From the NCBI GenBank assembly GCA_023055425.1, contig JALGPY010000003.1:55785891-55849890 (forward strand): 64,000 bases of DNA, given 5' to 3'. Of the stretch, positions 1 through 64,000 are shown one piece after another; the stretch's first letter is position 1; the number at the start of each line of letters is the position of its first letter. Source of the DNA: Linanthus parryae. Lineage: Eukaryota; Streptophyta; Magnoliopsida; Ericales; Polemoniaceae. The notes under the pieces are model-generated. The model was not told where the DNA came from. It searched no databases and worked only from the letters and a program-made list of their open reading frames with translations. Made by a program: the position numbers and the translations under genes.

Positions 1-165
1 TGACGTCCTCTTCTTAGAAAAAATTAAAAACAATTTGTACTATACTATTTATGCGACACATGAATTCCAATTACACGTACAGTGAGACAATTGTGAACTT
101 CCAAGCCGAACGACAACGCCCGGTGCAATGGCACGCCGCGCGCAACGCGCGCGGAGTGAACCTAG
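1..165 (+). mobile_element. 3' terminus of a Helitron
   Basis: The sequence contains a strong GC hairpin (arms CCGCGCG at 136-142 and CGCGCGG at 148-154), a 7-base spacer and then CCTAG followed by T. A hairpin shortly upstream of a CTAG/CTRR end followed by T is the diagnostic 3' end of plant Helitrons, which insert between A and T. The 5' end lies before the window, so neither length nor coding capacity can be judged. Confidence 0.6.
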
Positions 166-1452
166 TGATATCCTTCAAAAGCACATGCATTTAAAAATTT
201 AATTATTGCAGACTTTTCCTCTATTTTCTTATAAAATGAACATGCATGTAAAAAATGAGCTCATAATACTCCCTATGTCTGCTTTTACGTGTCCTATTAT
301 TTTGGTCAACATGACGAAGTATTTTGGGAAGGTTACAATTCCTCTATAAAATTATCAAAAAAATTACAAGTTCTGATATCATTGTCTAATTAAATGACTT
401 CTTTAAAATACTTTGTCATATTGGCAAAAAAACATGACAAGAAAAAGAGACTGAGAGTATTTTTTTTCTCTGACAAATGAAAATCTGAAAACATACTATA
501 CGAAGTAGAATTAATTGGAGAGGGACAATAGAATCAATATTGACCAGCACATCGCAGGGCCAACTAGTGGCGGGACCGATCACAACCCAAATTTGATTTA
601 TGTTCAGGCCCACAACAGGTAAGAAACAAAGAAAACAAAAATAGAAGATGTCAGCTTGCTATAGCGGATGCAGATGACAAATCATCTGAAAAAGTAGTAG
701 CGATTTTGGATAAAAATGTTTGGTATCAAATACTATTGGTTGAAACTCCGAAAGTGAATCACACAGCGTTTGATTTGCGGGTATGTGAATCCGTCAGGGT
801 GTGTTAGGTCTTGTTTCTGCTGTCTGCAAAGTTCTTTGAGACAACATAAATCAAATTTTATGTTTCTGTGGCTGCCAAACATCAATGTCACATGTTTCTT
901 GAATTATTGTGTGCTGATTGGTAGTTGTTTCTGAATAAGCATGCTAACAGTTGTTTCATGAAACATTTTGACAAATAAGAATTCAACTGCTTTCCAAGAA
1001 GAGTGAACTGCTTTCCACATTTGTAAACTTCAATATCAGGATTAAAGAGTAAGACAAGTTCTCAATCCTTTCTTTGCTGAAATAGTGGGGACTGGCGAGA
1101 ATGAAATTGAAGAGAAGGAAAGATTGCTATAATTGTTGACGAAAGTGCGAGATGGTTGGGGCTTTCCCAAAATGATGTGTGGCAAGTTCGTGTGAGAAAA
1201 ATAAAGAAATTACACCAGCATCACAGTACAAAACATTTTTTCTTTTTTGAGAAGATACAAAACAATTTTAAAAGCACCACAAAATTACTCTAAATGACTA
1301 GTTGCAGCTGGACTCACTAACTTCAAAAATGAGTGTCGTGGCTGTTTAAGACAGAAATTGCGCGAATTTTAAAACACTTATAGCAGATAGTTGAGCGCAA
1401 CATTTTCTATGGCTGATTAGTTGACAAATTCAAACATTGTCTTTAACTGAGG
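166..1452. other. AT-rich intergenic sequence
   Basis: No convincing gene is visible. The short open frames here have no recognisable domain. The stretch holds one Stowaway-like MITE (267-459, listed separately); the rest is unannotated AT-rich spacer. Confidence 0.6.
267..459. mobile_element. Stowaway-like MITE
   Basis: The left end reads TACTCCCTATGTCTGC and the right end, read on the other strand, begins TACTCTCAGTCTC. These are imperfect terminal inverted repeats about 190 bp apart with TA at both outer edges. CTCCCT...GTC termini with a TA target duplication are typical of Tc1/mariner-derived Stowaway MITEs. The repeats are degraded, so the family call is moderate. Confidence 0.5.
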
Positions 1453-1460
1453 CACACGAC

Positions 1461-1762
1461 AAGTGGCGGACGTATATGGAGACCAGTGGGTGGAGTGTAG
1501 CCCCTACTCAAATTTTAAAATTTGCGATTTTCATCCTATATTTTATTTATTTAATTATGTTAGCCTCACTCAAGTTTTGGTATTTACAATGTTTATTCCA
1601 CATTCCGTCAAAATAATTACATTAGCCTCCACTCATCTTACATCTTCGTCTCGACAATCTATTTAAGTCGTCATTTTAACATTTAAATACTTCAAAATTT
1701 ATCGAAAGACTCGTCCTTGAACTTTGCCTCTAGTGGACCAAATTTCTAGATCCGCTCCTGCA
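1461..1762. mobile_element. hAT-type MITE with 8-bp target duplication
   Basis: A 302-bp insertion is flanked on both sides by the perfect 8-bp duplication CACACGAC (1453-1460 and 1763-1770). The left end is AAGTGGCGGACG; the right end read in reverse is TGCAGGAGCGGATC, so the ends are imperfect inverted repeats of the common plant CAGTGGCGGA type. An 8-bp duplication is the hallmark of hAT elements. There is no transposase ORF, so it is non-autonomous. Confidence 0.7.
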
Positions 1763-1770
1763 CACACGAC

Positions 1771-2221
1771 TCACAATCTACCATTTCTCTATCGGAACAA
1801 TGAAGTAACCTCAGGATTGAGGTTTAACCTATAGTACATTTCTGGATTCACAGTGTCCCCATAGAGAGGGGACCCTTTTGCGATTAACCTTGCAGAGACT
1901 TCTTCTTGAGAAGTAAATGTATCCCGAAGACGGGTCAATGCTCAGAGGCAGAAGAAGAAGAAGATCAAAATCATGAAAAAGACATTGTTTGCTTTTCTTT
2001 TACTCTCCCCACCCCCACCTCCTTTCAGTTAGAAACTCTCTCTCCTTTTGGCGGGAAGTGGGTCCCTCTGCAATCAAAACACCTCCTCCTCCTTCTTCGA
2101 CCACCACTCTCCTCCTCCTCTCATGTCTTTTTCCCTCTCATAAATACCCTCAACTTCCCCTCTCCCCCTCTTCAATAACACCACCACCAAACCAACCTTC
2201 GCCTCCGCCACAACCACCGCC
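1771..2221 (+). promoter_or_regulatory. promoter and 5' leader of the LRR receptor kinase
   Basis: A TATA-like ATAAATA lies at 2140-2146 inside a strongly pyrimidine-rich tract (about 1990-2200), which is common in plant core promoters and leaders. Transcription would start near 2170, giving a leader of about 80 bases before the main ATG. The start site is inferred from the spacing only. Confidence 0.45.
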
Positions 2222-2254
2222 ATGCTCCGCCGTCCGACATTTCTCTCCCGATGA
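2222..2254 (+). other. upstream ORF overlapping the kinase start as ATGA
   Basis: An ATG at 2222 opens a 10-codon frame (MLRRPTFLSR) that stops with TGA at 2252-2254. That stop overlaps the first in-frame ATG of the receptor kinase (2251) in the arrangement ATGA. If the leader starts near 2170, this uORF would be met first by scanning ribosomes and could influence start choice. It may instead favour use of the second kinase ATG at 2275. Confidence 0.45.
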
Positions 2255-5200
2255 GAACTCCGACGATCCCTGCAATGTCGAAACTCACTCTGCTCCTTCT
2301 CCTGGTACTATCTCTAGCAAACTTGGAATTCACATTCCCTCTCTCCTCCGACGGCCTCTCCCTCCTCTCTTTAAAATCAGCAATCGACAACGGCGACACA
2401 CTCTTCGCCGACTGGAACGAAAACGACGACAATCCCTGCCAATGGACCGGCATTTCTTGCGCCAACGTCTCCGACTCCTCCGACCCCCGCGTCGTCGGCG
2501 TCGCTCTCTCCGGCAAAAACCTCACGGGATACATCCCCTCCGAGCTCGGATCACTGTCTTTTCTCCGAAGACTCAACCTCCACGACAACAATTTCCACGG
2601 CTCCATTCCTGATCAGCTCTTCAACGCTTCCTCACTCCACAGTCTCTTCCTCTACGGTAACAACCTCTCCGGCTCTCTCCCTCCTTCTCTCTGCGACCCA
2701 TTGCGCCTCCAAAACCTCGATTTATCAAATAACTCGATCACCGGACCGATCCCGAAAGAGTTTCGTAATTGCCGAAATCTACAGCGGTTGATCCTCGCCC
2801 GGAACAAATTCTCCGGGGAGATCCCGACCGGGTTGTTCCCGGAGATGGCGAATTTGGTCCAGCTTGATCTCTCCTCCAACAATTTAACCGGATCGGTTCC
2901 GGAGGATATCAGTGAATTGAAGTCTCTCTCCGGAACTTTGAATCTGTCTTTTAATGAATTGTCTGGTAAAATCCCCAAATCAATGGGGGATTTACCGATG
3001 ACGGTGAGCTTCGACCTCCGGAGCAATAATTTCTCCGGTGAGATCCCCCAGACCGGCTCGTTCGCCAACCAGGGTCCCACGGCGTTTTTAAACAACCCTT
3101 CTTTATGTGGATTCCCATTGAAAAAGCCCTGCCGGAAAAACCCGGGAAATTCTCCGGCGTCGTCGCCGGAAGCCGACAATACCCGTCCCCGGAAAGGGTT
3201 GAAGCCGGGGTTGATAGTTTTAATATCGGTGGCTGACGCCGTCGGAGTTTCTTTAATCGGATTAATCGTTGTGTATATATACTGGAAGAAGAAGGATTCT
3301 CATGGATGTAGCTGTACCGGGAAGAGGAAATTTGGCGGGAACGAAAAGGCAAATTTATGTCCTTGTATCGGCGGGTTTCCGAGTAATGACTCCGAAGCGG
3401 ATTCGGAAAAAGGTGGTGGCGGTTTGGGCGGCGGCCGTGGCGGTGGGGGGAGTAGTAGTGGTGGTGGAGGTGGAGGTGAGGGTGATCTTGTGGCGATTGA
3501 CAAGGGTTTTAATTTTGAGCTAGATGAGCTATTGAGGGCGTCGGCTTATGTGTTGGGGAAGAGTGGATTGGGGATTGTGTATAAGGTTGTGCTTGGGAAT
3601 GGGATTCCGGTGGCGGTCAGGCGGTTGGGTGAAGGTGGCGAGCAGCGGTATAAGGAGTTCACGGCAGAGATACAGGCGATCGGGAAGATTAAACACCCTA
3701 ATGTTGTGAAATTGAGGGCTTACTATTGGGCTCCGGATGAGAAGCTTCTAATTAGCGATTTCATCTCTAACGGTAACCTAGCTTCAGCTCTCAAAGGTAA
3801 ATAAACTCAGCAATCTTCTTGAAATTCTTGTGCATACTCAAACATGATATACTATTACAAATCTTCTTCTTAAGATTCTAATTTTTTTTTACTTATTCAT
3901 ACTTATTCAAGTTCTTGAACTTGTTTACGTTAATTTTTAGACATTCTCCGTCAGGGGTGTACAAACAATCCGTCAATCTGCAAAATACATTTGGATTTGA
4001 TGCTTAGGGATCCCCTATATGGGACAAATATTTGTCAACTACTAGTAGTTAGCTAGCACTTTATGTAGGTTAGAACATCCTAGGATTCTTCTTCACACTA
4101 GTGCTACTAAGGTAATCCAATGACAGTCTCTAGGACTTACTCCTGTCCAAGAGGGTTTGGTTTTCTACCATTCAGGAGACCATAATATTTACTTTTTTAA
4201 TGATGTGAGTACCTGCCGGCGCTACTTTTTGGTGCGCACTTGGTAAGAATGAGCTTTTTGAATATCGGACAAGTGAGGATATTAATAAAACCAATAGAAC
4301 TTGGAGAAGACGGGTATACACCGTTCAGGACTAGTTGTTTGTGTTGTAAGATCAGAAATTGCTCTCTCTTAAACCCCAGTTGGGTGAAGACGGCATAAAC
4401 AGGGAGGAGTTTATCAGAAAATATTACAAAATTGTCATTATGGTACAGGAGGGCCTATGCCGTAACATTAGACAGAGTACACACGTGGTTATTTATGGCG
4501 AAGACGTATGCACCATATGACATGTCTGGAGAAACGAATCGAAATTTCTTCGAGGGGTGTGAGCAGTAGTTTTCTGTTTTTCATTGAAGTGTTTTTCTAG
4601 AATAAGATAAAACACAATAGAACCCCCGACATTTAAGAAGTGATGAGGTATCAGATGTGAAAAGAGAGACACCTACTTGAGATCACAGCATTCAATTTCT
4701 TGTCTTGGTGAGATCCTGAATGATTGTTACCATTAGGTACTGGTAGTGGTAGCTGGCTTTGGCATGGTTTGTTATTTTCCTTTGGACCCACCACCTTCTG
4801 GTTGGTGGCAAACTTTACCTGAACTTGAGCTATAAAATTTCTAGGGCTTTAATAATAAGGGGCAAGAACACTAGAGCTTTCTGAAACTCTAACCAATGCC
4901 AATTCTGCTAAAATGGCAACAATTCCTCAAATGTGCCTTGGCAAATGTACATGTAGCCATCAAGAGGTAAAGAGGGTTCTTCCTGATATGATTTACGGAC
5001 TGTCCGATGAATTTTTCCCCAGAATGATCGATTGTCTGTTGGGCTAAAACACCAAAATAAATTTGGTTTGGGGATTGATTATACATTATAGGATCATTTT
5101 GAAACCGCATGTTATTGGGCTTTAAACCGCTACTCCTACTAGTGGTTTTTAGGCTTAAAACCTATATGGTCTCAAAATGGGTACTGCAGGAAGCTAAAAA

Positions 5201-6592
5201 GCGCTAGAGTTGCGGTTTTAACCTCCCAAAAACCTCTAGTCCTACTAGCGATTTCTGAAAGAGCCTGTCTTTGTATTATCAGCCAGATAAAGACTATTTT
5301 GATGTTTTTCGACCAGAAGAGGCTCATTTTGGTGAAAAATTTGTTGTCCCATGTAATAACTCGTTCAATTTGTTTCCCCGCCTGATCCTTCACCCTTGGA
5401 TTACAAGCCCTGCACACCCTGCCACACACCGCCTTTTTTAATTGTAAACTATCCAAAATCACACATTTCAGAAAACATAATTAGTTAGCCACCCGTGCCA
5501 CTTAAAAAATGGTTAAACTTGTTTAAAAATTACTCCTTCCCTTAACATTCAAGTCACAGATGCTTTTTGTACTTTGATTGCATCATGGGACTAATTGGAA
5601 ATTGGAGTTGAAGTTAATCCAACATGATTGCTTTGGTTGTTACAGCATATCCCCACTAGTAGTACATATTCTAACAATTACTGAATCATTACTTTTGCTC
5701 TATTTTTTTTGGTTTCCCAATCGGTTCTGGGGCTTCGCCCCGTAAACCGGTCCAACCCGGGTAGCATGCCTGGATTGGGCAGGTGAGTCTCTCAGTGATA
5801 CTATTTTTTTACATGCATAAAATTTCAAACCTGAGACTTGCTTAAGCGAATCAAGCCGTATTCCACTTTATTCCACTTTGACCAAATCTCATTGATTACT
5901 TTTGCTCTCATTTTCATACTACTGATTTTAACTTAATCTGAACTACAGGGAAACCAGGACAGACGTCGTCCAGTCTCTCGTGGTCAGCCAGGTTGAAGAT
6001 CGCCAAGGGAACAGCACGGGGACTGGCCTACCTCCACGAATGCAGTCCTCGTAAATTCGTTCACGGAGACATCAAACCCTCCAACATCCTCCTCGAAAAC
6101 GACTTCCACCCTTACATATCCGACTTCGGCCTCAACCGTCTCATCAACATCACCGGCGCCGACCCCGCCTCCTCCGGCGGCTTCATTGGCGGCGCCTTCC
6201 CTTATCTCAAAACAGTACAACCCGAGCGAACAAACAGCTACCGAGCACCCGAGGCTCGGGTGACCGGAACCCGCCCAACCCAGAAATGGGACGTCTATTC
6301 TTTCGGGGTTGTTTTGCTCGAACTCCTCACGGGAAAGTCGCCGGAGATGTCGCCGCCGACGACTTCGACTTCCACGGAATTCGCCGGAGATCTCGTGCGG
6401 TGGGTGAGGAAAGGTTTCGAAGATGAGAACCCGTTGTCCGAGATGGTTGACCCTTTGTTGCTCCAAGAAGTTCATGCCAAGAAAGAAGTCCTTTCCGTGT
6501 TTCATTTAGCCCTCGCGTGCACCGAGCCCGACCCTGAGGTCCGGCCCAGGATGAAAACCGTCGCCGAAAATCTCGACAAGATTGGAAGCTGA
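2251..6592 (+). CDS. LRR-III receptor-like kinase, ZAR1/At2g01210-like (two exons)
   Basis: Join 2251-3796 and 5949-6592; the intron has GT...AG ends in phase 1 and the product is 729 residues. Order of domains: signal peptide (hydrophobic run after Met9), an N-terminal LRR cap with NPCQWTGISC, about six to seven LRRs (residues 70-290) ending in a Cys pair (SLCGFPLKKPC), a transmembrane segment (about 319-345), a Gly-rich juxtamembrane linker and a kinase domain (about 430-725). The glycine loop GKSGLG and DFG are present, but the usual VAIK lysine position reads VAVRR and the catalytic loop reads HGD, not HRD. These traits also occur in the ZAR1-like LRR-III group, so activity may be weak or unconventional. 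Met9 (2275) is an equally good start, because the signal peptide begins there. The protein should sit in the plasma membrane; its ligand is unknown. Confidence 0.9.
3797..5948 (+). other. 2.15-kb intron of the receptor kinase gene
   Basis: The donor is AAAG/GTAAAT and the acceptor CTACAG/GGAAAC; joining them restores a Gly codon and an unbroken kinase domain. The intron has no coding frame of note. Around 5700-5870 there is a tRNA-SINE-like stretch (on the minus strand AAGTCTCAGGTTTGAAA resembles a Pol III box B region, followed by a GC-rich body), but it is too degraded for a firm call. The rest is AT-rich. Confidence 0.8.
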
Positions 6593-7265
6593 TAATGCAT
6601 ATTCCAACATATCAGACACATTTTGCCTACTGGTGCTAGCGATTGCTAGTTATTTAGGCCGCGGCACGAAACTCATGTAACTTTCAAAAGTCTACCAAAA
6701 GGGGGTATAATATTTCTTTTTTGCTGTTTCAAGCTTTGGAATATTTTTTGAAGCGTTTATAGTCTCATATTATTTGTAGTCAAGCGAAGCTAGTTGCATA
6801 TTATGTAATTTATATTTACCAGTGCCAATTACTTCAATATGATTTTGCAATAAAAATTTCCTTTCCCTTTTAGTCTCTGTTCTTGCAAATAGCTTGTCAG
6901 CTTATGTTCTTATCCAAAAGGCCTAGCAAAATAGTATGGTTCATTATATTGATCATGATAGTATATACTCAGAAAGCCAGAAGCTACAAGAAGAAGAAGA
7001 AGAAGAAGAAGAAGAAGAAGAAGAAGAAGAAGAAGAAGAAGAAGAAGAAGATTATTTTTTAGACTAAAAGCTCAAACGAAGAAACCGAGATATGGATTTT
7101 GAGTACCAAAGATACCATAATACAGAAGTTTGGCCTGAAAACGCCCGAAAGTTCCACACTTATGGTGTTTCCCCCAAAAATATGTATTCTGTATTTTGAG
7201 GACTCAACATCCCTATTTGGACAAATTGGCTTATAAACTTAAAAGTCAGAACCCATATCGGCTTC
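6593..7265. other. 3' flank of the receptor kinase gene
   Basis: This stretch should contain the 3' UTR, with an AATAAAA polyadenylation-like signal near 6849. The only other clear feature is the trinucleotide repeat listed at 6985-7052. Confidence 0.5.
6985..7052. repeat. (AAG)n microsatellite
   Basis: An uninterrupted purine tract of about 22 AAG/GAA repeats lies downstream of the receptor kinase. It is a likely length-polymorphic marker; no function is implied. Confidence 0.95.
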
Positions 7266-7580
7266 TCAAAGTGAAATCAAAGCAGTTGGAGGTTTGAAGC
7301 CAACATGAAGACAAGCGACGATGTAATAGACAACTTTGTGTTTGAACCTCCTGATGACTAAAACCCTTTCTTCACCCCACTGGAAAGCAGATATAAGTAG
7401 CTTCTTCAACAGCTTTTTCTTCTTACCATCACCACTACTCTTTCTACTGATTTTGACGTACTGCTCTTCTTCTTGATCTTCATCTTCTCCCCATTGAAGA
7501 GGATAGCTTCTCAAGAACACCCTTCTGTTGCTGTAGTCTTCGTCGCGAAAGCTTCTTGTTCTCAGGCTATCTTCCTCCAT
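7266..7580 (-). CDS. hypothetical small plant protein (104 aa)
   Basis: I do not recognise this product with certainty. The 104-residue frame has a charged N-terminus with RRVFLRSYPLQWG, an acidic patch (EDEDQEEEQ), a lysine-rich stretch (KKKKLLKKLL) and a C-terminal segment FKHKVVYYIVACLHVGF. The biased composition and ordered blocks look more like a real small plant protein than a chance frame in AT-rich DNA, and the region is locally less AT-rich than its neighbours. There is no signal peptide or clear domain. It could still be spurious; transcript evidence would decide. Confidence 0.45.
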   Translation of the reverse strand: MEEDSLRTRSFRDEDYSNRRVFLRSYPLQWGEDEDQEEEQYVKISRKSSGDGKKKKLLKKLLISAFQWGEERVLVIRRFKHKVVYYIVACLHVGFKPPTALISL

Positions 7581-7700
7581 GACATTCAGAACCTTATAGG
7601 AGTGATGTTTCCGAATTTTGAATTTTGTCCTTGGGAGGAAGGACTATTTGTAGGAGATTACGGAGAGGGAGACAGGGAGACTAATATTTTAACAAAATAA

Positions 7701-8859
7701 GTTAAATAATGTATAATCAAAGATTAATTTTTGTGAGGGAATAATCAAAGATTAATTGGTTTATTCTTTGATAAACAATAGCAAATAATTTAATAGTAAT
7801 TAGTAGCAACATTTTTCATAAGCATGACCTTTGGAATCAATACACATGATACACATATCATGTATGATATTGATCATAATTTAATAATTATATTATTGTG
7901 TGATCATGCTTCCTAGATACCATCATAAGAAGTAAAATGCTTTTATGGTAGAACTAAAAGCTAGTGTATTTCTTGCAGTATCTCATAAAAGAGCTTATTT
8001 AATTATTTAGTACACGACTACACGCTCTGATTTGATCGGAACTATGTAGTGAATATTGAGAATATCTCACACATCACCCCACCATCACTCGCACAGTAGC
8101 CCTCAAAACAAGATACGACTAAGCTTCCTTAAGCCCTTTTTCTGTTACATTAGATTTAACAATAGTACTAAAACAATTGTTATTAAGAAAATTGACAACC
8201 ATAACTAATAAATCAAATAACTCTACCAATTATGAAACAGAGGTTGAACAATTTGCCGTTGCAGGGACAACAAGTGCACAAATAAGTTAATATGTTTTTC
8301 TCGCAAAGGAACAGCGACATGAGACGGTTTAATCACGATGAAAACGATGACAAGTCTGTCAATTCATATTGATCCATTCATGGACTAATTCAATGAGATA
8401 ATTGGGCTCGCCCTCGTTTTAAGTTATCTGCTAAAGTGTTCCGTGGCGGAGCAAGTGCTTTTATCTAAGGGGGTTTCGTGCTTCCTTAACTCGCCTAACA
8501 TTAAGGACGGCCATGGGTGTTTCCTTGTCTAATCACAACTCGCATAATGCAATGATATGTACTTGGTCTGTTTTACCAGAAAGTTCCCAGGTGACTTTAG
8601 GGAAGTCACTTTGACCAACTAATTTCACTAACGATATGCTACGAAAATTTGCTACTTTTTTTACAATATTGTAGTGTTAAGAAAGATCTACAGTACTATG
8701 AAAAGATTAACACACTCCATAGCGTCACACTTGCTATTTTTGGTAACCCCCTTCCAATCAAAGATCGAATCCATCTGGGTTACCATAAAAAAGACCTAGT
8801 GTGGATGGACGAGAATAAAATCATTTCAAAGAGCAAAAGGCATTAAGAATCCCCAAGCA
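7701..8859. other. intergenic sequence
   Basis: AT-rich spacer with no supported gene. A GTGGCGGAGC motif near 8442-8451 resembles a hAT-MITE end but no partner end or target duplication is visible. Confidence 0.5.
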
Positions 8860-9602
8860 CAGAGGAATGTTACTTGGTAAATTGTGGAGTGCAAGGTCTA
8901 AGATGCAAAGATCACTGCTCTGGTACATTTCACTCATTATGTTGGAGTGAATAAAGGATCTTACCAATTCATTCCAGAGAATTCGCTAACCCCAATCTGA
9001 AGAAAGGATAGATTTGAGCAGTTAAGGGGTTGCTCTTCAACTTCAACTAGAAAAGAGGCGACTAGGAACAGATGGAATTGGGAACATGGTCGGATTGCTT
9101 GTTCCAGGAAGGGTCTATTCGAGAATGATATCCTGAATCACCCCAATGCCACAAGATCTGACCAGATAGATGAATTTGGGAAGATCAAGAGTTCAAACGG
9201 TTTAAGAGTGACCGCCAACAACAATGATATTTCTTGGTCAATATTCAAATGTATTCTCCCTAAAATAATTGGGCTCAAGATGCAGAAATCTGACATTAGG
9301 CCTGGGTGAAACTTGGCCTTCTATGTGATTGAAACTCAAGTCCACAGTATAGGAGGATCCGAATGAAATAGGAAGGACTCAAAAAGATTTGTTTTGTAAA
9401 AAGATCGAGAGTATCACTTTGAATAAACACATTTCTGAGGAGTATCATGCTGAACTCCTGGTTTCTCAACCATTCAGGAAACAGCAAACATATCGAGTAG
9501 GGAGCAACCCAATCATGCCTAACGGCGATTGAAAGCTTGGTCAGAAGATGATATGGAGAAATGTTTCAGTTTTGTGAGACGTTGTAAAAGGGTCTATAAG
9601 AC

Positions 9603-9833
9603 GGGTGGAGGCATGGAGGGGCAAGGGGGTTCATTTCCCCCCCCCCCCCCCCCACCCCCCACCCCAAACATCTTCAAGAACTGCATCTGCACCCCTAAAA
9701 TTTAAAGATTTATTTAATTGTGCCCCCATTTTTATTACAAGTGTGCCTCCAAAAAATTCCAAAGTATTGAAATATTTTTTAACATGACTCTTATACATAC
9801 ATTTCATAAGACCTCTAACCATTCAAAAGAATA

Positions 9834-9884
<51 letters not shown>

Positions 9885-9912
9885 CTTCCTATAATCCGGG
9901 CTCCGCCACTGC
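9603..9912. mobile_element. hAT-like MITE with long poly-C tracts, inside the RLP pseudogene
   Basis: A 310-bp insertion is bordered by TATAAGAC (9595-9602) and TATAGGAC (9913-9920), an 8-bp duplication with one mismatch. The right end read in reverse is GCAGTGGCGGAGCC, a common plant hAT-type terminus; the left end GGGTGGAGG is degraded. It contains C runs at 9637-9653 and 9838-9883. The LRR reading resumes on both sides, so it inserted into the receptor-like protein gene or its remnant. Confidence 0.6.
9838..9883. repeat. 46-base poly-C tract
   Basis: A pure run of C ends the inner part of the MITE; a shorter run of 17 lies at 9637-9653. Such a tract could form i-motif or G-quadruplex structures. 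Its exact length may be a sequencing or assembly artefact. Confidence 0.9.
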
Positions 9913-10875
9913 TATAGGACACGACACCTCCACTGGAATTTCCTAAGAGATTCAGCTTACTCAACTCTCTGAGATTTCGTACATACATCTGGGAATATAT
10001 TAATCTTATTATAGGAGAGGTCCAAGTCTCTTAGAAATGCCAAATTTCCAACAAATTCTGGAACAGAACCGAAATCAGGTAGAAGGGATCACAAGAGCTT
10101 GAAGTGTCCCAAATCTAATAACTTCAAAGTGGGATATTTTTTCATGGTAAAGTTGCCAATATCACCCACAAACTCGTTCAGACTAAGATTCAGGCCCACA
10201 AAATGAAATCCTACCAGAAAGATGATCCAGAGGTAAGTGACAGTTAAATTATGTGGAGATTGTCGAATGTTCATAAGTTCGCAGTGAGGTAAGTGCAACT
10301 CAGGCTACGAAGGTAGAATGTCCACAGTTTACCATCATCTAGGTTCACTTTGGTTCAGGCTCCCTAAATTCAGATACTTTAAAGTGGATAGGCCAGTTTA
10401 ATTCTAATACTGACAGACTTCAGGGGAGAAACTCTTCAGCGAGGTCCAGATATTGCAAGTTAGACAAAGATCATGTGGAACCAACACACAGAAACTACTC
10501 GAGAAAGATTGAGATATTCTAATTTCACAACTGAACCAAGGAGCTTTGAATTGGAATCCCTCTGAAATCATTTACGCTGAAAACCAAGAAAAATATCCCA
10601 AGTCAAGCAAAGAACTTGTCTCACCACCCAAACAAGAGGAGGCCTTGGTATATGGCAATCCTTCAGCGAAACCGCAACCTCCTCCCCTTCTCAGATCAAT
10701 CTTTGGCATGTTCCCAGTTTGCCTATTCCAGTAAAAAAAAACCCTTCTGTTTACAGCAAACTTTGACAACCCAAGATGAAAGCAGAACGGAAGGATCTGT
10801 GAGACCTCCATTGAATTTCAGAAGGGCTTTACTCTCAAATTCAACACACTGGTAGGCGGAATTATGATTATCTCC

Positions 10876-11972
10876 TCTGGAATTGAACTTATTAGCTCTA
10901 CGAGAACGGTTGTAAGACAGGTGCTCCTACTAGGCAACTTGGCTTCAACTAACACGGAATAAACTAGTAACCATTTGTGCAAGATGCATAAACAATGCTA
11001 CCTGGACCTGGTTTTACAATAGAAAAAAACACGTGAATAAAGCAATAGTTCAAGCAGGTATACCAGCTGGAGGTCCATGGTTGACAGTAGCAGTAAAGTG
11101 AAACTATAGCTTGTCAAGTCACTAGCGGAAAGTTGGGACAGGAAGAAAGGGAAGAAATGAAGCCATGAGAGTGACGTTTGACTTGGGGCATCATATTTGG
11201 TACTAGGTTTACTTCAGATATTCCTAGGAACACACTAAAAGTGTTTCTGCATTGACTCCTCCAACTGATTATGAATTTATTATCTGTCTCAACTCACTCA
11301 CACCTCAGCAAATTGCAATTGGGATCAGATATTTTGAAACACGGTAGACTAGCAGTCCAAATTGCTGAATTTAGAGACCCGCGAAAGCTTCTGACTACGT
11401 TAACCCTAGATGATTCCTTAAAACGGGAAATTTGAAAACTTCTGACTATGTTAACAACCTTCTGACTACAGTTGACCTAATGACAGGCGAAACCGAAAAA
11501 GCCAGAAGCAAATAACCACTGGAAGCCGAGAACATAAAATGGTTTGAACCATAATGAATCAGCTTTAGCAACTTATGAACTCTTTTCAGACAATTATTCA
11601 CCTATTCATCGTCCCTATAAAGATTGACAATCAAACAACAAGATGGAGAAAAAGGTAAATATGTGAGGAAATGGTAGAAGCATTGGAAAGCCGAAGACAA
11701 GTAACAACACACCTCCTCAAATGCTGAGACTGTGTGCCATCATTCTCATTTCCTTCACAGTGAGTGTATATGTTCTGAGTGACTTAACCAAATTAGCACA
11801 TTTCAATTTAAATGGAATGAGAACAAAGTACTAGTATGTACTAGTAAAATTTCAACCCAAACAAACGCATCAATATTTCATTTTATACGAATCTGTAACA
11901 GATACCAATCCAAACCCCAAAATTGACAAGAACCCTAGAAACGGCCAAATTGGGGGAATAAATAACCTACCA
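10876..11972. other. intergenic sequence downstream of the signal peptidase gene
   Basis: No gene or clear repeat is visible. The part nearest 11972 must hold the 3' UTR of the minus-strand signal peptidase subunit. The remainder is unremarkable spacer between that gene and the receptor-like-protein pseudogene. Confidence 0.5.
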
Positions 11973-12251
11973 CTACTTCTTCGAGCTCTTCTTTGTAGAA
12001 CTGGCCACACCCAGCTCTGGCTTGGGATATTTCTCAGCCACAGAAGGATCAACCCATTTGAGAGGATGGCCACTGAGGAAAGACCAATCTGGAACCGTGA
12101 TCAAGGAGGTGATAACAACCCCAGAAGCGTAAATTAGCATCATTGTCTGGAACGATCCCGTTGCATATCCCACGGTGAAAGACGACACCGCGAAGATTAT
12201 GAGGAGGATCTGCATCGTCTGCTCCACTAGCTTTTGCCCTTTCCAATCCAT
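11973..12251 (-). CDS. SPCS1: signal peptidase complex subunit 1 (SPC12/SPCS1)
   Basis: The 92-residue protein has the size and form of plant SPC12, a small non-catalytic subunit of the ER signal peptidase complex. It starts MDWKGQKLVEQ, has two membrane segments (about 13-33 and 36-57) separated by a very short loop, then the conserved block VPDWSFLSGHPLKWVDP and a lysine/serine-rich cytosolic tail. The start is fixed by the conserved N-terminus and by a splice acceptor directly before the ATG (TTGTCTCTAG/ATG). The gene is intact. A Ty1-copia element lies 350 bp beyond its start codon, close upstream of its promoter. Confidence 0.93.
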   Translation of the reverse strand: MDWKGQKLVEQTMQILLIIFAVSSFTVGYATGSFQTMMLIYASGVVITSLITVPDWSFLSGHPLKWVDPSVAEKYPKPELGVASSTKKSSKK

Positions 12252-12372
12252 CTAGAGACAATAAAACACGAAATTTGAAATCAATATGGGATCGAATTTC
12301 GAATCGCAAGATAAACCCTAGTGGGTTGAGTGATGGAGAAGAAAAATTGGGGAAATATTTTCACACACTTAC
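12252..12372 (-). other. intron in the 5' UTR of the signal peptidase gene
   Basis: On the minus strand a good donor (ACC/GTAAGTGTG, donor G at 12372) and an acceptor with a pyrimidine tract (TTGTCTCTAG) next to the ATG frame a 121-bp AT-rich interval. The leader exon lies about 12373-12455. Introns in the 5' leader are common in plant housekeeping genes and can raise expression. Confidence 0.65.
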
Positions 12373-12485
12373 GGTCGAGAATGGGGATTTGAATCAGCGG
12401 ATGGTAGCGAGGGATTGCTCAGTAGTCAGTTCAACCGAGAAAATAAAACGCATGCAGTTTAGAGGAGAAACAATGGGGAAGTCCT

Positions 12486-12494
12486 CCTTATAAA
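12486..12494 (-). promoter_or_regulatory. TATA box of the signal peptidase gene
   Basis: The minus strand reads TTTATAAGG about 30 bases ahead of the inferred leader exon. The copia element begins only about 110 bp further upstream, so most distal promoter sequence has been displaced by the insertion. Confidence 0.5.
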
Positions 12495-12603
12495 TGGTGG
12501 AGTCCAAAATCTTTCTATAATTTTATACAAACCCTTCGGGTTATATTATTTCATTTTTCACCATGTAGTTTAAGTTGTTTTCATTTAGTTTTTATTTCCC
12601 CTT

Positions 12604-12765
12604 TGTTAGACTATAGGGGTTATTATGTAAATAAAAGAAAGTTAGCTGGAGGGAAAATTAGTTAGGCTAAACTCTATTAAATGTGTAATTGTTTTCTGTT
12701 ATGAATTAATGTAGACTCTCTCCTTCTCTCAGTTCATCTTCTTCGTCCATCTCCAGAATTCATCA
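12604..12765 (+). repeat. copia 5' LTR
   Basis: It begins TGTTAGACTATAGG and ends AATTCATCA, matching 17530-17709 apart from one clear base change near the middle and indels in the pyrimidine-rich end. The ends are TG...CA. Confidence 0.95.
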
Positions 12766-12777
12766 TGGTATCAGAGC
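12766..12777 (+). other. copia primer binding site (initiator tRNA-Met)
   Basis: TGGTATCAGAGC directly follows the LTR and is the standard complement of the 3' end of plant initiator tRNA-Met. Confidence 0.95.
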
Positions 12778-13190
12778 CTGAAAGGCTCATCGCCGCCTGC
12801 TATTCACCATCGGAGGTCTAATTTCTTCCTCCGCCTCATTCGTCGTTCTTCGCCGCTGTTTGAATCGCCGGAATCGGCCATTTGTGGACCTAGGGCTTCG
12901 TCACCTCTTCATCTCCGATTCAGACATTGATATTCTTCATAACTACTGCAACTCCTCTTCTTCGGACACAGGTTTATCTCTCCAATTTCGTTCACTGCAT
13001 CTCATTAATGGCGAATCTCCACGTTTTCTCTACTGAGTCTGTTCTCGAGTTCATTTACCGAGTTTTGCCGAGTTATGTGCTGAGATTACCGAGTTTTGTC
13101 GAGTTGTACTGAGTTCACCGGTTACTCACTTGTTTCTGCCGAGTTTTGCCGAGTTCAAGTCTATTCTGCTTAGTTCTTGCTTTAATTGCT

Positions 13191-14030
13191 ATGGATTCCT
13201 CACTTCCAGCTGGTTTATTGATCTTGATATCTAATTTGAGGTCTCTCATTCAACTGAAATTGGATAACTCAAATTATATGCTGTGGAAAGCTCAATTAGA
13301 AGCTGTATTACAAGCTAATGATTTGCAAGATTTTATCACCACTCCTCCTCCTTCAGAAACCTGTATCACTGGTGATGGTTCTGTCACTCCTAATTCCTCT
13401 TATGCTATCTCGAAACACATTGATCAACACCTCAAGACTTGCCTCATTGCATCCATTTCTCCTACTGTATTACCACTGATCTTGCATCTTCCTACATCCT
13501 TTGCTATCTGGCAAAGTTTGGCTCAAAGATCTACTTCTCTTTCAAGATCACATGTCCACCAGATTAAGGCTCAACTAATCAGTCTTTCTAAAGGTTCTAG
13601 GACAATGCTGGACTACTTGGATCATGTCAAGAACTTAGTAGATCAATTACTACAAGTTCAAGAACATGTTAATGATGAAGATCTAGTACTTTTCATTCTA
13701 CAAGGACTTCCTGCTGCTTATGATCACAGTAAGTCTAATCTTAGACTCAAAGCTGAGACTCTAACTGTCAATGAGCTCTCTGCCGTTTTACTATCTGAGG
13801 ACCTTCATATCAACAACATTACTTCTACTAAGCCTCACTCTCAGTCTGCTTCAGCTCCAGGATCTCAGATTCAACCATCTGATTTAATCTCAGCTTATGC
13901 AGCATATAGACCACCTCAAGGAAGAGGTAGATGTCATTTCTTTAGGGGAGGTTCATCTGGTTATTCAAGAGGCAATCATAACTACAACTCTCAGCATAAT
14001 AGAGGTTACCAAACCTTGGTTAAATACTAG
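13191..14030 (+). pseudogene. copia gag (UBN2-type capsid)
   Basis: The frame opens with MDSSLPAGLL and has the copia Gag pattern LDNSNYMLWKAQLEAVL followed by a helical region. The start at 13191 matches the usual place after the leader; an in-frame extension back to 13146 also exists. It ends at a TAG at 14028-14030, while the zinc knuckle (CQICGKSRHTTLDC, from about 14069) and the rest of pol continue in the next frame, so a frameshift near 14010 separates gag from its nucleocapsid part. Between the primer site and gag the leader has several GCCGAGTT-type short repeats (13050-13155). Confidence 0.85.
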
Positions 14031-17000
14031 CAAGCCTCCTGGATCTCAAATTCACTATGAAGTTTACTGTCAAATCTGTGGCAAAAGCAGACATACAACT
14101 CTTGATTGTTGGTATAGAACTGATACAACCACCTACAGCAGTACAAGACCACAGTATCAACACTCATTCAACAAACAACCACCCTCTACATATCAAGCTC
14201 AGTTTGGACATACATCTCCAGCTCCAAATTCTGGTTCATTTAATTCCCCAATGGGCATCTCTGGTTCACATTATCAACCAAACATCACTGCTCTCTCTAG
14301 TCACTTTCCTCGGGAATCAGGTTTGAATTCTTGGATTCTTGACTCAGGTGCCAATATCCATGTTACTCATGACAAAGCACTTATGCATTTTCTTATACCT
14401 TATCATGGTGTGCAAAATGTGACAGTTGGAAATGGATCTAAACTTCCTATCTCTCACCTTGGTGATGGTATTCTCCCAACTCCTTATGGTACTTTTCTTC
14501 TCTCCAACACACTTCTTGTCCCTAATATACACTCTAATCTATTATCCATTTCTAAATTCACCCTTGACAATATCTGTATCCTTGTGTTCTCTGCTAAAAA
14601 TTTTCAAATCAGGGATTTGAACAACAAACTACTCTATCAGGGCCTCTGTAAAGATGGTCTATATACCATACCTACAACACTGGTTAGTCAACCTGACACC
14701 CATTCTTATCTACATAATTTGTCCCATTCTAATGATCCACATGTTATGTCTGTTGCAGCTTCCTCACCTGCTTCAACAAACCTGTGGCATCATAGATTGG
14801 GCCACCCCTCATCTCTTGTGTTTCAACAAACCTGTGGCATCATAAATCTACAAATTGTTCTCCTCTCTGTGTATCTTGTGAAATTGCAAAATCACATAAA
14901 CTTGAGTTTCCTGTATCTCATTCTAAAACAACTGCTCCTTTTCAACATGTACACTCAGATGTATGGGGACCTTCTCATGTAGCCTCTTGTTCTAAATTTC
15001 AGTACTACATTTTGTTTATTGATGATTACACAAGGTTCTGCTGGTTGTACCCTCTTCTCACAAAAGACAAAGCTTATGCAGCTTATCTTCATTTCACCAA
15101 TCTAATACAAACTCATTTTCAAACCAAAATAAGAGTGTTCAGATCAGACAATGGTACTGAATACTTAAATACTACAATTGGGGTCTATCTTCAAAATCAA
15201 GGCACCATTCATCAAACTAGATGTCCCTATACTTCCCAACAAAATGGCAGAGTAGAAAGGAGACATAGACATCTTATTGAGACTTCTTTAGCTCTTTTAC
15301 ACCATGTTTCTATGCCAACTAAATATTGGCTAGAGGCTGTTGCTACTTCAAACTTCCTCATTAATATTCTTCCTAAGAAAATTTTACAATACAAGTCTTC
15401 TTATCAGCTTCTATACAATCACCCACCATCTTATCACTCTCTCAGAGTGTTTGGATGCCTGTATTTTCCCTGGTTACAACCCTATACCAAACATAAGCTC
15501 CAACAAAGATCTAAACCATGTGTTTTCTTAGGGTACTGCCCAAATACAAAGGGGTATAAATGTCTTGATCCTACTACATCTACTGTCTATATATCTAGAC
15601 ATGTTAGATTCTTTGAAAATGAGTTTCCATTTCTTAAACTTACTCATTCCTCAAACAATACAAACGCCGATCTCCTCAAAACATCTTACATTAGTTCTTG
15701 GCTTCAATTTCCACCCATATTTACCACCTCCCCATCAGTCTCTCCACTCTCAGCTGTATTTGCACCATCCACTTCTCTTTCACCATCACCACCATTACCT
15801 CCATCACCACCTCCTCCCTCATCACCAGTTTCACAAGCTAGTTCTCCTTCTGTTTCCCAATCACCTGACTCATTGCCTATAACTCACATTATGCAAACCA
15901 GATCCAAGTCAGGCATTCACAAACCTAATCCCATGTATCAGATACACACTTGTTCGAAGAATCCACTATTTGAACCTGCTTCTCATCTAGAAGCTATGCA
16001 ATGTCCTCATTGGCTCTCAGCTATGACTGAAGGATATAATGCTCTCATGAAGCAACACACCTAGTCATTGGTGCCTCTTCCTATTTCTAGGAAACCAATA
16101 GGTTGTAAATGGGTGTTCAAGGTGAAGAAAAACACAGATGGCACAGTTTCTAGATATAAAGCAAGGTTGGTTGCTAAAGGATTCCACCAGAAATATGGTT
16201 TGGATTATGAAGAGACTTTTAGTCCAGTTGCTAGACAACAGACTGTCAGAATTGTTCTATCTGTAGCCTTAACCAAGTCCAGGGGAATCAGACAACTTGA
16301 TGTGAGTAATGCTTTTCTTCATGGTCATCTTAGTGAAGAAGTTTATATGGAACAGCCACCTGGATTTATTCAGCAACCTGGGCTGGTTTGTAAGCTGCAT
16401 AAATATCTCTATGGCCTCAAGCAAGCTCCAAGAGAGTGGTATAATCTCCTCTCCTCTTATCTTCTCAGCAATGGCTTCAAACTCATCTTGGCTGATGCTT
16501 CTTTGTTTGTTCTCAGAAAGCACTCCCTTACTGTGGTAGTTCTCATCTATGTAGATGATATTCTTATTACTGGTAGTGACAAGACCTACATTGACAATCT
16601 TGTGCATCACATGTCCACTACATTTGCTATGAAGGATCTTGGCTCACTGTCATATTTTCTGGGAATTCAAATCAGCTCTCATATGCAGGGCAGCAAGCTA
16701 AATATGCTTCTGATCTTCTTGCTAGAGCTGGCATGACAGACTGCAAACCTTGCATTTCTCCTATTTCACCTAAATCAGTGCTCTCCTCTGCTGACTATGG
16801 ACCTTTTAGAGATGTCCATCAATATAGAAGTCTTGTAGGTGCTCTACAATACTTGACAGTTACAAGACCAGATATACAGTTTGCTGTCAACAAAGCCTGA
16901 CGGGATCTTCATAATCCCAGGCAGTGTGATTACGGAGTTAAGAGGATTCTGAGATATATCAAGGGCACTCTGCACATTGGACTTCAATTCTCTGCTGGTA

Positions 17001-17503
17001 ATTTTGACATAAATGCCTATTCAGATGCTGACTGGGCAGGAGACAATGAAGATAGAAGAAGCACAACTGGGTTCTGCATTTTTCTGGTCTCTAATCTCAT
17101 CTCATGGGGTTCAAAGAAACAGCACACAGTGGCAAGGAGCTCCACTGAAGCAGAGTACAGAGCTATGGCAACTACTGCTGCTGAAGTAAAATGGCTAACC
17201 TACATTCTAGCTGATCTGGGCATTTCCATGTCACAGAAACCCCAGTTGTGGTGTGATAATGTGTCAGCTCTTATGCTCAGCACAAATCCAGTCTTTCATG
17301 AGAAAAGTAAGCATATTGAATGTGATTTCCATTTCATCAGAGAACAAGTCTCCAGAAAACAACTTCAGGTTGCTCACATTGCCTCCAAGCTTCAACTAGC
17401 TGATGTTCTCACTAAAGCACTGCCCATAGCTGCTTTTCAAAATGTCTTGCCTAATCTCTGTTTGTGTTCTTTTACTCCAGCTCAATCTTTCAAAAATCAT
17501 TAG
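14031..17503 (+). pseudogene. copia pol (protease, integrase, RT, RNase H), broken
   Basis: Domains in order: zinc knuckle; protease (WILDSGANIHVTH, about 14330); GAG-pre-integrase (LWHHRLGHPS, about 14782); integrase with DDE residues in HSDVWGP, RSDNGTE and NGRVERRHRH; reverse transcriptase (GCKWVFKVK to YVDDILITG, about 16090-16570); and RNase H (RSSTEAEYRAM, LWCDN, ADVLTKALP). Breaks seen: a local rearrangement at 14773-14850, where a 24-base stretch occurs twice and the frame is lost; a TAG at 16062-16064 where the family has Trp; a frameshift near 16690; and a TGA near 16899. Protein output as a working polyprotein is not possible. Confidence 0.92.
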
Positions 17504-17529
17504 ATCAGAGACCTTGTTTTGAGGGGGGA

Positions 17530-17709
17530 TTTTAGACTATAGGGGTTATTATGTAAATAAAAGAAAGTTAGCTGTAGGGAAAATTAGTTAGGCTAAACTC
17601 TATTAAATGTGTAATTGTTTTCTGTTATGAATTAATGTAGATTCATTTCTCTCTCTCTTTCTCTCAGTTCATCTTCTTCATCTTCTTCGTCCATCTCCAG
17701 AATTCATCA
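17530..17709 (+). repeat. copia 3' LTR
   Basis: It matches the 5' LTR but starts TTTTAGAC where the 5' copy has TGTTAGAC, so the terminal G has been lost. It carries extra CT-rich bases near its end. The polypurine tract GAGGGGGGA lies directly before it. Confidence 0.95.
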
Positions 17710-18315
17710 CCCTTCTTCTTAAGGGTTGGGATAGGAACTCTCACAAGCGGAGTACGGTGAAGAAACAAATTTTGGAAATGTTAACTCCAGTTATAGTATC
17801 CCGCTGTTTATTTTTTTAAGAAGTAGGACAACAAGAAGTTTTTATTTTTTATTTTCAGGCTCAATTTTCATATAATTTCATGTTCAAGTTCATAAACTTT
17901 ATGGATTACAAAGCTCACTTTTTGTTTCAGCATTAACGATAGAGATTCCTCCACAGAACGGACTATATTCGTTAAGCAAAGCAAGATTGACCAATCTAAA
18001 TGCATCAAGACATACTTGAGCTCTATCATTTTCAAAATTTCGACACTAAAAGAAGCTTATGCTGAATCAAAGAGGCAAAATAAAATAATCAACCACATAA
18101 GGCGGCTAAAACCTAGAATCAAACTAGAACAAAGCAACGTCCAACCAAATTCCAAACCAAAACGACAAAAAAACACTAGAAACTGAATCTCGATCACCAT
18201 TGACTACTTCGACTCACCAATAGGAAACGCATGGAAAAGCAGATCACTGTGGGAGCCCTCTGTTAGCCCATAGATCCAGCACAATAGAGGAGACTAAGAA
18301 AAAATGCTAAAGCAC
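17710..18315. other. unique sequence between the copia element and the snRNA array
   Basis: No gene or repeat is supported here. It is the last single-copy DNA before the tandem units; homology between units begins near 18316 with CATACTGAAGGAAA. Confidence 0.6.
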
Positions 18316-18377
18316 ATACTGAAGGAAAATATCAGGAATAGCTAACTTTTATATAGTTGGACAGTTAGTCACTCTAA

Positions 18378-19344
18378 GAGCATCTCCCACAGTTGACATC
18401 AAATTTTACACCAAATCCTATATTTGGTGGAGAAAAATGGTTTGGCCTCCCACAGTTAACCCTCAAAAACACCATTTCATCATTTTTGGTGGAAAAACAG
18501 AGCTTTTGGTCTCCCACAGTTTTCACCAAATTTTACATCAAATAGTTATTTCACCATTTCATCAAATTTAGAGAATGGTACTTTTGGCCTCCCACAACAA
18601 ATCATCAAATTTATCACCAAATCATGAATTTTATGACTATCAAAATAAAAAAAATATTTTATTACCTAAACAATATTACACGAAATTATAAAATGATTAA
18701 ATAACACTTGAAAAAATCTAAAATTAACCATTCTGATCTATTTGACCATGATTATCCCATATGTACAAGAAGATTACTAAAGTTCTTGAAGTTTAACATC
18801 AGTGTATTATGTTCGGCCAAACCCGTTGCAACTACATTAGTTATTTCATTTTATCATCCCGCAACATGATGCTGAAAATATTATGTAACACGGCAACACG
18901 CTATGGCTCAAAAGCATATTACACAAAGTGGGAGAAGAAAAACGGAAGGTGTATATACTATAAAGACGAAATGCTACACTATTACATTAGAGCATATTAT
19001 TACCATAAAAGTAATGTGAAAACATGCCCTAAACACTAATTAAAAATTTGGTGTAGATTACACCAAATCCTATTTTTGCCATCAAATTTGATGGTAAAAA
19101 TAGGATTTGGTGATATAGGATAGGATTTGAGGGTACTGTGGGAGATGCACTTCACCATTTCACAAAAGCTACACCAAATATAGGATTTGGTGATTTGGTG
19201 TTTTTTTGGTCAACGACTGTGGGAGGCCTACACAAAAATCACCATTTTTTTGGTGATTTGGTGATTTGATGATTTGTTGTGGGAGGCCGAAAACACCAAA
19301 TTTTACTATCAAATATAGGATTTGGTGCACTGTGGGAGATGCTC
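18378..19344. mobile_element. PIF/Harbinger-like non-autonomous element, unit 1 only
   Basis: The 967-bp insertion has perfect 16-bp terminal inverted repeats (GAGCATCTCCCACAGT) and a TAA duplication. Units 2, 3 and 4 preserve the empty site (CACTCTAAGAGAAGC), so the insertion is proven by comparison and post-dates amplification of this unit. An alternative reading (13-bp TIR with a 9-bp duplication CTCTAAGAG, Mutator-like) fits the same bases because the site is nearly palindromic. Many internal CTCCCACA and ATCACCAAAT motifs repeat in both directions. No transposase is present. Confidence 0.85.
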
Positions 19345-19503
19345 TAAGAGAAGCTAACGGGAACATTCTGATTAATGATCTACTTTCCTCTGAAGTGAAG
19401 CAAACTAACCTCGCCGCCATAAATCGATGCCCCATGTATATAGATTGTTGAAGTATCGAGAGTGATTCCGCCATAATCAATGCAAGGGATGAGGTTGCAG
19501 TTA

Positions 19504-19553
19504 GTCCCACATCAAAATAGTTGAGAAAAGAAGAAAGAGAAAGGAGTACATAA
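19504..19553 (+). promoter_or_regulatory. U1 promoter: USE and TATA-like box (unit 1)
   Basis: GTCCCACATCA (19504-19514) matches the plant snRNA upstream sequence element RTCCCACATCG with one change. TACATAAG begins at 19547, 32 bases after the USE and 31 bases before the U1 5' end. This spacing is the Pol II type for plant snRNA genes. The Harbinger insertion ends only about 160 bp upstream. Confidence 0.85.
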
Positions 19554-19577
19554 GGAAAGCATGGACGAATGAGTAAC

Positions 19578-19736
19578 ATACTTACCTGGACGGGGTCAAT
19601 GAGCGATCAAGTAGGCTCATGGCCTAGGTTGGTGACCGCCATTGCACTCGGGCGGGGCACTAGTTTAAGATCTACCCAAGTGGTGGAGTCTACGTCATAA
19701 TTTGTGGCAGAGGGGGCCTGCGTTCGCGCGGCCCCT
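19578..19736 (+). ncRNA. U1: U1 snRNA, unit 1
   Basis: The 159-base gene begins ATACTTACCTG, the exact 5'-splice-site pairing end of U1, and continues with the conserved GGCTCATGGCCTAGGTTGGTG stem-loop region, the Sm site (CATAATTTGTGG, about 19697) and the 3' stem with CCTGCGTTCGCGCGG. U1 snRNA pairs with 5' splice sites in the U1 snRNP. A USE and TATA-like box lie at the right places, and a weak 3' box (CAACTTCAATTTAAAA) follows. It is tail-to-tail with the U4 copy. It looks intact and is the copy closest to canonical at bases 13-18 (ACGGGG). Confidence 0.96.
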
Positions 19737-20199
19737 ATCAACTTCAATTTAAAATTTTATCTTGGTTCTCTCTTGGTGGTAGTTATTAAGCTACGAATTT
19801 TGGGAACGTGTTCACTGATTTTGGCCTATCACATATGAGGCTTCTATATGGTGGGTAATATTCTGTGGCTGGTTTAGTTTAGCTAAGTTTAATTAATTTT
19901 GCCGAGAAGAGATAGGCAGTGAGTTGATGGTACTTTGTTTTGTTTACGGCTTATATATATACAGTTTTGATCACTCATCTGTGTGTTTGTAGCACACCGC
20001 ACGCACCACAACAGTCTCTCCTGCTTCAGCATACCGCCACCTAAAATGACTGACAACTCTCTGGATGTCCAGCCACCTCCTATGCAGAGAGATTAGACGA
20101 GCCGCCACACAGTAGCAAGACAAGGACAGAGACTATAGATGTCTCTAGGACTGCTTTCGAGAAAACCAAAATAAATAAATTTGGACTAGGAGAGTAGTA

Positions 20200-20357
20200 G
20201 GGCTTTACCCTGGGTTAGAGGGAGCCCTTCCAGAAGTTATCGACGACCAAGGCAGAACGAAGGTCGAGGAGGGGTTTTGGAAAAAGTTTTCAACCAGCAA
20301 TTGACACGCCTCGGTTACTACCTCACCAGCTGCGTCATTGCCCCAAGCGCTAAGACA
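20200..20357 (-). ncRNA. U4: U4 snRNA-like gene, unit 1
   Basis: The minus strand reads TCTTAGCGCTTGGGGCAATG, then the 5' stem-loop with GAGG...CCGAGGCG, then TTGCTGGTTGAAAACTTTTT, which are the U6-pairing and 5' stem-loop regions of U4. A central hairpin and a 3' stem (GGGCT...AGCCC) follow. The expected Sm site (AATTTTTGG) is represented only by ATAACTTCTGG. A 3' box (AGTCCAAA) lies downstream, but no good USE is visible upstream; only a weak TATA-like CCTAAAC lies about 30 bases before the start. This copy differs from units 2-4 in the loop (GGTAGTAACC against GGTTATAACC). It may be a pseudogene or a diverged U4. Confidence 0.85.
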
Positions 20358-20505
20358 AAACTATCCAAACCTTCTTGTCTGGCAGGTTTAGGCTCTCATC
20401 CCTAGCGGGACTCTTTCTTTTGTACGCCTACTACTAATCAACTTTCGGGCTTCTTCCTCTGCAGTGCTGACCACCTGTAGAAAACTCAACTACCATCAAC
20501 TCAGC

Positions 20506-20645
20506 AATACGGTCGCGTAAGCCATAAAACAATTCTCTTGTAGTTGCATTTGCCACTGTAGTCATACATTTAACACCTACCCAGCAATACGGTCGCGTAA
20601 GCCATAAAACAATCCTCCTGTAGTTGCATTTGCCACTGTAGTCAT
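20506..20645. repeat. 65-bp local tandem duplication (unit 1)
   Basis: The block CAGCAATACGGTCGCGTAAG...GTAGTCATACA occurs twice in a row between U4 and U5. Units 2 and 3 have a single copy with a different 14-base repeat (CAATCCTCCTGTAG twice); unit 4 has a single plain copy. Confidence 0.9.
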
Positions 20646-20717
20646 ACACCGAGAACCACCATTGCTGCTGCAAGGACAACACACAAAGCACAGGAAAAAG
20701 TTTTTGAACTAATGACT

Positions 20718-20848
20718 GTAAGGACCAAACCCTTCAAGGGAAAGTCCTTCCAAAAATAGGCGTATGCCACTATTTGCAGCGAGCGCACGGTAATCTTTAG
20801 TAAAAGGCGAAAGAATAGTTCGCTTTGTGCTCACTGCGTGGCTGCGTG
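20718..20848 (-). ncRNA. U5: U5 snRNA, unit 1
   Basis: The minus strand contains the invariant U5 loop 1 (CGCCTTTTACTAAAGAT) that contacts exon ends during splicing. Flanking arms pair (GCAGTGAGCAC with GTGCGCTCGCTGC, and GCCAC with GTGGC). A perfect Sm site ATTTTTGG lies at 20750-20757, followed by the 3' hairpin AAGGACTTTCCC...GGTCCTT. A 3' box (CA, 6 bases, AGTTCAAA) follows. The 5' end is placed by the TATA distance and by the helix, so it is good to a few bases. The gene lies downstream of U2 in the same direction. Confidence 0.93.
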
Positions 20849-20875
20849 AGCAATCAAGTTGCAAGAGGAGCTCTT

Positions 20876-20927
20876 CTTATACTGCTATAGCAAAGGCATT
20901 TTCCTCGCGTCGTCGTCGGTGTGGGAT
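20876..20927 (-). promoter_or_regulatory. U5 promoter: USE and TATA box (unit 1)
   Basis: On the minus strand ATCCCACACCG (20917-20927) matches the USE with one change, and TATAAG (20876-20881) follows after 35 bases. The TATA box is about 30 bases before the inferred U5 start. The spacing is of the Pol II class. Confidence 0.85.
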
Positions 20928-20929
20928 TA

Positions 20930-22515
20930 GTGACTGCTGAGCATAAAGCAAGTACTACTACTACACAGGTTTCAACATTGCAGTGAAAGAAGAGAATACA
21001 GTCCTCCAGTATACATATCATGGTAGTAAAAGAATTCCTAACTAGATGTTACGAGACTGACGCAGCCAGCCAAGGGCTCGCTAATTCTTGATATTTCATG
21101 AGATTTCTGCAAGAAGGAATCTATAATAGTATTGTTCATTGCCGCAGCCAGCCAAGGGCTCTTTTATTATGGATTTTTCATGTTAAAAGTTGTCTCCCTT
21201 TCAGTCTTTCAAACTGAGCCGTTTCGGAAAACGGCACGGAGATTTACATCCGTATGAAAAAAAATTATCACCAAAATTTACATGACATTTTATTTTGACT
21301 TGATCAAACTTCACGTCACTTTTGGGGTTATTCATTTGCGAAAACAGTAAAAATGAAAAAGTGGGTGTTTAATTGGGCCAACTAGCCAGACAATGCGGCC
21401 CAGGAGTGCACCGGCCCGTTATCCTTCCACTGCCAAGAGAGGGAGGTGGTCGTTGCTCTGTGAAACCAGCCTCACGCAGTGCCCTCCGCTCTAGGGGAAT
21501 TGCAGCCCACGCCTTCGCGCAAGCCACAAGACCCAACTCCCAGCTTGGAACGGGCAGGCCAGATGAAGCAGGCCCACTGAGCCTGTATGGCTAAGTCAAC
21601 CCACTATCCACCAACAGTAATGCCCTCACTCGAGTTACAAGCCCACGTTACAAGGCTCGGCGTTGGTTAAGCACTAATCGTGCAATTATTAACAAGAATT
21701 AGTGTTGGTAAAGAGAGAGTGTGGTCCGTTGAGATGAGTAGTATCCCATAGATCTATTTTGGCTGAAGGAAGAAACTATGGTCCCATTCTTGGGTTCTGG
21801 TATTATACACCCCAAGTCTAGAGACCACCCACCCAACTATGAATTTCACAGGCACTTTCACCTGGCCGTCGGAGCCGTGAGTTGCCAACTCCTGCAATCA
21901 GTGAAGCTGCCATTCTCTGCTGGAAAAAGTTGCTAAGAGTCGGTAACATTTTCATAGTAGTAGTACGTGTTTTGATAAACGAAACAAATTTTTTTTTTTG
22001 ACTTGCACACAGATCAAGAGCTAAATGATGAGAGCATCTTCTTCTATCTTGGAAGCTGAGATGACTAGCTAAATCAAATTATTCGGTGGAAGATGGTGAT
22101 GATGATTCTATTCACTGGTCTTATTAGTGGCATCTCCTATATATGTGGACGTCACCATAGAGGTCTGGTGCAACTGCACGGGGTAGCCTTGAGCTGCCGC
22201 CAAGTAGAGGAGGATTTGGTGGTGCCACGAGAGTACCCCCCTGGAGGGAGGGGACCAGTGAATTGGCCTTGGCTATTCTCTGCAAGTATATGCATGTGAA
22301 TGTCTATTATGCCGTTGGCTATTCTCTGCAATGTATATGCATGTGAATGTCTATTATGCCGTTTAGCAACAAATATTCTTGTGCTCAACAGTCTAGTCTT
22401 CTTCATGAAGACTTGCTCTTGGAAATGAATTCCTCCATGTAGGAGGGTTCTCTTCTAATCAAATGTATGAGCCACAACCCGACCCCGAGACACAACATTA
22501 AACTAAGTATTGGGT
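20930..22515. other. spacer between U5 and U2 (unit 1)
   Basis: No gene is supported. It contains two copies of GCAGCCAGCCAAGGGCTC (about 21063 and 21145), a GC-rich stretch (21373-21600) and a 50-bp tandem repeat (GGCTATTCTCTGCAA...ATTATGCCGTT, about 22268-22360). Parts are missing in unit 3 (about 158 bp) and unit 4 (about 580 bp), so they are dispensable for the array. Confidence 0.6.
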
Positions 22516-22711
22516 GGGGTGCGCCTGGCCCTTGCAGTAGTGCAACACATGGGCGACACTTGAGGAGCCCCAATAGCAAGCTACTGTGATGAGCCCCTCC
22601 CCCTCAAAAAATAAATTTAATATCGTGTGAGCCGATGGCCCACATATCAGATATTAAACTGATTAGAACAGATACTACACTTGATCTTAGCCAAAAGGCC
22701 GAGAAAGGTAT
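22516..22711 (-). ncRNA. U2: U2 snRNA, unit 1
   Basis: The 196-base gene reads ATACCTTTCTCGGCCTTTTG at its 5' end on the minus strand, then the branch-site pairing region GTGTAGTATCTG (complement at 22669-22680), stem IIa/b sequence, the Sm region TTTATTTTTTGAG and the long 3' stem-loops ending GGCGCACCCCACC. U2 pairs with the intron branch point. One base differs from the canonical stem II (GTTCTAATCAG, where the usual form is GTTCTTATCAG). A match to the plant 3' box, CA(N)6AGTTTAA, lies at 22498-22513. Promoter elements are listed separately. It looks functional. Confidence 0.96.
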
Positions 22712-22737
22712 GATCTTCCAACCCTTGGGCTGGCCAT

Positions 22738-22789
22738 TTTATACTCCGTCCTTTTTCTTGTGTTTATTCAACTCTACTGATGTGGGAAC
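22738..22789 (-). promoter_or_regulatory. U2 promoter: USE and TATA box (unit 1)
   Basis: TTCCCACATCA (22778-22788, minus strand) is the USE, and TATAAA (22738-22743) is the TATA box. They are separated by 34 bases, and the TATA starts 32 bases before the U2 5' end, the Pol II arrangement. Confidence 0.9.
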
Positions 22790-24094
22790 GTTTCCCACTT
22801 GCTGTTTTATTTCCTTCTTTGCATTCCCTTCACACCAGCACCCAATCCCACTTGCTGCTGCTGTTATATAATTTTGTCTTGGATGAATCCTCCTCTTCTT
22901 ACTTCCTCCACCCACCTGACATTAAGCTAAAAGATGCATGCGTCCCGTTCTTTATTCCTTTCTCCTCAATACAAACAAAAACACTTCCTATTCATCGTGA
23001 TTGGAGCCTCTACCGCTTAGCTTCTACCTTACTCTCATTCTTCACTTCGCTAACAACAAAACCACCAATGTCTTTCATTCTTATTCACTTTTTGGTTTCC
23101 CAAATTCATATACCATTCGTCATTGCTCGTCTCCTCAACAGATAACACAAACATCTCACATTTAAAATTGATACATTTTTTTTTCTTTTAAATGTTGTTG
23201 GCATTATCAACACGCCAGGCCCCAGGTGTGTTAGTAGTCAACTATCGTATTCGTAATAGAAATTAGTAAATCCATGCACATTACATTAACAAACAAATTT
23301 AATACACAATAAAGTTTTGGTCCCATCCGATTTTTAGCCCATCCGATTTTCAGTCGGTTACTCGATTTTTGTCCGGTTCGGTAAGGGCCCGGTTCGATTT
23401 TACCAAAAGAAACACTGCACGTTTATTTAAAGTTGAAAAGAACCGACGGTTCGGTACGGTTTGGTTTAGTGCGGTCCGGTCCCGTCGGTTCATGCACACC
23501 CCTATCTGTTGGGCTGTAATATGCAAATAGTGACAAAAATGGGTGTTCCCTTAAATTAGGACATGTTAAGATGACCTTGAGGATACTTGAGATGTTGGCT
23601 GGCCTAGCTTGACTATAGGGGTTTTCTTTAAATTGGTGAAAACCTGAGGGGCTTAACTGCTATTCTGGGAAAAAGACAATTTCTCTTAACTTTGATCAAA
23701 CTTCACGCCACTTTTGGACACTTCTCTTGGTACTGAAAATCTATACCAATAACATGTCTTCTTCAAGGATCAAAGATTCAAGGTTGCCCTCTCTTGGTCT
23801 TGAAATCTATACCAATAACCATGTCTTCTTCAAGAATCAAAGATTCAGAGTTGTTCTATGAGGCCTGCTGCAATATCGGTATCAATTCGACCTCCAATAA
23901 ACGTTCCCAACTTCTAGGCATGGTGATGAGAGGAATCAACTGAGGGAACTCTTACTCTTCTATGCCCAAAATCTGTCAGAACAAACCTTTTGTGAATTCA
24001 AATATCCAATCCACTGCAAACAACACCATATAATTATGATTAATTTGTTCCCTTCCCTAGAAGAGATCTAATCCAAACTTGACTTAGAATTGGT
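22790..24094. other. spacer between U2 and the U1-like gene (unit 1)
   Basis: No gene is supported. There is a CGGTT-rich stretch (about 23316-23490) and an imperfect direct repeat of about 65 bp (CTCTTGGT...CTATACCAATAAC...TCAAGGATCAAAGATTCA, 23722-23850). Confidence 0.55.
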
Positions 24095-24253
24095 AGGCGC
24101 CGCGCGAACGCATGCCCCCTCTGCCACAAATTATGGCGTAGACTTCACCACTTAGGTAGATCTCCGGCTAGTGGCTTTCCTCAGTGCAATGGAGGTCACC
24201 AACCTAGGCCTTGAGCCTTCTTGATCACTCATTGACCCCGTCCAGGTAAGTAT
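24095..24253 (-). ncRNA. diverged U1-like snRNA gene, unit 1
   Basis: The minus strand starts ATACTTACCTGGACGGGG and keeps the stem-loop I sequence, the Sm region (CCATAATTTGTGG) and the 3' stem. The middle (GCACTGAGGAAAGCCACTAG) differs strongly from the plus-strand U1 copies, and the 3' stem has changes (GGCATGCG, GGCGCC). The USE is altered (GCCCCACAGCG, 24304-24314) and lies only 19 bases before TACATAAT (24277-24284), against 32 in the main U1 genes. It is either a decaying copy or a regulatory variant. Confidence 0.85.
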
Positions 24254-25140
24254 ATTGCTCAATCATCTATGCATTCATTATGTAGTCCTTTTTCTTTCTT
24301 TTTCGCTGTGGGGCTAACTGCAACCTCATTGCCTGGTTTGACTACAATCGCATCTATGAACACAAGTTCTATCTGTAGAAATATTAGAATTTGCGTGCTC
24401 CTTGCAATGCAGGTGAACTCTTTTTTTGTACCCACTCGAGAATTATCCGGGTGTAAGCTCGAAAACTTCCTAAAAAACAATGTTTAAACCACTCTTAATC
24501 AACAAACTGAAAGAGCAAATACCACTCTTCTACATAACCATGGGAAACATTAACTGATTTGTGTGAAACACATTATGAGGAAGGCTTTAGTGAAGATTAC
24601 AATATCCACACGACAAATCGTAACCCGCACTTATGCTACCTGAAATTGCCTAGATCCGTAGAATGAGAATGTCGTGGAGGACCTCGATACCTTACTGAAT
24701 TTCATAATATTGGGATACACTTGTGACGATGTCTTGATAAGAATCTATTCATCTTTGAGAAGCCACCAGACTCCCAATATGCAACATATTTACAGTTTAA
24801 CTCTGGGAACACGTGAATTTTAACATACTAAACTTTATGTTTTCGTTTCACTAGGGAGACAATAGGGAGGGAACATCTCTCAGGTCACCAAATTCACCAA
24901 TCAAAACTAATTAGAACGGCATAAACATACGTATTGGAAACTGTACTTACCTCATATGCATCCAAGACTTTGCATGTTGAATGTGGACGGGGAGGGCATC
25001 AGTTGGAGGCATTCCATAAAGTGAAAGAACAAAAAACCAGGGTAGCATCATTTTTTGCAGATAATTAGACCCTTACTTGGTTTCATGTTCACTGATTATA
25101 AACAATGATATAATTAAACTTTAATTAATACTCACGAACC
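24254..25140. other. spacer right of the U1-like gene (unit 1)
   Basis: Apart from the U1-like promoter (24277-24314), no gene or clear repeat is seen. Confidence 0.5.
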
Positions 25141-25146
25141 TCATCA

Positions 25147-25243
25147 TTTTTTTTAGACTTACCAATTCTGTCACCTAACGAGTTCGAACCCAAGACCTCA
25201 TGCACGGACTTTTAAACGCTCTACCAATTGAGCTAGCCCCCGT
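25147..25243 (-). mobile_element. tRNA-derived SINE fragment (unit 1)
   Basis: The minus strand has a box A-like TAGCTCAATTGGTAGAGC and a box B GGTTCGAACTC (25180-25190) at tRNA-like spacing, and ends in an A-rich tail (TCTAAAAAAAAT). The acceptor arms do not pair, so it is not a working tRNA but the head of a SINE. Unit 2 has the same copy at 38325-38421. Confidence 0.65.
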
Positions 25244-25282
25244 TTGCTAACCTTATACCCTTTTGATAAAGAAAAATTAATT

Positions 25283-25770
25283 TGGGTGATGGACACTAAA
25301 CCTACATGCTAAATGCATTATGGGACACAAACCCCATGCACTTTCAAGTTCCCACTACAACCCCCTGCAATATACATTGGTAGGACATATAACCTCCTGC
25401 ATTTTCAGGTTTCCACTAAAACCCCTGCAATATCCATCTGTGGGACATTTTACACCAAATTGACAACGGGATTAAAACATTTAACAAAAAATCATCACGT
25501 GCTAGCTCTGTGGATAAAGAAAAACAACTTCAAAGACCATCGCGTGATTAGCACGTGGTCAATTTCCGTTAAAAGATTAACATTCGTTATCAATTTGGGG
25601 TTAAGAGACTCACATATATATTGCAGGGGGTTTCAGCAAAAAATTGGTATGCATGGGGGTTATGTGTCCCAAAGATGTATATTACAGGGTGTTGTGGTGG
25701 AAACTGAAAGTGCATTGGGGTTTTGTGTCCCAAAATGCATTTTGCATGTAGGTTTGGTGTTTATTACCCA
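25283..25770. mobile_element. long-TIR MITE (unit 1)
   Basis: The first about 95 bases (GGGTGATGGACACTAAACC...) are nearly the reverse complement of the last about 95 bases (...GGTTTGGTGTTTATTACCCA). Both sides are flanked by the direct repeat TTTTGATAAAGAAAAA[T/C]TAA. The 156-codon frame inside at 25313-25783 merely reads through these inverted repeats and is not a gene. Confidence 0.75.
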
Positions 25771-26369
25771 ATTATTTTTTTGATAAAGAAAAACTAAAAG
25801 TGTAATATATGTCATCAACAAGATTTTGAACTTTGTTAAAGTTTGTATCCAAAATGAGAATTGCCACTAAAAAATAAAATGGAACTTATTGAAATTATAC
25901 ACTAAACTATGTAATTTCATTAATCACGATTATCTTCAAAAAAAAATTCCAACTATAAAACACGGGGGCCCTGCCGCCCTGGGTCTAAAGTAGCCGTTTC
26001 GGCTGCCGGCCATGATGACAGACCTGAGCTTCAGACTTGTGAAGCCAGGTTAATTTCACCCCCCCCCCAAACAAAGCTCAGCTCATGGTTTACATGCCTG
26101 TATTTGACACATACACGAGCAATGATATCACTCTATTGATGATGAAACTCCCACTGCAACTGGCATTAAGTAGCATATGAGTGATGTACTCCCTTATCTA
26201 ATCCAACTCAATTTAGACAGTTGTTGGGCGCATTATAGTATTTTACATTCGCGAGACCTTATATATCATTTGGAGTAAATTAATGTGTCAAATCATGCAC
26301 TCACCTACTACTTCACATATGATTGGCGCTAAAATAATATTTAGCTACTTACAAGGAACTTATAATCTT

Positions 26370-26647
26370 GGTATGTGTTATCCATCCAATTCTATAGATG
26401 GTCAAGCATGCTGGTGTATATTGCGCTGGTAACTCGTCACGCATAAGAGTTACTACTGGCTTTGTGGTCTAATTAGTACCAATCTCATACACTGTGGAGC
26501 AAAAAAAGTAGGTACCAGCAGCAAGATCTTCTATAGAAGATGCATTTAGAGCTCTTTCTACAACTGCAGCTACAATTCCATGGTCTAAGACGCTATTCAA
26601 AGAATTGTGTCTTTTCCTTCACAATCCACCGACATTTTTTATGATAA
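26370..26647 (+). pseudogene. Ty1-copia RNase H relic B (unit 1)
   Basis: Translation gives, with stops, the copia RNase H series: TTGFVV, a WSAKKQ-like run (VEQKK), ARSSIEDAFRALSTTAAT and YDNV, corresponding to RSSTEAEYRAL...CDN in intact elements. It stops abruptly at 26647, where a TGTAACACCC sequence begins. The same relic is at 39547-39824 in unit 2. Confidence 0.7.
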
Positions 26648-27060
26648 TGTAACACCCTGAATTTTTTTAGTGTACAATAATTCAAACTTTTTGGGTCATA
26701 GTGCAAATACAATTTTCTATTTCCCCAGTTAAGTAAAAATTGGATAATGACCATAGGCTAATAAGGGGTGATGATGTAATATTGTAGAAGTGGTGGGGCA
26801 AAATAGAATTATCAAAAATCTTAGAGGTCACTGTGTAATTATTCCTCATTCAGTACCAGCTCATCTCTTGGAAAAATGAAGTTTCAAAAATGGCACAGAT
26901 CAAATTATAATTAATATAATTTCAGCGGGTTAAAATAAAATTTAATGAAAACAAAACATTCCAACAAGTATCCTAAAATTTCGTATAACTACACGTACCC
27001 ACCCCGCCCCCATGTGAACACAAACTTGCATAAACATTATAAACACTAGACACCTCAACC
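26648..27060 (+). mobile_element. possible Ty3-gypsy LTR fragment (unit 1)
   Basis: TGTAACACCCTGAATTTTTT is a typical start of a plant gypsy LTR, and it interrupts the copia relic. A TATAAAC near 27039-27045 with a downstream C/A-rich leader would fit an LTR promoter. No CA end or target duplication was found, so extent and class are uncertain. Confidence 0.35.
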
Positions 27061-29662
27061 TATGAAATGCCATCACCTCACAACCCAACTGATGAATCAC
27101 CTCAACCCACCCCAACTATTAATTTAACACATATGTTCACCATCACCTTCATTTTTCAAAATAGCTCCATCAAAGCCTTCCACCAGAACTGCAACAACTC
27201 TAACAGCTCATCCTGTTCTAGAACTGCAGTAGGTGGTAGCTTCTTAACACCGGGCGAAATAAAACGCTCACGCAATTCGTCATTTGACCAAATTTTGATG
27301 GAGACATTCAGTAAGAATTTGGGAGAAGCCTAATCCGTAATTTGTTAATTCGTCTCTCATCATTGTAATTTGGTAAAATTAATCACCATAATCATGTTTT
27401 TTATTCATGATTTTGAGGTTGAGATGCTTCCGGCGATGTGCATCATTGTGATTCGGGTCCACCGTAAAATTACCAAAGTATTGTTGGAGTTGCAGTAATT
27501 CCTTATTCTTGCTGGTTTGTCGATGCAAATAAAACGGGAATAGCCTATATAACTTCATAAACAAGTTATGATCATCTAATCCTAACCAGAACATGTTATT
27601 CGTGTTTTTTGAATTCCTCTGGATCGTTTTTACGGCATAATATGGTGCCATGTTCTGGGCTCCTTAACTCTCTCTCGGGTTGATAGATTTGTGAAAGGAT
27701 TGGATCCACTTGTTCCCAGTGAACAATACAACTCTTGTGTTAAAGTAATAACTTGAATCACCCTATAACCAACTCAAATTCTTCCTCAAATTTGTTGCAC
27801 TTCTTTGTGTGTGACAGTCATGGTTATAGTCTAGGAATTGGTGTTGGATTTTCAGGCTTCATAACTTTTGGTGTAATCCGTGCAATTGAAGTATGTTTGC
27901 TCCTGCAAGGTTGGCATTATTACTCCCTTATGATAATACTCAAAGTTTCATGCTTTGGGATTCAACTGAATGAATAAAACTCAAGTCCGAAAATTGCTTC
28001 GAAGTTGTTGCGAGGAGATTGGTTTTGAGGACGCCGAAAAAAAATTCGAAGTGTCCGAAATAGCTTATTAACTAGTTATTTTCTAATGATCATAACTTCT
28101 TGTAAACTCAATGAAATGGAGATCTGCTTTCTTCTATTGAAAGATGGTTATGAGTACTCTAAATCACCTTCCCCGAGCCATGTCTCAAATCATAATAGTT
28201 TCTTTAGAAATCTAGCTCCACGTAATCATAATTTCAAAATATTAGGTAATAAATCAATAAGAAGTAACTGTAGATTCCAAATTTTACTAGTTTCCAAAAT
28301 TGACAAATACCCACCATTAATAGAATCGGAGAATCAAGACAAGAACCATACACATAGGCGCATGATTATGAAAATGAAATGTGGATGGGAAAATATTATG
28401 TTGATGGTATTGATACCGGCCGAATGATCCATAAATCGATAAAAGGGTTGGCATAAAGTTTATATTGCGTTATTTATGATGATATAGCAATGTGTTTGCT
28501 TGATATACTAATACATATAATGGGGAAGCCGGAACGCGGTAGTTGCATTACTACTAGGCGGGAGCTAGGAAGAGTGATTGGACTTAAGGTATTCTATTCG
28601 GTTGACTTTGTTTTAGCATCCATGATTTTGATATGATTCATATTGAAAGACACGATAGGGCATGGATAGGTTCTCCTAAATAAGAATTTGGGTCATAAGA
28701 ATATTAAACCTGAGTATAGCAGTGAACCTATCAGGGCATATGATGAGGACAATCACATCTGAGAACATATAAAAGTGTTTGTGAAGCCATATAAATCAGT
28801 CGGAGACTCAAGAATTTATATCGAATAATATTTTTAGGATATGTGATAGAATTAGGAAAGGTTCATGACGAGCAAGGGACCCACGTTGTGATGTTTCTAC
28901 AATAATAAATACTATAAAGGTTAAATTTGTTTAGACAATGAAATGATACCCTTTGTGGTACACGGGCACATAGAAGGAACTGGTGAAGGGACTTGCATAA
29001 AAAGGATTAATTCATAAACTTGAAACGCCAGGATATCATAGAATATTGTTGTATAAATGGTGATGAGTGAAACTTGATGGACTTATGTAAGTGGATTGAC
29101 TACAGGTTCGAATATTGGTGGATCATGGAAATAGCTGACATGAACATGATTTATATCTCCCGGAGAATGAATAACATGTTATGGGAAAAGAGAGTAGTCT
29201 CAATACAAATGAAAGAGCTCTAGGTTTGCATAGGTGGGTTAAGAGTGCGCTAGGAGGATATAAGTATCTAGAAGTAAAGCATGGGATAATACATTCAGTA
29301 AATGTTAACAAGGCTAGGTTGATTGCATGCAGTGCCATGAGTATATATAAATATCAAACAAGATTAAGAAAACACGGTAGGATTCGTAACAAAAATCAGG
29401 GGTTATTGAAAGAGGTTTAGATGGGGACCAGTAACGGAGTAGCACATTAGAAGCGAATATGGATTATATGGGAATTGTAGTCCATCTTGGGATATTGGGA
29501 AGAGGAAACATAGGTGCGACTGTGGAGAATTACTTGTAAAAAAACAATATAGTATTCAGAAGATGTATTGATTCAGGTTGCAACCTTTAAAAAGGGTGGA
29601 CAAGGCATCAAGTCAATGAGTAAAATATCTTGTACAATTTCAATAAGGGCAGTAAGTATAAG
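27061..29662. other. undefined repeat-unit sequence (unit 1)
   Basis: No gene is supported. Short frames here (for example 27067-27333 and 28086-28427) lack domains and recur only because the unit is duplicated. It may include the rest of decayed retroelements, but I see no diagnostic motif. Confidence 0.5.
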
Positions 29663-29667
29663 AGACA

Positions 29668-30024
29668 TGATACAGGATAGTATCGTTATTGTTTAGTTAT
29701 TTAGTTACTTATTAGTTAATCAGTTATTGGTCATTTTATTTAATATTTAAACGATACTTACAGTATCGAGATAGGAAGAATTGGACAGATTCAGAGGAGA
29801 AGAAATGAAGAATTTAGGAGGAAGTGATTGAGAGATTCACGAGAATAAGAATTGAGAACAAGAATTGAACTGATTTCCATTGACTGAATAATAATGCTTG
29901 AGTACATTGCTTAGCCTAACCCTAGACTCTTACAGGCTAAGCCAGGATCAATTTAAATATTAAATAAAATGACTAATAACTGATTAACTAATAAATAACT
30001 AAATAATAATAATATCTCGTATCA
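29668..30024. mobile_element. solo LTR with 5-bp target duplication (unit 1)
   Basis: The 357-bp sequence begins TGATAC and ends GTATCA, with AGACA before it and AGACG after it; in unit 2 both flanks are AGACG (42840-42844 and 43202-43206). TG...CA ends and a 5-bp duplication define a solo LTR left after recombination. Its interior resembles the LTR pair at 31972-32661. Confidence 0.8.
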
Positions 30025-30449
30025 AGACGTCTCATAAAAGGTCTGGTGGGGAATTGAAAGAATTGTCTGGCATTCAAAGGCATTTAACTCAAACCGGAGA
30101 TCTAATGATTGGGGAAAAGGATTAGTGACTCTTAGGATCTCGTGGCGCATTCAGGATGTCGATACGGACATCACAACGTTGGGTTAAATTCAGTACAGTT
30201 CTTAGGGCATAGTATATCATTAGGGACGTGTAAGTAAAATCTAGAAAGGAGTCGGTAATAAGCAGAGCCTGAGACCAAGAGCATATCATAAATCCGCACA
30301 GGTACGTATAGGGCTCCTTACGTTAACTATAAATTAAAGATTTAATTTTTTGTAAGAATTGTTGTAACTTTAAAAATAAATATTTGAAAATTAAAATTGT
30401 ATTTGCATATGTAATGAGTGAAATATAAGGTTTGCAAATAAAACTAAAA

Positions 30450-30878
30450 TCCTATATTATACTCTAGCATGGCTTATTTTATGATAGAATCTAACACCGA
30501 TTCACAAAAATAGATAAATATGTAATATCCAAATTTTATACCTTTTTCTATGAGAAAGAGAAATAATTGATTGTTTAAAATAAAAATCAAGTGAATAACG
30601 GCAAAATATTATTTATCTATTAAAAACTAATAATACATAATTTCATTACATTATTTAGTAATTAACATTTGTTCTTAAAAGACAAGAATGTTTGTCTCAA
30701 TAGATCTTGAGATTATTTAAAGAAATTATCAAACATATAAAATTTACTGATATACGCAATGTAACTGTTGTATCAATTTGCGTCTGATTCCTGTTAGTCA
30801 GTCCACAAAGTAATACACTAATTATAAGCTAGTCTCTTCGAGGTCATGTTTCCGTGCATCGCACGGATTCAAAACTAG
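30450..30878 (+). mobile_element. Helitron (3' end secure, 5' end tentative; unit 1)
   Basis: The hairpin CCGTGCATCGCACGG is followed by ATTCAAAACTAG and then T, a classic plant Helitron 3' terminus ending at 30878. A possible 5' end (A/TCCTATATTATACTC) is at 30450, giving a non-autonomous element of about 430 bp, but the 5' end is only a guess. The 3' ends in other units are at 44055 and 59541. Confidence 0.65.
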
Positions 30879-31544
30879 TACTAATACTAGTGTAAATTAT
30901 CAAGTGTAGCTAAATGCCTTAAAAATGGACAGTTAGTCTCTCTAACAGAAGCTAGCATAATCATTGCTATGTAAAACACCGTCGTATATATCAAATTTTC
31001 TTATCTTGAACTATGAAATAATCTACTATTGTATTGATTCATATTTTCACTAAGTAGACTCGTTTGCTGGGGCCCGGATCGTGCTCCTAGGGTTATGTTT
31101 CCGCATTTAATACTTGACTTCTGATTCATGCTACATGCTTAATAGATAATTTTAAGTTTATGTTATATGTTTTGATAATTTTGCTTCATGGCATACGGGA
31201 TTCAATTGGATGCGAATCAAATTAGGTGTTAGTAATTCACCGATGAAAGACAGGATTTTGCTATCTAGAATGATGGGTTAGAACAACAACCCCTATCAAT
31301 AACTGAAAATAAAGTAGAGATCGTTAGGTGTGACCTAGGGTAGAGAGTTTGGTTAGATTAAGCTAGATGACCTAAGAAAAGAGGGGATCTAGTTACTCTA
31401 AATAGAAAACATGTTTGTTGAAGAAAAGTAGGGTTCACAAGCTATAATCGATTAGAAATAGATGGATCATCGTGTTTCAGTGATCATTAATCAAACAGAA
31501 GCATCCCTAGTGTTCCAACGAGGAGTCCTCGTGTTCTATTTACC

Positions 31545-31965
31545 AATGGGTTATGTGTTTATGGGGGTGAAAATCTAATTTTATGGTGCTCTAAGAAATA
31601 AGATTCAGTGGCCTGGTATAGTATTGAAGTTGAATGAAGAGCCCTAGCAGTCACAACTTCCACACTGAGGTGGTTGAAACTTCTTGGTCCACGATTTAGG
31701 AATTGTCTCGAATCTTGCAACTTCATATGGTCTGACAACTTTTCTGCTACGGCTTTAGCTGCTAAGCATGTGTTAAATGCCAGTACTAAGAACAAAGAGA
31801 TCGAGTATCACTTTGCCAGGGCGATGGTGGTGTCTAAGTTGCTGAATATGTACAAAGTTCTTAACGCATGGCAAATTGTAGATACTTTCACCGAAGATTT
31901 ATCTTCTCAGCAAAATAAACCACTTTGTAGCAAGCTAAAGTTGCAGTATATTCATGCCGCTACCC
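31545..31965 (+). pseudogene. Ty1-copia RNase H relic A (unit 1)
   Basis: One frame with two stops reads NLILWCSKK, DSVAWYSIEVE, RALAVTTSTLRWL, WSDNFSATALA, TKNKEIEYHFAR and VDTFTEDLS, the ordered motifs of copia RNase H up to its end. A last 102-codon open piece (31674-31982) is part of it and not a gene. An LTR pair follows directly. Confidence 0.8.
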
Positions 31966-31971
31966 GCAGTT

Positions 31972-32661
31972 TGTTACCGTAAAGGTAACGGGGTTGACGA
32001 TTTTGCGAAAATAGACAAAACTTGACCACGTAGCTTTTTAGCCTACGACGCTTTTCCTAACAACTACTATTCACCGAACAAAGATTTCATTCAATGATCA
32101 ATTCATTCGATGAAAATAATCAAACACTACAACTTGTTTAAATAAGCAAAACAAAACCCTAACCCTAGACTTTTACGGGCTTGACAAGGCCCGATTATTA
32201 TTTAACTAAATAATTAACTTAAATAACTAATTTACTCTAAATAAATAATTCAATAAACTATACTAATAATCATAATAATAATGTTGACTTCTACGATACG
32301 GCTGACCCGTATCAACACCAATTTGTTACCGTAAAGGTAACGGGGTTGACGATTTTGTGAAAATCGACAAAACTTGACCACGTAGCTTTTAGCCTACCGC
32401 GCTTTTCCTAACAACTACTATTGACCGAACAAATATTTTTTCTCAATATTCATTCGATGAAAATAATCAAACAATACAACTTGTTTAAATAAGCAAAACA
32501 AAACTCTAACCCTAGACTTTTACGGGCTTGACAAGGCCCGATTATTACTTAACTAAATAATTAACTTAAATAACTAATTAACTCTAAGTAAACAATTCAA
32601 TAAACTATACTGATAATCATACTAATAATGTTGACTTCTACGATACGGCTGACCCGTATCA
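31972..32661 (+). mobile_element. two LTRs separated by 9 bp, with flanking duplication (unit 1)
   Basis: LTR copies 31972-32314 and 32324-32661 both begin TGTTACCGTAAAGGTAACGGG and end GTATCA. Between them are only 9 bases (ACACCAATT). The pair is bracketed by CAGTT on both sides, a 5-bp duplication. So this is one insertion that has lost virtually its entire interior. The ends of this LTR resemble the solo LTR at 29668. Confidence 0.8.
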
Positions 32662-33069
32662 CAGTTCAGGATGAAGGAGAGTATCGATCATGTTAGTCAC
32701 TTCATGGTTCTAGTTGTGTAGTATTGGTTTTGCACAGGTGTCAGTAGTGTAGTTATAGTAGGTGTAGTTTTGAGGTCACACTGAAGGAAATTATCAGGAA
32801 TAGCTAACTTTTATATAGTTGGACACTTAGTCACTCTAAGAGAAGCTAACGGGAACATTCTGATTAATGGTCTACTTTCCTCTGAAGTGAAGCAAACTAA
32901 CCTCGCCGCCATAAATCGATGCCCCATGTATATAGATTTTTGAAGTATGGAGAGTGATTCCGCCATAATCAATGCAAGGGATGAGGTTGCAGTTAGTCCC
33001 ACATCAAAATAGTTGAGAAAAGAAGAAAGAGAAAGGAGTACATAAGGAAAGCATGGACGAATGAGTAAC

Positions 33070-33228
33070 ATACTTACCTGGACGAAGTCAATGAGTGATC
33101 AAGTAGGCTCATGGCCTAGGTTGGTGACCGCCATTGCACTCGGGCGGGGCACTAGCTTAAGATCTACCCAAGTGGTGGAGTCTACGTCATAATTTGTGGC
33201 AGAGGGGGCCTGCGTTCGCGCGGCCCCT
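33070..33228 (+). ncRNA. U1: U1 snRNA, unit 2
   Basis: The 159-base gene keeps the 5' ATACTTACCTG, all stem-loops and the Sm site. It differs from unit 1 by GG to AA at bases 16-17 (ACGAAGTC) and a few other changes. The USE GTCCCACATCA is at 32996-33006 and the TATA-like box at about 33039-33046, spaced as in unit 1. Tail-to-tail with the U4 copy at 33468. Confidence 0.94.
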
Positions 33229-33467
33229 ATCAACTTCAATTTAAAATTTTATCTTGGTTCTCTCTTGGTGGTAGTTATTAAGCTACGAATTTTGGGAACG
33301 TGTTCACTGATTTTGTCCGATCACATATGAGGCTTCTGTATGGTGGGTAATATTCTGTGGCTGGTTTAGTTTAGCTAAGTTTAATTAAGTTTAGCAAGAC
33401 AAGGACAGAGACGATAGATGTCTTTCGAGAAAACCAAAATAAATAAATTTGGACTAGGAGAGTAGTA

Positions 33468-33625
33468 GGGCTTTACCCTGGGTTAGAGGGAGCCCTTTCA
33501 GAAGTTATCGACGACCAAGGCAGAACGAAGGTCGAGGAGGGGTTTTGGAAATAGTTTTCAACCAGCAATTGACACGCCTCGGTTATAACCTCACTAGCTG
33601 CGTCATTGCCCCAAGCGCTAAGACA
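33468..33625 (-). ncRNA. U4: U4 snRNA-like gene, unit 2
   Basis: It matches the unit 1 copy but is nearer canonical U4: loop GAGGTTATAACCGAGG and AAAACTATTTCC. The Sm position reads ATAACTTCTGA, further from consensus. No USE is recognisable upstream. The 229-bp interval found before U4 in units 1 and 4 is absent here. Confidence 0.85.
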
Positions 33626-33919
33626 AAACTATCCAAACCTTCTTGTCTGGCAGGTTTAGGCTCTCATCCGTAGCGGGACTCTTTCTTTTGTACGCCTACT
33701 ACTAATCAACTTTCGGGCTTCTTCCTCTGCAGTGCTGACCACCTGTAGAAAACTCAACTACCATCAACTCAGCAATACGGTCGCGTAAGCCATAAAACAA
33801 TCCTCCTGTAGCAATCCTCCTGTAGTTGCATTTGCCACTGTAGTCATACACCGAGAACCACCATTGCTGCTACAAGGACAACACACAAAACACAGGAAAA
33901 AGTTTTTGAACTAATGACT

Positions 33920-34050
33920 GTAAGGACCAAACCCTTCAAGGGAAAGTCCTTCCAAAAATAGGCGTATGCCACTATTTGCAGCGAGCGCACGGTATTCTTT
34001 AGTAAAAGGCGAAAGAATAGTTCGCTTTGTGCTCACTGCGTGGCTGCGTG
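33920..34050 (-). ncRNA. U5: U5 snRNA, unit 2
   Basis: Loop 1 CGCCTTTTACTAAAGAATACC, the Sm site ATTTTTGG (33952-33959) and the 3' hairpin are intact. USE at 34119-34129 and TATA at 34078-34083. It differs from unit 1 by AAT for ATT next to the loop. Confidence 0.93.
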
Positions 34051-35691
34051 AGCAATCAAGTTGCAAGAGGAGCTCTTCTTATACTGCTATAGCAAAGGCA
34101 TTTTCCTCGCGTCGTCGTCGGTGTGGGATTAGTGACTGCTGAGCATAAATCAAGTACTACTACTACACAGGTTTCAACATTGCAGTGAAAGAAGAGAATA
34201 CAGTCCTCCAGTATACATATCATGGTAGTAAAAGAATTCCTAACTAGATGTTACGAAACTGACGCAGCCAGCCAAGGGCTCGCTAATTCTTGATATTTCA
34301 TGAGATTTCTGCAAGAAGGAATCTATAATAGTATTGTTCATTGCCGCAGCCAGCCAAGGGCATTGATTTTTCATGTTAAAAGTTGGTCTCCCTTTCAGTC
34401 TTTCAAACTGAGCCGTTTCAGAAAACGGCACGGAGATTTACATCCGTATGAAAAAAAATTATCACCAAAATTTACATGACATTTTCTTTTGACTTGATCA
34501 AACTTCACGTCACTTTTGGGGTTATTCATTTGCGAAAACAGTAAAAATGAAAAAGTGGGTGTTTAATTGGGCCAACTAGCCAGACAATGCAGCCCAGGAG
34601 TGCACCGGCCCGTTATCCTTCCACTGCCAAGAGAGGGAGGTGGTCGTTGCTCTGTGAAACCAGCCTCACGCAGTGCCCTCCGCTCTAGGGGAATTGCAGC
34701 CCACGCCTTCGCGCAAGCCACAAGACCCAACTCCCAGCTTGGAACGGGCAGGCCAGATGAAGCAGGCCCACTGAGCCTGTATGGCTAAGTCAACCCACTA
34801 TCCACCCACAGTAATGCCCTCACTCGAGTTAAAAGCCCACGTTACTAGGCTCGGCGTTGGTTAAGCACTAATCGTGCAATTATTAACAAGAATTAGTGTT
34901 GGTAAAGAGAGAGTGTGGTCCGTTGAGATGAGTAGTATCCCATAGATCTATTTTGGCTGAAGGAAGAAACTATGGTCCCATTCTTGGGTTCTGGTATTAT
35001 ACACCCCAAGTCTAGAGACCACCCACCCAACTATGAATTTCACAGGCACTTTCACCTGGCCGTCGGAGCCGTGAGTTGCCAACTCCTGCAATCAGTGAAG
35101 CTGCCATTCTCTGCTGGAAAAAGTTGCTAAGAGTCGGTAACATTTTCATAGTAGTAGTACGTGTTTTGATAAACGAAACAAATTTTTTATCAAGAGCTAA
35201 ATGATGAGAGCATCTTCTTCTATCTTGGAAGCTGAGATGACTAGCTAAATCAAATTATTCGGTGGAAGATGGTGATGATGATTCTATTCACTGGTCTTAT
35301 TAGTGGCATCTCCTATATATGTGGACGTCACCATAGAGGTCTGGTGCAACTGCACGGGGTAGCCTTGAGCTGCCGCCAAGTAGAGGAGGATTTGGTGGTG
35401 CCACGAGAGTACCCCCCTGGAGGGAGGGGACCAGTGAATTGGCCTTGGCTATTCTCTGCAAGTATATGCATGTGAATGTCTATTATGCCGTTGGCTATTC
35501 TCTGCAATGTATATGCATGTGAATGTCTATTATGCCGTTTAGCAACTAATATTCTTGTGCTCAACAGTCTAGTCTTCTTCATGAAGACTTGCTCTTGGAA
35601 ATGAATTCCTCCATGTAGGAGGGTTCTCTTCTAATCAAATGTATGAGCCACAACCCGACCCCGAGAATCAACATTAAACTAAGTATTGGGT
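34051..35691. other. spacer between U5 and U2 (unit 2)
   Basis: It corresponds to 20849-22515 of unit 1, with small deletions (for example at 34360 and 35188). It begins with the U5 promoter; no further gene is seen. Confidence 0.6.
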
Positions 35692-35887
35692 GGGGTGCGC
35701 CTGGCCCTTGCAGTAGTGCAACACATGGGCGACACTTGAGGAGCCCCAATAGCAAGCTACTGTGATGAGCCCCTCCCCCTCAAAAAATAAATTTAATATC
35801 GTGTGAGCCGATGGCCCACATATCAGATATTAAACTGATTAGAACAGATACTACACTTGATCTTAGCCAAAAGGCCGAGAAAGGTAT
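35692..35887 (-). ncRNA. U2: U2 snRNA, unit 2
   Basis: By eye it is identical to the unit 1 U2 across the transcribed region, including the branch-site pairing sequence and Sm region. USE at 35954-35965, TATA at 35914-35919, and the 3' box AGTTTAA just beyond the end. Confidence 0.96.
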
Positions 35888-37272
35888 GATCTTCCAACCC
35901 TTGGGCTGGCCATTTTATACTCCGTCCTTTTTCTTGTGTTTATTCAACTCTACTGATGTGGGAACGTTTCCCACTTGCTGTTTTATTTCCTTCTTTGCAT
36001 TCCCTTCACACCAGCACCCAATCCCACTTGCTGCTGCTGTTATATAATTTTGTCTTGGATGAATCCTCCTCTTCTTACTTCCTCCACCCACCTGACATTA
36101 AGCTAAAAGATGCATGCGTCCCGTTCTTTATTCCTTTCTCCTCAATACAAACAAAAACACTTCCTATTCATCGTGATTGGAGCCTCTACCGCTTAGCTTC
36201 TACCTTACTCTCATTCTTCACTTCGCTAACAACAAAACCACCAATGTCTTTCATTCTTATTCACTTTTTGGTTTCCCAAATTCATATACCATTCGTCATT
36301 GCTCGTCTCCTCAACAGATAACACAAACATCTCACATTTAAAAATTGATACATTTTTTTTTTCTTTTAAATGTTGTTGGCATTATCAACACGCCAGGCCC
36401 CAGGTGTGTTAGTAGTCAACTATCGTATTCGTAATAGAAATTAGTAAATCCATGCACATTACATTAACAAACAAATTTAATACACAATAAAGTTTTGGTC
36501 CCATCCGATTTTTAGCCCATCCGATTTTCAGTCGGTTACTCGATTTTTGTCCGGTTCGGTAAGGGCCCGGTTCGATTTTACCAAAAGAAACACTGCACGT
36601 TTATTTAAAGTTGAAAAGAACCGACGGTTCGGTACGGTTTGGTTTAGTGCGGTCCGGTCCCGTCGGTTCATGCACACCCCTATCTGTTGGGCTGTAATAT
36701 GCAAATAGTGACAAAAATGGGTGTTCCCTTAAATTAGGACATGTTAAGATGACCTTGAGGATACTTGAGATGTTGGCTGGCCTAGCTTGACTATAGGGGT
36801 TTTCTTTAAATTGGTGAAAACCTGAGGGGCTTAACTGCTATTCTGGGAAAAAGACAATTTCTCTTAACTTTGATCAAACTTCACGCCACTTTTGGACACT
36901 TCTCTTGGTACTGAAAATCTATACCAATAACATGTCTTCTTCAAGGATCAAAGATTCAAGGTTGCCCTCTCTTGGTCTTGAAATCTATACCAATAACCAT
37001 GTCTTCTTCAAGAATCAAAGATTCAGAGTTGTTCTATGAGGCCTGCTGCAATATCGGTATCAATTCGACCTCCAATAAACGTTCCCAACTTCTAGGCATG
37101 GTGATGAGAGGAATCAACTGAGGGAACTCTTACTCTTCTATGCCCAAAATCTGTCAGAACAAACCTTTTGTGAATTCAAATATCCAATCCACTGCAAACA
37201 ACACCATATAATTATGATTAATTTGTTCCCTTCCCTAGAAGAGATCTAATCCAAACTTGACTTAGAATTGGT

Positions 37273-37431
37273 AGGCGCCGCGCGAACGCATGCCCCCTCT
37301 GCCACAAATTATGGCGTAGACTTCACCACTTAGGTAGATCTCCGGCTAGTGGCTTTCCTCAGTGCAATGGAGGTCACCAACCTAGGCCTTGAGCCTTCTT
37401 GATCACTCATTGACCCCGTCCAGGTAAGTAT
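37273..37431 (-). ncRNA. diverged U1-like snRNA gene, unit 2
   Basis: Same sequence as the copy at 24095 in unit 1, including the altered middle stem-loops, the changed USE (37482-37492) and the short USE-TATA gap. Its preservation between units reflects recent duplication and does not by itself show function. Confidence 0.85.
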
Positions 37432-38324
37432 ATTGCTCAATCATCTATGCATTCATTATGTAGTCCTTTTTCTTTCTTTTTCGCTGTGGGGCTAACTGCA
37501 ACCTCATTGCCTGGTTTGACTACAATCGCATCTATGAACACAAGTTCTATCTGTAGAAATATTAGAATTTGCGTGCTCCTTGCAATGCAGGTGAACTCTT
37601 TTTTTGTACCCACTCGAGAATTATCCGGGTGTAAGCTCGAAAACTTCCTAAAAAACAATGTTTAAACCACTCTTAATCAACAAACTGAAAGAGCAAATAC
37701 CACTCTTCTACATAACCATGGGAAACATTAACTGATTTGTGTGAAACACATTATGAGGAAGGCTTTAGTGAAGATTACAATATCCACACGACAAATCGTA
37801 ACCCGCACTTATGCTACCTGAAATTGCCTAGATCCGTAGAATGAGAATGTCGTGGAGGACCTCGATACCTTACTGAATTTCATAATATTGGGATACACTT
37901 GTGACGATGTCTTGATAAGAATCTATTCATCTTTGAGAAGCCACCAGACTCCCAATATGCAACATATTTACAGTTTAACTCTGGGAACACGTGAATTTTA
38001 ACATACTAAACTTTATGTTTTCGTTTCACTAGGGAGACAATAGGGAGGGAACATCTCTCAGGTCACCAAATTCACCAATCAAAACTAATTAGAACGGCAT
38101 AAACATACGTATTGAAAACTGTACTTACCTCATATGCATCCAAGACTTTGCATGTTGAATGTGGACGGGGAGGGCATCAGTTGGAGGCATTCCATAAAGT
38201 GAAAGAACTAAAAACCAGGGTAGCATCATTTTGTGCAGATAATTAGACCCTTACTTGGTTTCATGTTCACTGATTATAAACAATGATATAATTAAACTTT
38301 AATTAATACTCACGAACCTCATCA

Positions 38325-38421
38325 TTTTTTTTAGACTTACCAATTCTGTCACCTAACGAGTTCGAACCCAAGACCTCATGCACGGACTTTTAAACGCTCT
38401 ACCAATTGAGCTAGCCCCCGT
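38325..38421 (-). mobile_element. tRNA-derived SINE fragment (unit 2)
   Basis: Copy of the unit 1 SINE head, with box B GGTTCGAACT at 38359-38368 on the minus strand. Confidence 0.65.
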
Positions 38422-38460
38422 TTGCTAACCTTATACCCTTTTGATAAAGAAAAATTAATT

Positions 38461-38948
38461 TGGGTGATGGACACTAAACCTACATGCTAAATGCATTATG
38501 GGACACAAACCCCATGCACTTTCAAGTTCCCACTACAACCCCCTGCAATATACATTGGTAGGACATATAACCTCCTGCATTTTCAGGTTTCCACTAAAAC
38601 CCCTGCAATATCCATCTGTGGGACATTTTACACCAAATTGACAACGGGATTAAAACATTTAACAAAAAATCATCACGTGCTAGCTCTGTGGATAAAGAAA
38701 AACAACTTCAAAGACCATCGCGTGATTAGCACGTGGTCAATTTCCGTTAAAAGATTAACATTCGTTATCAATTTGGGGTTAAGAGACTCACATATATATT
38801 GCAGGGGGTTTCAGCAAAAAATTGGTATGCATGGGGGTTATGTGTCCCAAAGATGTATATTACAGGGTGTTGTGGTGGAAACTGAAAGTGCATTGGGGTT
38901 TTGTGTCCCAAAATGCATTTTGCATGTAGGTTTGGTGTTTATTACCCA
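38461..38948. mobile_element. long-TIR MITE (unit 2)
   Basis: Copy of 25283-25770 with the same roughly 95-base inverted ends and the same flanking direct repeat. Confidence 0.75.
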
Positions 38949-39546
38949 ATTATTTTTTTGATAAAGAAAAACTAAAAGTGTAATATATGTCATCAACAAG
39001 ATTTTGAACTTTGTTAAAGTTTGTATCCAAAATGAGAATTGCCACTAAAAAATAAAATGGAACTTATTGAAATTATACACTAAACTATGTAATTTCATTA
39101 ATCACGATTATCTTCAAAAAAAAATTCCAACTATAAAACACGGGGGCCCTGCCGCCCTGGGTCTAAAGTAGCCGTTTCGGCTGCCGGCCATGATGACAGA
39201 CCTGAGCTTCAGACTTGTGAAGCCAGGTTAATTTCACCCCCCCCCAAACAAAGCTCAGCTCATGGTTTACATGCCTGTATTTGACACATACACGAGCAAT
39301 GATATCACTCTATTGATGATGAAACTCCCACTGCAACTGGCATTAAGTAGCATATGAGTGATGTACTCCCTTATCTAATCCAACTCAATTTAGACAGTTG
39401 TTGGGCGCATTATAGTATTTTACATTCGCGAGACCTTATATATCATTTGGAGTAAATTAATGTGTCAAATCATGCACTCACCTACTACTTCACATATGAT
39501 TGGCGCTAAAATAATATTTAGCTACTTACAAGGAACTTATAATCTT

Positions 39547-39824
39547 GGTATGTGTTATCCATCCAATTCTATAGATGGTCAAGCATGCTGGTGTATATTG
39601 CGCTGGTAACTCGTCACGCATAAGAGTTACTACTGGCTTTGTGGTCTAATTAGTACCAATCTCATACACTGTGGAGCAAAAAAAGTAGGTACCAGCAGCA
39701 AGATCTTCTATAGAAGATGCATTTAGAGCTCTTTCTACAACTGCAGCTACAATTCCATGGTCTAAGACGCTATTCAAAGAATTGTGTCTTTTCCTTCACA
39801 ATCCACCAACATTTTTTATGATAA
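39547..39824 (+). pseudogene. Ty1-copia RNase H relic B (unit 2)
   Basis: Copy of 26370-26647 with the same stops; it is again cut off by TGTAACACCC at 39825. Confidence 0.7.
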
Positions 39825-42800
39825 TGTAACACCCTGAATTTTTTTAGTGTACAATAATTCAAACTTTTTGGGTCATAGTGCAAATACAATTTTCTATTTC
39901 CCCAGTTAAGTAAAAATTGGATAATGACCATAGGCTAATAAGGGGTGATGATGTAATATTGTAGAAGTGGTGGGGCAAAATAGAATTATCAAAAATCTTA
40001 GAGGTCACTGTGTAATTATTCCTCATTCAGTACCAGCTCATCTCTTGGAAAAATGAAGTTTCAAAAATGGCACAGATCAAATTATAATTAATATAATTTC
40101 AGCGGGTTAAAATAAAATTTAATGAAAACAAAACATTCCAACAAGTATCCTAAAATTTCGTATAACTACACGTACCCACCCCGCCCCCATGTGAACACAA
40201 ACTTGCATAAACATTATAAACACTAGACACCTCAACCTATGAAATGCCATCACCTCACAACCCAACTGATGAATCACCTCAACCCACCCCAACTATTAAT
40301 TTAACACATATGTTCACCATCACCTTCATTTTTCAAAATAGCTCCATCAAAGCCTTCCACCAGAACTGCAACAACTCTAACAACTCATCCTGTTCTAGAA
40401 CTGCAGTAGGTGGTAGCTTCTTAACACCAGGCGAAATAAAACGCTCACGCAATTCGTCATTTGACCAAATTTTGATGGAGACATTCAGTAAGAATTTGGG
40501 AGAAGCCTAATCCGTAATTTGTTAATTCCTCTCTCATCATTGTAATTTGGTAAAATTAATCACCATAATCATGTTTTTGATTCATGATTTTGAGGTTGAG
40601 ATGCTTCCGGCGATGTGCATCATTGTGATTCGGGTCCACCGTAAAATTACCAAAGTATTGTTGGAGTTGCAGTAATTCCTTATTCTTGCTGGTTTGTCGA
40701 TGCAAATCAAACGGGAATAGCCTATATAACTTCATAAACAAGTTATGATCATCTAATCCTAACCAGAACATGTTATTCGTGTTTTTTGAATTCCTCTGGA
40801 CCGTTTTTACGGCATAATATGGTGCCATGTTCTGGGCTCCTTAACTCTCTCTCGGGTTGATAGATTTGTGAAAGGATTGGATCCACTTGTTCCCAGTGAA
40901 CAATACAACTCTTGTGTTAAAGTAATAACTTGAATCACCCTATAACCAACTCAAATTCTTCCTCAAATTTGTTGCACTTCTTTGTGTGTGACAGTCATGG
41001 TTATAGTCTAGGAATTGGTGTTGGATTTTCAGGCTTCATAACTTTTGGTGTAATCCGTGCAATTGAAGAATGTTTGCTCCTGCAAGGTTGGCATTATTAC
41101 TCCCTTATGATAATACTCAAAGTTTCATGCTTTGGGATTCAACTGAATGAATAAAAATCAAGTCCGAAAATTGCTTCGAAGTTGTTGCGAGGAGATTGGT
41201 TTTGAGGACGCCGAAAGAAAATTCGAAGTGTCCGAAATAGCTTATTAACTAGTTATTTTCTAATGATCATAACTTCTTGTAAACTCAATGAAATGGAGAT
41301 CTGCTTTCTTCTATTGAAAGATGGTTATGAGTACTCTAAATCACCTTCCCCGAGCCATGTCTCAAATCATAATAGTTTCTTTAGAAATCTAGCTCCACGT
41401 AATCATAATTTCAAAATATTAGGTAATAAATCAATAAGAAGTAACTGTAGATTCCAAATTTTACTAGTTTCCAAAATTGACAAATACCCACCATTAATAG
41501 AATCGGAGAATCAAGACAAGAACCATACACATAGGCGCATGATTATGAAAATGAAATGTGGATGGGAAAATATTATGTTGATGGTATTGATACCGGCCGA
41601 ATGATCCATAAATCGATAAAAGGGTTGGCATAAAGTTTATATTGCGTTATTTATGATGATATAGCAATGTGTTTGCTTGATATACTAATACATATAATGG
41701 GGAAGCCGGAACGCGGTAGTTGCATTACTACTAGGCGGGAGCTAGGAAGAGTGATTGGACTTAAGGTATTCTATTCGGTTGACTTTGTTTTAGCATCCAT
41801 GATTTTGATATGATTCATATTGAAAGACACGATAGGGCATGGATAGGTTCTCCTAAATAAGAATTTGGGTCATAAGAATATTAAACCTGAGTATAGCAGT
41901 GAACCTATCAGGGCATATGATGAGGACAATCACATCTGAGAACATATAAAAGTGTTTGTGAAGCCATATAAATCAGTCGGAGACTCAAGAATTTATATCG
42001 AATAATATTTTTAGGATATGTGATAGAATTAGGAAAGGTTCATGACGAGCAAGGGACCCACGTTGTGATGTTTCTACAATAATAAATACTATAAAGGTTA
42101 AATTTGTTTAGACAATGAAATGATACCCTTTGTGGTACACGGGCACATAGAAGGAACTGGTGAAGGGACTTGTATAAAAAGGATTAATTCATAAACTTGA
42201 AACGCCAGGATATCATAGAATATTGTTGTATAAATGGTGATGAGTGAAACTTGATGGACTTATGTAAGTGGATTGACTACAGGTTCGAATATTGGTGGAT
42301 CATGGAAATAGCTGACATGAACATGATTTATATCTCCCGGAGAATGAATAACATGTTATGGGAAAAGAGAGTAGTCTCAATACAAATGAAAGAGCTCTAG
42401 GTTTGCATAGGTGGGTTAAGAGTGCGCTAGGAGGATATAAGTATCTAGAAGTAAAGCATGGGATAATACATTCAGTAAATGTTAACAAGGCTAGGTTGAT
42501 TGCATGCAGTGCCATGAGTATATATAAATATCAAACAAGATTAAGAAAACACGGTAGGATTCGTAACAAAAATCAGGGGTTATTGAAAGAGGTTTAGATG
42601 GGGACCAGTAACGGAGTAGCACATTAGAAGCGAATATGGATTATATGGGAATTGTAGTCCATCTTGGGATATTGGGAAGAGGAAACATAGGTGCGACTGT
42701 GGAGAATTACTTGTAAAAAAACAATATAGTATTCAGAAGATGTATTGATTCAGGTTGCAACCTTTAAAAAGGGTGGACAAGGCATCAAGTCAATGAGTAA

Positions 42801-42839
42801 AATATCTTGTACAATTTCAATAAGGGCAGTAAGTATAAG
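39825..42839. other. undefined repeat-unit sequence (unit 2)
   Basis: It corresponds to 26648-29662 of unit 1, with the possible gypsy LTR start at its left edge. No gene is supported. Confidence 0.5.
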
Positions 42840-42844
42840 AGACG

Positions 42845-43201
42845 TGATACAGGATAGCATCGTTATTGTTTAGTTATTTAGTTATTTATTAGTTAATCAG
42901 TTATTGGTCATTTTATTTAATATTTAAACGATACTTACAGTATCGAGATAGGAAGAATTGGACAGATTCAGAGGAGAAGAAATGAAGAATTTAGGAGGAA
43001 GTGATTGAGAGATTCACGAGAATAAGAATTGAGAACAAGAATTGAACTGATTTCCATTGAATGAATAATAATGCTTGTGTACATTGCTTAGCCTAACCCT
43101 AGACTCTTACAGGCTAAGCCAGGATCAATTTAAATATTAAATAAAATGACTAATAACTGATTAACTAATAAATAACTAAATAATAATAATATCTCGTATC
43201 A
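42845..43201. mobile_element. solo LTR with perfect AGACG duplication (unit 2)
   Basis: TGATAC...GTATCA, 357 bp, with AGACG on both sides. This copy keeps the intact target duplication that has one mutation in unit 1. Confidence 0.85.
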
Positions 43202-44035
43202 AGACGTCTCATAAAAGGTCTGGTGGGGAATTGAAAGAAATGTCTGGCATTCAAAGGCATTTAACTCAAACCGGAGATCTAATGATTGGGGAAAAGGATT
43301 AGTGACTCTTAGGATCTCGTGGCGCATTCAGGATGTCGATACGGACATCACAACGTTGGGTTAAATTCAGTACAGTTCTTAGGGCATAGTATATCATTAG
43401 GGACGTGTAAGTAAAATCTAGAAAGGAGTCGGTAATAAGCAGAGCCTGAGACCAAGAGCATATCATAAATCCGCACAGGTACGTATAGGGCTCCTTACGT
43501 TAACTATAAATTAAAGATTTAATTTTTTGTAAGAATTGTTGTAACTTTAAAAATAAATATTTGAAAATTAAAATTGTATTTGCATATGTAATGAGTGAAA
43601 TATAAGGTTTGCAAATAAAACTAAAATCCTATATTATACTCTAGCATGGCTTATTTTATGATAGAATCTAACACCGATTCACAAAAATAGATAAATATGT
43701 AATATCCAAATTTTATACCTTTTTCTGTGAGAAAGAGAAATAATTGATTGTTTAAAATAAAAATCAAGTGAATAACGGCAAAATATTATTTATCTATTAA
43801 AAACTAATAATACATAATTTCATTACATTATTTAGTAATTAACATTTGTTCTTAAAAGACAAGAATGTTTGTCTCAATAGATCTTGAGATTATTTAAAGA
43901 AATTATCAAACATATAAAATTTACTGATATACGCAATGTAACTGTTGTATCAATTTGCGTCTGATTCCTGTTAGTCAGTCCACAAAGTAATACACTAATT
44001 ATAAGCTAGTCTCTTCGAGGTCATGTTTCCGTGCA

Positions 44036-44055
44036 TCGCACGGATTCAAAACTAG
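44036..44055 (+). mobile_element. Helitron 3' end (unit 2)
   Basis: The CTAG terminus at 44055 follows the same CGTGCATCGCACG hairpin as in unit 1. The element extends left to a tentative 5' end near 43627. Confidence 0.65.
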
Positions 44056-44721
44056 TACTAATACTAGTGTAAATTATCAAATGTAGCTAAATGCCTTAAA
44101 AATGGACAGTTAGTCTCTCTAACAGAAGCTAGCATAATCATTGCTATGTAAAACACCGTCGTATATATCAAATTTTCTTATCTTGAACTATGAAATAATC
44201 TACTATTGTATTGATTCATATTTTCACTAAGTAGACTCGTTTGCTGGGGCCCGGATCGTGTTCCTAGGGTTATGTTTCCGCATTTAATACTTGACTTCTG
44301 ATTCATGCTACATGCTTAATAGATAATTTTAAGTTTATGTTATATGTTTTGATAATTTTGCTTCATGGCATACGGGATTCAATTCGATGCGAATCAAATT
44401 AGGTGTTAGTAATTCACCGATGAAAGACAGGATTTTGCTATCTAGAATGATGGGTTAGAACAACAACCCCTATCAATAACTGAAAATAAAGTAGAGATCG
44501 TTAGGTGTGACCTAGGGTAGAGAGTTTGGTTAGATTAAGCTAGATGACCTAAGAAAAGAGGGGATCTAGTTACTCTAAATAGAAAACATGTTTGTTGAAG
44601 AAAAGTAGGGTTCACAAGCTATAATCGATTAGAAATAGATGGATCATCGTGTTTCAGTGATCATTAATCAAACAGAAGCATCCCTAGTGTTCCAACGAGG
44701 AGTCCTCGTGTTCTATTTACC

Positions 44722-45142
44722 AATGGGTTATGTGTTTATGGGGGTGAAAATCTAATTTTATGGTGCTCTAAGAAATAAGATTCAGTGGCCTGGTATAGTA
44801 TTGAAGTTGAATGAAGAGCCCTAGCAGTCACAACTTCCACACTGAGGTGGTTGAAACTTCTTGGTCCACGATTTAGGAATTGTCTCGAATCTTGCAACTT
44901 CATATGGTCTGACAACTTTTCTGCTACGGCTTTAGCTGCTAAGCATGTGTTAAATGCCAGTACTAAGAACAAAGAGATCGAGTATCACTTTGCCAGGGCG
45001 ATGGTGGTGTCTAAGTTGCTGAATATGTACAAAGTTCTTAACGCATGGCAAATTGTAGATACTTTCACCGAAGATTTATCTTCTCAGCAAAATAAACCAC
45101 TTTGTAGCAAGCTAAAGTTGCAGTATATTCATGCCGCTACCC
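44722..45142 (+). pseudogene. Ty1-copia RNase H relic A (unit 2)
   Basis: Copy of 31545-31965, with the same two stops and the same conserved RNase H motifs. Confidence 0.8.
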
Positions 45143-45148
45143 GCAGTT

Positions 45149-45838
45149 TGTTACCGTAAAGGTAACGGGGTTGACGATTTTGCGAAAATAGACAAAACTT
45201 GACCACGTAGCTTTTTAGCCTACGACGCTTTTCCTAACAACTACTATTCACCGAACAAAGATTTCATTCAATGATCAATTCATTCGATGAAAATAATCAA
45301 ACACTACAACTTGTTTAAATAAGCAAAACAAAACCCTAACCCTAGACTTTTACGGGCTTGACAAGGCCCGATTATTATTTAACTAAATAATTAACTTAAA
45401 TAACTAATTTACTCTAAATAAATAATTCAATAAACTATACTAATAATCATAATAATAATGTTGACTTCTACGATACGGCTGACCCGTATCAACACCAATT
45501 TGTTACCGTAAAGGTAACGGGGTTGACGATTTTGTGAAAATCGACAAAACTTGACCACGTAGCTTTTAGCCTACCGCGCTTTTCCTAACAACTACTATTG
45601 ACCGAACAAATATTTTTTCTCAATATTCATTCGATGAAAATAATCAAACAATACAACTTGTTTAAATAAGCAAAACAAAACTCTAACCCTAGACTTTTAC
45701 GGGCTTGACAAGGCCCGATTATTACTTAACTAAATAATTAACTTAAATAACTAATTAACTCTAAGTAAACAATTCAATAAACTATACTGATAATCATACT
45801 AATAATGTTGACTTCTACGATACGGCTGACCCGTATCA
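45149..45838 (+). mobile_element. LTR pair with 9-bp interior (unit 2)
   Basis: Copy of 31972-32661, again bracketed by CAGTT on both sides, with ACACCAATT between the LTRs. Confidence 0.8.
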
Positions 45839-46246
45839 CAGTTCAGGATGAAGGAGAGTATCGATCATGTTAGTCACTTCATGGTTCTAGTTGTGTAGTA
45901 TTGGTTTTGCACAGGTGTCAGTAGTGTAGTTATAGTAGGTGTAGTTTTGAGGTCATACTGAAGGAAATTATCAGGAATAGCTAACTTTTATATAGTTGGA
46001 CACTTAGTCACTCTAAGAGAAGCTAACGGGAACATTCTGATTAATGGTCTACTTTCCTCTGAAGTGAAGCAAACTAACCTCGCCGCCATAAATCGATGCC
46101 CCATGTATATAGATTTTTGAAGTATGGAGAGTGATTCCGCCATAATCAATGCAAGGGATGAGGTTGCAGTTAGTCCCACATCAAAATAGTTGAGAAAAGA
46201 AGAAAGAGAAAGGAGTACATAAGGAAAGCATGGACGATTGAGTAAC

Positions 46247-46405
46247 ATACTTACCTGGACGAAGTCAATGAGTGATCAAGTAGGCTCATGGCCTAGGTTG
46301 GTGACCGCCATTGCACTCGGGCGGGGCACTAGCTTAAGATCTACCCAAGTGGTGGAGTCTACGTCATAATTTGTGGCAGAGGGGGCCTGCGTTCGCGCGG
46401 CCCCT
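46247..46405 (+). ncRNA. U1: U1 snRNA, unit 3
   Basis: It has the same variant as unit 2 (ACGAAGTC at bases 13-20) with intact 5' end, Sm site and 3' stem. USE 46173-46183; TATA-like box from about 46216. The identity with unit 2 points to very recent duplication or conversion. Confidence 0.94.
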
Positions 46406-46644
46406 ATCAACTTCAATTTAAAATTTTATCTTGGTTCTCTCTTGGTGGTAGTTATTAAGCTACGAATTTTGGGAACGTGTTCACTGATTTTGTCCGATCA
46501 CATATGAGGCTTCTGTATGGTGGGTAATATTCTGTGGCTGGTTTAGTTTAGCTAAGTTTAATTAAGTTTAGCAAGACAAGGACAGAGACGATAGATGTCT
46601 TTCGAGAAAACCAAAATAAATAAATTTGGACTAGGAGAGTAGTA

Positions 46645-46802
46645 GGGCTTTACCCTGGGTTAGAGGGAGCCCTTTCAGAAGTTATCGACGACCAAGGCAG
46701 AACGAAGGTCGAGGAGGGGTTTTGGAAATAGTTTTCAACCAGCAATTGACACGCCTCGGTTATAACCTCACTAGCTGCGTCATTGCCCCAAGCGCTAAGA
46801 CA
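46645..46802 (-). ncRNA. U4: U4 snRNA-like gene, unit 3
   Basis: Same as the unit 2 copy, including the degenerate Sm position and the missing 229-bp interval. No clear USE. Confidence 0.85.
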
Positions 46803-47096
46803 AAACTATCCAAACCTTCTTGTCTGGCAGGTTTAGGCTCTCATCCGTAGCGGGACTCTTTCTTTTGTACGCCTACTACTAATCAACTTTCGGGCTTCTT
46901 CCTCTGCAGTGCTGACCACCTGTAGAAAACTCAACTACCATCAACTCAGCAATATGGTCGCGTAAGCCATAAAACAATCCTCCTGTAGCAATCCTCCTGT
47001 AGTTGCATTTGCCACTGTAGTCATACACCGAGAACCACCATTGCTGCTACAAGGACAACACACAAAACACAGGAAAAAGTTTTTGAACTAATGACT

Positions 47097-47227
47097 GTAA
47101 GGACCAAACCCTTCAAGGGAAAGTCCTTCCAAAAATAGGCGTATGCCACTATTTGCAGCGAGCGCACGGTATTCTTTAGTAAAAGGCGAAAGAATAGTTC
47201 GCTTTGTGCTCACTGCGTGGCTGCGTG
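47097..47227 (-). ncRNA. U5: U5 snRNA, unit 3
   Basis: Intact loop 1, Sm site and 3' hairpin, as in unit 2. USE 47296-47306; TATA 47255-47260. Confidence 0.93.
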
Positions 47228-48755
47228 AGCAATCAAGTTGCAAGAGGAGCTCTTCTTATACTGCTATAGCAAAGGCATTTTCCTCGCGTCGTCGTCGGTG
47301 TGGGATTAGTGACTGCTGAGCATAAATCAAGTACTACTACTACACAGGTTTCAACATTGCAGTGAAAGAAGAGAATACAGTCCTCCAGTATACATATCAT
47401 GGTAGTAAAAGAATTCCTAACTAGATGTTACGAAACTGACGCAGCCAGCCAAGGGCTCGCTAATTCTTGATATTTCATGAGATTTCTGCAAGAAGGAATC
47501 TATAATAGTGTTGTTCATTGCCGCAGCCAGCCAAGGGCTCTTTTATTATTGATTTTTCATGTTAAAAGTTGTCTCCCTTTCAGTCTTTCAAACTGAGCCG
47601 TTTAGGAAAACGGCACGGAGATTTACATCCGTATGAAAAAAATTCATCACCAAAATTTACATGACATTTTCTTTTGACTTGATCAAACTTCACGTCACTT
47701 TTGGGGTTATTCATTTGCGAAAACAGTAAAAATGAAAAAGTGGGTGTTTAATTGGACCCAACTCCCAGCTTGGAACGGGCAGGCCAGATGAAGCAGGCCC
47801 ACTGAGCCTGTATGGCTAAGTCAACCCACTATCCACCCACAGTAATGCCCTCACTCGAGTTACAAGCCCACGTTACAAGGCTCGGCGTTGGTTAAGCACT
47901 AATCGTGCAATTATTAACAAGAATTAGTGTTGGTAAAGAGAGAGTGTGGTCCGTTGAGATGAGTAGTATCCCATAGATCTATTTTGGCTGAAGGAAGAAA
48001 CTATGGTCCCATTCTTGGGTTCTGGTATTATACACCCCAAGTCTAGAGACCACCCACCCAACTATGAATTTCACAGGCACTTTCACCTGGCCGTCGGAGC
48101 CGTGAGTTGCCAACTCCTGCAATCAGTGAAGCTGCCATTCTCTGCTGGAAAAAGTTGCTAAGAGTCGGTAACATTTTCATAGTAGTAGTACTTGTTTTGA
48201 TAAACGAAACATTTTTTTTTTTTTGACTTGCACACAGATCAAGAGCTAAATGATGAGAGCATCTTCTTCTATCTTGGAAGCTGAGATGACTAGCTAAATC
48301 AAATTATTCGGTGGAAGATGGTGATGATGATTCTATTCACTGGTCTTATTAGTGGTATCTCCTATATATGTGGACGTCACCATAGAGGTCTGGTGCAACT
48401 GCACGGGGTAGCCTTGAGCTGCCGCCAAGTAGAGGAGGATTTGGTGGCGCCACGAGAGTACCCCCCGTGGAGGGAGGGAGGGGACCAGTGAATTGGCCTT
48501 GGCTATTCTCTGCAATGTATATGCATGTGAATGTCTATTATGCCGTTTAGCAACAAATATTCTTGTGCTCAACAGTCTAGTCTTCTTCATGAAGACTTGC
48601 TCTTGGAAATGAACTCCTCCATGTAGGAGGGTTCTCTTCTGATCAAATGTATGAGCCACAACCCGACCCCGAGTATCAACATTAAACTAAACTCTTCCAA
48701 TCAAATGTAGGAGCCACAACCCGACACCGAGAATCAACATTAAACTAAGTATTGG
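47228..48755. other. spacer right of U5 (unit 3)
   Basis: It starts with the U5 promoter. About 158 bp present in units 1 and 2 is missing near 47757. From about 47540 onward it matches unit 4 better than unit 2, including the GGTGGCGCC variant and an extra copy of about 60 bp (ATGTAGGAGCCACAACCCGACA...) near 48690. Confidence 0.7.
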
Positions 48756-48795
48756 GTGGAGTGCGCCTGGCCCTTGCAGTAGTGCAACACATGGG
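48756..48795 (-). pseudogene. 3' remnant of the unit 3 U2 snRNA gene
   Basis: Only the last about 40 bases of U2 remain (complement of GTGCGCCTGGCCCTTGCAG...CACATGGG), with one change in GGTGGAGTG. It is followed by short fragments copied from nearby (AAGTATTGGGTGGGG and GAGCCGTGAGTTGCCAACTC) and then by LTR sequence. The rest of the gene and its promoter are gone. Confidence 0.9.
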
Positions 48796-48829
48796 AAAGT
48801 ATTGGGTGGGGTGAGCCGTGAGTTGCCAA

Positions 48830-50324
48830 CTCGATTTGGAAAAGTAATTTTGGTATTAAAATAGCATGCGGGTTGTTCGTTAAAAATTAAATAAGAAATA
48901 TTTTTAGTTAAACTTTGAATAAATATTGTTAAATAAACTGGATGCTTAATACTTGCAAATTTGATATTTTGCTAGATTTTAAATATTGTTTTGTTGTGAT
49001 TAGTATTTAGGGAAAATTTATCTTTAAATTAAATAGTTTTGAATATTGTAGAAATACTAATATGTCTTTTTTTTCATAAGATAAACTAGTTTTGTTTTCG
49101 CTACTTTATCAAGTATTTTATAAAATAATTTCTCTAATTAGTTAGGCACTTTTAGTCAATAATAATAATAATAATAGTTGTCTAAATATAAAAACGTGGT
49201 TTTATCATCTATACTAGAAGATTTTAACAAAATAAAACGTTAGGGAAAATAAATAACTAGAGGGGTTGGGTAGTAATGAAAGAGAATACTTAAGACGTGT
49301 AGTATTTTGTTGGATTATTTGTTAACGTAAAAGTTACGGGTTGTAGGTGACGGTTTGTAGGCCGAGACATTTCTAGAACGTGCTAGTGCTACGGAAGTAA
49401 GGTAAGTAACATGCCAAGCGTTGAGCCTAGCTTCCTTCGTGTCTTAATATGACTTTATTTCTTGTCTCAAAATGCATTTTTATTTGACTATTCATTTACT
49501 TGTTTTATTTGAAGTTTCCTTTTATTTCAAAGAAGTTATTTATTTGAACTTGTCACACGATTAATAATAATACGTAATTAACGTAAAGTGGAAAGAGTTG
49601 TGCGGGAGAAGCAATTTATTATTGTCGTGTTGACTTCAGTCACTCGACCAGAGATCAGATTTTATTTTAACCCGGTCGCAACCTGCCGGGTCGCTCCATG
49701 TACTCACCTCTCTGGCCGCAAGAAGTCTTAGGGGGCTTCCGGCAGTTAAGGTCATGGTTGCTAGTGATAGATTAGTAGTTCCTTCCCCGTATCAACAAGG
49801 CTAATAATACAGTTTTGGCATGAGCTTTGAAAGAAAATAAGAAGAGATTGAGGAAGATAATACCTGTTTGGAAGAGATAATAAGACAAGAAGAAAATTTT
49901 ATAAAAGGGTCCCTACTTTACTTATGAAGTTCTTTCTTTACAAGTTTTATTCCTCCTGTTTTATTATTGCAAAAAGTAAAGCTTCATCTTCTGTTTTACA
50001 TGTTTGGGTGTTATTTACTCAGCATTTCACAGCTGACTTTAGAAACTGCGGTTCTGTTTTCCTTCCCACCGCAGGCTTAGATGTAGAAGGCTATGGCGCA
50101 GCTGGGTACGGGACTCACGTGTAGTTTTAGTTGGCAAGCATGATGATGTATAGCTTTTGAAATCACTTTTGTAATGTTTAGTGACTTTCATGACGCTTAA
50201 TGTTGTTTAATAAATAAATAATGTTGGAGTGTTATGTTTTGATTCCCGCCGTCACTTTTAGCATCGGCCCCTCCCGGGCTTTCCGGTCCGGAACGGAAGG
50301 CTTGGGAAACCGCTGGCTGTTGCA
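48830..50324 (+). repeat. gypsy 5' LTR, first ~1.5 kb missing
   Basis: It aligns with 57271-58762 of the 3' LTR from CTCG[A/T]TTTGG onward and ends CTGTTGCA. About 1524 bases, including the normal TGTAATACC start and the U3 region, are absent. Without U3 this LTR may no longer promote full-length transcription. The 66-codon frame inside is not a gene. Confidence 0.92.
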
Positions 50325-50326
50325 GG

Positions 50327-50338
50327 TGGTATCAGAGC
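50327..50338 (+). other. gypsy primer binding site (initiator tRNA-Met)
   Basis: TGGTATCAGAGC lies two bases after the LTR end (CA/GG/TGGTATCAGAGC). Confidence 0.95.
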
Positions 50339-50772
50339 AGGCAGTCCATAAAAAGGGAATTTAAAACCTGTAGGGCAACTAAAATTGGACATAGGGCAAA
50401 ATAATTAAAATTGGATAAGCCGTTGGGGTTACGGGTAGTCTAGGTCTTGATTTCTCCCACCCACCCGCATCCTGATTTTCAGCTTTATGGGTTCTGAGTT
50501 ATTTGAAACGCATATCTTTGCTGATTTTTGTGAGAAAGAGATAGAATCTAACTTGCAAAAGATGTTCTTTCTCGATTAGCTGAGTTATGTAGATATGAGC
50601 CTTATGTGCTTTTATTGCAAAGTTGTTATTTCATGCATGTTAGTTCATGTAATAATAGTAGATATTAACTGAAATATGATTATTTAAGTTCCCGCGACCT
50701 TAACCAAGGATACCATAGGATGTGACTAATAGACCGTTCCATTACCACTATAGGAAAGTTTGACCAGGATAG
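50339..50772 (+). other. gypsy untranslated leader
   Basis: About 430 bases between the primer site and the gag ATG without an open frame; the packaging signal would be expected here, but no specific motif is claimed. Confidence 0.5.
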
Positions 50773-51660
50773 ATGGCTGATAACATCCCTATGGAGCAAT
50801 TCCTCGCTCAAATGGCTCAGATGATGAATAACGGAGGACAGGCAGGAAATAACTGGGCCAAGAAAGTAGCTGAAATGAAACCCATGGAGTTTACTGGGAA
50901 AGAGGATCCTGTCGAGTTAGAAGACTGGATCATGGAAATGGATAAGATTCTCGAGGTGATAGAATGTCCTGATGACCGGAAGGTGAACTGCGCGGTCTTC
51001 TACTTGAAAAGTGAAGCGAACCTCTGGTGGAGAAATGTACGAGAAACTCTTCTAGCCGAACCCATCTTCAACTTGGAAGCTCTTCAAACCGCCCTCAGAG
51101 CTCGTTTCTACCCTCATCACGTGAAGAGGAGCAAGGAACAAGAATTCCAGAACCTGCGGCAGGGAAATGACTCAGTGACAGAGTATTTCCGGAAATTTAC
51201 TGAGCTGACACGATTCGTAGGCAACATGGTGCCAGATGAAGACTCCAAAGTTTCCCGATTCATCGGTGGATTGCACGAAAGGCTGCAAGAGTCTCTGCTG
51301 AGCAGGACCTACTCTTCGCTTCATGAAGCCTACGACAGAGCTGCTGACATATCTCGGTTTCGTGTCACACAGGAGGAGAATCGCAAGAAACGCAAGCTTG
51401 AGGAGGTAGGAGGAAGCAACAACAACTTTGCCAAGGGCAATCAGAGGTTCAAGACTAATAATGGAGGAGGTAACCAGGGGCAGTATCGTGGCAATCAGCA
51501 GAATGCTGTAACTCAGAAGAATCGTCGCTATTTCTGCAAATGGTGCCCACGAAACCACCCAGGAGCAGACTGTGAGGGAAACCGGTCACTTGCAACAACT
51601 GTGGCAGGCGAGGACATCGAGCTTATGAATGCCGATCTCAACCAGCCGGGAACCAGCTGA
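50773..51660 (+). CDS. gag: gypsy Gag
   Basis: The 295-codon frame starts [11 protein letters not shown]. It has the retrotransposon Gag capsid signature ([39 protein letters not shown]) and a first zinc knuckle, [13 protein letters not shown]. It then runs out of frame: the second knuckle [14 protein letters not shown] is encoded in the -1 frame that continues into pol. The switch is at 51576-51582 (G GGA AAC). The frame's last about 28 codons after that point are probably not native. Whether this is a one-base loss or a programmed slip is discussed in the findings. Confidence 0.9.
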
Positions 51661-54600
51661 TGATCCAAGGAGGCAACTTTGGAAGGCCACAGCAGAACAA
51701 CTACCAGGGCAACCGTCAGCAGAACGGGAACAATTTTGCCCGCAACCAGCAGTTCGGGAACCAGCAGAATGGAAACCGCAACCAGAACAATGGAGGCAAT
51801 GGATATGTCAGGCAGCAAAACTACAACCCAGGCAATGCAGGCCAGAACGAAGGCCAACCCAGGATCGGAAACAACAATGTTGGATACGGGAGCAACCACA
51901 ATGGAGCTGGAGCAGGAGGAGCAGGAGCTCAGAATGCAAACGTGGGACGAATTGCTATGCTGACTAAGACAGAGGCAGAAGCTGCACATGGAGTTGTCAC
52001 GGGTACTTTCTCTATTCATGAGCAACCTGCTTTCGTGCTATTTGATTCTGGTGCATCCTATTCCTTTATATCATCCTCGTTTGCTGAGAAATTGGGTTTG
52101 CTTAGCTCATCTAGTATATCTATCCCAGTAGCAACCCCTAATGGCCAGATAACTGTCTGTGATACCATATTCGAAGGGGTAGAACTCAAAATCCTAACCT
52201 GCACCTTACCTGCCAACTTAATAAAATTTAACCTAGGAGGCATAGATGTGATCCTAGGGATGGACTGGCTTGTGAAGTATAGGGCAGTTATTGACTGCTA
52301 TGATCAGAAGGTTCGGTTAAAGGGACCTAAAGGAGAGAAGATCACCTATCGTGGTATCACCACTGAACCTCGAATCAGACTAGTGTCTGCTTTGACTATA
52401 ATCAACCAGATGAAGAAGGGGAACTTTGCCTACTTGTGTTATGTCCAAGACGTAACCAAGAAGGAAAATGTGGTGGATAAGAAACCTGTCGTGAGGGAAT
52501 TTCCTGATGTATTCCCTGACGAGATTCCCAGAATGCCACCTCAACGAGAAGTGGAATTTACTATAGACTTGGCACCTGGAACTGCACCCATCTCCAAGGC
52601 GCCGTACCGGATGGCACCTGTGGAACTGAAGGAGCTGAAGGAGAAGATACAAGAACTTCTACAGAAGGGGTACATACGACCAAGTGTGTCACCCTGGGGA
52701 GCACCAGTGTTGTTCGTCAGGAAGAAGGACGGGAGCCTACGATTATGCATCGATTACCGGGAGCTAAACAGCGTCACTATCAAGAACAAGTATCCACTAC
52801 CCCGGATTGAAGATCTATTCGATCAGCTGCAAGGAGCCAGTGTCTTCTCCAAGATCGACCTGAGATCTGGTTATCATCAACTCCGCGTAGCCGAGAAACA
52901 TATTCCAAAGACCGCTTTTAGCACAAGGTACGGTCACTACGAGTTCACGGTTATGTCGTTCGGTTTGACCAACGCTCCTGCCGTGTTCATGGACTTGATG
53001 AACCGAGTAATGAAGCCGTTTTTAGACCGGTTCGTGGTTGTCTTCATCGATGACATCCTGGTGTACTCGAAGAACGAAGAGGATCACGAGGAGCACCTCC
53101 GAGAAGTATTGCAGACCTTGAGGCAAGAGCAGCTGTACGCTAAGCTTTCGAAATGTGATTTCTGGTTGGATCGTGTGCCGTTTCTAGGCCACATCATCTC
53201 CAAGGAAGGGGTATCCGTTGACCCAGCAAAGGTCTCAGCGGTTAAGGATTGGCCTACACCGAAGAACGTATCCGAAATTCGAAGCTTCCTAGGCTTAGCC
53301 GGTTACTACAGGCGGTTCGTGAAGGATTTTTCGAAGATTGCCAGGCCACTGACTACGTTGACGAAGAAGGCGGTGAAGTATCACTGGGACGACAGCTGTG
53401 AAGAGGCGTTCCAGACTCTAAAGGAGAAGCTCACTACAGCACCAGTGTTGGCGTTGCCAAACGACTATGGAGAGTTCGAGGTATACAGCGATGCGTCAAA
53501 GAAAGGACTTGGATGTGTGCTGATGCAAGACCGAAGGGTGATTTCCTACGCTTCAAGGCAGCTGAAGCCACACGAGGAGAACTATGCTACACATGATCTG
53601 GAGTTAGCAGCAGTAGTCTTCGCGCTGAAGATATGGAGGCATCATCTCGACGGGGCAGTTTGCAAGCTCTACACAGATCATCGCAGCCTAAAGTATATCT
53701 TCACGCAGAAGGAGCTAAACAACAGACAACGAAGATGGCTGGAGATTATCAAGGACTACGATCTACACATCCAGTACCACGAAGGGAAGGCTAATGTAGT
53801 CGCTGACGCGCTAAGTCGTAAATCGAGCCATGCAGTGAACGCTGTGGTAGTCTTGTCAGACTGGTTATGTCACGAGTTGCGGAAGCTCAACATCGAAGTG
53901 GTGGAACAAGGAACGGTGCAAAAGCTGCTCGGGAGCATGACAGCCATACCAGACTTATTCGAAGAAATACGAAGAAATCAAGCAGTAGACGTGAAGCTTG
54001 AGAGGATCAAGAAGAAGATTGCAGCAGGAGAGGCCAAGGAGTTCCAGATTCACGAAGACGGGAGCATTCTCTACAAAGTAAGATGGTGCGTGCCACAGAA
54101 GTGTTCAGAGTTTAAGGAGAAGCTGATGCAGGAGGCACACAACACCCCATATTCAGTTCACCCTGGAGGCGATAAGCTTTACAAGGATCTGAAGAAGATG
54201 TTCTGGTGGCCAAATATGAAGAAGGAAGTAGCTGAGTTCGTGGCTAGATGCCTAACATGCCAGAGAGTGAAGTTCGAGCACAAAAGAATGGGATGTCTAC
54301 TCCAACCGTTGGATGTTCCAGTCTGGAAGTGGGACTCCATATCAATGGACTTCGTCACAGCTCTACCTACATCGAAGAATGGACTCAACCAGATATGGGT
54401 AGTCGTAGACAGACTAACCAAGACGGCGAGATTCATCCCAATGAAGGACACGTGGAACATGGAGCAAAGGGCAGATGCATACGTCAGAAACATCGTGAGA
54501 TATCATGGGGTTCCGAGTTCGATAATCTCGGACAAAGACCCTAACTTTCTCTCTCATTTCTGGAGAGCGCTCCAAGAAGCACTGGGAACTCAACTGAAAT

Positions 54601-55445
54601 TCAGTACGGCCTTCCACCCAGCCACAGACGGACAGACGGAGAGAACTATACAGACGTTGGAAGATATGTTAAGAGCCTGCGTTATGGACTTCCAAGGCTC
54701 ATGGGTCGATAAGCTGCCGTTAATAGAGTTCTTCTACAACAATAGTTACCACGCTAGCATCGGGATGGCACCGTACGAAGCCGTCTATGGAAGAAAGTGT
54801 CGATCTCCACTATGTTGGAGTGACATCAGCGAAACGGTGATCATTGGCCCACAAATGATTGAAGACATGACGAACCAAGTTCGACTCATACAGCAGAGGA
54901 TGAAAGCAGCTCAAGACAGGCAGAAGTCATACGCAGATCAGAAGAGAAGACCACTGGAGTTTCAAGTAGGAGAGAAAGCTTTCTTGCGAGTCTCACCTAC
55001 TAAGGGAGTAACCAGGTTTAACTTGAAAGGGAAGTTAAGCCCTAAATTCATTGGTCCATACGATGTTATTGAAAAGATAGGAGAAGTTGCGTATCAACTG
55101 GACCTACCATCGAATCTAGGGCGAGTACACAATGTCTTCCACGTATCCCAGCTGGAGAAGTATATACCAGACCCGTCTCATATCTTGGACCCAGAACCAG
55201 TGGATTTTGATCCATCACTGACCTACGAGGAGCAACCTATCAAGATATTGGATACAAAGACAAGGGATACGAGAACCAAGAGTGTCAAACTGGTCAAAGT
55301 TCTCTGGACCAACCATCAAACAGAAGAAGCAACTTGGGAAGCTGAAGAAGAGATGAGAAAGAAGTACCCACACCTATTTATTGAGGTACGTGGAGTTCCG
55401 GGGACGTCACTCTCTAAGGGGGAGAGGATGCAACCCTTTGTTTAA
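51583..55445 (+). CDS. pol: gypsy Pol polyprotein with chromodomain
   Basis: The frame is open from the end of gag to 55445 (an internal Met at 51660 gives 1261 residues). Order: second zinc knuckle, a long Asn/Gln/Gly-rich linker, protease ([10 protein letters not shown], about 52045), reverse transcriptase ([30 protein letters not shown]), RNase H ([28 protein letters not shown]), integrase with HHCC finger (CLTCQR) and catalytic acids in [16 protein letters not shown] and GQTERTIQ, then the C-terminal chromodomain ([16 protein letters not shown], about 55300). The RT box reads FIDD, normal for gypsy. No stop or frameshift was seen, so the enzymes may be functional. Confidence 0.95.
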
Positions 55446-55746
55446 TACTATTATGCCCTAGTCTGCTATTTTAGTACCTTTGAGATTTAAATTGACCTTG
55501 AGACTTAGAACCCAAATGAGACTATGACCACCTAATTAGATAGACGTGACTACGACCTTATTTGACTTCACTTGTTGCATTGCGTATGTCGTAAAATGAT
55601 TACTTGCTATTATTTGTTATGTGAAGTTACTTGCCATCCATGTGATATAAATTCTGTTAGACAGTTACTTGTTAGATGATTTGAATATTAGGATTAGCCG
55701 GTTGATTTTAACTTCGAGGACGAAGCTGTGTTTAAGGGGGGAAGGA
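55446..55746 (+). other. gypsy 3' untranslated region and polypurine tract
   Basis: A short noncoding stretch ends in AAGGGGGGAAGGA (about 55733-55745), the polypurine tract directly before the 3' LTR. Confidence 0.8.
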
Positions 55747-58700
55747 TGTAATACCCCGTTTATCTAGCAGGGGTAAAACAGTCATTTTACGAAGCATAAT
55801 AATAATTTATTAGCAAAATAATATTTTTAATAAATCTTTGAGTTTAATTTGTAAGAAGAATATTAGAGTAATAGTTAATAATTAATTCGTAGTTGTTTTG
55901 CAAATTTTAGTTAGTTTTAATTTATAGCGCGTGTCCAACTACCGCGATAATTGCTAGACTTGCCACACCCAATCACCCAACCACATAAATACACCACCCA
56001 CACCCAATTATTACCAACAAATATTAGTTAAATTGGAAACTTTTGTTCCCAGCAAGCTACTCATCTTCTTCTCCAATACGTTTCTTCACCATCATCACCA
56101 CCACCTTCAGGAAGCTACTAGCACCGCCTATGTCACATCACTTGTGCTTGGAGCCCAAGTAATCTCAACTATATAAGCAGCTGATCAGTCCCTCCTCCCA
56201 CCAGCAGCCACTCACAACAACCACCACCTCCCTCATCATCATCGTCATCTTCAACACCACCATCACCACTTACAGCTCCCTCCTCCCACTCTGTCCAGCC
56301 ACCATCTTCTCCACCCCTGTTGCTCTCTGACCTCAGAAATCACCAGCAGCAGAGCCCAGCCGTGGTGGCAGCAGCCAACCACCACCACCGTCGCCATAGC
56401 CACCGGCGAGAAAACCCAGTGAAGGAACACCCACTGCCTCCACCCTCATCACTCTCTTTCTCTCCCTCCCTCTCTGTTCTCAGGTCTCAGCAGAATAGAG
56501 TAGCGGCAGTAGCAGCAGCTACCGCAGCCACCGTTGCCACCGTCGGGCAACCACCAAAGAAAACCCACTTCTCTCTCTCTCATCCCCGCTGCCTTGCCCG
56601 AGCTCCCTGACCGATTGTGGGCTCATCCCCGACCTGAGCAGATCCCAAGGAAGCAGCAGCAGCAGCAGAAGCCACTGCAACCACCGGCGACCTCCATTGT
56701 TGCCGGCCAAGCTCCGGCCAAATTCCGGCGAGTGCTTCGTAGCAGCACCCAGTCCACTTTTCCGCTTCCAGTAGAGTCCTAGGAGGCCGACCAGCTCACT
56801 AGGAGCCTCAAACCAGGCTGTGGAAGCCATTAAAGCCGGCGACGAAGGTCCAACTCCGGCGACCCCGACGCCAAGCTTCGACCCGACCCATTTCTTAGCG
56901 ATTTCCGGCCATTTTTGGCCTAGGTACGTCCTATACCTTCTGATTAGTTGTTATATGTTGCTAAAATTGAAGTTTGATAGCTTGAATCAAAGTAGGATTG
57001 AAGAAATTAAAGTTGTTGAAGAAGGGGGGTAAAAGTGTAGTTTATGCAAACTGTTAAAACATGGCTTAGGGGTGCTGTTTGTAATTTCAGAAACTGTATG
57101 GGCTGTTAGTATACTATATTAATCTTGTTTTGATGGCTAGTTGAGGAATTTGTAGACTTTTAATACGATTGGGGGTTTATGTGTATTTAACTTAAACTTG
57201 TCACTTTTCGCTAAAAATAAAAAATATATTTCGGAATAAAAAATAATTTTTAAAAATACTATTTTTCATCCTCGTTTTGGAAAAGTAATTTTGGTATTAA
57301 AATAGCATGCGGGTTGTTCGTTAAAAATTAAATAAGAAATATTTTTAGTTAAACTTTGAATAAATATTGTTAAATAAATTGGATGCTTAATAATTGCAAA
57401 TTTGATATTTTGATAGATTTTAAATATTGTTTTGTTGTGATTAGTATTTAGGGAAAATTTATCTTTAAATTAAATAGTTTTGAATATTGTAGAAATACTA
57501 ATATGTCTTTTTTTTCATAAGATAAACTAGTTTTGTTTTCGCTACTTTATCAAGTATTTTATAAAATAATTTCTCTAATTAGTTAGGCACTTTTAGTCAA
57601 TAATAATAATAATAGTTGTCTAAATATAAAAACGTGGTTTTATCATCTATACTAGAAGATTTTAACAAAATAAAACGTTAGGGAAAATAAATAACTAGAG
57701 GGGTTGGGTAGTAATGAAAGAGAATACTTAAGACGTGTAGTATTTTGTTGGATTATTTGTTAACGTAAAAGTTACGGGTTGTAGGTGACGGTTTGTAGGC
57801 CGAGACATTTCTAGAACGTGCTAGTGCTACGGAAGTAAGGTAAGTAACATGCCAAGCGTTGAGCCTAGCTTCCTTCGTGTCTTAATATGACTTTATTTCT
57901 TGTCTCAAAATGCATTTTTATTTGACTATTCATTTACTTGTTTTATTTGAAGTTCCCTTTTATTTCAAAGAAGTTATTTATTTGAACTTGTCACACGATT
58001 AATAATAATACGTAATTAACGTAAAGTGGAAAGAGTTGTGCGGGAGAAGCAATTTATTATTGTCGTGTTGACTTCAGTCACTCGACCAGAGATCAGATTT
58101 TATTTTAACCCGGTCGCAACCTGCCGGGTCGCTCCATGTACTCACCTCTCTGGCCGCAAGAAGTCTTAGGGGGCTTCCGGCTGTTAAGGTCATGGTTGCT
58201 AGTGATAGATTAGTAGTTCCTTCCCCGTATCAACAAGGCTAATAATACAGTTTTGGCATGAGCTTTGAAAGAAAATAAGAAGAGATTGAGGAAGATAATA
58301 CCTGTTTGGAAGAGATAATAAGACAAGAAGAAAATTTTATAAAAGGGTCCCTACTTTACTTATGAAGTTCTTTCTTTACAAGTTTTATTCCTCCTGTTTT
58401 ATTATTGCAAAAAGTAAAGCTTCATCTTCTGTTTTACATGTTTGGGTGTTGTTTACTCAGCATTTCACAGCTGACTTTAGAAACTGCGGTTCTGTTTTCC
58501 TTCCCACCGCAGGCTTAGATGCAGAAGGCTATGGCGCAGCTGGGTACGGGACTCACGTGTAGTTTTAGTTGGCAAGCATGATGATGTATAGCTTTTGAAA
58601 TCACTTATGTAATGTTTAGTGACTTTCATGACGCTTAATGTTGTTTAATAAATAAATAATGTTGGAGTGTTATGTTTTGATTCCCGCCGTCACTTTTAGC

Positions 58701-58762
58701 ATCGGCCCCTCCCGGGCTTTCCGGTCCGGAACGGAAGGCTTGGGAAACCGCGGGCTGTTGCA
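55747..58762 (+). repeat. gypsy 3' LTR, full length
   Basis: It begins TGTAATACCCC and ends GTTGCA, 3016 bp. Its U3 part contains a CCACCA-rich tract and a 96-codon Pro/His-rich frame (56320-56610) on a low-complexity stretch, probably not a gene. The following GTACGTCC near 56924 may be a splice donor. No target duplication can be checked because the left flank is lost. Confidence 0.92.
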
Positions 58763-60206
58763 TAATGATTGGGGAAAAGGATTAGTGACTCTTAGGATCT
58801 CGTGGCGCATTGAGGATGTCGATACGGACATCACAACGTTGGGTTAAATTCAGTGCAGTTCTTAGGGCATAGTATATCATTAGGGACGTGTAAGTAAAAT
58901 CTAGAAAGGAGTCGGTAATTAGCAGAGCCTGAGATCAAGAGCATATCATAAATCCGCACAAGTACGTATAGTGCTCCTTACGTTAACTATAAATTAAATA
59001 TTTAATTTTTTTTAAGAATTGTTGTAACTTTAAAAATAAATATATGAAAAATTAAAATTGTATTTGCATATGTAATGAGTGAAATATAAGGTTTGCAAAT
59101 AAAACTAAAATCCTATATTATACTCTAGCATGGCTTATTTTTTGATAGAATCTAACACCGATTCACAAAAATAGATAAATATGTAATATTCAAAATTTAT
59201 ACCTTTTTCTATGAGAAAGAGAAATAATTGATTGTTTAAAATAAAAATCAAGTGAATAACGGCAAAATATTATTTATCTATTAAAAACTAATAATTCATG
59301 TTTTCATTACATTATTTAGTAATTAACATTTGTTCTTAAAAGACAAGAATGTTTGTCTCAATAGCTCTTCAGATTATTTAAAGAAATCATCAAACATATA
59401 AAATTTATAGATATACGCAATGTAACTGTTGTATCAATTTGCGTCTGATTCCTGTTTAGTCAGTCCACAAAGTAATACACTAATTATAAGCTAGTCTTCT
59501 TCGAGGTCATGTTTCCGTGCATCGCACGGATTCAAAACTAGTACTAATACTAGTGTAAATTATCAAGTGTAGCTAAATGCCTTAAAAATGGACAGTTAGT
59601 CTCTCTAACAGAAGCTACATAATCATTGCTATGTAAAACACCGTCGTATATATCAAATTTTCTTATCTTGAACTATGAAATAATCTACTATTGTATTGAT
59701 TCATATTTTTACTAAGTAGACTCGTTTGCTGGGGCCCGGATCGTGTTCCTAGGGCTATGTTTCCGCATTTAATACTTGACTTCTGATTCATGCTACATGC
59801 TTAATAGATAATTTTAAGTTTATGTTCTATGTTTTGATAATTTTGCTTCATGGCATACGGGATTCGAGTCGATGCGAATCAAATTAGGTGTTAGTAATTC
59901 ACCGATGAAAGACAGGATTTTGCTATCTAGAATGATGGGTTAGAACAACAACCCGTATCAATAACCGAAAATAAAGTAGAGATCGTTAGGTGTGACCTAG
60001 GGTAGAGAGTTTGGTTAGATTAAGCTAGATGACCTAAGAAAAGAAGGGATCTAGTTACTCTAAATAGAAAACATGTTTGTTGAAGAAAAGTAGGGTTCAC
60101 AAGCTATAATCGATTAGAAATAGATGGATCATCGTGTTTCAGTGATCATTAATCAAACAGAAGCATCCCTAGTGTTCCAACGAGGAGTCCTCGTGTTCTT
60201 TTTACC

Positions 60207-60628
60207 AATGGGTTATGTGTTTATGGGGGTGAAAATCTAATTTTATGGTGCTCTAAGAAATAAGATTCAGTGGCCTGATATAGTATTGAAGTTGAATAAA
60301 GAGCCCTAGCAGTCACAACTTCCACACTAAGGTGGTTGAAACTTCTTGGTCCACGATTTAGGAATTGTCTCGAATCCTGCAACTTCATATGGTCTGACAA
60401 CTTTTCTGCTACGGCTTTAGCTGCTAAGCATGTGTTAAATGCCAGTACCAAGAACAAAGAGATTTGAGTATCACTTTGCCAGGGCGATGGTGGTGTCTAA
60501 GTTGCTGAATATGTACAAAGTTCTTAACGCATGACAAATTGTAGATACTTCCACCGAAGATTTATCTTCTCAGCAACATAAACCACTTTGTAGCAAGCTG
60601 AAGTTGCAGTATATTCATGCCGCTACCC
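60207..60628 (+). pseudogene. Ty1-copia RNase H relic A (unit 3)
   Basis: Third copy of the relic, with additional damage (a one-base insertion near 60464 and a TGA near 60532). This makes it the most decayed of the three. Confidence 0.8.
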
Positions 60629-60634
60629 GCAGTT

Positions 60635-61327
60635 TGTTACCGTAAAGGTAACGGGGTTGACGATTTTGCGAAAATAGACAAAACTTGACCACGTAGCTTT
60701 TAGCCTACGACGCTTTTCCTAACAACTACTATTGACCGAACAAAGATTTCATTCAATAATCAATTCATTCGATGAAAATAATCAAACACTACAACTTGTT
60801 TAAATAAGCAAAACAAAACCCTAACCCTAGACTTTTACGGGCTTGACAAGGCCCGATTATTATTTAACTAAATAATTAACTTAAATAACTAATTAACTCT
60901 AAATAAACAATTCAATAAACTATACTGATAATCATAATAATAATGTTGACTTCTACGATAAGGCTGACCTGTATCAACACCAATTTGTTACCGTAAAGGT
61001 AACGGGGTTGACGATTTTGTGAAAATCGACAAAACTTGACCACGTAGCTTTTAGCCTATGGCGCTTTTCCTAACAACTACTATTGACCGAACAAAAAAAT
61101 TTCTCAATATTCAATTCATGCGATGAAAATAATCAAGCACTACAACTTGTTTAAATAAGCAAAACAAAACCCTAACCCTAGACTTCTACGGGCTTGACAA
61201 GGCCCGATTATTATTTAACTAAATAATTAACTTAAATAACTAATTAACTCTAAATAAACAATTCAATAAACTATACTAATAATCATAATAATAATGTTGA
61301 CTTCAACGATACGGCTGACCCGTATCA
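60635..61327 (+). mobile_element. LTR pair with 9-bp interior (unit 3)
   Basis: Two LTRs starting TGTTACCGTAAAGGTAACGGG, separated by ACACCAATT as in units 1 and 2. The right target copy has one change (AAGTT). Confidence 0.8.
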
Positions 61328-61735
61328 AAGTTCAAGATGAAGGAGAGTACAGATCATGTTAGTCACTTCATGGTTTTAGTTGTGTAGTATTGGTTTTGCA
61401 CAAGTGTCAGTAGTGTAGTTATAGTAGGTGTAGTTTTGAGGTCATACTGAAGGAAATTATCAGGAATAGCTAACTTTTATATAGTTGGACAGTTAGTCAC
61501 TCTAAGAGAAGCTAACGGGAACATTCTGATTAATGATCTACTTTCCTCTGAAGTGAAGCAAACTAACCTCGCAGCCATAAATCGATGCCCCATGTATATA
61601 GATTGTTGAAGTATCGAGAGTGATTCCGCCATAATCAATGCAAGGGATGAGGTTGCAGTTAGTCCCACATCAAAATAGTTGAGAAAAGAAGAAAGAGAAA
61701 GGAGTACATAAGGAAAGCATGGACGAATGAGTAAC

Positions 61736-61894
61736 ATACTTACCTGGATGGGGTCAACGAGTGATCAAGTAGGCTCATGGCCTAGGTTGGTGACCGCCAT
61801 TGCACTCGGGTGGGGCACTAGCTTAAGATCTACCCAAGTGGTGGAGTCTACGTCATAATTTGTGGCAGAGGGGGCCTGCGTTCGCGCGGCCCCT
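61736..61894 (+). ncRNA. U1: U1 snRNA, unit 4
   Basis: Intact ATACTTACCTG end, Sm site and 3' stem. It differs from unit 1 at base 14 (ATGGGG) and near base 23 (CAACGAG), and in the third stem (GGGTGGGGC). USE 61662-61672, TATA-like box from about 61705. The flanking sequence has the longer U1-U4 spacer also seen in unit 1. Confidence 0.94.
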
Positions 61895-62357
61895 ATCAAC
61901 TTCAATTTAAAATTTTATCTTGGTTCTCTCTTGGTGGTAGTTATTAAGCTACGAATTTTGGGAACGTGTTCACTGATTTTGGCCTATCACATATGAGGCT
62001 TCTATATGGTGGGTAATATTCTGTGGCTGGTTTAGTTTAGCTAAGTTTAATTAATTTTGCCGAGAAGAGATAGGCAGTGAGTTGATGGTACTTTGTTTTG
62101 TTTACGGCTTATATATATACAGTTTTGATCACTCATCTGTGTGTTTGTAGCACACCGCACGCACCACAACAGTCTCTCCTGCTTCAGCATACCGCAACCT
62201 AAAATGACTGACAACTCTCTGGATGTCCAGCCACCTCCTATGCAGAGAGATTAGACGAGCCGCCACACAGTAGCAAGACAAGGACAGAGACTATAGATGT
62301 CTCTAGGACTGCTTTCGAGAAAACCAAAATAAATAAATTTGGACTAGGAGAGTAGTA

Positions 62358-62514
62358 GGGCTTACCCTGGGTTAGAGGGAGCCCTTCCAGAAGTTATCGA
62401 CGACCAAGGCAGAACGAAGGTCGAGGAGGGGTTTTGGAAATAGTTTTCAACCAGCAATTGACACGCCTCGGTTATAACCTCACTAGCTGCGTCATTGCCC
62501 CAAGCGCTAAGACA
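62358..62514 (-). ncRNA. U4: U4 snRNA-like gene, unit 4
   Basis: It matches units 2 and 3 in the 5' domain (GAGGTTATAACCGAGG, AAAACTATTTCC) and unit 1 at the Sm position (ATAACTTCTGG). One T is missing in the 3' stem loop. No clear USE. Confidence 0.85.
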
Positions 62515-62794
62515 AAACTATCCAAACCTTCTTGTCTGGCAGGTTTAGGCTCTCATCCGTAGCGGGACTCTTTCTTTTGTACGCCTACTACTAATCAACT
62601 TTCGGGCTTCTTCCTCTGCGGTGCTGACCACCTGTAGAAAACTCAACTACCATCAACTCAGCAATACGGTCGCGTAAGCCATAAAACAATCCTCCTGTAG
62701 TTGCATTTGCCACTGTAGTCATACACCGAGAACCACCATTGCTGCTGCAAGGACAACACACAAAACACAGGAAAAAGTTTTTGAACTAATGACT

Positions 62795-62925
62795 GTAAGG
62801 ACCAAACCCTTCAAGGGAAAGTCCTTCCAAAAATAGGCGTATGCCACTACTAGCAGCGAGCGCACGGTATTCTTTAGTAAAAGGCGAAAGAATAGTTCGC
62901 TTTGTGCTCACTGCGTGGCTGCGTG
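62795..62925 (-). ncRNA. U5: U5 snRNA, unit 4
   Basis: Loop 1, Sm site (62827-62834) and 3' hairpin are intact; two bases differ near the lower stem (GCTAGTAGTGGC, where other units have GCAAATAGTGGC). USE 62994-63004; TATA 62953-62958. Confidence 0.93.
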
Positions 62926-63004
62926 AGCAATCAAGTTGCAAGAGGAGCTCTTCTTATACTGCTATAGCAAAGGCATTTTCCTCGCGTCGTCGTCGGTGTG
63001 GGAT

Positions 63005-64000
63005 TAGTGACTGCTGAGCATAAAGCAAGTACTACTACTACACAGGTTTCAACATTGCAGTGAAAGAAGAGAATACAGTCCTCCAGTATACATATCATGG
63101 TAGTAAAAGAATTCCTAACTAGATGTTACGAAACTGACGCAGCCAGCCAAGGGCTCGCTAATTCTTGATATTTCATGAGATTTCTGCAAGAAGGAATCTA
63201 TACTAGTATTGTTCATTGCCGCAGCCAGCCAAGGGCTCTTTTATTATTGATTTTTCATGTTAAAAGTTGTCTCCCTTTCAGTCTTTCTTGGGTTCTGGTA
63301 TTATACACCCCAAGTCTAGAGACCACCCACCCAACTATGAATTTCACAGGCACTTTCACCTGGCCGTCGGAGCCGTGAGTTGCCAACTCCTGCAATCAGT
63401 GAAGCTGCCATTCTCTGCTGGAAAAAGTTGCTAAGAGTCGGTAACATTTTCATAGTAGTAGTACTTGTTTTGATAAACGAAACATTTTTTTTTTTTTGAC
63501 TTGCACACAGATCAAGAGCTAAATGATGAGAGCATCTTCTTCTATCTTGGAAGCTGAGATGACTAGCTAAATCAAATTATTCGGTGGAAGATGGTGATGA
63601 TGATTCTATTCACTGGTCTTATTAGTGGTATCTCCTATATATGTGGACGTCACCATAGAGGTCTGGTGCAACTGCACGGGGTAGCCTTGAGCTGCCGCCA
63701 AGTAGAGGAGGATTTGGTGGCGCCACGAGAGTACCCCCCCGTGGAGGGAGGGAGGGGACCAGTGAATTGGCCTTGGCTATTCTCTGCAATGTATATGCAT
63801 GTGAATGTCTATTATGCCGTTTAGCAACAAATATTCTTGTGCTCAACAGTCTAGTCTTCTTCATGAAGACTTGCTCTTGGAAATGAATTCCTCCATGTAG
63901 GAGGGTTCTCTTCTGATCAAATGTATGAGCCACAACCCGACCCGAGTATCAACATTAAACTAAACTCTTCCAATCAAATGTAGGAGCCACAACCCGACAC
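63005..64000. other. spacer right of U5 (unit 4), running off the window
   Basis: About 580 bp present in unit 1 (21210-21790) is deleted at 63286, with the joint at TCTTTC/TTGGG. The end of the window has the same duplicated ATGTAGGAGCCACAACCCGACAC motif as unit 3, which lies just before U2, so a U2 gene or remnant is expected immediately beyond 64000. Confidence 0.75.

What the first reader, a model, noticed from the sequence alone, without database searches (positions are those of the whole stretch)
18316..64000. Tandem array in which one ~13-kb unit carries U1, U4, U5 and U2 snRNA genes together
The sequence shows U1(+), U4(-), U5(-), U2(-) and a U1-like gene(-) in each complete unit, repeated three to four times in 45 kb. 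Plant snRNA genes are usually dispersed or in small U1-U4 or U2-U5 pairs, as far as I recall; a single amplified unit holding four of the five major spliceosomal snRNAs would allow their dosage to change together. U6, a Pol III gene, is the only one absent.
Basis: partly seen in the sequence, partly recalled or inferred. Interest (0 to 1): 0.92.

Follow-up and report, generated by a model that had tools for sequence, protein, structure and literature searches.

The report
Plant mixed snRNA–SRP RNA gene array
A plant chromosome carries four tandem copies, two of them complete, of a roughly 13-kb block that packs U1, U4, U5 and U2 splicing-RNA genes together with a signal-recognition-particle RNA gene; U1, U5 and U2 have control signals predicted to make them active, while the U4 and signal-recognition-particle copies are likely dead.

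Summary
The array is real. Covariance models find U1, U4, U5, U2 and a second U1 in units 1 and 2; the left edge is at ~18,316. No U6 was found. 'Four snRNAs dosed together' is only partly supported: U1a, U5 and U2 have USE and TATA at Pol II spacing, an Sm site and a 3' box (one mismatch in U1a), but U4 has no USE, TATA or intact Sm site in four of four copies, SRP lacks a USE, and U1b has a shortened promoter. Gene positions are no more conserved between units than spacers (15/431 against 20/1115). Best reading: a young, unevenly decaying tandem amplification of a merged plant snRNA cluster, still a predicted source of U1, U5 and U2. No plant cluster with more than two types turned up in my paper searches.

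The parts
18316..32777 (.). unit 1 (left edge of the array; contains a MITE)
   Evidence: shared left-edge sequence at 18318, 32780, 45957, 61446
32778..45954 (.). unit 2, 13,177 bp, all six genes
45955..61443 (.). unit 3, interrupted by a Ty3/gypsy element with a flanking deletion
61444..64000 (.). unit 4, cut by the window end; SRP segment absent
18378..19344 (.). MITE in unit 1, inverted ends, TAA target duplication, empty site in units 2-4
   Evidence: sequences printed
19578..19737 (+). U1a snRNA gene, unit 1
   Evidence: RF00003 140.2 bits; USE at 19504, 32 bp before TATA
33070..33229 (+). U1a, unit 2
   Evidence: 136.9 bits; two G to A changes in helix I, one of which breaks a pair
46247..46406 (+). 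U1a, unit 3
   Evidence: 136.9 bits; same two changes
61736..61895 (+). U1a, unit 4
   Evidence: 137.5 bits
20201..20356 (-). U4 copy, unit 1, predicted pseudogene
   Evidence: 83.4 bits; no USE/TATA; Sm site AACTTCTGG
33469..33624 (-). U4 copy, unit 2, predicted pseudogene
   Evidence: 89.4 bits
46646..46801 (-). U4 copy, unit 3, predicted pseudogene
   Evidence: 89.4 bits
62359..62513 (-). U4 copy, unit 4, predicted pseudogene
   Evidence: 89.3 bits
20728..20843 (-). U5 snRNA gene, unit 1
   Evidence: 89.2 bits; USE at 20917-20927, full 3' box
33930..34045 (-). U5, unit 2
   Evidence: 92.5 bits
47107..47222 (-). U5, unit 3
   Evidence: 92.5 bits
62805..62920 (-). U5, unit 4
   Evidence: 90.0 bits
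21357..21661 (-). plant SRP (7SL) RNA copy, unit 1, full length, no USE
   Evidence: RF01855 237.2 bits
34551..34855 (-). plant SRP RNA copy, unit 2, full length, no USE
   Evidence: 238.7 bits
47736..47886 (-). SRP RNA remnant, unit 3, internal deletion
   Evidence: 53.8 bits, below gathering 105
22514..22711 (-). U2 snRNA gene, unit 1
   Evidence: RF00004 160 bits; TATAAAA, USE core, full 3' box
35690..35887 (-). U2, unit 2
   Evidence: 160 bits
48756..48795 (-). U2 remnant in unit 3 (last ~40 nt only; 35 nt exact at 48761-48795)
24093..24253 (-). U1b copy, unit 1, shortened promoter
   Evidence: 122.1 bits; USE-TATA gap 19 bp
37271..37431 (-). U1b copy, unit 2
   Evidence: 122.1 bits
48830..58762 (+). 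Ty3/gypsy LTR element, LTRs 99.1% alike, 5' LTR probably truncated (not proved); left junction has filler matching the U2 3' end and the SRP-U2 spacer

Best explanation
A plant chromosome carries a tandem array of ~13-kb units whose 4.4-4.7-kb core, in the two complete units, packs U1, U4, U5, SRP (7SL) RNA, U2 and a second U1 gene, and it likely grew by unequal crossing-over of a merged snRNA cluster of which only the first U1, the U5 and the U2 genes are predicted to be transcribed. Shown: the genes, their order, the four units, the structural differences between units, and promoter signals at 32-35 bp USE-TATA spacing in U1a, U5 and U2 (the plant Pol II class; the spacing values are recalled from Waibel and Filipowicz 1990, of which I saw only titles in reference lists). 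Inferred: RNA polymerase II makes U1a, U5 and U2 from their own promoters and the 3' box directs their 3' ends; U4 (no promoter, damaged Sm site), SRP (no USE) and U1b (shortened promoter) make little or no working RNA; copies are exchanged between units by crossing-over and conversion, so the array adds U1, U5 and U2 copies unevenly, not a balanced set of four. That the host is a plant rests on the neighbouring receptor-kinase gene, whose listed named relatives are flowering plants, and on the Plant_SRP match.
For: Rfam hits for six genes in units 1 and 2. All 8 matches to the USE with at most one mismatch in the 64-kb window lie upstream of the four U1a and four U5 genes. USE-TATA gaps 32 (U1a), 35 (U5), 34 (U2, exact TATAAAA) and 3' box exact in U5 and U2, one mismatch in U1a (consensus from PMC545797, passages, and PMC5079582, passages). 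U4: best USE 3-4 mismatches, a level that 9-51% of shuffles also reach, TATA candidates with 3 mismatches, no canonical Sm site in 4 of 4 copies; putting the consensus letters in the first ten bases of U4 improves the computed U4/U6 pairing from -40.8 to -44.7 kcal/mol (U6 from memory). SRP: best USE 4 mismatches within 300 bp. Units related in patches: 10 of 20 variable spacer sites in the U1a-U5 region group units 1+4 against 2+3, while units 1 and 2 are twins from U5 onward. Different lesions per unit.
Against: No expression data could be examined. Arabidopsis U4-10, U6-7 and U2-16 also lack a USE and were called possibly active (PMC545797), so USE loss alone does not prove death. U4 keeps a perfect AGTNNAA core of the 3' box, without the CA, and a foldable 3' hairpin. 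SRP keeps TATA-like sequences with two mismatches near -30 and a run of five T at its 3' end, both compatible with Pol III use. At up to two mismatches the 24 USE matches in the window are not clearly above chance (mean 17.5; 8 of 100 shuffles reach 24), so the U2 and U1b elements rest on position and spacing. U1a copies in units 2 and 3 carry a change that breaks a helix I pair (for unit 2; same letters in unit 3), and all four U1a copies differ from the consensus in loop I, so some 'active' copies may be dead. Units beyond the window could not be counted.
Confidence: 0.62

Rival explanations
1. Working dosage module: all four snRNA types in the unit are expressed and selection keeps them together so that their amounts change in step.
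For: Four types in one unit, U1, U4 and U5 in four copies; promoter elements of U1a and U5 present in 4 of 4 units.
Against: U4 promoterless and Sm-defective in 4 of 4 units; gene positions vary at least as much as spacers, 15/431 against 20/1115, Fisher p = 0.056 in the direction of genes varying more; gene numbers already unequal.
Confidence: 0.1
2. Silent relic: a dead or silenced amplification from which no snRNA is made; the cell's snRNAs come from other loci.
For: No sign of constraint on genes; transposon insertions in units 1 and 3, SRP lost or truncated in two of four units; helix I pair broken in U1a of unit 2 (unit 3 has the same letters).
Against: USE, TATA and spacing present in 4 of 4 U1a and 4 of 4 U5, with one variable site in the 100 bp before U1a. 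U2 is identical in its two copies, 0 of 198 sites, but only about 0.6 changes would be expected at the spacer rate, so this has little weight.
Confidence: 0.22
3. Assembly artefact: repeated units are haplotypes or a mis-joined duplicate.
For: Units 1 and 2 are about 99.3% alike; only this one assembly was seen and raw reads were not available.
Against: Four units with patchwork relationships and separate lesions (MITE only in unit 1, gypsy element and SRP deletion in unit 3, a different SRP loss in unit 4).
Confidence: 0.06

Closest known systems
Arabidopsis U1-U4 and U2-U5 snRNA gene clusters (Wang and Brendel 2004, PMC545797; passages seen)
   Same: Plant snRNA genes of different types side by side, with USE and TATA and the plant 3' box; some copies without USE.
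   Different: Two types per cluster there, U1 and U4 180-300 nt apart with U1 upstream of U4, U2 and U5 fewer than 200 nt apart; here U1a and U4 converge, U5 and U2 join the same core with SRP RNA, and the whole unit is tandemly repeated.
Symbiodinium minutum snRNA cluster (PMC4083563; passages seen)
   Same: Many snRNA types in one cluster; the review says all five occur in a cluster.
   Different: Dinoflagellate, includes U6; no repeated ~13-kb unit described in the passages seen. [quoted passage not shown]
Fish snRNA arrays: U2-U5, and U1-U2-U5 with 5S rDNA in sole (PMC3464664, PMC4696792; passages seen)
   Same: Linked tandem snRNA genes of different types; degenerate snRNA copies in a hake spacer.
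   Different: Fish promoter elements (PSE), units of about 1 kb in the two fish described, no U4 and no SRP RNA in the fish units described in the passages seen.
Contaminant contigs found here: L003/L004 (plant-type U2 and U1) and L001 (U2, U1, 5S rRNA and histone genes)
   Same: Mixed small-RNA gene linkage.
   Different: Two snRNA types each; no tandem unit shown; hosts not named beyond MAG titles.

Membership tests
Plant Pol II snRNA gene: U1a | USE, TATA at Pol II spacing, Sm site, 3' box | tested here: met
   USE one mismatch and 32-bp gap in 4 of 4, TATA and 3' box with one mismatch each; AATTTGTGG checked by script in unit 1 and visible in all four printed copies
Plant Pol II snRNA gene: U5 | USE, TATA at Pol II spacing, Sm site, 3' box | tested here: met
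   USE one mismatch, TATA one mismatch and 35-bp gap in 4 of 4, exact 3' box; ATTTTTGG checked in unit 1 and visible in all four
Plant Pol II snRNA gene: U2 | USE, TATA at Pol II spacing, Sm site, 3' box | tested here: met
   USE with two mismatches but core TCCCACATC exact, TATAAAA, 34-bp gap, exact 3' box in 2 of 2 full copies; Sm checked in unit 1
Plant Pol II snRNA gene: U4 | USE and TATA | tested here: not met
   0 of 4 copies; best USE 3-4 mismatches, reached by 9-51% of shuffles
Plant Pol II snRNA gene: U4 | Sm site | tested here: not met
   No canonical Sm site in 4 of 4
Plant Pol II snRNA gene: U4 | U6-pairing stem II | tested here: inconclusive
Plant Pol II snRNA gene: U1b | USE-TATA spacing of ~32-35 bp | tested here: not met
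   19 bp in 2 of 2 copies; USE two mismatches
Plant SRP RNA gene | Covariance-model match over the full length | tested here: met
   237-239 bits over 1-305 in units 1 and 2; unit 3 deleted, unit 4 absent
Plant SRP RNA gene | Upstream USE (requirement recalled; my one search for it, listed no paper on it) | tested here: not met
   Best USE 4 mismatches within 300 bp; TATA-like with two mismatches near -30
Two-type plant snRNA cluster (U1-U4 or U2-U5) | Only two snRNA types, within hundreds of bp | tested here: not met
   Four types plus SRP RNA in 4,676 bp in unit 1
Any snRNA gene | Expressed, capped, in snRNPs | not testable with these tools
   No RNA data available

The most novel reading that the evidence does not exclude
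The first flowering-plant super-cluster of spliceosomal RNA genes: four of the five major snRNAs and the SRP RNA fused into one tandemly amplified unit, homogenised between units by crossing-over, acting as a live, copy-number-variable source of U1, U5 and U2 while U4 and SRP passengers decay, so that natural unit-number variation shifts the ratio of U1/U2/U5 to U4 in the spliceosome.
Probability: 0.22. Interest if true: 0.7.

Novelty: new variant of a known kind. Interest (0 to 1): 0.46.

Why it matters
In the sources I could see, plant snRNA genes are dispersed or in two-type pairs; a tandem unit with four types plus SRP RNA shows that genes normally read by different RNA polymerases can merge into one cluster and amplify in a plant, as mixed snRNA clusters do in fish and dinoflagellates. 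Because units carry private variants and private lesions, the locus offers a natural test of which snRNA copies a plant really uses and whether array size changes snRNA ratios.

Tried and rejected
Chance: rejected; covariance-model E-values above the gathering score run from 4e-14 to 1.2e-69. A microRNA reading of the weak mir matches: rejected, all far below gathering scores; the mir-548, mir-3119 and mir-559 matches lie in the MITE. Organism: the neighbouring ZAR1-like receptor kinase is at best 78% identical to Camellia and Actinidia proteins, then Sarracenia, Cornus, Ilex (120 of 6523 hits listed), so probably an asterid, perhaps Ericales; the retrotransposon search (120 of 7934 hits listed) reached at most 81%, to an unnamed protein, and did not help. 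Whole-genome counts of units, U6 and other snRNA loci: not obtained, because the genome search did not complete. Plant snRNA comparators: one U2 pattern sought in viral contigs (0 found) and in GTDB contigs (4 stretches from 3 contigs). Papers: in the listings of 10 searches and in 8 papers opened (passages of seven; outline of PMC10886601) I saw no plant unit with more than two snRNA types; most listed papers were seen as title and start of abstract only, and subscription papers are mostly not held. Decay by cytosine methylation was considered because some gene variants are C/T at CpG (sites), but the numbers are too small.
Full report
The observation. A covariance-model scan of the 64-kb window gives 18 matches above gathering score: four U1 on the plus strand, two U1 on the minus strand, four U4, four U5, two U2 and two plant SRP (7SL) RNAs; a looser scan adds one deleted SRP copy and weak microRNA matches, and no U6. 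In units 1 and 2 the order is U1a(+), U4(-), U5(-), SRP(-), U2(-), U1b(-), within 4,676 bp in unit 1.

The repeat. Self-comparison gives 99.36% identity over 13,981 aligned bases between 20,610-34,577 and 33,812-47,763. The same left-edge sequence (one base different in unit 1) starts at 18318, 32780, 45957 and 61446, so four units begin in the window, and units 2 and 3 start 13,177 bp apart. The edge of unit 1 was hidden from the first comparison by a 967-bp MITE at 18,378-19,344 with inverted ends and a TAA target duplication; units 2-4 have the empty site.

Units differ. Unit 1: MITE. Unit 3: SRP with an internal deletion (151 bases left of 305) and a Ty3/gypsy element (gag, protease, RT, RNase H, integrase, weak chromodomain match) at 48,830-58,762 whose LTRs differ by 10 mismatches and 3 gap positions in 1,495 aligned columns. 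The right flank of the element continues the unit at the equivalent of 43,280 in unit 2, whereas the left flank stops inside U2, so ~7.5 kb is gone, including U1b and all but ~40 nt of U2; the left junction holds short filler matching the U2 3' end and the SRP-U2 spacer. The 5' LTR is probably truncated there, but I did not establish the true LTR start. That looks like a deletion repaired by end joining after the element landed (inference). Unit 4: a stretch of about 580 bp with the SRP gene is absent, with a TTC microhomology at the junction; deletion is more likely than a missing insertion, but this was not proved. Unit 4 runs off the window before U2.

Relations between units are patchy. 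In the 4-unit alignment of the U1a-U5 region 10 of 20 variable spacer sites group units 1+4 against 2+3, while from U5 onward units 1 and 2 are twins (39 mismatches in 12,459 aligned bases), and the stretch of units 3 and 4 next to U2 is 99.6% alike. This fits crossing-over and conversion between units (inference).

Which genes look alive. [quoted passage not shown] PMC5079582, passages). USE-TATA spacing sets the polymerase (Waibel and Filipowicz 1990, seen only as titles in reference lists; values recalled). In the whole window 8 matches to the USE have at most one mismatch, and all 8 lie upstream of the 4 U1a and 4 U5 genes; of 16 further matches with two mismatches 4 lie upstream of U2 and U1b and 12 elsewhere, and the total of 24 is not clearly above chance. 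Gaps from USE to TATA are 32 (U1a), 35 (U5), 34 (U2); U1b has 19. U5 and U2 have an exact 3' box, U1a and U1b one mismatch. Sm sites are canonical in the unit 1 copies of U1a, U5, U2 and U1b. U4 has no USE beyond shuffle level, no TATA, no canonical Sm site in 4 of 4 copies, and a 3' box core without the CA. Its computed pairing with U6 is -40.8 kcal/mol in unit 2 and -44.7 if the first ten bases are given consensus letters; the Rfam consensus itself gives -52.6 but also differs elsewhere (U6 from memory). SRP has no USE within 300 bp, but TATA-like sequences with two mismatches near -30 and a run of five T at its end. So U1a, U5 and U2 are predicted active, U4, SRP and U1b predicted inactive or weak. 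Against this, USE-less Arabidopsis copies were left as possibly active by their authors.

Results against function. Among four units, 15 of 431 gene columns and 20 of 1,115 spacer columns vary (gap columns dropped; Fisher p = 0.056, genes more variable). Between units 1 and 2, 5 of 780 gene positions differ (SRP 4 of 305, U5 1 of 116, U2 0 of 198, U1b 0 of 161) against 35 of 11,634 spacer positions. U1a in units 2 and 3 has two G to A changes in helix I, one of which breaks a pair, and all four U1a copies differ from the Rfam consensus at one loop I position. There is no sign of purifying selection on array copies, which speaks against a selected dosage module.

Comparison. Arabidopsis has seven U1-U4 clusters and one U2-U5 cluster. 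[quoted passage not shown] Fish have U2-U5 arrays, and U1-U2-U5 with 5S in sole. I saw no plant tandem unit with four types plus SRP RNA in the listings of 10 paper searches, most of whose papers were seen as title and start of abstract only. Among comparators fetched here, a contig filed under a Trichormus MAG (held as L003 and L004; how the two stretches join was not resolved) holds plant-type U2 and U1, about 1.3 kb apart in L003, with USE-like (two mismatches) and TATA signals, and a contig filed under a bacterial MAG holds U2, U1, 5S and histone genes. The U1 of the former scores 131.2 bits, below the 136.9-140.2 of U1a and above the 122.1 of U1b.

Verdict. A real, young, decaying tandem array of a merged snRNA-SRP cluster in a plant, probably an asterid; new variant of a known kind; interest moderate.

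Noticed in passing
   Followed up: yes
window 48788-48832: Junction of truncated U2 and the gypsy element with filler matching two nearby places, a likely end-joining scar.
   Followed up: partly
window 12606-17679: Copia element with short (~148-bp) terminal repeats, 93% alike, and gag, integrase and RT frames.
   Followed up: partly
window 2179-6592: ZAR1-like LRR receptor kinase gene in at least two exons left of the array; best listed relatives in Camellia, Sarracenia, Ilex, Actinidia and Cornus.
   Followed up: partly
window 31970-32661, 45147-45838, 60633-61328: 347-351-bp tandem duplication in the spacer before U1a of the next unit.
   Followed up: no
window 9838-9883: Run of 46 C; possible assembly or sequencing oddity.
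   Followed up: no
L001 (5,648 bp, filed as a bacterial MAG): Eukaryote contig with U2, U1, 5S rRNA and histone genes together: a contaminant and a composite repeat candidate.
   Followed up: partly
L003 and L004 (one contig filed as a Trichormus MAG): Plant-type U2 and U1 with USE-like and TATA signals in a cyanobacterial MAG; plant contamination, perhaps of a host fern (guess from the MAG name).
   Followed up: partly
window 19578-19737 and the other U1a copies: All four U1a copies have U at a loop I position where the Rfam consensus has A; U1b has the consensus loop but non-standard pairs in stem IV.
   Followed up: no
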